Source: Trebouxia sp. TZW2008
Taxonomy: Eukaryota > Chlorophyta > Trebouxiophyceae > Trebouxiales > Trebouxiaceae
Length of the DNA: 64,000 nt
Direction: 5' to 3'
NCBI GenBank assembly: GCA_002118135.1
Contig: BDIU01000016.1
Coordinates: 1 to 64,000, forward strand
Part shown: in pieces, positions 1 to 64,000 of the stretch
Layout: each line of letters opens with the position of its first letter
Position numbering within the stretch: position 1 is the stretch's first letter
Notes under the pieces: generated by a model
Seen by the model: the letters and a program-made list of their open reading frames with translations, nothing else
Told to the model about the DNA's origin: nothing
Database searches by the model: none
Made by a program: the position numbers and the translations under genes

Positions 1-268
1 AGTTGTCTTGTTGTAAAAATTTGAACGCCTCTCTCCATTAGGGGAGAACACGAGATAAACAAGCAATGTCTTGTTTACAGTGTCTTCCGAGACACGAGAT
101 AAACAAGCAATGTCTTGTTTACAGTGTCTTCCGAGTTGAGTGCAGCTATGGCAACACCAAACTGTTTGACACCCTTGCACCTGCTCAAATGCCTGCCTAA
201 AACCAAAACGTTGCCTAGGCCCGACTTATTCATAATGTGCGACCTACTCAGGACTGAGTCAGTTCACA
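1..268. repeat. MOCS3 3' flank with 44-bp tandem duplication
   Basis: A 44-bp unit occurs twice head to tail (48-91 and 92-135) and is identical in both copies. Each copy holds an inverted-repeat core (ACAAGCA...TGTCTTGT) and, on the minus strand, a TGTAA motif, the usual green-algal polyadenylation signal. It lies just downstream of the minus-strand MOCS3 stop codon, so the TGTAA copies could serve that gene (inference). I see no gene here. Confidence 0.7.
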
Positions 269-3200
269 TCAAAGCTCTGGAAAAGAGGGATCAGCTTGTT
301 TAGACCATGCAGTCAAGCCACCAACCAGATCTACTGCTGAGGTAATGCCATGCTTGCGAAGCAACTGAACAACATGTTGAGAGTCGTTACCGCGTCTGCA
401 GACCACGACTACATCACCAATGACCGAGCCTGCAGCATCTAATTCTGTATCAGGCTGTGAAGACGCACTTGCTGCATTCTGATGCAACGGGTTCGCCTGC
501 GCATTGCCTTGATCGCAGGTCACAGGAGGACTGCCTTCTTCAAGATCTACAGAATGCTGACTGGGCTCGCCATGAACTGCAGCTGAAGTTGTTCCTTGTT
601 CATCTGCTATGAAAACATTGTTGTGGTGAAGTCCCATAGCCGGCTGATCAGCAGTTCCATTGAGTGTAGCTGAAGTTGTTGACTGCGTGCACTGTTGGAC
701 CATTTCTGCCAGATGGTGCTCAGCTTCATTAAAGGGATAATTCACAGACCCTGCACTGGCGAATCTTGTGTGGGAAGTGTGCACAAATTTGAAGGACAGC
801 ATACAAAGCTGTTGTACTGTTGTATCAGAACAGCAGGCATGAGCACAGCAGTTGTGCTGAGAGGACGTTAAACTCTCAGTGGCAGGTCCTGGGTTCAATT
901 CCCAGATCTATAAACACCGCTTAGTATACTGTGCGGGACCCTGGTGATAACCCAGCCGGTTGATAACATTGGGTTGTCCAGTTGCTACAAACCGGCGCTG
1001 GTCTGGTAACCACTCAGGCTGGCAAGAAATACTTTGCCACCTGCCTTTCATGGGCGGTACCAGGATTGTTGCCAGTGGGCAGTTGATTCTTGAGTGGTCT
1101 TCATCAACGGTGCAGAAAGAGAAAGACAGGGAACAAGGCATGAGTAGCGGTGCCTTGGGTTGCAAATGTGATTGTCCCTGAGGATTGCCTGCTCTATCTT
1201 AGAGCAGGACCAGGACGCTGTGGTCTATCTGCAGTCTCCTTATCACGCCTCACGGCGTAGTCATTTCTCATTTTCTCATTTTCTCATGAGCACAGCAGGG
1301 CACCTGTGTGTCTGCAATCTTGAACTTGCCTAGCAATGCAGTACTTGCATGTCAAGCTGATTGCTAGTCATTCTATTTGATTTGAACACTTTTGACATCA
1401 TCGTCCAACAAATATGACGAGAATTTAGCTTGACGCGCAAGTATTGCAAGGTCTACCCACTGTGATGGCGATTCAAGATATAGTCTGAACGATACTAGAG
1501 TGCATACTTCAGCAGATTTGACAAATAAAGCCTGGCAATTGCACAATTGACACGCACCTGACAAATGTGCAATTTCAAACTCCCGGCGGGGCCTCACATC
1601 AAGCACCAGGGGCTTGGTTTCAGAGCCTTGCAACCTGGCAGCAAAGCTGAGAGCATCCACTCTGCGGCAAAGCAGCACAGCTTTGCGACAAGTGTTGCAG
1701 ATGAATGATAGACATGTCACTCGTCAAAGGTTGTGCACACGTGGGTTCACTGCTATACAGTCTCCCAGACTACGTAGAGATTGAGGGCGAGGCTCACATC
1801 TGCATTGCTATGGGGTGAGCACCAACGCATAGCATTGATCTATCTGCTTCCTGTTTGTGCTAACTCAGAACTCCATTGGCCCATGCATGACACTGGATCA
1901 GCAGCACAACATGGTCGTGCTCATGCAACGCTTGCTTGCATGTACAAGGGTCTGAAGCACCTGAGTTCCAGCAGACACCACTGCAATTTCCATATCCTGA
2001 CAATGCCGGCCTTTGCAGAAATGACCTGACAGTGCTAGCAAAGCATAATGTCAGCACAAAGGGAGAACGGTTGAGAAATCCTGGCCTGGCTATATTGCTC
2101 AGCGCATAAGCACAAAAATGACAGGCACAGTTGTCTCAGCAACTGCAAGGATGGTCATTGTTTTGTAGAGGCTGGTAATGTTGACAAGACAAAAGTTGTT
2201 GCTTAGTCTGGTAACAGCAATATGACAGGGCAGTGATGCCACTGTGGGGATTGGTCTGATAACATCAATATAACAGGGCACTGATGCAACTGCTGGTCAC
2301 ATCAACATGACAGCTTACCGTTGCTCTTCAGGCAATATTTGCAGCTCTGCTGGGCCTGTATCATTGGCTGGCTGGCCTGTGAATTCTGTGTAGCTGTATG
2401 ACGGCAGGGACTGAGCTGTCATGGTTGCATTCTGGCCACAAGCAATACAGTTACTCATCCTGCAAAGGACAGCAGACGCATGTTGAGGGCTAAAAGTACA
2501 ACAGGTGGATTCTAACGGTTGCAAACCAGCCACAGGCGCTTGGAAACTCTGCATCTGCAAAGAAGAATCATCTGCACTGTCGGCACACAAGTTATTGCAT
2601 GTGCCCTCATGGACGACTGCGTTTGCTGACAAGATTTTGATGACTGCCCAGCAGTAACTTCATGAACCTGACCAGAATTCCATTCAATGCCTCATAACAC
2701 AGTCAGCAAGACCACATACACTGTTGACCAGCATTCACCCACCTAAGTCAGGTAAGACTTGTCATGCTGGCATGTTGTGTTGCACATTGCGCTGGCTGTG
2801 TTATGTTTGGGGTCTAGCAAGACATGTTTTGAAAGCACAGCAACTTTGTGTACCTAGCACGCAGCTTGACAGTGTGGAAACGCATAGCCAGCCCGTCAAA
2901 CAGCACCAGCTTCCTGCTGGCTACCTGGCCCACATCACCTAGGATCTTGATAGCTTCCAGGGCCTGTAAGGAGCCTATAATGCCAGGGATGACGCCCAAC
3001 ACGCCAGCATCTGAGCAACGTGAGCAGCTCTCTGCTTGGGGCGCCACAGGGAAAAGGCATCGATAGCACGGCCCTACAGCAAGCACAAAGACTGCAGGAA
3101 AGAACAGAAAAGACAGTGTCTGAGCAACATGAGCAACTCTCTGCTTGAGGCGCCACAGGGAACAGGCAGCGATAGTGTGGCCCAACAGCAAGCACAGTGA

Positions 3201-5267
3201 CTCTATGGCAGACAGCCTGTAATCTTGATAATTGTGACCTGTCAAGATCTTCTTAATGCAAGGGGGTGTTTCTGCTACAACACGCCAGCTTGCTGCACAA
3301 CTTGGCCCAACCTGGTGCCTCTGAGAAGCTTGGACAAACATACCGTCTTGACCACGTTTGTATGCTGTAAGCTGTCCTTCAGTCCCAATGGCTGCTCCTG
3401 ACACCAAGGGCTTACCAGCAACTAGGCAAGGCATAATGGTACAGCGGTGAAAGATGACACCATAACCTGTAAAGCTTTGATATACCGTCTTCACCATGAT
3501 TGTACACTGTCAGCTGTCCTCCAGTCCCGACGGCTGCTTCTGATACCAAGGGCTTACCAGCAACTAGGCAAGTCATAATGGTACAGCAGTGAAATATGAC
3601 AAATGAACGTGTCAAGCTTTGACTTAACGTCTTGACCATGATTGTACACTGTCAGCTGTCCTTCACACCCAATGGCTGCTCCTGCTACCAAGGGCTTACC
3701 ATCAGCTAGGCAAGGCACCATGGTACATCGAGGAAACATGACAACTGATCAATTCAAGCTTTGACATAACGTCTTGACCATGATTGTACACTGTCAGATG
3801 TCCTGCATTCCCGACGCTGCTCCTGAAACCAGAGGCTTGCCAGCATCAAGGCAAGGCATAATGGTACATATATTGGTGAAACATGACAAGTGAACCTCTA
3901 AGGCTTTGACATACCATCATTGTGAGTGTACACTGTCAGCTGCACTTCAGTGGCTGCTTGTGACATCAAGGCTTGCCAGCAAGTACACACGCATCGCTGA
4001 TCAGATACCTGCTGGGTGCATTGTCTGTGCAGTCCAATGCCACATTCAACAAGTCGACTGACTCTGTAGAGCTTTGACAAGCATACCGTCTTCACCGTGA
4101 TTGTACACTGTCAGCTGTCCTTCAGTCCCTATAGCTGCTCCTGATACCAGAGGCCTGCCAGCAACTACACACGCATCGCTGATGAGGTATCTGCTGGGTG
4201 CATTGTCTGTGCAATCCAGCACCACATCATATCGCGAAACCAGCTGAAGCGCATTCTGTGGAGTGAAAGCCTGCTTCTGCACCTCAATCTGCAGCAAAGC
4301 TTGTAGGATCAGCAAGATAGCAGCATGGCAAGGAATGGAAGGACACCGCTGGATGGACAGGCTAGGTACCTGGCGTTGATTCATTTCATTTAAACGTGTG
4401 CTAGACAGGCTCAGCAGGCCCAGCTAGGTATGTACTGGAGCAATCAACTGAACCCACCCAGTCCGTTCCAGTGCTATCCCAAATCAATTGTATTGAGCTT
4501 GACTTGTACTTCGCATGTACCTGAATAATTATGCTGTAAGCTGACTACAGGTCCGCACAGCCCCTTTCAAACAACTAAGCAGCCAGCATGGTTGGGGAGC
4601 TCAGCGAGCAGCATGATCAAGTCAGCTGCGAATGCTGATTGGTCAGCAAAACAGCTTCAGATGGATTTGCTCACTTTGAGAACCATGTTCAGGTGCGCTG
4701 CAGAAGCTGTTCTCACCTTGATTGAGCCATTGAGTGCGCGGCAGGCAGTTGCTGCAGATTCTGCCTTGCGCACCCCAACTCGCGTCTCCGAGTGGATGAT
4801 CTGCCGATGCAGATTATTAAGCTCAACCACATCCTGGTCAACGATGCCGATGCGACCTGCTCCAGCGGCTGTAAGATACAGGGCAGCGGGCGAACCCAAC
4901 CCTCCTGCCCCGATGATCAGCACGGATCCGGCCAGCAACCGCGCCTGCGCTGCATCCCCACTCCGCTTTGAGTTGCAGCAGTTGCAGCCTTTCAGCTAAA
5001 GGCATATGTGATCGCAAGCCACCAACCTTGAAGACCGAATGAGGGCAAGAGCAGCTGACGGCTATAGCGAGAAATCTGCTCTGAAGTTAAAGGATGTGAT
5101 GCAGTTTGCCAGCTACCCTGGCTATGCTGCCGTGCAGGGGTGTCTGCGGGCTGCGCATGTTCTGCAGAGGTCGTAGTTGCTTGCTCAAGTCTGCGTCTAA
5201 GACTATCGTTTTCTTTCCTTAACTTGTCCAGCTCATGCTGAATATTGGACATACTCATTTGCGCCAT
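269..5267 (-). CDS. MOCS3: MOCS3/CNX5/Uba4: adenylyltransferase and sulfurtransferase
   Basis: Two-domain E1-like enzyme. The N-terminal half adenylates the C-terminal Gly of ubiquitin-like sulfur carriers (MOCS2A, Urm1). The C-terminal rhodanese domain then passes on a persulfide, for molybdopterin synthesis and tRNA wobble-uridine thiolation in the cytosol. Exons in gene order: 5267-5027, 4949-4675, 4288-4087, 3073-2854, 2459-2319, 1661-1558, 750-269. Phases agree throughout and give 554 aa. Visible in order: a short coiled coil ([17 protein letters not shown]); the nucleotide-binding [46 protein letters not shown]; the zinc pair CSRC and CIACG; rhodanese [16 protein letters not shown]; and the active-site loop CRRGNDSQ. 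The last exon carries an insertion of about 95 residues between PFNEAEHHL and the active-site loop, not expected in the family. The start follows from the family N-terminus and leaves only 120 bp to the divergent neighbour. Confidence 0.95.
830..1180. repeat. possible tRNA-derived SINE in MOCS3 intron 6
   Basis: At 880-900 a 5-bp stem with a 7-nt TTCAATT loop (CTGGG...CCCAG) has the exact form of a tRNA T arm (box B). A second stem (GAGAG...CTCTC, 867-885 region) precedes it like an anticodon arm, but its loop is too long. The acceptor ends do not pair, so this is not a working tRNA. A non-coding stretch of about 280 bp follows. A decayed SINE is the best reading, with weak support. Confidence 0.3.
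2168..2315. repeat. 37-48-bp degenerate tandem repeat in MOCS3 intron 5
   Basis: The pattern CTGRTAACAKCAATATRACAGG recurs at about 2170, 2208, 2256 and 2293, right beside the exon 5 donor (minus strand). No coding sequence is recognisable in it. Confidence 0.55.
3118..3196 (-). repeat. echo of MOCS3 exon 4 (acceptor side)
   Basis: A copy of the start of exon 4 ([14 protein letters not shown]) with the preceding intron end lies in intron 3, upstream of the real exon (3073-2854). Exon-derived bases are highly similar. The conserved CYRC has become HYRC and the copy ends after about 20 codons. Confidence 0.85.
3339..4050 (-). repeat. array of five donor-side echoes of MOCS3 exon 3
   Basis: Five tandem copies of the 3' part of exon 3 (encoding [22 protein letters not shown]) plus the following donor fill most of intron 3. 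They begin at about 3339, 3484, 3624, 3765 and 3905, so the spacing is close to 141 bp. The copy nearest exon 3 reaches furthest back, to the codons for [13 protein letters not shown]. Some copies retain open frames and GT at the donor; others carry indels. Confidence 0.9.
4381..4450 (-). repeat. 70-bp intron repeat, copy 1
   Basis: On the minus strand it reads TTGATTGCTCCAGTACATAC, then CTAGCTGGGCCTGCTGAGC, then an ATGAAATGA tail. It lies in MOCS3 intron 2 in transcript-sense orientation, about 93 nt before the exon 3 acceptor. Related copies are at 18420, 21549, 22731 and, weakly, 33724. Confidence 0.8.
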
Positions 5268-13480
<8,213 letters not shown>

Positions 13481-13486
13481 ATGACA

Positions 13487-14680
13487 ATCTTAAAGGTGCA
13501 GCAACTTGATGTCATACTTCTGCTGCAACGCCTTGTTCTGCCCAAGCCCATTGGACATACAAGCTTTTTCATGTTGAGCAGCACAGGAAACCGGGCGTTG
13601 CCAGCGGTTCCTGCCCAGTCAATGTCAATAAGCGTCATCCTTTCTGCTTCTATCAAGTGTGTTATATAATGGTTGCATTTAAACAAATTACCATGCTACA
13701 AAGGCCTCATTGCCCTGCTCTTTCACGTCGTCAAAGTCAGCAGGTACGGGTGGAGTTGATGCTTGGCTTGTAGTGCTGCTGAACCCCAGAGCCCTTTTGG
13801 AGCACAGCGCGTCCCCCATGCGCGGAGAAAATGGCCAACTAGTGGCGTTGAGATCAACGCCTTGCGGCTATCACAGGTCGGCAGATTGCAACGTATGCCT
13901 TTGGATACCTGTAGCACTCAATCAGTACTGCAATAAAATGCTGCCATCGGCCTATGGTAGGCGAGCGGCGCGGCGGTGTGGCCTCGCCTCACCTGACCCC
14001 TTCGTCGTGTTGCTTGACCAACTCCTGCAAGCGCGGTACAGCATTCGTCCACAGATGTCAACAGATAGCGGCTTGCCAAAGTCAAGTTTGGATTGAAAGT
14101 CTGCGTGCCATGCACCGTCTGGTACAAATGCGAAGCGTGACCCAAGGGGTGTTGCAACCTTGCATGCACTAATCACTGGCTGACCGGTGACATATGCCGT
14201 GCCTTGACCGGGTAGCTGCAGCTAGCAATGCAGAGCATGCGTTGATAGCATTGTGCCCTGACAAGGAACATTTATCCGAGTTTTGCCCTGCATATTGATT
14301 TGCAAAGCACCTTGACAGCATGCCAGTCCACCAGCACTAAGCATGCAGCGCTTTAGAGATTTGCTGGCTCCTTGATGATCATAACAGTTGCCGTTTTTGC
14401 TTTTGTACACAACCGTCCTTGTATGCTTAGGTTAGCGTGATTGTACTCTGCACTTACCAGGGCTAGCAGCAAGGAAGCTGCGGTTTGTCCTTGTCCCAAG
14501 CACCACTAAATACTGGATGGAGCGCTGGCATGTCTGTACAGACATGTCTCCCTGGGTGCAGCATCGAAGGACCAATGCCTTTTCTTCATCAGTGCAAGCA
14601 TGGCGCTGAACAACGATATTGTTTAGCTGCAAGCTCTTGTCTTGTTCCAGTATTTGCTGTGCCCTGACCATTCTCTGCAT
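13487..14680 (-). pseudogene. kinase-like protein remnant (tentative)
   Basis: Minus-strand pieces look coding but do not assemble cleanly. A first exon from 14680 ends at a strong GTAAGT donor near 14455 (contains MVRAQQILEQDK, NNIVVQRHACTDEEKALV). A second block at 14208-14045 has an open, family-like texture (VATPLGSRFAFVPDGAWHAD). A third holds LQELVKQHDEGVR. A fourth at about 13670-13490 holds LIDIDWAGTAGNARFPVLLN and then HDIK-like text. The last two resemble the catalytic-loop and DFG regions of the Crinkler/FunK1-type kinase-like fold (LIDFDWAG..G..RYP). The HGD catalytic motif is not visible and frames shift between blocks, so I call it a probable remnant; a real gene with unusual introns is possible. 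Confidence 0.3.
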
Positions 14681-15095
14681 ATCTGCTCTGTATGTGCAGC
14701 ATGGGATGCTTGTTCTGACTTTGCGGCATCAAAATTGCTGAAACAAACATACCTGTACATCAATGAGACGATCAGTCAAACAATTAGTTGCAGCACAACC
14801 TGATTATGATTCATGTTTGTTTTGGCTTCGGCCAATGCTTGATCAGCTGAAACGGTCACATCTATTCCTGCATAGGACGCATACTGCAGATATGCTACGG
14901 ACATGTGTCCTCTCAGACCTGTGTACTTGAATTCGTGCACCAGACAACAAATATCGAATCGATGGACTCCTCACGTGCAAAGCGCAAAATTGGTCTCGGA
15001 GCATGCACAGTGGTGAGCGTCCGTAAAGCTACCACCGAGGCACCTTTGACCGAGCGATCTGACTACGAAAAGGCTCGCGAAAGGTCTCACCGCGT
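14681..15095. promoter_or_regulatory. upstream region of PDH E1-alpha
   Basis: No gene is visible in this 415-bp stretch between the remnant and PDHA. It contains one CACGTG box (14972-14977). I see no convincing TATA box. Confidence 0.35.
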
Positions 15096-18000
15096 ATGGC
15101 GCTTCTGCATCAGAGCGCGCATCGTTTGTGCCACCTGCTTCAGTCCCAAGCACTGCGTGCTGGGTCTTTGCATGTCAGTCAACGACCCTTCTCTGCAGAG
15201 CCTGCACCCTCGCAATCGGATGACAGCTTGACTGTGACCGTGAACCCGTTCAAAGGCCACAGATTAGAACCACCCAGTCGAGATGTGCAGACCAGCAAGC
15301 AGGAACTTCTCGGTATGTTCGAGGTGAGCCTTTTGATTCGCATCCAGCATGCACCACCATTACGCATGGCATGCGCGCAAACACGCCAGCTGTATAAGAC
15401 TGCTTGACGTGTTGTTCCCCTACAGACAATGGTGCGCATGCGACGAACCGAGATTGCAGCTGACCTGCTGTACAAGCAGAAACTAGCACGAGGCTTTCTG
15501 CATCTGGCAGATGGTCAGGAAGCTGTCCCTGTTGGCATCGAGGCAGCCCTAGACTTTAAAGACAGCATGATCCAGAGCTACAGGGATCACTGTACATACT
15601 TGGGGCGTGGCGGGACAGTCAAAGAGCTCTTTGCAGAATTGCTGGTATGATCTTGATTGCATTCAGACCCAGTATGGTCTGCCTCAGGATATCAGGGCGC
15701 TGTGTGGTTGTCATGAATTTCAATTCTGCCTGAGAAATCACAGCTTCAACATTGTCTCATGCTGGGCTGCTCTTGTTTGCAGCTCTGATCGTTGTCACAG
15801 CATGCACCTACCCAATAGTTTGAGTACAGTAAACTCTCCTCATAAAGACTGCTTTGGTTACCAAGAAATTTGTCCTTACATCAAAATGTCCTTACTCAGA
15901 GGGACCACTGCAGTCAGAAAGTAGTGATTGGTTACGAATGCCGTGGTCCTTACATCGAGATTGTCCTTACATTGAGTGTCCTTACAACGAGAGTTTACTG
16001 TACACCCAGAGCATGCATCAATGCAAGCTGCCAGCAAGGCAACGACACCTACACCTTGTTCGCTGTCATCTTTTCAATGCTATGCCAGCATCAGTACTGT
16101 TGAACCATATGCCTGTATAGTTATAGCAGAAGAATGGTGGCTCCGTTGCACATTGCAAGCACCTGACCTGCGCAAGCAGCAGCACTTTAGCCACATACAC
16201 CTATCACTGCTTTGAAACATGTCACAATCAGTAGACATTGTTATCAATGGAGCATGATCAAGAGGGGTCGCATGTGCAAAGGGGCACATCTTCCAACTCC
16301 TGGCTGCAGCTTAACAATTTCAAACCGCATGGAACGCACGTGTATATCACACTTTTATGTTGTATCACTATACTATGTTCTGATACTACACTGCATGTGC
16401 AGGGCAAGAAGGATGGGTGTGCAAGGGGCCTGGGTGGTTCCATGCACATGTACAAGCGTGAGCACAACTTCTTTGGAGGCATTGGTATTGTGGGTGAGCA
16501 ATGCCCCCTTGGAGCCGGATTGGCGTTTGCACACAAATACAGAAATGATGGCCATGTAGCCATGGCACTATATGGTGATGGCGCTGCAAACCAAGGCCAG
16601 CTATATGAGGTGAACACATATGGTTTGTCACCATCACAATGCTACTTGGTTAGTGTGTGATGTGTAATCGCCGTCAGCTTTCAGTGCATTGCTCTAGTTG
16701 CACAGCATGATGTTGCAAGGGCAGTCAGCAACATATGTGGTGATGGGGCTCCAAACAACGGCCAGCTATATGAGGTGGGCACACATGCTTTTGTCATCAT
16801 CATGATACTGCTTGGTTAGTGTGTTATATGCAATGACCATTAGCTTTCAGCGCATCGCTCTAACTGCACAGCATGATGTTGCAAGGTTGGTCAGTAATGT
16901 GTGTGGTGATGGGGCTGCAGACCAAGGTCAGCTATATGAGGTGGGCACAGTTGTTTTGTGTGTAGTGGTGTGTCACGTGCAACACGGCATGTCTTTCATG
17001 CTTCAATATCTGATTTTGACATCAGATGACAGGCCATGTTGCATGCTTGGCTAAGCATTTGCAGATGCTGATGTTCTTTTTCAAAAATGCTTTGTTGTTG
17101 AGGCACATGACAATGGTTTTCTGACAGAATCATGCTTCATTGTATCTCATCTGTACAGTGTAACCCAAGGATTAATGGCATTTCAGTTATGTGCAAGCCA
17201 TTCAGCAAATTGACAAAAAGTGTGACAATACTCACAGGCTTTCATCATTTTGGCCATTTGGGAGGTGCCATGTTTCTTCGTCTACAGAAAAATCACTACG
17301 GCATGGGCACAACAGAAAGGTGGGCATCCAAACCGGTGGCCTTCTACGCAACAGGGATTTATGTTCCTGGCACGTGCAAGCCATTTGTCAATAAGTCAGG
17401 CCTGTGCCAATGCTTACAGGCCTTCAACATGTCAGTTATCTGGGAGCTGCCAGGTATCTTCGAGTGTGAGGACAATCATTACAGCATGGGCACAGCAGAG
17501 AGACGGGGATTCAAATCAGCAGCCTTCTACGCAAGAGGGGAATCTGTCTCTGGCATGTGCAAGCCATCTGTCCAACTAACAAATGCTGTGCCAATGCTTA
17601 CAGGCCTTCAATATGTCGGCAATTTGGGAGCTGCCGTGTATCTTTGTCTGCGAGAACAATCACTATGGCATGGGTACAGCAGAAAGGAGGGCATCTAAGT
17701 CAGCAGCCTTTTACACAAGAGGGGATTACGTTCCCGGCATGTGGGTTGATGGAATGGACTGCTTGGCTGTCAAGCAAGCTGTTGCATTTGCCAAGAAGTT
17801 TGCCCTTGAAAAGGGACCCATTGTACTAGAAATGGTGAGCATTGTCCAAAAATGTTGCACGTGAAATGTCCTTTATTGTTTGATGAGTGTCAAGAGCTGT
17901 TGGGTGATGCTTGGGTGTAACTCCCTTCATGTCAGAATGTCACCAGTCCACAAAGTCGCTGCACCACACAGCTGTGATACAACAGTAAGGGTTAGATAAC

Positions 18001-19266
18001 AGCACATCATAAATCTGTTTACACTTTAAAGCCAGACATGTGACTACAGACTAGTGATTAGGGTAAGCTTTTCCAGCCAGATGTAGCCATGACATGTCTC
18101 TCCCTGTCAGCAGCTATGCACATGCATGCCTGCACCTGACTCTGCATTTTCTGACATGAGCGTTTCGCGAGATTGAAAGGTTTCGGGTTTTCGATTTCTC
18201 TAGGCTTCGATATATGTTTGTCACAAATGCATGCTTGCTACTACATGTGCATCTCCTTACAGCTTGACCTCAAGTGACTCAAGTGCCACAGCTGCATGCT
18301 TTTACTTGCTGTTTTGCCGCGTTATTGAAGTGTAGCACCTGCATGCATGACAACAGCAACCTTGCTGAGACAAAACAGGCCCATTTGTGCGCACCTATTA
18401 GCACAGCTGTTGCAAGACAGCTGATTGCTCCACTACGTACCTAGCTGGGCGTGCTGAGTATGGTTTAGCATGCGTTTTGAAAGCAAATGGAATGCGGGGT
18501 TGCAGGACACGTATAGGTATCACGGGCACAGCATCAGTGATCCTGGGAGCACATACAGAACCAGGGATGAAATCAGCGGAATCAGGAGAGCCAGAGATCC
18601 CATTGAGCATGTCAAGACTCTGCTGACAGAGAACAACTTTGCAGAGGGATCAGACTTGAAGAAAAGGGAGAAGCAGATCAAAAGGGAGGTAAGACAGCTC
18701 AGGCAGCTTGGACAAAACTATTTGCGTTACATTGATGTATGCACCTAACAGCGTCACATCCTTGCTGTATGCACCTAACAGGATGGCATTCATTGCTGCA
18801 TGCACCTAGCAAGATCACCTTGCGAGCAAGCATGTGTATCATGATTTTCATGATTTTCGAGATAACAACATTGGAGAAGGCAGCTAAGCCAGGAGACAGA
18901 TGGATGCAAGCATGGTGCATCATATGCATGTCATGCTCTTGTTTGCAACACCTGCAGAGGTGGGGACCTTTCTGATAGAAATGTTGCTGCAGCAATCAAT
19001 GCCCGGACAGATATGCTTGGTTGCAAACACAACCATAGATGGAGAACAAATATGTACATGCATTAGCCAGCCGACAAGACTAATTGCACTGTATATGAAG
19101 CTGAGAGCGTAATGCTGCTGTGCTGTTGCAGGTTGAAGCTGAAATTGAGGAGGCCAAGAAGAGCGAGTTTCCTCCCATCGAGGATCTATGGAACAACATC
19201 TATGCAGACGGCTTGGGTGCAAAGTTGCGCCCCATAGAAATCAGCAAACCCAAGATTCAGCTGTAG
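15096..19266 (+). CDS. PDHA: pyruvate dehydrogenase E1 component alpha subunit, mitochondrial
   Basis: Thiamine-diphosphate-dependent decarboxylase subunit of the pyruvate dehydrogenase complex, which turns pyruvate into acetyl-CoA in the mitochondrial matrix as an alpha2beta2 tetramer. Exons: 15096-15323, 15426-15644, 16403-16609, 17604-17834, 18506-18688, 19132-19266; all junctions are phase 0, giving 400 aa, the family's normal length. The N-terminus ([20 protein letters not shown]...SQRPFSAE) is a typical Arg/Ser-rich mitochondrial presequence. The thiamine-diphosphate motif spans the exon 3/4 junction: [12 protein letters not shown], then [10 protein letters not shown]. The phosphorylation-loop sequence [20 protein letters not shown] is intact, suggesting control by PDH kinase (family knowledge). 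Introns 3 and 4 are long; intron 3 holds exon echoes from both sides, and intron 2 a MITE. Confidence 0.96.
15825..16002. mobile_element. MITE with TA target-site duplication, copy 1
   Basis: Terminal inverted repeats of about 14 bp (CAGTAAACTCTC... and ...GAGAGTTTACTG) are flanked by TA on both sides. This gives an element of about 174 bp in PDHA intron 2. The interior contains TCCTTACA several times. TA insertion and this size suit a non-autonomous Tc1/mariner or pogo derivative. No transposase is present. A diverged copy lies at 39430-39605. Confidence 0.85.
16690..16960 (+). repeat. two donor-side echoes of PDHA exon 3
   Basis: Copies of the exon 3 end ([13 protein letters not shown] plus donor) lie at about 16733-16790 and 16900-16960, downstream of the real exon end at 16609. 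Spacing is about 165 bp. Both keep GAG|GTGGGC as a possible donor. The copied part is the GDG half of the thiamine-diphosphate motif. Confidence 0.92.
17170..17580 (+). repeat. two acceptor-side echoes of PDHA exon 4
   Basis: Copies of the first 50 or so codons of exon 4 begin at 17239 and 17419; the real exon starts at 17604 (spacing 180-184 bp). Both are open in the same frame across the copied part ([21 protein letters not shown]). Both break off at the same point (VPG/VSG, then intron-like GTGCAAGCC), so neither can replace the whole exon. Confidence 0.92.
18420..18484 (+). repeat. 70-bp intron repeat, copy 2
   Basis: It reads TGATTGCTCCACTACGTAC, CTAGCTGGGCGTGCTGAG and TTTTGAAAG. It lies in PDHA intron 4 in transcript-sense orientation and ends about 21 nt before the exon 5 acceptor (18505). 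Confidence 0.8.
18725..18815. repeat. 37-bp tandem repeat, three copies, PDHA intron 5
   Basis: The unit TGCACCTAACAGCRTCAC with a variable spacer recurs at about 18738, 18770 and 18800, 40-130 nt after the exon 5 donor. It has no coding character. Confidence 0.6.
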
Positions 19267-20070
19267 AAAGAATTGTTTGGTGGTCTCCGTCTTGTGGCTG
19301 TAGCAGTATGTCAGTACTCGCTTCACACATTTTGTACCAACACACACATATACTTGCTGGCCAGAGAGACTACCATTGAGTACTGTACTTATTTGCCAGC
19401 TTCTACCACAGTATGGTTGTTTAGTCAGACCTCAAGCAGCATGTGGAATGACAGCTTCTTCTATTGCATTCAGGGTGTTGCTTCAGCATCTGATCATTAG
19501 CTGTTGCTGCATGCGCCCAGCAGAATCTAGAACCAGCAGTTTGCGGAGCACCAAAAAGCTCGGGGGCAATCTGTCAGCTTAGTGTTGTGCTATACTGAAG
19601 ATTCAGCTGCTGTGCATATGTCACGGCGTGTACACTGAGTTTCATACAGCAGCGTCTGCAAGCTGCTCTGGCGTTCATCTTTTCCGACCCAGGATCTGAT
19701 GCATGCATGAGGCTGCATGGACATGAGAGAGATTACACGCTTTGGCGTGTGCACACAGCTAACCTGCAGTCAGCCGCATAATCGCGACTTCAATTGCCTT
19801 CAAAAGTACTCACTCTAGGACAGGCCACAATGTCGTGATCGATTGCAAGTTGTTATGCAAGAGTTTACAGCAACCGCACTGCTTCTTCTTCATCTTGCAT
19901 GCAATGCAATTGCATTTGAACCGATACACCATCGGGGGAACGATGCAGCTAGCTCTGTCGCAGCAAAAACACGCAGTAACTTATCTGCGCGCAAGCTCCG
20001 TGCACGGCTTCCAGATCCCCGATTGTGCTTGACGTGAAGTTTGAAACGGACTGACGTTGTTTTGGATAGC
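19267..20070. other. intergenic, PDHA 3' flank
   Basis: About 800 bp with only short, unrelated open frames. I see no gene, RNA or repeat of note. It must contain the PDHA 3' UTR, but I found no clear TGTAA signal close to the stop codon. Confidence 0.4.
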
Positions 20071-20125
20071 CCAGGCTGCACATTGGTCAACCACATGTAT
20101 AAAAGCGTGCACCGGGTTGCGCTCT
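20071..20125 (+). promoter_or_regulatory. core promoter of the bZIP gene
   Basis: TATAAAAG at 20098-20105 sits 58 nt before the ATG at 20163. An inverted CCAAT box (ATTGG, about 20082-20086) lies just upstream. Spacing suits a transcription start near 20130. Confidence 0.55.
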
Positions 20126-20162
20126 GAAGAAGCCATTTGCGGTCAGAGGGCAGCAACCATCT

Positions 20163-23088
20163 ATGTCCGCAAATTGGGAACCCTCCGCTGACGTTTTGTA
20201 CACTCTCGACTTCGTTGAAGACGAGTTCGTTCAGGCTGGTCTGCTGCCAGACGCGGGTCAGATCAGCCCCGTGTCCTCTGCCGGCAAACCTGGTACACCA
20301 ACAATTCAGCCTGAAGTACGCACGAGCCTGCATGACAGCTCACCACCAGTAGCAGGGAATGCCCAGACCCCACACCGGCAAAAGCAGTTCCCGAGACACA
20401 TACAAGGCTCCGGCAAGGAGTTGGACACGTTAGGACACAAGAAACAGGTCAACAAAGAACATCAGAGACGCTTTCGTGCGCGACAAAAGGTGCACATGTT
20501 GCTGTTGCGTCTGAAAGTGCAGACTTTCTGTAGGGGAATGCAACAGGTTCAAGTGGTGTGCATAGTCCACACACAAAGCCTGTAGAAGCTGAATGCGCCA
20601 ACCTGTTGTGATTTCGTGGACGTACGAATTTTGCAGATTTCAGTATGCCTCTGTTGACTGTTGTCCCAGAGATTGCGAAACCCGCCTCCGCGCACAGATG
20701 CTCCTGATATGACTCTAGACTGGTTGTTCACAGGTACGCTCGCAAAAGCTGGAGGATCAACTCACAAAGCTTACTGAGGAACTGGAGATGATGAAGCTGC
20801 AGCAGAAGCTGCTAGAGAAACAGTTGGCAAACGGCGACACAGCAGCAGCAGCACCTTTGACCCCTGAAAGCCACTTTATGGTACAGCTGCATTGTCTCGT
20901 GCTCAGCAGCAATGTCAGACCGCTGGTGCTGACATCAGGCTTCTTGTTCTTACTGACAACAGCAGCAGATGTTGAGTTCGTCTATTTGCCCTTGACTGCT
21001 TGCAGAATGTGCAATCTTGTCTGTCTGCAGGCAGATCCAGCTAAGACTGAACCACCTCTGAAGGTAGCTTTGCCTGGCCGAGCATATCAGCTTACCGTTG
21101 CTGATGTCATCAACATGCCAACGCATGATTTCAACTCATTGTGCAGGGTGAGTCATCTGCAACTGTTGGGGCCCACCAGCTTTGCATGTGAGTCTTGGGT
21201 CCCTACATTGCTTGTCATGATATGGCCCTCACATATGCTGTGCATACAACATTGCAGTGAACTGTAGAGGACGTGGAAGTAGTTGACATCATGCTTTTTA
21301 TGTAATGCAAGCTTTCATCTGCACTCTGCAGGATTTTGTGAAAGAGTTGAGAAATTGTCTCAGCGCTATGAAGTTCAATGCCAATGACCACATCAGGGAC
21401 AAATTGGCACAACTTGTTCTGCCAGCGCTGCGACTGAGAGGCACCCGATGTGTTGCTAGAAATGCCTTGCCAGATGATGCAACCTACACACCAGAAGTTG
21501 ATGAGTCATGGCAGCTCAAGGTGAGGTCATGACGTCCTGATGTATGTTATTCATTCATTCAAACTGCGTGCTAAACAGTCTCAGCAGGACGAGCTAGGTA
21601 CATACTGGAGCAATCAATTGTTTTAAAAAAGAATGGTCCTGTTGATGTGTGCAAGTCCAACAGTTGCTACTGCTAGCAAGTTGCCAGCAGCACTGCAACT
21701 GTCCCTGTCCCGACCCTGTTTTGTGGATGATCAATCATGAAAGCAGTTCGACTTGAAGGCGTATGCAGAATGTTTGATTGCCTTCGACAACCCTCAAACA
21801 TACTGAATGGATGACGACGTCCTATGTGTCAAAGAAAGTACCTAATCAAGCTGTGCGTGTCGTTCGTTTCGATTTCACCGTTGACTGTGGCACATCACAT
21901 GCCTCTGCTGTTGACACGTCCTTGCACAAAAGGCAGATTCTGCTGCTTTTTGCAGGAATCTTTGGCCCTATCGCAAAACCAGTTTGAGGATCTGCTCTTC
22001 CTACAGCGGGTGTACGTGTTGAAAAGGCACGAGCTTTGCGAAAAACGAGCAGGCTTGACAGATCAGATTCAGAACGGCAGCCAGAACTTCCTTGTAGATG
22101 TTAGTAAGATGTCCGGGATTGCTACAGAGCTGAAACAGAACGCATCTTCAGCTCTTCAGCTTGCAAAGAAGTTCTGTTGGGCTTTGTACTTTGGGGTAAG
22201 CTTTTCTGCGTCGTTTTGTGTCAAACAAGGGTTGCTGTGTGATATCAATGTGCAACTGCGTCTGCTCAATATCATGCAAACAAGCTTTTCTGCATTGTGT
22301 TGTACCATAGAGGGTCTGGGAATGTGACATCATTGTGCAAGTGCGTCTGCACAATATCATGCACACAAGATCATGCACACAAGATCATGCGCCTGCATCA
22401 GCAGCCTCCAATGTGTGCCTGACACGCACGCAGTGTTTCTCAGTAAGAACCCTCATGTCATTTCTACCAGTTGCATCACGGACCCAAGTACTTGAGCTGT
22501 GTTGCAAGCCATCTTGCACATCAGAAGTGTTGCTGTGGCATGACCTGCCCACGCATCAATTGTAGTTGGATCTCTGTCCATTGAAGACAAGTATGTTGCA
22601 AGTGACATGGAAGCTTGTGAGGCTCTTGTCTGCTTCATCTGCATCAGGAATCTGCTGCAATAATTGTCCCCTCCATGTCCGTTAAAATTGGATTAGGTCA
22701 GCACAGGACCAGACTAGTTGGAAACAGTGGATTGCTAGTATAGACCTAGCTGGGCCTGCTGAGCCTTTCTAGCGCAGGTTTTGAATGAATGAAAGCTGAA
22801 TGCAATCATTGTGCGCAGGTGTTGACCATGGAGCAGTCGGCCCATGTGATCATGCAGTTGGGCCTGCCAAAAAGTCCAACCGAGGATGCGTTGCAGAACA
22901 TCGCAGCGAACAGAGTCCTTCCTACAACAGAGGAAATCATTACAGGTCAAGATGGTCCTCTCACCTCTCAATTGTGGGACCGTTTTTGGAACTATGCACA
23001 GTCCATGAACCCATATGAAAAGACGAGATTTGAGTATGTGCCAATCCCAGAGGCACAGTCTAACGGCATGACGCTTAAACTGTACTGA
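20163..23088 (+). CDS. bZIP transcription factor
   Basis: Exons: 20163-20489, 20734-20880, 21031-21147, 21332-21520, 21956-22195, 22819-23088; all junctions are phase 0, total 429 aa. The basic region (KEHQRRFRARQKVRSQKLE, residues about 98-116) lacks the common N-x7-R spacing core: His stands where Asn is usual (H-Q-R-R-F-R-A-R). The leucine zipper continues across the exon 1/2 junction (LEDQLTKLTEELEMMKLQQKLLEKQL), so the intron splits basic region from zipper. The remaining 270 residues are mostly helical with no domain I can name; the segment around FEDLLFLQRVYVLKRHELCEKRAGL loosely recalls the DOG1 helix of plant TGA factors (inference). The start follows from the TATA box position. No exon echoes are present, unlike most neighbours. 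Targets cannot be told from sequence. Confidence 0.85.
21549..21620 (-). repeat. 70-bp intron repeat, copy 3 (antisense)
   Basis: The reverse complement reads AATTGATTGCTCCAGTATGTAC, CTAGCTCGTCCTGCTGAG, TTTGAATGAATGAAT. It lies in bZIP intron 4 close to the donor and is the only copy opposite to transcription. Confidence 0.8.
22198..22400. repeat. 84-bp intron tandem duplication, bZIP intron 5
   Basis: The start of intron 5 (AAGCTTTTCTGC...GTGTGATATCAATGTGCAACTGCGTCTG) recurs about 84 bp further on, and a third partial copy carries a doubled ACACAAGATCATGC. Only intron sequence is copied, not the exon edge. Confidence 0.7.
22731..22796 (+). repeat. 70-bp intron repeat, copy 4
   Basis: It reads ATTGCTAGTATAGAC, CTAGCTGGGCCTGCTGAGCC, TTTGAATGAATGAAAG. 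It is in sense orientation in bZIP intron 5 and ends about 22 nt before the exon 6 acceptor (22818). Confidence 0.85.
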
Positions 23089-23803
23089 TAGCTGACAACA
23101 CTTGCAGCTCAGCAGAGCAAGAATTCACAGACACGAATTTGAAGCGCAAGTGTCTGCACAATTCACCCTTGCAAACACTGTATCATCAGCTTGTCTGGGC
23201 ACAAGTCTAAAACTATTACTGTTTAAGGTTTGCCGCAGATCCTGGGTTAGTGTCAATACCATAGGCAGGGCTAGTTGTAACACCCTTGGTTGCAGAAACA
23301 GCGCCCCAAGACTCCTTTCGAAAGGAACCCTGGAGCTTTTTTGGTCAATTTTCAAGCCTAGTCTGTTCCCCGTCCTGTAGATATTGTGCTATGACGTCTT
23401 GATACTATTCTCAGTAGGTTGTGTAGGTGTGCACCCTATTTATGCACCCTCTTTTTCATTCATTTTTGAGCAGATGCATTGTATTGACTAGACAGACAAA
23501 GTCCCTGTTGATGGTTCAACCCGCTGACGTTAGATGCAAAGAAAATGGTGAGCAAGCTCAATGATTTTGCTACAGATCTGCAGTTGCGCGGGTTCTGAAT
23601 TTGTTAGAGGCGTTCTGCCTGTAGTACCACTTGTTGCTCTGAAGGATGTCATGTTTCAATTGTCATGGTAATCGTCGTGCACCGCAATTGTGCCAGAAGT
23701 GCTGGCGTCATAAGCATGGATTACAGCAACTGTTAATGTAACAAATTGAACAGCTCCAATATTGACACGGCTGCATGATGAGACATCTCCGACATCACAT
23801 GAG
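23089..23803. other. convergent intergenic region bZIP / lectin
   Basis: About 715 bp between two stop codons facing each other. It should hold both 3' UTRs. No gene or repeat recognised. Confidence 0.4.
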
Positions 23804-26800
23804 TTATACGTGGATGCCGACCACTGACACCTCAGCAAGAGTCAAGATTGTTGTGGAGGCTGGCAACTGGATAGCAATTGCCTGACCGACCAATGACTGG
23901 GAGCAAAGGAAGGTCTGGGTGTACTGTGAGCTCTCTGAAAAGATCAACGCAGATGACGTGTCAGAATAGTCTGGCACCTGCAAGCACCACAGACATAATG
24001 AATTTACTGATGTGAACTCACACACATCTGGATCACCCATGTCTGCAGACTCTGAGCCTGCTCTGAGCATCAAGTGTGATGCAAGGCTCTGCATGGCCCG
24101 ACCGGAACAAACATCAGGTGTGCTTGCTGCTGCCATGGTAATCGATCAATGTAGTGCCATCGCAAACTGTATGCCGCAGCTGCTACAGCACACATTGCGC
24201 AAGGGCACATCTTCAGCTGTATAGATAAATGCATGCACTTGTTCATGAATAAAGATCGTCATGATGATGTTGGATTGTCAGGATCAGCAGCAGGCATGGT
24301 GTGAGCTTACCGTGGCACACAGCTGCCAGTTTGCGTCCTGACTCAGGTCAGGATTTTTGGTGGCCACCAAATTGATAGCAGCAGGGTTGCCAATGTAGAT
24401 CTTGGCTCCTGCCAGAGGACATCTGCAGCACTCCTGCCTGTTGGTAAGGATCACATGCGTCACCTGGTATGAGGCCTGCACATCATTCATCAAGGTTCAG
24501 CCGATATAAGGTGTTTGAAAAGCTGCCTTGCTTTGCAAGTGGCTTCAGATTCTAACAGAAACTGTGCAGTGCATAGCAAGTCAGGGCGTCTTGATGTCTC
24601 AGGTAGAAGAGGATCATGGGTCGCAACTCCTGCTTGCAACAGCAGTGCAACTCAATTGCAATACCAAAAAGAGCTGTGCAGCGTGTTCAGCATAGGCTTG
24701 CTGGTGTTAGGCAGATAACCGCAGCTTCAATGAGCCACGTGCGACAATGTTAGCTATTTGGCAATCTGCATTGGGCAAAATTTGATATAAGGATTAACTT
24801 ACACAGCAGCTAGAATCAAGTTGCTGATCTGTGCTGAACAACATGATCATCGTATGATGACTCTATACAGAGACCCGACTATTTTGTCATAGCCATGACG
24901 CACAGTTGGTGTGGCTTCTGCCATGCAGCATTTGAGCAAAACATATCAAGCTGCAACCATCAACATCCCAGGCAGGTGTGCATGCGAGACTGGCATGACA
25001 TCCGTGAATTTGCCAAAAATCAAATGTAGAGACTATGACCTGTGCAAAATTTTGCAGCATTTGCATTAGATGCAAGCAATGGACATTATGGCATGTCATA
25101 GTCAGCTGATCACGCAGGGTCATCATTTAGGTTTTAGGAACGAGCATTGTGTGACATATGCCTCATGCCAAAGTGACCATTGAAACTCAAAGCAATTGCA
25201 GAGTCAGACTCACCGAGATGTCAGAGGAGAACTCAGCAATCCAGTAGGGGTAGTTGGGGGTCGAGGCATACGACCCAGTGTAGTAAGGAGACGCCACACA
25301 CTCATTCATCAACCCACAGGCACCATAATTGCCCTCATCATTCAGCTTAGCACAGTTGTCGGTGTCCACAGCAGTCTGTGACGCTGTGTTGATGTCACCG
25401 TCAATGGCTGCGCTGGCAGGATTCCTCTTGTTGTCAAAGACAGAACTCTGGTAGGGGTTGAACAGCTTGATGGGCCCTGTAAGAATGCAGCACGCTTATC
25501 TCCTGGATAAGTCCTGCTTGGCTGCTTTGTGAGTCTCCTGGTTGGCTGCTTTGTGAGTGTGCAATTTGCACCTTTTGCAGCTGATTGCGGTATCCCTTCA
25601 GTGTTGGGAGTCTGTTTTGAGTCCAATCGTGCAAGGGTCAGATTGAAAATGACATATTCTGCCTTGCTGAGTCTGCTGCCAACAGAGACTGTATGTAGCA
25701 TGTGCTATGCAGACTGTAGCAACATGCAACTGCCAAGATTGAGTATCAAGGATTGCTAGTCTCGGTGTCAAGACAGGCACTGCTGGAGTAGGGGCAACAA
25801 ATAGAGATTGTTGAGAACCAACAGAACATGTGTTTCATCATAACAAGCTAGTGCATGCAAATGTGTGGAATAAGTGACTGCATGCAATCTCAGCTCTTGC
25901 TTGCACGCCGAATCCAGTCTTGTCTTTCCATCAGTAGCATCATCAGACGCAAGCTCAACATATGCACCACATTGAGGTTGTAAGATGTATGGCATCCCAA
26001 GTCAGGCAGAACTCACCTCCAATTGAGTCAGTTGATGTGACAGATGCCGTGTGCACATCCTTGTGGTAAGCCTGTGAGTGTGCTGCCGCCACTGCTGCAA
26101 TTGCTGGGCTAGAATAGGCCCCCGAGGTTGGGGTGGGGGTAGGGGTGGGGGTGTGGTGGGCTCCCTTGATCTTCTCCTTCACTTTCTCAGTGACATTGGA
26201 GACAACATCTGAGATCTCATTGGTGGTCTTCTTGCCCCACTCCTTGACGTCTTGAACATTTTGCACCTGAGCTGATGAGTCAGCGGGTGAGTCACTGGAT
26301 GAGTCATCCTTACCCTTAGCTGCCCTGGCAGCTGCGCCCCAAGCTGACGTCACACCAGCTATCTGTGCTGTGGCAGTTGATGACGGTGTTGATGTTGGCG
26401 AAGACTCAGTAGAAGGGGGGGAAGGGGAGATCTCAGTTGCAGACCCAACAGCATCTATCTTGTGCTGTTGGTAGGCATCCATAAGCTGACTGTTGTCTGA
26501 GCCAACCTGCTGAGCCGCAATGGTGTCATTCATGTCTGGGTTCTGACCAGCTGCCGCAACCGCAAAGGCTTGAGCATAGCGTGCCACCTGTGCACGCTGT
26601 GACTCAGTGGTGTAGCTCTTTGTCTTATATGTTGTGTCCACTTCTGCCAGAGATGAGCTCTGGTAGTTAGTGTCAGGGTCTGTGTACCAGCTTGACATGA
26701 GCCTTCTGCCCTGTCTGTGAAGAGGCTCTGCAGGTGGCAGGGTAGGTCAGCAGGGTGGAGGAGTTCAGGGCAGGGAGACTGCTTTCACTTGCCTGTATCA

Positions 26801-26862
26801 GCGCCAACATAGCTCGCGGTGGCCAAGACCATCAGCGACAACGCCACTAGCCCGCGATACAT
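23804..26862 (-). CDS. secreted protein with C-terminal F-type-lectin-like (F5/8 type C) domain
   Basis: Exons in gene order: 26862-26793, 26727-26017, 25476-25214, 24475-24311, 23977-23804; phases agree, total 460 aa. Residues 1-22 form a clear signal peptide (MYRGLVALSLMVLATASYVGA). Residues about 25-260 are Ser/Thr/Pro/Ala-rich and probably disordered, with a TPTPTPTPTS stretch and a short amphipathic segment (VSNVTEKVKEKIKG). The last 200 residues match the jellyroll fold of fucolectins: SAAIDGDINTASQT, YPYWIAEFSSD, THVILTNRQECC, GAKIYIGN, CSQSLVGQAIAIQLP and a final ILTLAEVSVVGI. The usual fucose motif RxDCCxxR appears as R-Q-E-C-C-R-C-P: Asp is replaced by Glu and the second Arg by Pro, so ligand specificity is doubtful. 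Intron 1 seems to start with GC (ACAG|GCAAGT). A wall or extracellular glycan-binding role is inference. No exon echoes seen. Confidence 0.85.
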
Positions 26863-27411
26863 GGTACCGCAAATTGGACTTGACTTTGGGCGAGTGTTGC
26901 AGGGCTCAGGCCTGCAGTCATGCAAGTCAAGTTGAGTCGGGGCTTACACAGATGGTCCACATTATGAGCAATGCGATCTCAGACAAGCTCAGCATCGCAC
27001 AGTCGTGCTTGAGAGCTCTGGCTACCTCCGGAAGCTTCGACCTTGATGACCTAAACGATGCTCAGTCTGCGATACGCTGGCGCTAGACTTGGATCCCCCT
27101 AGCTGTACGCACAATGCAAAAGTGCGACTACCTGACTGTGTGCGACGACAGCTGTCACGACACAAGCAATATACCAATGCTTGTGTGCTGCAGGCGTGCG
27201 CAAATCCTGTGGTTACTGTCTAGGGCTCACTCTTTGACCCCCCTTAGCGACCCCACTGGGCCCCCCTTCAGCATTGACCAGTGAGTCTTCTTCTTCCTTT
27301 GTCACAGAACCACTGACAACCACACTCAGCATGTGCACTGCACACTGGACGCTGCTGTGACCTGCTTTGCTTGGCCGACCTGTTGCGTTGCATGTTGTGT
27401 CCAGTCTGTCG
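26863..27411. promoter_or_regulatory. divergent promoter region lectin / CGLD27
   Basis: A 549-bp gap between two divergent start codons; both promoters must lie here. I see no TATA box or clear motif pair. Small open frames in it look spurious. Confidence 0.4.
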
Positions 27412-29218
27412 ATGCAAGCTCAAGTGTTGACGTCCTGCAACCGCGTCGCTCACCCTCTGTGCACTTCGAGTTTCTTCGGTAGACGACAGTTTTTGAAGCG
27501 TGCGCTCTGGGGAAAGCATCCCTCGCACACAACACGCGCCGAAAGAGCTTCCCGCCAGTGCACACGATGCTTGATAGCCACTGGCGGCAGTGATAGCGAA
27601 GACGACGAGCCAGACAAACCAGCCGCGCGTTCCAGTTTCCAGCCAGCTCAGACCTCGGCCTCCTCTAGCTTGGGCCTCAACCCCGACCTTGAGCAGCCAG
27701 TGCCGACTGATCAGCGGCCAGTCAATGAGCTGGCTGCTCTGCGTGAAACCTGGTTGTACTCCTGGGTGAGATGCGCACCTGGCAGTCTTTCTCACCACAA
27801 CTTTGCTGGAAAGTAGTTGCTTGTCATTCAGTGATCTCTCCTTAGCAAGATGTTGTGGTTTAGGCTAAGCTGGAAACTCCATCATACCTTGCAAGGCTTG
27901 GCGCAGTCTGGCTAGGCTTCTTCGTAGTTGTGGCTGGTCCTATAGCTTTTCAAACTTTTGATCCTTCAAAGCAGGTACAATGCATGCAACATTGCTGCCT
28001 ACGCCCCCATCATTGCATGGTCATACCTGCTCATCTGCTTGCATGCTGACGGCCAAAAGTGCACTTGCAGAACAGAGAACTGCGCAGCATACAGACATGC
28101 ATCATGTTGATGAAAAACAGCCTTGTTTGGTTTTTTGCAGCCTGCAGAATGGATGATGAGTGGCACTCTTGGAGCTCTCGCTGTTGTTGCTGCTGCTGTG
28201 GTCAGAATATACCTTGGTTGGGCATATGTCGGCAACAGATTGCTTAGTGCCGCTGTAGACTATGAAGAGACTGGCTGGTGAGTTTGAGACTTGTGAAGAC
28301 TAGATGTGCGTTCTTGCATGATATGTTTGGCGTCAAGGCAGAATGGAATCACGACGCTTGATCAGCTCTCTGGCATCGCAACCCTTGGCATGCGCCACAA
28401 CATTGCTGGCCTGGTCATATGTGTGCGTGCTATCAACTCACTGCATATGCAGCGGCTTGCTCGCAGCATTGTATGTCAGACTTGCCTGCAACAGCAATCT
28501 GCTTCTTTCAGGTATGATGGAGAGACATTTGTGAAGCCGCCAGAGGTTTTGGCGCGAGATAGACTGTTGGGAGCATATGAGGTAAGTGAATCATGGAACA
28601 CAGACCCTTCAATTCACGTGCAGACATGCAATTGCCTTGCTTTATTTGGTCAGTCTACCAGTATGGCATCTTTCAGTTTCCAGAAGCGGCTCAAACTTGA
28701 CCTTGCAATTGTTGCAGGTAAAGCCTATACTGTCAAGGCTGAAGACCACATTGGCAGGATCAACAGCAGCCTTGGTCTTAAGTGCTGCACTACTTGTGGG
28801 TTTGGTGCAGGCCAACACTGATGCTGATGGCATCTACGGTAAGCCTGCTTTGTCAATGTACACAGGTGATGCGAGCATTGTATGCAGTGGCTTCAATCAG
28901 TGCATGCTTATGCATGCTTTTGCTTCTTGCATGTGCCAGCATGCATGGTCAAAACCCACATATTGCATTGTCGCAGCACACTTTTCTCCAAAATTGTGAC
29001 TCACATGCTTCTGTAAACATGCAGGGCGGGGAGCTGCCAGGGTTCCACGGCAAGTAACACTAAATGGCATAATCTACAGTGACAAAGTCAAAAGCTTAGC
29101 AGATTTGCGGGATGACGAGGACGCAGCTGCAGCAGAGGCTCTAGCACAGGGAGGCAGGCCTGGGTACTGTGGAGACCGCTATTTCAAAGCTGCAGCAGGC
29201 GGGCATTTGTGCAAGTGA
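27412..29218 (+). CDS. CGLD27: CGLD27 / Ycf36-like plastid membrane protein (DUF1230)
   Basis: Family conserved in cyanobacteria, plastid genomes of some algae (ycf36) and the green lineage; reported links are to iron-deficiency response and photosynthesis, biochemistry unknown. Exons: 27412-27765, 27864-27974, 28141-28277, 28512-28581, 28718-28838, 29025-29218; phases agree, 328 aa. The first 70 or so residues (MQAQVLTSCNRVAHPLCTSS...) look like a plastid transit peptide, followed by an acidic linker (GGSDSEDDEPD). The family signature QRPVNELAALRETWLYSW follows. Three hydrophobic segments are visible: LGAVWLGFFVVVAGPIAF, LGALAVVAAAVVRIYLGWAY and STAALVLSAALLVGLVQA. The conserved loop DYEETGWYDGE...PPEVLARDRLLG lies between the second and third. 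The ATG at 27412 is the first in frame. The last exon ends in AAAGGHLCK, and that end is repeated downstream. Confidence 0.9.
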
Positions 29219-29224
29219 TAATTC

Positions 29225-29490
29225 GTGACACAGGCCAAGAGACTGATATTACAAGGCTGCAGCCAGCGGGCATCTTGTGCAAGTGGTGTTTCATGACTGG
29301 GTGCTTGCAGAGCGCCGTTCCAAGGCTGCAGCAGGCTGGCATCTGCGCAAGTGATGTCATATCACTCTGGAGCCTTGGAAACCGCTAATTTAAGCTGCAG
29401 CAGGCGGGCACCTGTGATATCTCTTAGAATTGAGACTGGTTTTCAAGGTTGCAAGGTTGCAGCAGGCGGGCATTTGTGCAACTGGTCTTT
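29225..29490 (+). repeat. four echoes of the CGLD27 terminal exon end
   Basis: The end of the coding sequence (GCTGCAGCAGGCGGGCATTT, then TGCAAGTGA) recurs at about 29258, 29328, 29393 and 29456, spaced 63-72 bp. Here the copied junction is coding end plus 3' flank, not a splice site, so duplication does not require an intron. Confidence 0.88.
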
Positions 29491-29951
29491 GATGACACGT
29501 GTGGTCTTCTTGCTGGAGGATGCGTCAGTGTACACAAGTGAATGAATTGTCTTTACTGGAAGATGAAGAGAGAAACTGCTATGCTATTGGGTGCTTTTTG
29601 TTGTTTTTATTATTCATTTCAAAAATACTGGAGAAGCTGCCTTGGCTAAGACGTGATGTTGTGTTGACAGGATGTTTGGTTTTGTTGCAAACGTCGTGAT
29701 TGATTGCACCTGTCTTGCATTCGCTACGAGGGCATTTGAGAAGCCGCTGTGGCAATTTGTAGGTAACGCCATGCCGTAACGCCAGGTCTTCCCTGACTCC
29801 CAAGAAAGCCGGTGTTGCACCCGTTGTTCGCACATTGTGCATGATATGGTGGTAACAGTGCGCGTTTATTGAAAACTATCGATAGAAGGCGTGCAGCGAA
29901 TGCAATCTTGGTACACAGAGGTCTCGGCTGCCAGATCACTGTCGATCAAAC
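29491..29951. promoter_or_regulatory. intergenic, upstream of the RBR ligase gene
   Basis: About 460 bp without a recognisable gene. It should contain the CGLD27 3' UTR and the ligase promoter. No TATA box or known motif stands out. Confidence 0.35.
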
Positions 29952-32900
29952 ATGTCACAAACACCCTTGTCGGAGGCGCAGTCAAATTTACGAACTGCTT
30001 GTCAGACCGGCGACATCCAGCTATTTCAATCAGCGCTGATTCCGCAGCCTCGGACCTGGAAGCGCACGCTCTGGAGGTGGTTCCGTGGGCTCGTTCAAGA
30101 AACAACAGATGCGCCAGCGAGTCTTGACTATGTTTACGATGACGACCACTGCAATCTGGCCGTACACTACATAGCGTCTGGAGCTCCTTCGAGCAGGTAT
30201 GGAAGCCTGCCTGCGCTTGAGAGCCGGGACAGGAAAGTCGTCTAAGCTAGAATAACGCTGCAGGCTGCAGAGCTTGTTGTCCGGCTGCCTTCCAGTTTCA
30301 AGACAGAACACACCCACTGGCAACTATGACACAGAGCGTGCTGCTCTTGTGGACTGGCTGTCTAAGTACAAGCACAGCTTGGATGTTGCAGCTATCAACG
30401 CTGATCTCAACACACCCACACACTGTGCTTCACAGTCAAACAGTCCCGCCACGTTGAAGGTAATGCCCTTTCACAATGCAACCACATGTACACAGCAAGC
30501 AATAAGCTATACCCACATGCAAAAAAAGCGCCTCCACGCTGCGTTAACATGCTGACTGTAAGCAATGAGCTTTACCCGCATGCCAAATGTTGTGAGCTGC
30601 TCAAACTGCATGCGCACCCACAAGTTCTTGTGCACTTCTGCATGAGCACTGGCTGCTTGTGTGCTCAAATCGTAGCTTTATGCAGGCTTTGCTGGTCACA
30701 GCTGCTGATACAGACGCACTGACAAACGGCTGCTTGTCTTTGAAAACTGCCCAAGAGGATCAAGCGCTTGACGCAGCTCTGCAGAATAGGATGTATGTTT
30801 GTGCAGGCCTTGTTGGTGACAGCAGCTGGGACAGAGGCACTGACGAGCGGCTGCTTTTCTCAAAGATGGGCTGCCCACTCTACCATCAGCAACTGCTGCA
30901 AGCTCAAGCTTTATGTTTGTACAGGCTGCATGTGTGTTTCCGCCATGGCAGCTGGTTCAGGGACAGTAACAAATGGTGCCTGTCACTGAAGAGAGCCTGA
31001 TCACTCTGGCATCAACATCTGTTACAAGCTCACGCTGTGTGTTTGTGCAGGCCTTGTTGGTGACAGCTGCTGGTACAGAGGCACTGACAAGCGGCTGCTT
31101 GTCTTTGAAGAATGCCCAAGAGGACCAACCGCTTGACATAGCATTGCAAAACAGGCAGTGGCATGCAACACAACTGCTAGTGGCTGCGGGTCAGTTGTGG
31201 CTATACAAAACACACTTCTGCATTTCCAATGCTCACATCTCCTGCATTTGCTCAAAGTGCCAGATTTGCTCCAGTTCCAAGCAGCAGAGCGCTTATACTC
31301 TGACTCTATGACAAACGCACCCACAGAATGCAGAGCCTTTTTGCAAAATACATGTCATTGTTGGCTGCATTCAGCCTTCAGGGTGCATCAAGTGTGGGCA
31401 TAGCTTCAGGTCAATGCAGTGCAGGTGCAGTCCAGGGAATTCCAGTATACATAGCTGCCAGTTGTTTGCCAGCTGTGCTCTGCCTCAGCGTGCATCAAAT
31501 ATGGTCATGGCTTCTGGCCGATGCCTGCAGATGCGCTTCAAGGGAGCCCGTCTGGCAAGACATGAAGTTGTTCCTAAAATGCACAGCACAGCTTGAACGT
31601 CGTCAATATCAGTGTTACCACTTTCATCAGTTGTATTACAGTGGTTTTCACAGTTAAGTGTTGATGCATTTCTGCAGGGGCCCTACAAGGGAGCCCAGCT
31701 TATGCAGCTGCCAAAGGCCGTTTGCAGGAGGCAATGCCCCAACAGCCCTCCATGACTCAACCTGCCCTGTCATCTCTTGTGGTAGGCATGCTCAGCTACT
31801 GTACCTGCCGACCTTTTGTTGTCCGGCTCTCAATAGCTGAACGTCACAGATCTGTATCATGACGCCAGGAGCAAATTGGTCTGGTAAGACAAAACTTGCA
31901 AGACACAAGTAGCACGTGTGCTAGACAGTGCAAAGCTTGGGTTTCATCAATCGTGGACTAGATGTTGCTGCAGCACAAGCATGCTATCTGTCTGGGGTGG
32001 TGATACAGTACAGATAACATGATATGGATGTGATTTTGAGGCATGCAGTACTGCTTGCTGCAGATGGCAGTTTCCAAAGTGCAGCCTCAGAAAGCGACAA
32101 AAGCAAGAGTTTGAATGCTCCTGTTGCAACTTCATGGCATAGACATTCAGGTCATCTTGTAACATACCCATATTGACAAACCAAACAGCTTTTTGTCTTG
32201 ATACTCAACGCTATGCACTGATGTGACATGTGACGCACACGCACTCATACATCCTTATGCATCGAGTGCTGTGCAACAGACATTGCATCAGTGCATGGCA
32301 TGAGACAGCAAGCTGTTTGGCTTGCCACCATGGATACCAAATGGTTGCAGTACGTATACATTGTGTCATGGTAAAGAGATACATGATTTTCCAGTCTGCT
32401 TCCTTGCAACGGCCACATCTCAGCAAAGAAGCGCACAGTTGCCAGCTTTTGCAGCACTTCAGCTTGATTATACGCTTGATTGGCACTATCTATACATATC
32501 AGCTGTAAGACAGTACGCTGTTTTTCCACGCAATTGCAAATGAGAACTCCCGCAGAAACCTACAAGCCCCACAAGTGTTGTTGTCAAGTCCTACTGAGTT
32601 GCAGTCTGGCGTTGGCAAGTTTCTGTCAGCTTTGCTGGGACCCACTTCCCAGCAAACATCTCACAGTCCCCTACAAACAATCCATCAACCCCAGCACCAG
32701 CCCCCACACTACCCCCTACAAACCCAGTTGGACCCCAAGAACAGCCAGATTGCCTGGGCACACCAAGCACATGTGCAATCTGTTGACTGGGAGGCTGACA
32801 CTGCTGTGCCATACTCGCAGCACCAAGGTATCCACAGCCTCCACAAAGTTGCAGATGAACATGCCCTTGGTTTGTGCTGTGTTGCTTTTGTCATTAAGGC

Positions 32901-35900
32901 GTTTGTGTGATCAATGTGTAGATAAGCCTGTCTGTAGCACATTCTGGGCTTGCCGGTAGTACAGGACCCTGACATTTGTAGCCTTCTGTGAAAGGAATAT
33001 CTCCCTGAGCGAGGCCCCATTGTAATAGTGTGTATTGCAACGTGACATTGCAGTTTTATCAATTGAGCCAGGCTGCAGCGTTTGTGCATACAGCAACTGA
33101 GTCACAGCCTGCATCAATCCATTTTACACTGTGCGAATTCACCCAAAGCATGCAATGCAGACATAACATTGTCTGCTGGCTGACTTGTTTTGAGCTTGTT
33201 CACTGCAGGTCTTGGTCAACAGCCCTCGCTGATGAGCAGACCATTCTTCTTCACAGGGCTGCAGCGCTGCAACATGTGCATTAGCAGTGCAGACTCTGAC
33301 TTGTTGGGCGGCCGAGTTACGCTGGGTTTGGTCGTCGCAGGTCTTGCAGAGCAGCCTGCATCGGTGTTCCTTCAAGATGAACACACCATTCTTCTTCACA
33401 GGGCTGCAGCGCTGGAATATGTGCAACAGCAGTGCAATGTGGATAAAAGCATTGCTGCACTGCTGCTGTTCAATCACCAGGGGAATTTGGACGCTGCGTG
33501 TAATGCATGGCAGGAAAACTCAACAGGTAAGTCAATGCTGTCACTGGCAACTTACTAAGTAAAAGATATTTCAATCACACCCGTGCAGCTTGGGCCTACT
33601 TGTCATCATGAGACTGTACGCTGACTGAGGACTTGATCCACTTGCAGTTGCTCTGCATACATATGGAATGGCAGGCAAAAGCGCCAAACAGAACCATGCA
33701 CTGACCGTATATGAGGATTTCAATCAACTTATTAAACTCAACTGGGCTCTGTGAGCCTGATTAGCAGAGGCTTCTAATGACAGAAGAAATGACTGAATGA
33801 ATCAATGCGTGAACTGCAGGGGCTTTACAAAGCTGTGGAGTGGCACAGCAAGTTGCAAAGCAAATGCTGGACCCAGCTAGCATTACTGCCAGCAGCGGCA
33901 TCAACGGCTACCAGCAGTGCCTTGTGTGCTTTGAGGACGTACAGCCCTCAGCATTGGCTGTGCATTTGCCTTGTGGGCACTGCACCTGCAATGAATGCTG
34001 GCAGGTGAGTGCATGCTTGCATGCAGCATTTACACTGTGTATCAGGCAAGTTCCCCAAAACTTCAGATAGCAACATTGCCAGCAGGTGCATCAAGGGCTA
34101 CCAGCAGTGCCTTGTGTGCTGTGACGAATTTTTGTCTGTACAGTGCCAGAGAGTTGGCACACGCTTGAAGTGGCAGAATCTGTAAAGTCACGATACTGAA
34201 TTGGCAGGTTGCATACTGCATAGTATGAAATTGAAGCTTGGTGACTACTCAGAAATCAGCAATTTGCATCATTACAAGTCCAAAAGTTCGAATCTGCTAC
34301 GCCAGAACACCAATGTTGCATGCAATGGCACAAAGTGTGGATTGGTTGTACTGAATTGGCAGGTCAATGCTTGCTGCATTCTTGGAAGCGTTTGGGCTGA
34401 AGCTTGTTCAAATGCTATGACATATGAGCAGGCAATCAGCTCAAAGCCTACAAGAATGCAAATCAGCATGATGGTGACTGCCATGCCAGGTGACTGCTGC
34501 ACATTTGAAATGACCAAAGCTGTAAAGTGGCAATTCTGCCTCTTCAAGATGAATACTGGCTGCATTTGGTAGGTGTTTGGCTTGCCGATGTTTCAAACGT
34601 CATGCCATCTGATCCATTACCAGTCCTAACACCTGCCAAACGCAAGTTGGCATGACCTGCACCTGCCATGCCATAAACCTGACGCTGACTCGCTCTGGCA
34701 GAAGCCGCGAAATGGCAACACTGAATTGGAAGGGTGAATGTTCGTCGCATCTTGTAGGTGTTGGGCTTCCTGTCATTTTGAATGTCATGCCATCTGATGC
34801 GTCAGCACTTACCATACCTGACAAATGTAAGTTGGCATGAGCCACAGCTGCCATGCCAGAGCACTGATGCTGACTTGTCATGGCAAAATCTGTGAAATGG
34901 CAGACTGAATTGGCAGAGTGAATCCTGGCTGCAATTGGTAGGTGTTGGGCTCCTGTCAATTCAGATGTCATGCCATCTGATGCGTCAGCAGTCACCACAC
35001 CTGACAAATGTAAGTTGGCATGAGCCACAACTGCCATGCCAGAGCACTGATGCCGAATTGCAATGGCAGAAAGTGTAACACCCCTGTAGGGCTTTGGCAG
35101 CCTGAATGATGGCCGCTTTCTGGCTGTGTTGGAGCTTTGTGACCTCTCAGATGACAGCAAGCTCAATCACTCCAAGGCTGCAAACCAGCATGGTGTGTCA
35201 CTGTCATGCCCGAAGACTGATGCAGAGTCGCAATGACAAAACATGTGAAATGGCTGTACTGGACTAGCAGCGTGAATGCTGGGTGCGTATCTCGAGTGCT
35301 TGTAGCTGGACATTGTCAGATGTCATGACATGTCAGAAGGCGTTCAGCTCTAAGCATTCAAGGACGCAAATTGGCATGATCCACCTTTGTCATGCCTGGA
35401 GACTGACACACAACTTAAACAGCAGAAAAGCATAAAGTTACTTTGTTGCAGAAGGCCAACAAACTCATCCTCGACTGCACCAAGCACTGTTCCAGCAGTT
35501 TGCTTTGGATGCCAAACTTAGCAGCTTCAGAAGCAATTCCCAACCTCAAAACCTCCATGTCAGAGCACATAAGCTGCAGTGTCATTTGCCAAAGGGTTTT
35601 GTCAGCTTGATGCTTTCCGACACTGCCAGTGCCTGTTGGCCGTCAATAGTCGGACATGGCAGCTCACATGCTTGTTGCATGCTTTGAAAGGAGCTGAAAA
35701 GGTGCCAAGTAGCTGTACTGAACGTCACCAGGCTGAGAGAGTCTCAGGTCAGCTTACTGCTCCCAGCACAGGCAGTGCACAAGTGCCTACTGGCCACCGA
35801 CTAGCGTCAACAGTTGGACATGGCAGCTCACATGCTTGTTGCAAGTGTTGACTCTCCACACGTTTGTGTTGACCTTTGTATGTCAGCGTACCTCTGTACT

Positions 35901-38900
35901 CCAATCTTGCAGAAAAGCATGACCTGCAGCTGTCATGCCAAAAGAGTGATGCTGGTCAAACAGAAGTAAAAAAATGCAACACAATTGTACAGAATGCCAC
36001 CAGGCTGACTTGTACCCTTATAGATTGTACTGTTTTTGCCTCAGCTTCATGTTCTTGGAAATACAGATGAATACATAGTCCAGGTCTCTGTCAAGTTCTG
36101 TTGCAACCTTGACCAGTTTGACACCTAGTGGCGAGAGCAGAGACCCCATGTTCACATAGGCAGTATGTGAGCATGCATATAGCATGCAAACATCAGATGC
36201 CATGACGCAAGTGAGCTCAACTCCACCAAAAGCATCCTAATGAAGCCATTCTTCTTGCATTTCTTGTCAGAAGCTATGTCATGACTTAGCCAGCACAATT
36301 TTACGCGCATTGAACTTTTGCATCAGCTTTGTAAGTAAGCTGCAGTCAGCTCAACCCGGCACAACTCCAGAGAGCACAAAGCTTGCAGAAAGTATTGCTT
36401 TCTGGAAGAGAGGTGGGTTGTGCTGAACGCTTCCTGAAAGTCAAGCTGACTTGCAAAGCCTAGGCTGCACAAGGTAATTCACTTGCCCAGCAAGGCTTTG
36501 TATAAAAGCTTTGACCACAAGCAGCAGCTGAACCTGACACTTGCTGGGTTTTGCCATGTTCATGTTTGCACCTAGCAAATCAACTTTAGGTTTGCTTGGC
36601 CTTATTGCACAATGTTTTTGTACTGACATTCCCAAACAAGTATCCCAAATCATTCTTCCTTCTCCAAAATCCTCCGATGCATGCTTCCTCCTCAAACATG
36701 CCCTAGCCTTTGCAGGTCGAGATACTCAAAAGGGGCTCTGCCTCCCCTCAGATCAGCCTGAGTGGGAGCAGGTTTGCGCTTGACAGTTGCATGTTTGCAT
36801 GCTTGCATACTCAAACATGCAGCTCATCTGGCCACCTATTTGGAACGCCCGACGTATGCATCAAAAGGCATTCAAGCAGGTCTGGCAGCCAAGGTCAAGC
36901 TATCTGAGACAAGATTTTGCATTTCCTGATGTGCTTGCTTTGACCTTGCAGGGCATCTGAGCAGTTGCTCTGCAACGTGGCAGCAGGCCATGCTGCACAG
37001 CACCAGTCAAATTGCCCTGCAATCTCAAAGCAAACCATCCAGGAATTAGCAAGGAAGGCCCTCACCCCAACTGCCATCTGCCCATCGCCCAAGAGTCTGC
37101 TGAGCAGTGCTGTCATTGCTGCACTGGCACCACATCATATTCTGAAATGCCTGCCTTAACAGTGCGGGGCATTTTGGCAGTTGCTCTTGAAGACAGCAGC
37201 ACGAGTGAGGTCTGCTGCTTGCAACGCGTTTGCTTCGCTCTACTTCATCTCCCTAGTTGCCTGCTTTGATGCAGGAGGGTGGTGACAGCTGCTCTTGAGG
37301 GTCGCAGCAAACCTTATGTATGCTGCCATGCTTAATGTCAGCTGCCAAAATGCCTTGCAATTTTAAACAAACAGTTCAGGAAATAACAAGGCAAGCTACT
37401 GGGAGAATGTTTCATGTGCAGCAGAGTCTGCAGCAGCTGTTTCAAGCTAGTCTGGCAAAGGTTGTGGTTTGGATGCGCTCTCTTTGTCAGTCCTATCTGT
37501 GATGCTTTTTACAGCTGTTACTGACTTTGCTGCTCAGCACCCCCACTTCCAAGAGTCAATGATGCACTGACATTTGGGAGGTGAGTTGGCAAGCAGCAAA
37601 GTCTGCAACAGCTTCCTTGCACTAGTACTGGCAGCAGTTGCTGTTTGAGTGCGCTCTCTTTGCCAGCTGTATCTGTAATGTTGCAAACAGCTGTTACCGA
37701 CTCTGCTGCATAAGGCTGAATCTTTCAAGTAGCATCGCCATACGTGAAGGGTGGTGCCCTATGCATCAAAGTCTGCAGCGCTGTCTCAACGCTACTACAG
37801 GCAGCGGTTGCTGTTTGAGTGCGCTCTTCTTGCCAGTCCTGTCTGTCATGCTTTGAAGAGTTATCTCTTGCTCTGCTGCTCGTCACCCCAGCCTTTTCGT
37901 TTTGCAACTGATTTGTGAATGGTGGTGGACTGATGCAGCAAAGTCTATCAGACCAGCTGTACTCAGCAAATACTGGCGGCAGTTGCTGGTTGAGTGTGGC
38001 TCCTTTGCCTGTTCTATCTGTGGTGCTTTGAATGGCTGTTACCGACTCTGTCACAGAGGGCTGGACCTTTCAAGTAGCAGCGACATACATGAAGGGTGAT
38101 GCCCTGTGTATCAAATTGTGCAACAGCTCTTTCATCACTGCTACAGGCAGCGGTTGCTGTTTGAGTGCGCTCTCTTTGCCAGTCATGTCTGTCATGCTTT
38201 CAACAGCTATCTCTTGCTATGCTGCTCATCACCGTAGCCTTTCCCTTTTGCAACTGGTTTGTGATCGGCGGTGGACTGTGCAGCAAAGTGTATCAGTACC
38301 AGCTGTGCTCAGCTCACACTGGCAGCAGTTGCTGTTTGAGTGCAGTTCCTTTGCCTGGGCTATCTGTGATGCTTTGAATGGCTGTAACTGACTCTGCTGT
38401 ATAGGACTGCGACTTTCAAGTAGCAGTGCCAACACATGAACGGCGTTGTCCTGTGCGTCATAGTCTGCAACAGCTGTCTACTGCAGGCAGCAGATGCTCT
38501 TTGAGCCCTGTCTGTCATGCTTTCAACAGCTATCTCTTGCTATGCTGCTCATCACCCTAGCCTTTCCCTTTTGCAACTGGTTTGTGATCGGCGGTGGACT
38601 GTGCAGCAAAGTGTATCAGTACCAGCTGTGCTCAGCTCACACTGGCAGCAGTTGCTGTTTGAGTGCAGTTCCTTTGCCTAGGCTATCTGTGACGCTTTGA
38701 ATGGATGTAACTGACTGTGCTGCACAGGACCCCAGCCTTTGAGCATCAGCGCCAACAAAAGAGGGGTGGAGGCATGTGCAGCAAAGTCTGTACCAACATC
38801 TGTAAGCTAGTACTGGCAGCAGTCGCAATTTGAATGCGCTCTTTTTGTCAGTCCCATCTGTGATGCTTTATACAGCTGTTACTGGCTTTGCTGCTCAGCG

Positions 38901-41900
38901 CCCCAACTTTCAAGAGTCAGCGCTGCACTGACGCTTGAGAGGTGGGTTGCTGAGCAGCAAAGGCTGCAACAGCTGTGTCAAGCTAGCATTTGCAGCAGTT
39001 GCTGTTTGAGCGCTCTCTCTTTGCCAACTCTATCTGCGATGCTTTGAACAGCTGTAGCTGACTTTGCTGCTCAGACATGAAGCTTTGGAGTATCAGCACT
39101 GATACGTCAAGGCTTGAATTTTGAGCAGCAAATTCTGGAACAGCTGACTCAAACCAGTCTGGCAGCAGTTGCTGTTTTCTGTGCGCTCTCTTTGCCAATC
39201 CTGTCTCTGATGCTTTGAACAGCTGTAAGCGACTTTGCTGCTCAAAAGTCAAGCTTTGAAGTGAAGCAGTTGCTGTTTGAACGCGCTCTTTTGGCTGATT
39301 TTACTTGTGACTTGCTGAAAAGCTGTGGACGGCTTTGCTGCTCAGCACCCCAGCCTCTGAGTATCAGCACTGACAATTGTGGGATGAGTTGTTGAGCAGC
39401 AAATACTGTTGCTGCAGCTATTTCAAGCTAGTAAGGTGACTTCAATTCTCCCGTTGACAACAAATGTGTTCCCCCAAAAAAACGTATTATATTTTGTGTT
39501 GTCCTGACTCAGAGGCACCGCTGCAATCAAAAGTTCTGGGGTTAGTTGCCGAATGTGTTGTGACATCTTTACATTGAGAATTTGTACAAGGAAAATTTAC
39601 TGTACTTGCATTGACAGCATTAGAAACAGCCTGTGGCCATGCAACAGCTTTCTTGCCTTCCAAAGATGAGTCTCATGACTAGGGTCTGCCAAACCCATGC
39701 TCCCTTCATTCCCCATACCCATAGATCCAATGCAGCAATTTGTCTTCCTTCTTACTGCTACAGTCTCTTGCAACTTGCACATCATGACCAAAGCCTGCCA
39801 GCTGAGCCTGCTATTGCAAGCGCTGTGCCAGACTCAAACCAGCAGGTTTTCTTGAGTGGCCCTCTTTGGTACTGCAGGGCATCTTGACAGCTGCTCTTGA
39901 AGATGGCAGTGCGACTATAGCGCGCTTTACACATCCCGATTACTATCCGCTGTTGCCAGTCTTATGCTGGACTGATGAGAGTCAACTTGCTGAACTGCCT
40001 GCTTTGTTGTTGCAGGAGCATATTGGCAGCTGCTCTTGAGGATGGCAGCAGGCCTTAGGCATTCTGCAGGCCTGAAGTGCTGCTGCCAAGATGCTCCTGC
40101 AATCTCAAAGCAAACAATTCAGGAAGTCACAAAGCAAGCCCACAGTCCAATTGCCATCTGCCCTTTACACCTGTTCAAGCTGAGTCTCTGCTGAGTCTCA
40201 ATGCAACCGCTTGACTGATACCAGACATTCTGGATGGCTTGCTTTGACAGTGCAGGGCATCCTGGCAGCTGCTGTGGAACATGGCAGCAGGCTTTAGTCA
40301 TATGTCCATGCAGTAGAGCAGCTGCCAAGATGCCCTGCAATGTCAAAGCAAACAGTTCAGGAACTCACTAGGCAAGCCCTCACCCTGGTTGCCATCTGCC
40401 CTTGATACACAAGCAGAGAGTCTGTTGAGTCTCAATGCCACCGCTTGATTGATTCCAGACAATGTTCTGAATGGTCTGCTTGAATATTGCAGGAGCATCT
40501 TGGCAGCTGCGCTAGAAGACAGCAGCATGACTAAGGCCTGCAGCATCGTGCTTGATTGATACCACAACATCTCCTTGACAGCCTGCTTTATTATTGCAGG
40601 AGCATCTTGGCAGCTGCTCTGGAACATGGCAGCAGGCCTTAAGCATGCTTCCATGCAGTACAGCGTCTGCCAAGATGCCCTGACCTCAAAGCAAACAATT
40701 CAGGAACTCACATGGCAAATTTATAGTCCAATTGACATCTTTCAATCACCATTGGACCTGCTAAGCTGCACATTGCAGGGCATGTCGACAGATGCTGTCA
40801 AAGACAGCAGCATGACTAGGGCCTGCTGCCTGCTATTGCTATCGGCTATTGCCATCCGCTATTGCTATCTGCTGTTGCCAGTCTTGTGCTGAGCTGACAT
40901 CAGATGGTTTCCTGAATGTTTGCTTTGACAATGCAGGGCATGTTAGCAGCTGCTCTAGACATGACAAAAGCCTGCTGCCCCTGCCTCACTTGCCACCTGA
41001 TATTGCCAGTCTTGTGCTGGACTGATACCATATGGTTTCCTGAACTGTTTGCTTTGACATTGCCAGCCATGTTGACAGCTGTTCTAAAAGACGGCAGCCT
41101 CTAAGATGCTGCTGTCGTCTAGGGCAGCCGTCAAAATGCCCTGTAAGTTCAAGCAAACAGTTCAGAAGGTCGTATGGCAATCTCATCGCCCAACTGCCAC
41201 CTGTCTGCATTATGCTTGACTAACCCACATCACTTTTCTTAGTTGCCTGCTTTGATGTTGCAGGAGCACATTGGCAGCTGCTCTTAAGGATGGCAGCAGG
41301 CCTTACTCATGCTATGCTCCTGAGGCACAGCTGTCAAAATGCCTTGCAGTCTCACAGCAAACAATCCACGAAATCATATGGCAAGTCCACAGTCCAACTG
41401 TTATCTGCCTGTTCCCTTTGAATAGGCTGATGGTCTGCTTAGCCGTGCTGCCATTGCTAGACTGACACCACATCATATGACAAAATGCTTGCTGTTTGAT
41501 AGCAAGGCATCTTGGCAGCTGCTCTTGAAGACGGCAGCATGACTGAGGCCCGCTGTCCCCACCCCAATTGCCACCTACCCATCAACCTTGTAGCTGAAAG
41601 TCTGCTGAGCAGTGCTGCTGCTGTTCAACTGACACCACATCATGTTGTGACATGCTTGCTGTTGGATTGCAGGGCATCTTGGCAGCTGCTCTTGAAGACG
41701 GCAGCATGACTGAGGCCCGCTGTCCCCACCCCAATTGCCACCTACCCATCAACCTTGTAGCTGAAAGTCTGCTGAGCAGTGCTTCCGCTGCTCAACTAAC
41801 ACCACATCATGTTGTGACATGCTTGCTGTCGGATTGCAGGGCATCTTGGCAGCTGCTCTTGAAGATGGCAGCATGACTAAGGCCTGCTGTCCTGACCCCA

Positions 41901-44900
41901 ACTGCCACCTACCCATCAATCTTGGACAGGCTGAGAGTCTGCTGAGCCATAGTGCCACTGCTCGTTTGAGGCAGCTTGCGGCCCAACATCATGTCAACAC
42001 CAACCCTCTCATCCAATGGTAAGCAGCCCCCCTTCTCTGCTGATCACACCCCAGTTATGTCTGCCCATCAATCTTGGACAGGCTGAGATTCTGCTGAGCA
42101 GGAGTGTCCCTGCTCGTTTGAGATCGCTTGCGTCGCAGCATCATGTCAACACCAACCCTCTCATCCAGTGATTAGCAACCTTTTGCATATTGTCTTGTTG
42201 TGCTCAGCCCATTTACCACTTGCTGTGATCCTATGAAACATGAATGGCAGCCCCAGGAGCGCATAGACTGTTTTCAGAGCAGGGCTCAACTTGAGGAATG
42301 CAGTTCAGCAGATCATGTCGATATCAATTTTGTTGCGCAAGGGCTTCTGCAGCTGTCACTTGACTGTGCTCATCATGTTTGTCTTGCTCTGATCAGTTGC
42401 ATCATACAAATAAGCAACCCCCCCTGATTGAGTGTGAAGCAAAGCCATTGCCCTGTCGGGCAAGCATGCTCACTAGTTCACTTGCTGTTGCAAATTGGTT
42501 AATTTTTTGGTTCATTAATTTCATCCATGGATAGACATGTTCAGGGCATCGCTCAACTTGACAAACCCAGTCTAGCAGTTCCTGTCATCACTGGTCCTCT
42601 CATAGAGTTGTAAGCGCCTTCTTCACTGTTACTTGACTGTGCTCAATACGCTCCTCTTGCTCTAATCAATTGCGTCATGTCAATACCAACCCGTCAGCAA
42701 TTGATAACAGATTGCTTGCTTGTTGCCTAGTCAGGCTATTGCCCTGATAGCGTGTAACAGTAATGGCAAAAGCCCTCTGAATTGTAGCCTCATCACGCTC
42801 AACTGTTTGATACTCATCCTGATCAGAGTAAGTGCTGGGGTTTTGGAAATGGTTATGAGTAGGGTCTTTCACGATTGTTGTGCAACCGCAGAGACGCATA
42901 GAGCGTTCTCCAAAATTGCCTTGTCTTTGAAACACAGCAGAAAAGCTAAATGGGCTGTCATGGTAGCATTTCATCCAGTCACCAAAATGGCTGCAGACAT
43001 CAATCACAACATTACCCCATGTACTAAGATATTCAGTCTGTCTGATTTCTGGGGGTCCTACCAGACCCCCAGGAATTCTGCTGAATCTATTGTGCCCAGG
43101 ATGCTTTCTGATGCCCTGACGTGAAGCTTCACATGCAAGAACTCTGCTGCCATGTCATGGGAATTTTAACATGTATCAAATGTTGTCCTGGGAATGGCCC
43201 TGATACCATGAGGCATTCTGCCAAGCCTGATGCTTCTAGAACTCTGAAGCAAGCTCTGATGCACAACAGCTAGACACCGGAGATCTGGTGCTTCCTAGCC
43301 TGTTTCAAGCTCTGATGATCAGCTGTCGTATGCCTGAGATATGCTGCCATGTCATAAAGTCAATGTTTTGCATGCACTTTTGTCCAAGAATCAAACCAGG
43401 TACCATGGGGCACTGTATGAAGCTGATGTTTCAAAGCTGTGATGAGCAGCTGTCATAAGCCTTGAGATGTCACAAAGATGGTAAATACAGTTTTGTCCTG
43501 TCCTGGAGTTGATTGAGATATCACTATGCACTGGTTTCAATCTGCTGCTCCTTGTCTGGTGTACTGGACCAACCCCTGAGGCGCAGCTGTCACATGCCTG
43601 AGACATGGTCTTGTTTGGTGCAAGAAACCTAAATGGGCACAGCATTGCATGTAGTTTCGCAGTTGACTGAGCATCGCAGAAACTCTGAATCAAATGAGCA
43701 TCTGTGATACCAAGTGCCTGTGATGCTCACTCAATGCAATGATGCATGCGTTGCTGTACTGAAGCACTTTGCTGCAGAGCTGTTGAGAGGCTCATCAGGA
43801 TACAATGCTGCATTGCCGTGCCCATGACCACTTCAAAAAGACCCAGAGCATGCCCAACAGTCATATGCTTATAAATGAAAGTCACATGTGTACTGTGCAC
43901 AGTTTATGCAAGTGTCTGTTACGCGTCAAGTATGCCAGCAACTATGTCACAGGACTAAATGCACAGCTGGCAGTCATTGCATCTCATAGCAAAAGTTCTG
44001 GAAGCTGCTGATTTGCCCTTGCGGGCAGCTTGCTGCATTTCAACATCAGTTTCAAAAGCCCAGTTGCAATCACTTGTCAGCAATTGTGGCAATTGGGATT
44101 TTCAAAGCTGCCATCAAAAACGCAGCAGGGCGCCTACAGAGGTGCATTGATAGTAGCTGCCGCTGCATGATCATCCAACAGGTCAGTGTTTGCTACCTAG
44201 ATTCAGTGGTAAACTTTTCTTGGAGCTGTCAGTTGTCCTTTGCAGGCAGCTTGCTGCGTTTCAACATCACTTTCGAAAGCCCTGTTGCCTTCACTTGTAA
44301 GCAATTGAGGTAACTGGGATTTTCCAAAGCTGTTGTCCAATACGCGGCAGATTGTCTGCAGAAGCAGGTGGGTAGCAGCTGCTGAAGTATTTGTTGACTC
44401 CCAATGACAAGCCAGCCGCATCATGTTGCATCACACAGTAATTGTGGCTGTCAATTAGCCATTGCAGGCATTGTGCTAGGCCTTCGACATCAGCTTTGTA
44501 GCAGCTCAATTGCCATCATTTGTCACCAACTGAGATTGCTTGGGCAGTCAAAGAGATGGTGTCCAGAATGCAGCAGGGCGCCTGCAGAGACGTTATGATA
44601 GCAGCTCATGATTAGATGTTCCATTGCTGACGACAAACAGACCGCATTATACGGCATCAGCAAACTCTGAGGGCCGTTGATCAGCACTTGAATTGTTCAA
44701 AACCTTCCAAAGCTGTCTCCCAAAAAGCAGCAGAATGCCTGCAGAAGCAGTGATCAGAGGCCTAATCAGGTGCCAGCGCTGCATGCTCAGGTGTCCACTC
44801 AGATGCCTGATCAGGCAACTCTTGCCCCCAATTATGTTGTGGCAGACCAATGCATGCCACAATAACCAGCACTGGTGACAAGCTGCCAGGAACTGTGCAC

Positions 44901-47900
44901 ACAGTCTTTTGCATGCTCAAACAGGACCGTAAAGCTTGGTTTGATACACCTGTTTACGTCTGCAGAAGACTGATTGCAAAGGTTGCAAGGCGTTACACAT
45001 TGTGTTGGGCTGCACACAAAATGTCTCATGCTTGTATCATGTGCAAAGTACACTGCGGTGCATTCACTCAACCTCAGCCGTCAGCTCAATCCACAGAGTT
45101 GCTGGCATCAGCTTGTTAGCTGGTGATTGCCGACATACAGTGACACCTATGGTGGTAGACACCTATGTTCTGATAAGACCAGGACGTCAGGTAACAGGAA
45201 TGCCCATTACAAGAGCCATGCAAATGGGAGATGAGCGCTGCGTGTTGACTGCAGCAGTTCTGTTGAATCATTAACATTGATGCAAGTGCAGTGTTCCTGG
45301 AATGCAGTCATCTTGAAATGCAGTCATTACATCAAGAAATCATCGCAGAAAAGATAGGCTGTATATACCATCAATCAACTGATAGACCTCACATGTTTGT
45401 GGCATGCAGGTGTCCCAGTCCTCAGTGTAGCGGAGCTATAGCTTTCCAGCCAAGAAATGCAGACCCTAAAAGCAGCATGGCAGAGGCAATTGCTGCAGGG
45501 CGTGCAGTGGATGTGGTGTGCTGCTGTGGACAAGCCTTCTGCTTTGCATGCTCAGCCAATGCACATGAACCAGCCACTTGTCAGCAGGTGTGGACTGCAA
45601 CCCTTGCATGCTGGATCGCGTCACAAGAATTTTGATTGTCAACAAGGGTTGCCTGTTTTGCCTGCTTTGCATGCTCGGCAGGTGCCCATGAACCAGCCAC
45701 ATGTCAGCAGGTATGCTTTGCGGCTTCAGCCTGCTGGATTGTGTCAAGAGCACTTACAATGTGAGCAAAGGTCTTTCTGCCTTGCTGTAGACAGGCCTTC
45801 TGCTTTGCATGCTCAGCGGTTGTCCATAAACCAGCCACTTGTCAGCAGTTACGCTTGCCTTATCAGCAGAATCATCTCTCTTCACTAACGTTTGCCTGTC
45901 TCACTGTGGGCAAGCCTTCTGCTTTGCCTGCTCAGCTGGTGGAAATGAACCAGCCACATGTCGGCAGGTATGCTATAAAGCCTTTGGCTGATGAAACATG
46001 CCAAGATTACAATCACTGGTAGCAAAGGTCTTCCTGCCTTGCTGTGGCCACTTTGCTACCAGTAATGCTACGTGGGCAAGAGTTCTGCTTGGAACAGTCA
46101 TGATATGACTGTCAAGAGCTTTCATGGCAAGATAGACTGCCTATTGCTCCCCATGCTAGCAAGGACTCAGTAGAGAACAGTGTCACTTACTTTGTGGCAA
46201 GCTTTTGTGTGCCAGTAAGGTTTGATGTGCAGGATAGCGTTTGTTGAAGCATTTGTGTGCTCTTGAACAAGCTGCTCACAGCAGATGAATCACTTGGCTG
46301 GACCACTCTTGTGTTCATGGCCTGCACACAGGGGCTGTCCAGCTGTGTGGGTCAACTGCTGTTCACAGTGGCTTGGTCAGAGCACACAGATGCATCAATA
46401 CACCATACATCAGCACATGCTGAAATGCTTGCATAAGCCCATTACACTGCTTCTCATTACATTGCACTCCCTATGGCTGCATGACCATCTAGCTATGAGA
46501 AGCCACGTGCTGTGCACAATGGCTTGGTCAGAGCACACAGATGCATCAACACACCGTACATCAGCACATGTCGGCATGCTTGCATGATGTGACGACATTG
46601 CTCTGCATCATATTGCACTGCTTATGGCAGCTTCAGGTGCTGTTGTTTGCAGTCAGTACGGGCTGTTGTTATGGCAGTTCTGTGTGCCTGGTATTGCATG
46701 CAATGTTATTGCCCCACCTATTCTGTAACAAGCAGCTCGATACATCTGGTCACAGTCAATGAACGCTCTCAAAGCTCACACCCAATGCATTCGGCCGTTA
46801 GTGTTGTTATTGATGCCTGCAGGCTGAGCAGTGGACTGGTATTTTGGCCAAGATGCGGCAAGAAGACAAGGAGTCAGCTCAGCAGTGGGTGACCCACCAC
46901 ACTCAGCCGTGTCCCGGCTGTGGCAGCCGGATTCAGAAGAACGGCGGGTGCAACCACATGTCCTGCTCCGTCTGTCGTCGCCAATTCTGCTGGGTAAGCT
47001 GCTGTCCTGTGGCAATTCGAATCAAGCATGTCAGTTCATCATATGCCACACCCACATCCCCCCCCCCTCCCCGCTGCAATTATCTGTAGCAGCTGCATCA
47101 AACAGAATGGCAAGAGCAACCACATGTCCTGTTCTGTCTGTTTCTGCCAGTTCTGCTGGGTAAGCTGCTGTCCTGTGACGACTTGAATCAGTTCATGTCA
47201 ATTGATCATATGCCACCCCCCATCCCTGCCCTGCTCCATCCCCCTGTAGCAGCCGCATTCAGAAGAACGGTGGGTGCTACCACATCTCCTGCTCTGTTTG
47301 TCGTCGCCAGTTCTGCTGGGTAAGCTGCTGTGCCATTGCTCGCCTCACTCAAATAATTAAAGATGATCATGCATGTGCGCCCCATGCACCCTCCCCCCAC
47401 CCTCCTGCCCCAGCCCCTTCCGGCCTGATGCATCCCCCTGTGGCAGCTGCTATCAGATGAGCGGGGGGTGCAGTCACATGTCCCGCTCCCTGTGTTGCCG
47501 CCAGTTCTGCTGGGTAAGCTCTTGTAATGTACGCATGTGGACCGTTCACAAACGTGATGTCAGTTGAAGTCAACTGATCATGTTCTGCCCTACTGCCCCA
47601 ACCCCCTCCACCCCTCTGCTGTTGCCCTGTGCTGCACCTACCTCAGCTCAGTTCAAGTGAGTGCACCTATGCAATTGGCGGGTGCAACCATGTGTCCTTC
47701 TCTGTCTTGCGCCGTCAGTTGCACTGAGTAAGCTCTTGTAGTGCGGAACCTTCACTCATTTCAGTTGAGGTCATTTGAACACGTCTTCACACCGTCCCAA
47801 CCCCTCTACCCGTCTGCTGACGCCCCTGCTGAGGTGCAACCATGTGTCCTGCTCTGTATGCTGTCTACTTGAGAAGCTGCTGTACTTTGTTTACTTGACC

Positions 47901-50900
47901 CAATTAAAGTCAGCTGATTTTGCCTCACCATGTAGATTTGATCATTAAGTGTGCAGTGCACGGTCTTGCCATGCTTCAGCTGACAACATGTGCACATGAT
48001 TGCTTATGCCGCGTGTGCTGACCAAGTGTGGGTGTTCTTGATGTTGTCCTTCTGGCTACTTGCATGGTAGTACAACAGCAGGGCCATACACATCTGATCA
48101 TTAAGTGCGCAGCATATGATTGTGTCAAGCTCCGCTGAGGAGACCTTCCCAAGTGCTCATGCTGAATGTGCTGATCAAGTGCATATCTGTCTGCCCATGT
48201 CCTTCTGTCAATTTATGCTGGAGTCCAATGGCAGGAAATGGATATTTGGTCATCAGATCGTCAGTACATTGTCTTGCCAAGCTTCAGTTGGGAAAACTTG
48301 CACATTATTGCTCAAGCTGCATGCCCGGTGAACTGTAAGTTGCGTACACAATTTGTTATAAGTTTATAAGGGCATGTGGGATGCAGCCAGGGTACGCCTG
48401 TTCTCAATATGATGTGAGAATTATCCGTCTGAATCACACGACAGGTGCTGACTAACAAATGTGAAGTTGCTGATTGAGATGTGTGGAGCCTGTCAATACC
48501 CTCTGCAGAACTGCATGCTTCATGCTCCTGCTGCATGACCATTTCCTTCGTGTGGTTACTGCAGTCAGGGCATCTGCACCGTCAATATGATGTGTGTGTT
48601 GTTGTAAATCTGAAGCACTTTTCAGGCGCTGATTAGCTTTTTGCTGATTGACGTATGCTGACAAAGGTCTTGGCAGGAACTAACACTCTTGCTCTCAATG
48701 CCCCTCCCAATGCGTGCATGTGACACCTGCTCATTTTTGTGTTGTAGCAGAAGGTCAACAGCAAGTAACGAGGTGCTGCTTGATATGAGTCCTCATAGGA
48801 ATGATCTGTGTTTGGGAGCATACTGCTGCGTAATAACAGCAATTAAACAAAAATAGCTGTTCATGTCCCCAGGATTTAATAGGATGGGCGGCGTACTTTG
48901 GGTTAAGCTGTCATGTAAAAGCTTTCATGTCTTGCTGGAATTGCCAATTTGCCACGACAAAAACTGCAAGGCAAGCCTTGAAATGTTCACTACATGTTGC
49001 AAGTCTGCACTGTTGCCAAAGTAGACATCAGGGCAAAGCTCATGCAAAAAGCATTGATGCCAAGCTCATGCTCTCTCTGATGCACTCCCGTTGCTGAACA
49101 GCAACTTGAAAACTTAAAAGGCACTGAAGTGTAGTCAAGCCAGATCTGCTGCAATACATCACCTCCTCATCTTGACATGACATATACCACTTTTCCAGGC
49201 TATGATTCACTCAGGTGGTGCTGAATACTGGTCAAAGTCATACTGATCAAGATGACTGGATGTTCTATTTAGCTCACCGCATGTGCTTTCAATACATGCT
49301 GGTGAGTCAGCAGCGCATACAAGCACAAAAGGCAACAATGCATTGTTCACGGCCTCTTTAGCGGTCTGAGGGTTGGCATGTGGGCAGAGAACAGCAGCTG
49401 TGCACAAATGCTAACTCTCTGACCACTGGGGTTTTGGCAATGCATCCGCTTGTGAATGAGCTTCCATTTGAGAAATGTTGATTTTGCCTCAGCTTTTGCA
49501 GCGCACAAGCATCTCCTGCTTTCAGTGAAGTTCTGCAACTGCGTGTCAAGTTGCAGACTCAACATGATGACCATATCGGCTCTTGATTGAATTACCTAAA
49601 GGGTGTTGATGACAGATTTATCTGATTGAGATCTGTGACTTTCCGGCCATGCTGCTTCAGTAACTTAAAGGCAACCCAGCAGCGTTCCCTGCAATGATAT
49701 GGCACACAGTGCTACCACTGCATGCCAGTTTGATCACACTACGAAGGATTCGACAAGATCGCATGCTTTTCTACATGTTTTTGCAGGCCTCTTTATGTTT
49801 TTGCAGGCCTCTTATATGGTCCTGCAGTTTTTTTGAAGAGCATGTTGATCTACAGAGTGGAAATGTGGAGATCGACAGCCTTCAAGAAGACAGCATGAAT
49901 ATCTTTGGAAGCGGCACAAACATCAAAGCTCATGCCGCTTGGCTTCACACCAGGCAACATACAATAACATAATGCATACAAAACCCAACACTGGTCACGT
50001 CCTCATTGCTCAACAATTCAGTAGCATGTCCTTGCACAGGGACTCACTACAAAATGAGCTTGTTGTCATTTAACTTGACTCAGATTGTGCTATGCGTGTT
50101 TGCTGCAGATACTTAGAGGACATTGGGAAAGACACACTGCCAAAACAGGCAACACCACATGACACACCCCTCCCCTGATGCTTCAAGACATGCAACAATT
50201 TGCTGAACATATTTCAACTGCTTGACAAGGTTGCTTTGCGTTTTCTGCAGATCTGTGGAGGTGATTGGGCAAAGCACAATGCAGAGACCGGCGGTTACTT
50301 CCGATGCAACGTTGCCTTAGCGCCTGAGGAAGAAGCAGCAGCAGAAGCTAATGACTCACCAGCTGGTCAGGTTGGCAATGCTGACTCAGCCAGAGCAGGG
50401 ACAGGGGCAGGGGCAGGGGCAGGGCTTTTTGGGACACTGCTGTGGAGGGTCACTGATGCAGGCGCCAAGTGGAAGCTGAACCACTTCATGCGGCGCTACA
50501 TTGCGCACGAATGCAGCCACAGACAGCTGCAGGTGCTGCTCTTATGTATCAATGTCAGAGTGTGCCACACTTGTGAGATGCATGTTGTGTGTTTGGGTGT
50601 GGTCTTGTTTCTTTGTTGATGGGTACCAGAGTCAGCGCTGTCTGCGGTGTCTGAAGCGTCTATGTAGGCTTGTCTTCCTGTGCAGTTACTAGAGGCTTGT
50701 CAAGCATGATCTCATGGTAGACCTGCCTCATGATCATTTTACATGTAGTCTTGTTGCATGCAGGTGAGCGTGCAGTGAATGCAGGAGCTGCCGTCAAGAT
50801 GTGGTTTCAAACAGGGTTCAGACTTACCAAGTGTGATGCTGTGATGAGTCTGATCGATACATCATGCACAAGTGTTGATAGTGCATGCAGGTGAACATGC

Positions 50901-50994
50901 AATGGATGAAAGCGCTGCTGATCTGTGGCACCCCTACAATCTTCTGGACTCACTTTTTTAGAGACCAGCACAAACACTCACAAGACTCTCAGCA

Positions 50995-51027
<33 letters not shown>

Positions 51028-54000
51028 TCAAGCGCCGCCTGTGGCAAAGCGCAGCAGGCAGCGGTCTGCCAATTTGAACTTGCAAGCTGATGGACAGCAA
51101 GCAGATGCAGTACAAGCAGGTGCCCAATCCCAAACTGAGGGTAACATGTCTGCTGTGGACACAGCTGCAGACAATTTGGCAGCAACTGTTGCGCCTCAGC
51201 CAGATCTTGGGTTGAAGACGCTTCTGCAAGAAGGTGGCTTGCAACAAGAGCAGCAGCAGCAGCAGCAGCAGCAGAAGCTATTGCCCTCAAGCAGCAGGAC
51301 TGCGCGCAACACTGATGCACTAAGGCAGCACTATGCTGCCACAGATCAGCAGGATTCAACACGTGAGCCCAGCCCCCCCGGCATCAGTCTTAGCAAACGC
51401 ATGCAACCTCGAACACATGCACCTGCGTCACCTGCCTTGGGGCTGTTGCCAGCGGCCCAGCACAACTTGACGCAGCCCCAGGGCACCAGCCCACAGCCTC
51501 AAGGCAGTGCCTCACAGCCCTGGGGTGATGCCCTGAAGCCGCAGGACATTGCTGAGCAGCCCCAGGGCATCGCTCAGCAGCCCCACGGCACTATTCTGCA
51601 GTCCACAGCAGAAGTCAGGCAGACCACCCAATATCCCCTGCTGTATCACAGCCCCTCTTCTTCTTCAGAGTTGCCTGCCAAAAATGCAACGCAGCTGTCA
51701 GGCAGGATGTTTGAATACCTGGAGCACTTGCCCAAAGAGCTGTTGAGCTGTCGGCGCATCCTGCAGTACTCATTTGTGCTGCAGTACTACTGGCAGGCCA
51801 ATGCAACACAGGCAAGGTGCGATTTTGGAACGTTCAACATTCTCACCTGCTGTCAACACAATCACAGCATCTGTGTCAAGCTGTTGATGTGTCAACAAGC
51901 ATGTAAGTTCATTGTGCCAACGACATCATCAGAATTTGACCTGCTTCCAACAGGCATGTCATACTGTCGTCATCAGGACACATCAGTTGTACAAATGAAA
52001 CTGGTAGCCTTGCAAATGAGTCTTGTCTCAGTGTGTTGGCTATCACTGGCAGCTACAGTTTGTGCAACATTGTGGCACTGCACGAGTCTGAAGATGATGT
52101 GAAGACTTGAGTGCTACCTCAGAATGCGAGAAGTGCTGAATGAAAGCACCTTTCTGGTTGAGCTGCCATCAAATCTTGCTTGAGCCGCCATGTAGCTTGT
52201 TGACACTCAGCACAGCCTCAATATGATATCACAACATGATCCTTGATTTCACGTAAGCTACTCATACAGCTATGCTGAACCCATCTGCTGATTGAGCTGT
52301 GCAAACAAACCTTTCAAACGCTGAATCTACAGCATATGGGGCTATAGCGTGTGCACTTCATGCTGCGCATAAAGATAGAGTGCACATGCTGTAGGGTCAC
52401 ACATTTTGATGCAGCAGTGCTGACAGCTCGCCATGGCCCCAGCTTGATGCTGTAACTCATGAATGCATCATTGATTGCAACAGCTGCAACAAGACATAGG
52501 CATTCAAGTTAAGCAGTTATCTCAAAACATATGAGAGCGGCTGGCAGCCTGTATTTGTAGGCTCTGTAGCCCAGTCAAGCAAGATCAACTTGCCCCCTGC
52601 TTGCTTGGCGTCCTCAGCGCTTTGACCTTCATGCAGGTTGTTGGAGGGCTTACAGGGCCAGTTGGGCAGCCTAGTAGAGCAGCTGTCATTGCCATTGGCC
52701 CTCTTGCCTGCTTCAAATGCCCTGCTGGAGGCTGACCCTCAAGCTGTGAGGCGTCAGCTGGAACAGGTGCCAGGTCAGCACTTTGACTGCGTGTAAACAA
52801 GTGCTGTATGCCCAAAGACTGCTTTGTCAAGGGGCAAAGTTGAGTTGCCTGCCCCTGCCCCTGCGTTAGCATGCATGATATGCATAGCAAATGTATCCAC
52901 AACTACCCTTAGTCTTGCTGTCTGCCTTCAGACGCCCTACTGGACGCTGCTCCTCAAGCTGTGACACAGCAGCTGAAACAGGTGCCAGGTCAGCATCTGC
53001 TTCTTGAGAGAACAAACTGGGCAGTTCACATGGTTTCCAGAGTTTGACCAGGATTTGATATTGCGTTGTTCCAAAAAAAGATGTTCACATCTGCATGGCA
53101 GCACTAATGGATTTTTGCTTGTGCTGCAGAGCCAGAGAGTGCTCAAAATGTGCAAGGACAGGACCCAGATCTGCAGCTGAGCATGTTTTGCGCATTTGCA
53201 CAGACAGGTCTCAATGATCCTCATATGTTGATTGTACCGCAGAACCAGACAGATCTCAGAAGCTCAGGCACGACCCTGATCTGCAGCAAAAGATCCAAGC
53301 TGTCAACAAATCTGCAGCTCCTCTTGATGGGGCGCTGAACCTTGCAGGAGTCAGCTCAGAAATGCTGCAGCAGCAATTCATGTTTGCAATAGCGGTGCAT
53401 GAAGGAGCACCTCGGCTTCAGAACTTGTTGCTACAGATGCGGCAAGCCAAACACAGTTTGCTGGAAGCATCACGCAAAGGTGACCCTCTGCCTAGCTTAC
53501 ATGAAACAGTATGTGCTGATGCGCTGTCTTGTGCTGTTCATGCGCTGTATGATTCATCTTGCACAGCATGAACAGCATCAAGCCAGGCTACTTTTCAGCC
53601 CTATTGGCAGCTTCAGACTCTCAATGCATGCAATTTGACAAAACAGCAGTCAATCACCATACGTAATACTCAATACGCAATACGTGATGAGCAATATGCA
53701 GTATCTGGAAGTATGAATCATTGAGGTGAGTGCAAAACATGGAATACGCAATACATTGGGCCGATACGTAATATGCAACACGCAAGTTTGTACAGTTCAA
53801 TCAATGATATCAAGAGTATGGTGAGGACCTGAAAAAAAGTACTCGCGTGTTTGTCAAGACAATGTGGAGCAATGTTGACTTGCTTGCCTTGCAGATCTGC
53901 CCTTCTAATGCTGTGTCTATTCTGCAGGGGCTTTTAGTGACGCTCTAGCTAGTGTCTCGGAAGGACAAGCTTTAAGGAGGGCAGCTGCGCAACAAGCAGC

Positions 54001-54067
54001 TCCACAGCCTTCTGGTTTGTCTGAAATGGCTCAGGCAGTCAAGTACATTTGGCAAGGGTGGACTTGA
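29952..54067 (+). CDS. ankyrin-RBR (Ariadne-type) E3 ubiquitin ligase, 24-kb gene
   Basis: RING-IBR-RING ligases take ubiquitin from an E2 onto a RING2 cysteine and then onto substrate. Exons: 29952-30196, 30264-30459, 31051-31189, 31678-31781, 32605-32827, 33341-33526, 33820-34004, 41840-42018, 45410-45587, 46823-46993, 50251-50532, 50891-51816, 52670-52773, 53243-53479, 53928-54067; phases agree at all 14 junctions, 1164 aa. Order: ankyrin repeats (LNTPTHCASQSNSPATLKALL; QPLDIALQNRQWHATQLLVAAG); UBA-like SIAALLLFNHQGNLDAACNAW; RING1 CLVCFED...CGHCTCNECW (about 398-425); IBR CPSPQCSGAI...CFACSANAHEPATC; RING2 CPGCGSRIQKNGGCNHMSC with catalytic Cys about 588; Ariadne-like helices including RILQYSFVLQYYW. 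Odd: about 290 low-complexity residues (poly-Q, then Q/P-rich repeats) are inserted within the Ariadne region. Introns 7, 8 and 10 measure 7.8, 3.4 and 3.3 kb and are mostly echoes and repeats. Confidence 0.92.
30675..31000 (+). repeat. three acceptor-side echoes of RBR exon 3
   Basis: Copies of the start of exon 3 (ALLVTAAGTEALTSGCLSL, an ankyrin segment) begin at about 30684, 30807 and 30927; the real exon starts at 31051. Spacing is 120-123 bp, the most regular in the window. The outermost copy is the longest, reaching AQEDQALDAALQNR. Confidence 0.92.
31405..31565 (+). repeat. two acceptor-side echoes of RBR exon 4
   Basis: Weakened copies of the exon 4 start (GALQGSPAYAAA) lie at about 31425-31460 and 31530-31565; the real exon starts at 31678. 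Spacing is about 110-140 bp. Confidence 0.65.
33205..33292 (+). repeat. acceptor-side echo of RBR exon 6
   Basis: One copy of the exon 6 start (DEQTILLHRAAALQHV versus DEHTILLHRAAALEYV in the exon) with its CTGCAG acceptor lies 132 bp before the real exon (33341). Confidence 0.92.
33724..33804 (+). repeat. 70-bp intron repeat, copy 5 (weak)
   Basis: Diverged copy (ACTGGGCTCTGTGAGCCTG ... TGACTGAATGAATC) in sense orientation in RBR intron 6. It ends about 15 nt before the exon 7 acceptor (33819). Confidence 0.5.
34078..35165 (+). repeat. RBR exon 7 echo and 163-186-bp repeat array
   Basis: A partial copy of exon 7 (GYQQCLVC) lies at 34085-34125. A degenerate tandem repeat follows, with unit landmarks GGTAGGTGTTGGGCT at about 34569, 34755 and 34939 and GAATTGGCAGG at about 34190 and 34353. 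This gives a period of 163-186 bp. No coding part is recognisable in the array, so it may be an older echo or a true satellite. Confidence 0.7.
35166..36940. other. RBR intron 7, middle part
   Basis: Degenerate repeated intron DNA; a segment with GTCGGACATGGCAGCTCACATGCTTGTTGCA-like text occurs twice (about 35649 and 35811, 162 bp apart). No nested gene is visible on either strand. Confidence 0.45.
36945..37315 (+). repeat. distal acceptor-side echoes of RBR exon 8
   Basis: Heavily diverged copies of the exon 8 start (GILAAALEDGS) lie at about 36950, 37163 and 37265, nearly 5 kb from the real exon. They are the oldest-looking members of the array that resumes at 39860. Confidence 0.7.
37420..39300. 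repeat. satellite-like array, about 172-bp unit, at least 11 copies
   Basis: Unit landmark GGCAGCAGTTGCTGTTTGAG recurs at about 37465, 37632, 37800, 37977, 38147, 38322, 38643, 38816, 38992, 39163 and, shortened, 38490 and 39260. Intervals are 167-177 bp. Two blocks of about 150 bp (from about 38202 and 38519) are nearly identical, showing a recent higher-order duplication. It splits the exon 8 echo array in two. I cannot match it to any exon. Confidence 0.9.
39430..39605. mobile_element. MITE, copy 2 (diverged)
   Basis: Homologous to the element at 15825: shared interior (TCCTGACTCAGAGGCACCGC) and right end AATTTACTGTAC. The left inverted repeat has decayed. It sits in RBR intron 7 between the satellite and the exon 8 echoes. 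Confidence 0.7.
39860..41830 (+). repeat. main acceptor-side echo array of RBR exon 8
   Basis: About twelve copies of the exon 8 start with the preceding intron end. GCAGGGCATCTTGGCAGCTG-like landmarks lie at about 39877, 40014, 40256, 40490, 40598, 40777, 40934, 41067, 41262, 41505 and 41673; the real exon starts at 41840. The last three intervals are 168, 168 and about 167 bp, and those units are nearly identical (TKACCPDPNCHLPIN reads as TEARCPHPNCHLPIN). Older ones are 110-240 bp apart and much diverged. Most keep TTGCAG as a decoy acceptor. Confidence 0.93.
42045..42730 (+). repeat. donor-side echoes of RBR exon 8
   Basis: A clear copy of the exon 8 end (INLGQAEILLS ... HHVNTNPLIQ) lies at 42052-42172, though its donor is lost (CCAGTGATTAG). 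Weaker copies are at about 42285-42345, 42550-42610 and 42660-42715. Confidence 0.75.
43100..44800. repeat. degenerate repeats in RBR intron 8, including a 222-bp unit
   Basis: From about 43985 to 44790 a unit of about 222 bp repeats three to four times (GGCAGCTTGCTGCRTTTCAA at 44024 and 44245; related text at 44468). The part from 43100 to 43740 holds looser repeats around AAGCTCTGATGATCAGCTGTC. Neither matches an exon I can name. Confidence 0.65.
45640..45975 (+). repeat. three donor-side echoes of RBR exon 9 (IBR zinc ligands)
   Basis: Copies of the exon 9 end (CFACSANAHEPATCQQ plus donor) end at about 45712, 45847 and 45968; the real exon ends at 45587. Spacing is 121-135 bp. Copies 1 and 3 keep CAG|GTATGC donors; copy 2 has lost the donor GT position. 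All three are open in the exon frame over the copied part. Confidence 0.92.
46360..46595. repeat. 145-bp tandem duplication in RBR intron 9
   Basis: A block containing GGCTTGGTCAGAGCACACAG and CATCAGCACATG occurs at 46368-46440 and again at 46522-46595. No coding content. Confidence 0.8.
47080..47880 (+). repeat. donor-side echo array of RBR exon 10 (RING2 catalytic segment)
   Basis: Three good copies and two decayed ones of the last 67 nt of exon 10 follow the real exon (ends 46993). The good copies end at about 47160, 47320 and 47515. Each is free of indels over 67 nt, lacks stops in the exon frame, keeps TTCTGCTGG|GTAAGC and gains a C-rich tract plus TGTAG or TGGCAG in front. The catalytic NGGCNHM reads NGKSNHM, NGGCYHI and SGGCSHM. 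Copies 4 and 5 (47655-47735, 47835-47880) are broken. Confidence 0.92.
47920..48345. repeat. about 160-bp degenerate tandem repeat in RBR intron 10
   Basis: Landmark GATCATTAAGTG(T/C)GCAG occurs at about 47940 and 48098, with CTTGCCA(T/A)GCTTCAG at 47967 and 48273. The remainder of intron 10 to 50250 shows no gene; a 22-bp doublet (TTTTTGCAGGCCTCTT) sits at 49776-49815. Confidence 0.6.
50755..50800 (+). repeat. acceptor-side echo of RBR exon 12
   Basis: GCATGCAG|GTGAGCGTGCAGTGAATG resembles the real acceptor and exon 12 start (GCATGCAG|GTGAACATGCAATGG at 50891), 128 bp upstream. The copy gains an in-frame stop (TGA). Confidence 0.7.
50988..51285 (+). repeat. CAG/CAA (polyglutamine) tracts in RBR exon 12
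   Basis: Two glutamine runs are coded here (about 51991 minus 1000, i.e. 50991-51030, and 51250-51278), mostly by CAG. They are in frame in the ligase; the antisense long open frames are artefacts of the CTG repeat. Confidence 0.9.
52922..53207 (+). repeat. RBR exon 13 echo and in-frame exon 14 echo
   Basis: 52925-52990 copies the end of exon 13 (ALLDAAPQAVTQQLKQVPG versus ALLEADPQAVRRQLEQVPG). 53130-53207 copies the start of exon 14 (EPESAQNVQGQDPDLQ versus EPDRSQKLRHDPDLQ). The second has a TGCTGCAG acceptor and an ACAG|GTCTCA donor, is 78 nt long and is phase 1 at both ends, so it could be included without breaking the frame. Confidence 0.8.
53645..53790. repeat. AATACGCAAT motif cluster in RBR intron 14
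   Basis: Variants of AATACGCAATACGT occur at least six times in 145 bp in no strict register. No coding content. Confidence 0.6.
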
Positions 54068-54374
54068 ACGCTTGGAAGGCCCCTTCGTCATCTGTGTGAC
54101 ATGTGACACGTGTGTTCCTGTGTGACATGTATTATCTGTGTTCCAAGCAGGCCTCTACAGGGGCTCTGACAATCCGGGGGTTGCCCACACTATGTGTGCA
54201 GGTTTGCGGGGGTTGCAACTCAGTTTGTGTGGGCTGGACTAGTAATGTACTGGTACTGAGGCAAATTTGTGTGGGGTGCCCGGTTTTGGGTGCCCACCCC
54301 TCCCCCCCCGCCCTTCCCCTCCAGAGGAAGCAGGGGGTGTAAAGGCCTGGTTCCAAGTGTCAGCGGCCTGCTCT

Positions 54375-54960
54375 GCAGACAAGAATTGTCTGAAGTGGCC
54401 TAGGCAGTGAAACACATTTGGCGAGCATGGACTTAGGAGTTGAATGGAATGCTGCCCTCATATGCACAACGTGTCCCCCAAATTTCAGCAGCTTGACACA
54501 CTGTGGGCATAAACATTTTAGCCGCTGCTTTCAGTTGTGTCATATATAACAGTTGTGTTTGGAGTCTTGACAGCTTGTTCTAGAAACTTGTGCATGCGTG
54601 TCTGGCTTGTGTGAAGTTGTCTGGGTAGTCCATTGCGTTGAACAAGGATGGACATGAAACCCGCAACAGCTTGCCTTCCTTATGTTGCTGTGCTGCAAGA
54701 TTGTGCAGCTTGTTTTATGGAAGACAGCGGCTGAACAACAAGCAGCCCCACAGCCATCTGGCATATTCAAAGTGGCTCAGGCAGTCAAAACATATCTGGC
54801 AAGGGTGGACTTAGTATGCTTTGATTGGTGCCTGTAGTTTTGTATGATACGCCTTGCAATTCAGCAGCTTTGTCTGCGCAGCCTTCTGGTTTGTCTGAAG
54901 TGGCTCAAGCAGTTAAACACATCTGGCTAGGGTAAAGCTAGCAATCTAGAGTGGACTTGA
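54375..54960 (+). repeat. echoes of the RBR terminal exon
   Basis: Copies of the last exon end (QPSGLSEMAQAVKYIWQGW, then stop) lie at about 54380, 54595, 54719 and 54883, downstream of the real stop (54067). The copy at 54719-54811 includes the preceding AAQQAAPQPSG codons; the one at 54883 retains PSGLSEVAQAVKHIW. Spacing is 125-215 bp. Confidence 0.88.
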
Positions 54961-55834
54961 GGATGGGCTTAGCGTTTGTGGCATGGCATGGCATTGCCTT
55001 GAAGGCCTGTCTTGTGTTATATGTAATGCAAGTCCCAACAGCTTGTTCTACGCACTGTTGCAAGTCCCATCAGCTTGTTCTACGCACTGTTGCAAGTCCC
55101 ATCAGCTTGTTCCACAGAGCTGTGATTGAACCTCGTTTCTGCCATCTTTGCCTGGGTGATGATGTATGCGAACTGGGATTCTGCGAGCCATGGCCAGCTT
55201 GTTAGCCCTGTTGCTAACCTCAACGTCTGCTTACAAGCCATTGATTTTGCATGCGCTGCAAGCGCACGCGGTTATCTTTAGACTCTACGTCGGACCATCA
55301 TGCCATGATGGCAGAACCATGTTGGTCCTGACTTGGGTGTAACGTGACGCAAGACGTGTTGGTGTCCCTGCTTGTTAATAGCCTGAAACGATCATTCAGC
55401 AGTACTTTGGATGCATTGCATAGTCTGAACACAAAATGTCGCAGTAGGCACTGAGGCGCCTGTGTCAACGTGCTTCTTTGCACACCTTCAAATTGAGCTG
55501 TAACTGTCAGTGACCCTGACAGCACTTGTACAATTCTCCTCCATGACAGAATTCCAGACTGACACATTCCAAGCATGCTGTTGATAGCGATGCACCAGTC
55601 TATTGGCTCAGCAGACACTGCTGAGAGTAGACCCTGCCTGAATATTCATTAGTGGGTCAAGCAGCAATCTACTCCTGCTTACAGCACTCAGTATCCCTGC
55701 AGATTAGCTTGCAGCTTCTGCGGACTGTGTCATTCTGTAGTGTAGCACAGCAGCCATCCCGGGCTGCCTCTATAGACAGAGGCTCCCATTATGACGCCTG
55801 ATGGTGTAGACTTTGCTTTCTTCTTCTCCTAGGA
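54961..55834. other. convergent intergenic region RBR / ACLB
   Basis: A 31-bp unit (GCAAGTCCCATCAGCTTGTTC...) is repeated three times at 55029-55115. The remainder shows no gene; it should contain the 3' UTRs of both convergent genes. Confidence 0.55.
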
Positions 55835-58800
55835 CTAGATGTACAGCACTTCATCCCAAGGGTGCCTGTAAAGTGGTTGCTGCAATCTTTTCTGATCAAG
55901 GGCGTGCCCAATGAGCCCTATGCTTCTTGCCAGCACAAACAGCCCATTCAGGTAACCAATCTTGACTATGTCGGCAATTTCTGCCTGCGACATAGACAGC
56001 ATAACATGTCATTTGAGGAAGCTTCAGGGTGAGACTATGTTAAGGAGACTACCAATGACGCATGAACGCGTCAGGTGAGCAGCAACAGAGGTGAATCTGC
56101 AAGCGTGCTGTGCTGAGCTCAAGACCTCATCCAAAGTTTTCAGGTGCTAGTGGACATTGGGTTGCACAAAATGCAGAATTGCATGTGAGTAGGCAATGAA
56201 TAGTATTGTATGGTGCAAAAGGCTATGACATAGCAGTCAGTATGCAAGACGAAGCAGAAGTCAACAATGGCATGCATTCAGCAAGCAATACAATCCGGAG
56301 GTCTTGCAATGAAAGCTTATCTAGCAAAACTCTACGTCGAGTGAGCAAAGGAGTTACCTCTGTAAACAAGGAAGAAGAGTGCAGCAGGTCCAGGAACAAG
56401 GTTCCTATACAGCCATCTACATTCATGACTAGGTTGGCCGCCTTTTGGAGAGTGTAGGTCTCCACTTGCAGCGCGTAGTTGAGATACTTGGTGCTGGGGA
56501 AGAATTTGAAGGCATACTTTTGCAAAAGCTCAACCCGCTTATCACGGTTGTCCTGCATACAAAGTACAAACTTTCAGGTATGTCTGTGAAAAGACAGTAC
56601 AAGCACAGTATTGCAAAAGCTCAAGTTGCTGATCACGGTTGTGCTGCATACAAAGCATCAAGTTTGAGCTTGTTATGGCTCAAACAAGACCATACAAGCT
56701 CATACTGCTTAAGATGTTTGTCCTGCACACAAGGTATTTTGCTGAGGTATGTGATGGTGAAAACACCAAACAAACACATTTTGCAAAAGCTTGACCTGCT
56801 TACGATGGTTGTCCTACACACAGTACACAATATTTGAAGTGTGCAGCAAAAAGTGCACTATACAAAAGGCTGCACAGAAATAGTAGCGATGCAGAACAAA
56901 CAATCCTGCATAAGTCAACATTGCATTCACACAAAATGTCTGATGAATAAAGCCAAAAACAGGCTGCACCATGAGACACCTGGAGTCCCTTCAGCTTCAA
57001 TCAGCAACAAATATATTTCTCAAAGGCTGGCGTATACAATGTCTTGTTGTACAGGCTTACAAGACAGTAGTGCAGTTTGTTGAAGACAGTTGTGGCTTTT
57101 GCCAATGTCTCTGCTATCCATGTAGGAACGCTGTGGAAACCACACTTTCAGTTGTGCTTGTACAACACAAAGCTTGCAGGTGATGCGGCATAGCCGCAAT
57201 ATGCTCACCTTGCTCTTTATCCTATGTCCTATTCCTGGGACTCTGATACCTTTTCTTTTCATGTCCTCTACAAACTCGTCAGGTTCCAATCCTGCAATCA
57301 AAGAATTAAGCATGTAACTCTGCTCTGAAATCTGCACTTGCCTGATCAGGTGGCCTACTTGTAACAGTGTTACGTTCAAGCTTCAGAAAATATCACAATT
57401 TTATTCAAGTTTGGACGTTTGGCCACGTAGAAAAGTGGTCAGACCTTGAGTTTGGGTCCTGTCTATGAAATAGTCATGGGTTTGAAGCCGATGTGTCAAA
57501 ATGTTTGAGAAGCTATGGTTTGCCATGCCTACGCTTATGTATTGCTTGAAGGACAGCCCATCAGGGGCAAAATGTCGTTGATACAGCGCTGCACATGCTG
57601 GTAAAGAAAGCAAGGAGGAGGAGGAGATCTTCAAATGCTTCAGCCAGATGACAAGTGTGATTGCATGCGCCATAAAATGGCAATCAAAGCATGTCCGTCA
57701 AGTTCAATTCAATGTAAAAAGGCCAGGAGCAAGCAAAATCTCAAATTACAGCTGACTGCCCACCAATCTTGAGATTTCCTGGTAGCTTCCAGCACACAAC
57801 AAAAGTCACAGGCAGCATTTACAGCCATTCAAACATCTGAAACAGGAAGAGGCATGCCTGTTACCTACCTTTGGGTTGCCTGGGCACAGGTATCGATCAA
57901 TCAATCAAACAGAAATCTGTACTGATGATGTCAACTCATGCACGGGGAAGGGGATGGAGAGAATGAGGGAAGGGAGGGGGTGGGAAGGAGGGGGCGGGGT
58001 CCTACCTCTATCACATGCATCTCTGAAGTATCTGGCAGAGTCATCTACAGCGCCTCCAAATCTGGGCCCAATGGTGAGTAAGCCGCTGACTAAGCATGAC
58101 ACAAGGTCTTTGCCAGCTCGCGCTGTCACAATGGTGTTGTGCGCCCCTGCATGCACAACAGTCACAAGATGAGTGCAATGTCAATGTTTGATCAGGTTTT
58201 AACACACGCAACCAGACTTGTTGGCTGGCCAAAGCGTGTAATTTCTGTCTCTGTTTCAAGCAAACTGCCTAGGCGCTAGATCGTTTGCGCTAAGGTGTGC
58301 TTCTTGACAATGGCTGTCAGAGTAGGAAAACATGGCGTTGTGCTTTCTGGGCAGCAATGAAGAAGTGCATCTCCCTGACCCTAACTCTCAAGTACTTGCA
58401 GATATTGTATACTTTAGTGAGTATCACACAAGTGTAGTACATGTACACTGACCTGAGACACAGGGCCTGTGGTCAGCACACAGCATAATCACAAGCTGAA
58501 CAAAAGGTGACCAGACCATGCAGCAAAGCAAGATGTGAGGGGGGCACACAGCAAAGCAATACGGCTGACCTGAAACACAGGGCCCATGGTCAGCGCACAG
58601 CATGACCACAAGCTCAATGAAGCGTGATTAGACCAAAACATACAGCAAAGCAAGGTATAAGGAGAGCACACAGCAAAGCAATACGGCTGACCTGAAACAC
58701 AGGACTCATGGTCAGCGCATAGCATGACCATGTATACAGACTCATGGCAAGGGGATCACACAGCAAAAGAGCGTCACCCAAGAAAAGCTTGCGCAGATAC

Positions 58801-61800
58801 GTAGAGAAGGTTTAAGAGCAAGATGACTGACCTGAAACACAAGGGCCATGGTCAGCACACAGCATAACCTACAGCTCGTGTGGCATCAAGTGCATCTGTA
58901 CAAAATTCAGATGACTTCCTTGTCAACAACAACGCACAAGAAACAATTCATAGTGCGTCAGGAAGCAAGTTTGCTGACCTGAGACACATGGCCCATGATC
59001 AGCGCACAACATAAGCACAAGCTCAATGAAGCGTGTGGCGTATTTGGGCAACTGCCGCTTGAACCACAGCAGCGAAATGACATCCCCCACATTGTAGTCG
59101 CCTGTGATGAGCGTCGACATGGTGACCTTGTTGTAAGTTGGCTCTTCGCCCCTGTCATCACAGATTGATGATACAATAGTGGTTGGTACCCGCACCTGTG
59201 CAGACACAACAGACAATTGCTAAAACGCATTGTGGTTGCCCGTGATGAGCATTGACATGCTTGTTGCAAGTAGGCTATTTATCTCTGTCATCACAGATGG
59301 ATGACGCAATGGTGAATGGTACTCGCACCTGTGCAGACATCACTCTTGTTACAAGGGCTGGGTTCAAGTGGTCAACAAGCAGACATGATGGCTCACGGCT
59401 TGCCTGATGAAATGCATTGCTGCTGTGACAATGCTTCTGCAACCAACGACCTGTTGAATTGCTATCCATCACCTCAAGCCCTTGGCTAAAAGGCTGATTT
59501 CCTATGAAGCCCCGTGAATCCCATTTCCAACGTAAAGCTGCTAAGACGCAGAGCAGTAGTGTCTTCAGATGCGATCAGCCATGCTGTCTAAGCAGAAAGT
59601 TTGATGCTGACATGCTTGGGACGTGCTTGGCGCCATTCAAAGCCTTGGAACAGCCAGACCTTACTTTCATGTACATTCCTTGCATGCTTGAGCATTGTGA
59701 CTGCGGCTGGCAAACAGTTACGGCATTGTAAACAGTATCAATGACAAGCCATGTCAAAGCCTTGTTGAGATTCTTATTGACACGACGTGTTGCCTCAACT
59801 GCTTAAGAGGCTGATGGTGATGACTATTGCATGCTCACCTTGCCCGCCTTCTTGGCAGCTTCCAGGTCCTGAGGCACAGACTTGACTTCAGATTCCGGCT
59901 GGGGCTGTATCGTGCCCTCTTGCACCAAGTCGTCATATGTCTGCTTTATAATTCCCTCAAAGCCCTCAAAGGAATCTGGCACGATGGCTCCTGCTGCTTT
60001 CAGGGCTGCGTTCTTGTCCTGAAGCAAAAATGCAGCAGGTCAAAAGATTGATGACAGGAAGGCATCAAGAAAAAGAGGAAACAGGGTGTTCAGACAGAAA
60101 GAATGACTGCAACAAGGATCGATGCTGAGACAAGGACAAATTCAATTGCAACAGGGGCATAGCAAGACTCTTCTGCCACAATGGCGCCATCGCACCAAGA
60201 CAAGAAGGAGACTGACTGCAATAGGGGCTCAAAGAAGACCAGGACGCTTCTGCTGACCCAGGCCGCAACAGGTTTGGTGATCTTTTAGATTTGCCATGAC
60301 AGATTGCCTCAAACATATGTCACAGCAAATGTGGCAACTACCCAAGCAGACTCAGACGCACCACCAATCTTAGCCCCAGCATGGTCAGCAACATTTGTTT
60401 GCAAAGAAGCTGCAGTAATTCAACTGCATGTTACATCAGACTACAGCAGTCACCCAAGCAAGACAAGTCATGACGCAGTGGCCCAGAGGCATGTCACATC
60501 AACCTGAGGCCATCACCTGTGCAGATTCAGACGCACCACCACTCTTAGCTCCAGCATGTCCAAACTGCACCTCAGACTTGAACAGCTTAGCGCAGGTGCC
60601 GCTAACCCACGCCACAACAGGCTTTGTGATCTTGTTGGACTTGAGCGCATCTACTAGGCTGTATTCATCGTGCCCTCCAAGCTCACCCAGGACCACTATG
60701 AGCTTGATGTTGGGGATGTTCTGGTAGCGTAAGCAGTGGTCTGAAAGGGTGCTGCCAGGAAAGACATCTCCTCCGATTGCAATGCCTGCACAGCAGATAA
60801 TTATGTTTCTACAATGTGCATCAAACACTCACATCCTGATCAGCAAGGAAATGAGTTTGATATCTGGGATATTTTTGAAGCGCAAGCAGTGGTCTGAAAG
60901 AGTGCTGCCAGGAAACACATCTCCTCCAATTGCAATGCCTACGAAGCAAAAGGAGTTCTGTTACTGTAATGTCAAGCCAGGCCACAACAGGTTTGGTGGT
61001 CCTTTTAGAGTTGAGCGTTTCTACTAGGCTGTACTTGTGGTGTCCGCCAAGCTCACCCAGGACCAAAATAAGTTTGATGTTGGAACCTTTTGGCAGCGCA
61101 GACACTGATCTGAAAGGGTGTTGCCTGGAAATACGTCTCCTCCAATTGCGATGCCTGCACAATCACATTGGCTTTGTGTCGAACCACTTATGCCAGGGAA
61201 GTGGCTGAGCATGCATGGTATCTGTGATCTTCAGATGACGCAGCTAGTGATCTGACAGTACGCTGCTGGGCAACACATCTCCTCTAAATGCAATGCCTGA
61301 AGAGGTACAGCGTTCCTCACCTCAGTTGCACACTCACATACTAAAAATGGACATGGCTTTGAGGTGTGTCAGCTCTAATATGCAGAGAAGCTGCAGTGAG
61401 ATTGCCTGGCAAACCCCATTACACTGTTGTGCATGACAAGCCACAAAGCGACAAGCCATTAAAACATGTTGTCGGTTGGCCCACATGTGTAGACATGCAT
61501 AGACGAGTCATGCAATCACCATTTGGCTCGTTGAGATGCAGCGACAACATAGTGGCATTGACTGGCATGATGCAATAACACCATCATTGGAGAAAAGCAG
61601 TTTGTCCTGACCTTCGTACAACCCATTTGCGGCCCTTGACAGCACAGTGTACATGCCATTGGACATGCCACCAGATTTGGCGACAATTAGAGTACACAAA
61701 CATCACAATACAAAAGAAGTCAATTGCACTGACCTTCATACAGCCCATTTGTGGCCCTTGACAGCACATTGTACATTTCATTGGACATGCCGCCAGACTT

Positions 61801-63547
61801 TGAGACAAAGCCAACAGACCCTGGTCTGTACAGCTTGCACGCCACAATGTTCTCCAAAGTGCCTGCTGTGTCTCCTATCCGGAATGCCCCAGCCTGCATG
61901 CAAATTGACTGTAAGACACAACAAAAGTCTGCATGGGCATGAGACATGTACTTGACTTGGATATGTATGCATTCACTCAATGGTTTCAATGTTCTCCAGA
62001 ATGCCTGCTGTGCCTCCTATCCGGAATGCCCCAGCCTGCACATCTTTTTGACTGTAAGGGGCAGCAAGGGCATGTACTGGCTTAAGGCCTGTACTTCATT
62101 TGGATCTGTTTGAGTTTGTTCAACAGCCACATCAAAAAGGCAATAAAGTACTTGGTGTCACCTTCAGGCACAACTTCTGCAATGACTGCAATGGTGCAAA
62201 TGGAAGCTTGCATGAGTGGGGTTTGAGCGCTGATGTGAAATGACACTGGAATATGGTGTGTATCTGGAGCCCTCTCACTGTTGCTGGTTCCACAGACAAC
62301 TTGCACGAGTGGATTTCCAGATCAAGTGTGTAGCTAGGCTGGCATAAATTGCAAGTTGCATGAGTAAATTCAGATCTGGTGTGTAAGCATGCTAGGGTAG
62401 GTTGTGTACCTGAAGCCCTCCCACTGTTGCTGGTCCCAGCACAATCTTATTGTGCTTGGCCGCATAGGCAATGAGCTGCTTGGTGTCACCTTCAGGGACA
62501 CCTTCTGCAATGACTGCAATGGTGCGTATGGAAGCTTGCTGAAGTGCTTCCATGGATGACTCATATGCGCTGCATCATCAATGACAGGGGCTCAGATGCT
62601 AGCAATGCATGCAGGCAAGGTAGACAGCCTTAGTCATGCAGGATTGTGTGCATCATCTGCTACAAACAACATGATGAGACAAGTTCAAACATGTTGCAAA
62701 TGACTTGATGCTGCACTTGCAATGCTTGAACGAAAGGACCTGTTTGGGTTGAGGCCATGTTTCAGGCAAAAATTCACATTCCAGGCCAAGCCAGTGGTTT
62801 GCAGTAGTTTCAGGTCACAATGGAATGCCAACATGCAAGCTGTTGCAACAGACAGCCGTGCAGTTTCAATCTGCAATAGCTGGGTGAATTTGACCTATCA
62901 TGCACTGGCTTTTGCAGGCATGTGGTGCAGACTGAACAACTGATATGCCACAGGATCCTGCTGCCTACCTCCTGAAAGAGGCAAAGTTGATGAACACATC
63001 TGCACCTCTGTGAGCCTTGACAGCTGCTGGTGTGCTGCATGCCAAACATGCCCGTCACTCAAAGCAGCAGATTGTATTTTGCGGCCATGCAAATCATCAA
63101 CTATGGCCACTGTACTACTGCGGCAGATCAATGCGCCAACATGACTCCAAGCGTTGAGATGGAAACACTATAGTCTCACCTGCCGTAAACAGGAATGGCA
63201 ATTTCTTCTGATCCAAAAAACAGCTTTTGAAAGCCACCAGACGAGCCAGGTTGTACGATGCAAGCTACCGAAGGTGTGCTTCGACCTGCAGATTACCCAA
63301 GCATGTGGCTGCGTGCACAACTCCGACAGGCAAATACACAACTATGTATCTGAGCCGTTTCGGCTTGATGCCGCTCTGCAGATTGGCACTGCAACCCCTG
63401 ATCTATCGCCGTGCATCGCGTGACCTGCACGAGCAGGTGCTCACCGCACAGATAGTCGAAGTCGAGCATTCGCTGAATAGATTTCTGCTTCCAATTGTAG
63501 AAGACCGCCTGCGTGTCCGAGCTGAAGATCTGTCCATGTTTCACCAT
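55835..63547 (-). CDS. ACLB: ATP-citrate lyase subunit B
   Basis: Cytosolic enzyme cleaving citrate with CoA and ATP to acetyl-CoA and oxaloacetate, feeding lipid and sterol synthesis. In plants and green algae it is a complex of separate A and B subunits; this is B. Exons in gene order: 63547-63445, 63285-63180, 63034-62969, 62569-62410, 61893-61734, 60785-60517, 60018-59839, 59195-58979, 58146-58006, 57291-57209, 56552-56358, 55984-55835; phases agree, 609 aa, as in plants. Seen: [76 protein letters not shown] with the phosphohistidine; then the citrate-synthase-like part [57 protein letters not shown] and the end [11 protein letters not shown] partner A-subunit gene is not in the window. 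Introns 4-8 and 10 carry exon echoes. Confidence 0.96.
56575..56835 (-). repeat. three acceptor-side echoes of ACLB exon 11
   Basis: Copies of the exon 11 start and its acceptor (minus strand TGTATGCAGGACAACCGTGA, VELLQK) lie at about 56609-56660, 56690-56740 and 56778-56830; the real exon starts at 56552. Spacing is 75-95 bp. Confidence 0.8.
58435..58880 (-). repeat. four donor-side echoes of ACLB exon 8
   Basis: Copies of the exon 8 end ([16 protein letters not shown] plus donor) lie at about 58824-58868, 58682-58735, 58560-58615 and 58440-58495, after the real exon end at 58979 in gene order. Spacing is 120-145 bp. The copied segment is the family's conserved CoA/citrate-site motif. Several copies keep CAG|GTCAGC. 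Confidence 0.92.
59220..59345 (-). repeat. acceptor-side echo of ACLB exon 8
   Basis: A copy of the exon 8 start ([15 protein letters not shown] versus [15 protein letters not shown]) with its acceptor lies about 137 bp before the real exon in gene order. The copy gains a stop after DDRDK. Confidence 0.9.
60235..60400 (-). repeat. donor-side echo of ACLB exon 6
   Basis: A diverged copy of the exon 6 end (the HAGAKSGG and KPVVAWV parts are traceable) lies at 60240-60400, after the real exon end at 60517 in gene order. Confidence 0.7.
60850..61300 (-). repeat. three acceptor-side echoes of ACLB exon 6
   Basis: Copies of the exon 6 start ([20 protein letters not shown]) lie at about 60852-60945, 60974-61156 and 61230-61297; the real exon starts at 60785. 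The middle copy is long, running through VLGELGG and KPVVAW. Spacing is 140-215 bp. Confidence 0.9.
61605..62045 (-). repeat. ACLB exon 5 echoes on both sides
   Basis: A donor-side copy ([22 protein letters not shown]) lies at 61611-61695, 123 bp beyond the real exon end (61734). An acceptor-side copy ([20 protein letters not shown]) lies at 61990-62040, about 145 bp before the real start (61893). The exon itself (61734-61893) lies between them. Confidence 0.9.
62100..62300 (-). repeat. donor-side echoes of ACLB exon 4
   Basis: Segments matching [15 protein letters not shown] (62150-62215) and the exon end with its donor (62260-62300) follow the real exon end (62410) in gene order. Confidence 0.8.
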
Positions 63548-63750
63548 GTTTCCCGAGAGCTTTGTCGTCAAAACGCAGTGCTCATCGTCGGATCTGCTGC
63601 ACTCTTGAGTTGTTTGTGCTGCTCATCGTTGTGTCGCGATTGCGTTCTTTGCGTACTGTCCGAGCGCGGTGCCAATTGCCAGTGCGCCCCATCTCGCCGG
63701 TGACTAATGACAAATCCACTAGCAACTCAGCTACTGCATCAAAACTGTTG

Positions 63751-63787
<37 letters not shown>

Positions 63788-64000
63788 CCGCTGCTTGCTG
63801 ACGTGAAACATATTCTCGGGGGGTTTTGTACTTGGTACAAGATCCACACGCAACTTGCTGCTTTCTTGACATTATGCCAATCGCAAACAGGCAGCCACAC
63901 AGACCATTGAATAATGACTTATAGGACATCAGGTATGCAATGACAAATAGTTTGAAGCAGTCAAATGACACGAAAGAGGTCAACTGACGTCTTGCAGCGG
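63548..64000. promoter_or_regulatory. ACLB upstream region with TTGC microsatellite
   Basis: A (TTGC)n tract of about nine units lies at 63748-63786, some 200 bp upstream of the ACLB start codon. The long minus-strand open frame across this region codes only a repeat-derived SKQA run and looks spurious. No other gene is visible to the window edge. Confidence 0.55.

Follow-up and report, generated by a model that had tools for sequence, protein, structure and literature searches.

Junction-crossing tandem duplications have lengthened many introns in a Trebouxia-type green alga

Local tandem duplications crossing exon-intron junctions have stretched many introns of this Trebouxia-type green alga (a lichen alga), and decaying look-alikes of exon edges, here called echoes, remain in them. 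The window, a 64,000-nucleotide stretch of nuclear DNA, contains 72 partial exon copies, spread over all six named genes (MOCS3, KARI, PDHA, CGLD27, RBR and ACLB; names checked with Pfam). These were detected with 36 exons of the six genes as queries, overlapping matches being merged; the borders of RBR, CGLD27 and some KARI and MOCS3 exons are approximate, and without the last exon of CGLD27 the total is 68. As the ab initio gene finder chained exons too freely and took echoes for exons, it was used for exon candidates only. The arrays, by gene, are as follows.

3119 to 3202, minus strand: MOCS3 acceptor-side copy; matches 3010-3093, adjoins exon 2854-3031 and faces the donor array (the exon search detects only 22 bp).
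3338 to 4094, minus strand: MOCS3 array of five donor echoes, each copied from the end of exon 4096-4288; the first spacing is 175 and the next four are 142.
6714 to 7232, plus strand: KARI, exon 7233-~7373 with three acceptor echoes, spaced 166/166/167; decoy TGCAG|GCAA sites intact.
8612 to 9271, plus strand: KARI, five acceptor echoes of exon 9272-9459, the nearest four spaced 89, 137, 131 and 136.
9533 to 9729, plus strand: KARI, end of exon 9272-9459 copied twice on the donor side.
10003 to 10475, plus strand: KARI, exon 10476-10755 with three acceptor echoes; one is only 27 bp, and the two larger are spaced 173/168.
10933 to 11145, plus strand: KARI, two acceptor echoes of exon 11248-11364.
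11642 to 11702, plus strand: KARI donor echo of exon 11248-11364.
11869 to 11967, plus strand: KARI acceptor echo of exon 12074-12322.
16734 to 16959, plus strand: PDHA, end of exon 16403-16609 echoed twice on the donor side, spaced 165/166; decoy GAG|GTGGGC intact.
17189 to 17603, plus strand: PDHA, exon 17604-17834 with two acceptor echoes, spaced 182/184, opposite the donor echoes.
29160 to 29498, plus strand: CGLD27 3' flank; the end of the last exon (~29025-29218) occurs in four copies, at distances of ~67, 137, 206 and 267.
36923 to 41839, plus strand: RBR, 16 copies lying upstream of exon ~41840-42018, of which 12 hold the exon start and 4 are internal; some are inverted.
41426 to 41947, plus strand: RBR 167-bp array, part of the 16-copy group.
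47084 to 47860, plus strand: RBR, IBR exon (end at ~46986) copied five times on the donor side; the first spacings are ~166.
58447 to 58730, minus strand: ACLB donor echoes with a period of ~117-122, copied from the exon that ends at 58979.
59228 to 59339, minus strand: ACLB acceptor echo of the exon ending at 58979.
60293 (internal) and 60383 (22 bp), minus strand: ACLB downstream copies of exon 60537-60785.
60849 to 61298, minus strand: ACLB, three acceptor echoes of exon 60537-60785.
Within 61988 to 62292, minus strand: ACLB, one acceptor echo of exon 61734-61893.
Within 61988 to 62292, minus strand: ACLB, exon 62410-62569 copied twice: one copy is a 29-bp exon end, the other is internal and nearer the exon start.

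By class, 37 copies lie upstream of their exon and hold its start and 29 lie downstream and hold its end, while four upstream and two downstream copies are internal. None of the 72 is a whole-exon or wrong-sided copy by class, the exception to sidedness being one 'internal' downstream ACLB copy (~62136-62243) whose protein-level alignment is with its exon's start. Copy length is at least 30 bp in 59 cases, the other 13 being shorter and weaker. The initial annotation, made from the same letters, correctly placed partial copies in all six genes, with acceptor-side units upstream and donor-side units downstream, and we agree that such one-sided truncation follows logically from tandem duplication across a junction; its estimate of about 80 to 90 copies was higher than the present count. 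Merging of matches and the approximate RBR exons bear on the comparison of these two numbers. The exon search returned 0, 0 and 0 matches in three block-shuffled windows, and five in the opposite-strand control, every one from a single RBR exon. Local direct pairs numbered 337 in 315,871 bp, compared with 0, 0 and 0 after shuffling in 500-base blocks and with 14 inverted pairs.

Copies are adjacent and head to tail with a near-constant period, as revealed both by TRF and by junction spacings such as 166/166/167, 142 four times over, 165/166 and 182/184. In most cases the duplication takes in the intronic part of the unit as well, and the echoes are therefore tandem duplications across junctions. 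This part was homologous in 15 of 21 reference events from outside the window (P ≤ 0.05; six not significant; event L031 5124 was kept in this set) and, within the window, in every one of the 31 unit pairs from six arrays (z 1.9 to 15.3, the exon lengths of the units being set by eye). The first MOCS3 copy and the outermost copy of the KARI fifth exon are irregular and were excluded from the analyses of unit homology, codon position and mutation spectrum. At the reference loci, the matched tract often ends within about 25 bp past the junction, and the intronic part is narrower in acceptor units (36 to 123, median 50) than in donor units (24 to 172, median 80.5; P = 0.02).

The reference set comprised 68 homology-defined introns at 18 of 21 loci of the same genome. 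Profile matches entering these loci were 63/63, 42/54 and 23/28, the remainder lying in other contigs, and junctions were placed only between neighbouring matches with contiguous profile positions (eight such pairs gave none). Echoes were present in 17 introns, on the donor side in 12/68 and on the acceptor side in 9/68. Median length was 683 in echo-bearing introns and 302.5 in array-free introns; once arrays were subtracted, the echo-bearing median fell to 326, comparable to that of array-free introns of at least 200 nt (337.5; P = 0.96), although the agreement is weaker when all array-free introns are compared (P = 0.14). Of the intron bases in this 68-intron sample, about 19% belong to recognisable arrays. 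Tandem duplication thus offers a simple, quantified and transposon-free route to longer introns.

Differences between real exon and echo by codon position were 0.118/0.117/0.240 at the reference loci and 0.143/0.114/0.304 in the window. Coding constraint on the echoes was rejected on these values, which fit a near-neutrally decaying echo beside a constrained exon. Differences between echoes retain a third-position excess (0.196/0.179/0.262), which is unexpected under pure neutrality after one origin; copies of different ages could produce it. The mutation spectrum between copies is ordinary (Ts/Tv 1.38, CpG rate 0.30), and with only 88 of 238 changes being C>T or G>A, RIP-like mutation was rejected. 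Best pairs of 140 arrays differ by about 3 to 28%, and a pair at least 93% identical is found in only four of them. This scarcity of young duplications hints at a past wave, and the mutation process seems to have slowed.

Decoy splice sites are mostly intact, with AG kept in 23/26 acceptor echoes and GT in 15/19 donor echoes. The test covered 46 echoes, including 25 of the 72 window copies; L031 5124, which mapped to the real site, was left out. Observed retention lies near the neutral expectation of 0.78 and 0.76, and seven decoys are at least as strong as the real site. The splicing machinery nevertheless seems to ignore the echoes. For PDHA, the one gene with transcript-like evidence from the same species, P0001, a protein encoded by a transcript-sized contig, is identical to the echo-free model over 400/400 residues, and the P0001 contigs are no longer than 1,610 nt compared with a PDHA gene span of 4.2 kb. 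When the model's first exon was fixed and 16403-16609 was joined, P0001 was already known; junction 16609|17604 had been predicted earlier, the gene finder having called an exon end at 16609 and an exon start at 17604, with false exons between. Near-perfect decoys can sit 70 to 350 bp from real splice sites in housekeeping genes, and splice-site choice becomes testable with RNA-seq.

The pattern is probably best explained by random local tandem duplication combined with selection and with the longer visibility of exon-derived copies. Head-to-tail duplications, mostly of 60 to 280 bp per unit, would have arisen all over the nuclear genome, with no necessary link between their positions and splice sites. 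Selection presumably removed those wholly within exons or spanning entire exons, while those within introns or over one junction may have been tolerated, since splicing at the last acceptor and the first donor, which lie nearest the exon, would still yield a normal mRNA. Such use would look like pairing of splice sites across the exon. The surplus exon fragment would then turn into intron, decay neutrally and lengthen it. As the real exon stays conserved, junction-crossing copies would remain visible after intronic copies have faded, and the phenomenon would therefore appear restricted to junctions.

Alternatively, duplication may be truly anchored at junctions, for example because exon edges attract breaks or template switches, or through the shared TGCAG and CAG|GT motifs; this is unlikely. 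Tracts tend to stop near the junction, the intronic part of acceptor-side units is narrow, which uniform placement does not obviously predict, and intron-intron arrays independent of any echo are few (5/68 reference introns, two of them reaching 13 to 16 bp into an exon). By eye, the introns of the window likewise contribute many arrays at junctions and few that are purely intronic. However, intron-only arrays do occur, the intronic part is mostly duplicated along with the exon edge, and geometry alone favours junctions. When duplications of the observed unit lengths (70 to 227 bp) were simulated at random positions in 48 array-free exon-intron-exon templates, those entirely exonic or spanning a whole exon being discarded, about 60% of events crossed a junction (423:277, 362:238 and 239:161). 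Simulated ratios of junction to intronic flags ran from 1.2 to 10, depending on the assumed intron decay rate, and bracket the 21:8 observed in reference introns (21:5 once intronic matches within junction arrays are removed). Faster intron decay can cover the remainder, since exon-derived copies stay recognisable longer when one partner is held by selection. An age-matched simulation with mild indels predicts longer tracts than observed, and only faster intron decay nears the short tracts (2/4 runs, with settings chosen after the data were seen). A modest junction preference is possible. The initial annotation therefore holds for intron growth by repeated local tandem duplication and for the many decoy sites left behind; its anchoring at splice junctions is not upheld, nor is its restriction of the copies to junctions, given the independent intron-intron arrays and an array at 34294-35405 of the window outside any confirmed gene model.

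It is very improbable that echoes are functional, as alternative or poison exons or as decoys that tune splicing. The intact AG and GT sites are compatible with this, but their retention is near neutral, the codon-position differences carry no coding constraint on the echo, and echoes are absent from the PDHA transcript-sized sequence.

Slightly less credible still is the Rogers model, in which introns are born from tandem duplication of exonic AGGT segments and hence are built of exon sequence. In the available text of two reports, the mechanism is known in single genes (PMC2891723, PMC4974935), and many junctions here read AG|GT. Such an intron should open with a duplicate of the start of the downstream exon and close with one of the end of the upstream exon, but here acceptor echoes lie 70 to 346 bp from the real exon in introns of 340 to 1068 bp, with intronic sequence between. 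Intronic sequence also adjoins the echo within units, and residual intron length resembles that of array-free introns. Echo position and the duplicated intronic parts rule out introns made entirely of exon sequence.

Introner elements make up a large share of intron sequence in some algae, and the present arrays share this large contribution to introns, but each derives from its own exon. Least probable of all is an assembly error or a dispersed introner-like element: the structure is repetitive and some RBR copies are inverted, but the divergence of best pairs means that the arrays are not simple misassembled duplicates, direct pairs far outnumber inverted ones, and the one array searched genome-wide matched at least 15 places, with 15/15 of those listed in its own locus and no dispersed family for that array.

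A bolder reading is tentative and rather less than even in likelihood: a past, largely ended wave of tandem duplication, perhaps from a transient mutator state, swept the genome and lengthened about a quarter of the introns, and it survived because splice sites pair across the exon in this alga. If so, the arrays would be a genome-wide natural experiment in which intact decoys, some outscoring real sites, are ignored by position alone; exon versus intron definition would be testable in a unicellular alga, and datable duplications would be available for studying an apparently slowed mutation process.

The arrays are a variation on known local tandem duplication, set apart by being multi-copy, crossing junctions and occurring in many introns of one genome. 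In a potato RdRp gene, according to the available part of the report (PMC4974935), coding or intron-exon sequence was likewise duplicated locally in tandem, with one copy of each site spliced. There the duplicated piece is an intron-exon structure, whereas here units span a junction that already exists, the surplus exon sequence is turned into intron, and existing introns are lengthened, many of them in one genome. In Drosophila, 5 of 31 new intron positions are attributed to tandem duplication by splice motifs with one copy intronised, as far as the accessible text goes (PMC2891723); here, multi-copy arrays with decoys lengthen introns. Minisatellites and intronic tandem repeats share head-to-tail copies, varying copy number and neutral decay, but the present units often comprise an exon edge plus splice site, and a quarter of reference introns (17/68) carry junction arrays. 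A literature search found no report of such arrays in Trebouxia in the available portions of its sources, which included PMC12712428, PMC6652019 and the two reports above; in the accessible main text of the A48 genome paper (PMC12712428) the word 'tandem' occurs 0 times. For gene predictors the echoes are a warning, as the exon calls of the ab initio finder illustrate.

Searching 36 exons against the window (C16:1-64000, in an assembly of 68.5 Mb in 527 contigs) recovered 72 partial copies in the six genes for which the initial annotation had claimed them, while the same exons gave no match in three block-shuffled windows. Pfam searches found in these genes the domains ThiF (MOCS3-like), KARI, E1_dh (PDHA), CGLD27, IBR (RBR) and Ligase_CoA with Citrate_synt (ACLB); the top KARI matches and the top named ACLB matches come from Trebouxia spp., lichen green algae. 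Thirty-seven copies lie upstream and hold the exon start (acceptor echoes), 29 lie downstream and hold the exon end (donor echoes), and the rest are internal (4 upstream, 2 downstream); 13 are shorter than 30 bp. The claimed one-sidedness stands by class, with no wrong-sided copy among the 72, but at the protein level the internal downstream ACLB copy at ~62136-62243 matches the start of its exon. Both kinds of echo share an intron in MOCS3 (intron 3), KARI and ACLB, as had been claimed, and also in PDHA (intron 16610-17603).

If a duplicated unit spans a junction, its intronic part must recur too. In gapped alignment it was homologous in all 31 unit pairs from six window arrays and in 15 of 21 events in reference introns at p ≤ 0.05. 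Real exon and echo differ to about the same extent at the first and second codon positions and roughly twice as much at the third, the pattern expected of an unconstrained echo beside an exon whose changes are largely silent. Differences between echoes are flatter, with a persisting third-position excess (0.196/0.179/0.262) for which copies of different ages would account. The mutation spectrum among copies is ordinary.

Echoes are not confined to the window. Together with 21 gene loci and 8 loci chosen without regard to genes, it holds 337 local direct pairs within 315,871 bp, arrays making up 18.8% of the sequence; after shuffling, the same sequence held none. Of 140 local arrays, 128 have a top-pair period of 60-279. 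Even a profile search picked up echoes: a real HSP70 exon covers profile positions 131-205, and two upstream matches cover only 131-168 and 132-167. Reference exons were located by Pfam searches of the genome itself, blind to arrays, and 68 introns across 18 loci yielded junctions (consensus CAG|GTRNGC at the donor, TGCAG|GT at the acceptor). Donor echoes occur in 12 of these introns, acceptor echoes in 9 and both in 4; 8 have an intron-intron pair and 48 have nothing. Intron-intron pairs independent of echoes occur in 5 of the 68, two extending 13-16 bp into an exon.

Introns grow by this route, as the initial annotation had proposed. Median length in the reference set was 683 in echo-bearing and 302.5 in array-free introns; with displaced copies subtracted, the echo-bearing median fell to 326. 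Array-free introns no shorter than 200 nt have a median of 337.5 (P = 0.96), and comparison with the whole array-free set gives P = 0.14. Recognised arrays account for ~19% of intron bases in the 68-intron sample.

Anchoring of duplication at splice junctions, also proposed there, is not required. Duplications of observed unit lengths were placed at random on 48 array-free introns and their exons, and exon-breaking events were removed; ~60% of the survivors crossed a junction. Once these had decayed and been passed through the detection used on the real introns, flagged arrays stood at a junction:intronic ratio of 1.3-1.4, or of 1.2-1.8 where ages bracketed those of the echoes; four further runs, in which intron decay was indel-rich or faster, gave 1.6, 1.8, 7.4 and 10.3. 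The observed ratio, from arrays of several copies where simulated ones had two, is 21:8, or 21:5 if only independent intron-intron arrays are counted. Short matched tracts were best approached by the fast-decay runs, whose settings were picked after the data had been seen. There may be a modest junction preference. In units drawn from the reference introns and the window, the intronic part measures 36-123 nt (median 50, n = 13) where the unit crosses an acceptor and 24-172 nt (median 80.5, n = 14) where it crosses a donor (P = 0.02); keeping branch point and acceptor together would fix just the lower limit of the acceptor-unit width.

Decoy splice sites are indeed left behind. Among 45 echoes (one self-mapped row excluded), 23 of 26 acceptor echoes retain the AG (neutral expectation 0.78) and 15 of 19 donor echoes the GT (0.76), giving no sign of purging; decoys equal or outscore the real site in 7/26 and 10/19, respectively. 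Use of the inner site pair, closest to the exon, would yield a normal protein. This outcome is seen in P0001, the top PDHA match, whose coding contigs do not exceed 1,610 nt; we read it as a spliced transcript from the same species or one nearly identical. The six-exon PDHA model (15096-19266) is identical to it at 400/400 residues, two exons having been adjusted once P0001 was known; the echo-skipping sites 16609 and 17604 came from an earlier prediction that also placed false exons between them. The simplest interpretation is exon definition, given one transcript-sized sequence and the survival of the genes. The published ACLB prediction of Trebouxia sp. A1-2 (P0258) has 555 residues against 583-609 in other Trebouxia sequences; its missing stretches may reflect mis-annotation of a gene that in the window carries arrays.

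Best-pair identity in the 140 arrays (window and 29 loci) peaks at 81-86% and reaches 97.1%, with a pair of at least 93% in only 4. If duplications arose at a constant rate, young copies should be no rarer than old ones, so a past wave of duplication is the natural reading; alternatively, near-identical repeats may have been collapsed in assembly. TRF arrays with at least 93% matches number 12/27 at period 20-50 and 2/24 at period 100-200.

Passages of earlier reports (PMC2891723, PMC4974935) describe introns arising by tandem duplication in single genes. Here a quarter of the sampled introns have been lengthened by junction-crossing duplications, with ranks of decoys apparently ignored; the portions of the literature searched described no genome with introns so stretched and rows of decoys.

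Self-comparison of the window gave 151 direct pairs, mostly less than 1 kb apart, and 28 inverted pairs. A dispersed short repeat (~70-110 bp, 78-85% identical), present in both orientations, differs from the local echoes:
4379-4492, dispersed short repeat
18414-18489, the same repeat
21549-21642, the same repeat
22683-22793, the same repeat

The five exon matches on the opposite strand all involve RBR exon 41840-42018. Inverted copies accompany direct ones in the RBR region (36923-41889), and of the whole sample's 14 local inverted pairs, 12 fall inside the window. The array at 37413-39262 has about ten units of period ~172, the double period of ~345 being stronger. Another, at 30677-31155 inside a gene model downstream of CGLD27, shows distances of 121, 244 and 365 and at most 93% identity. 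A perfect 44-bp tandem duplication at 48-135 is a case of young short-period duplication.
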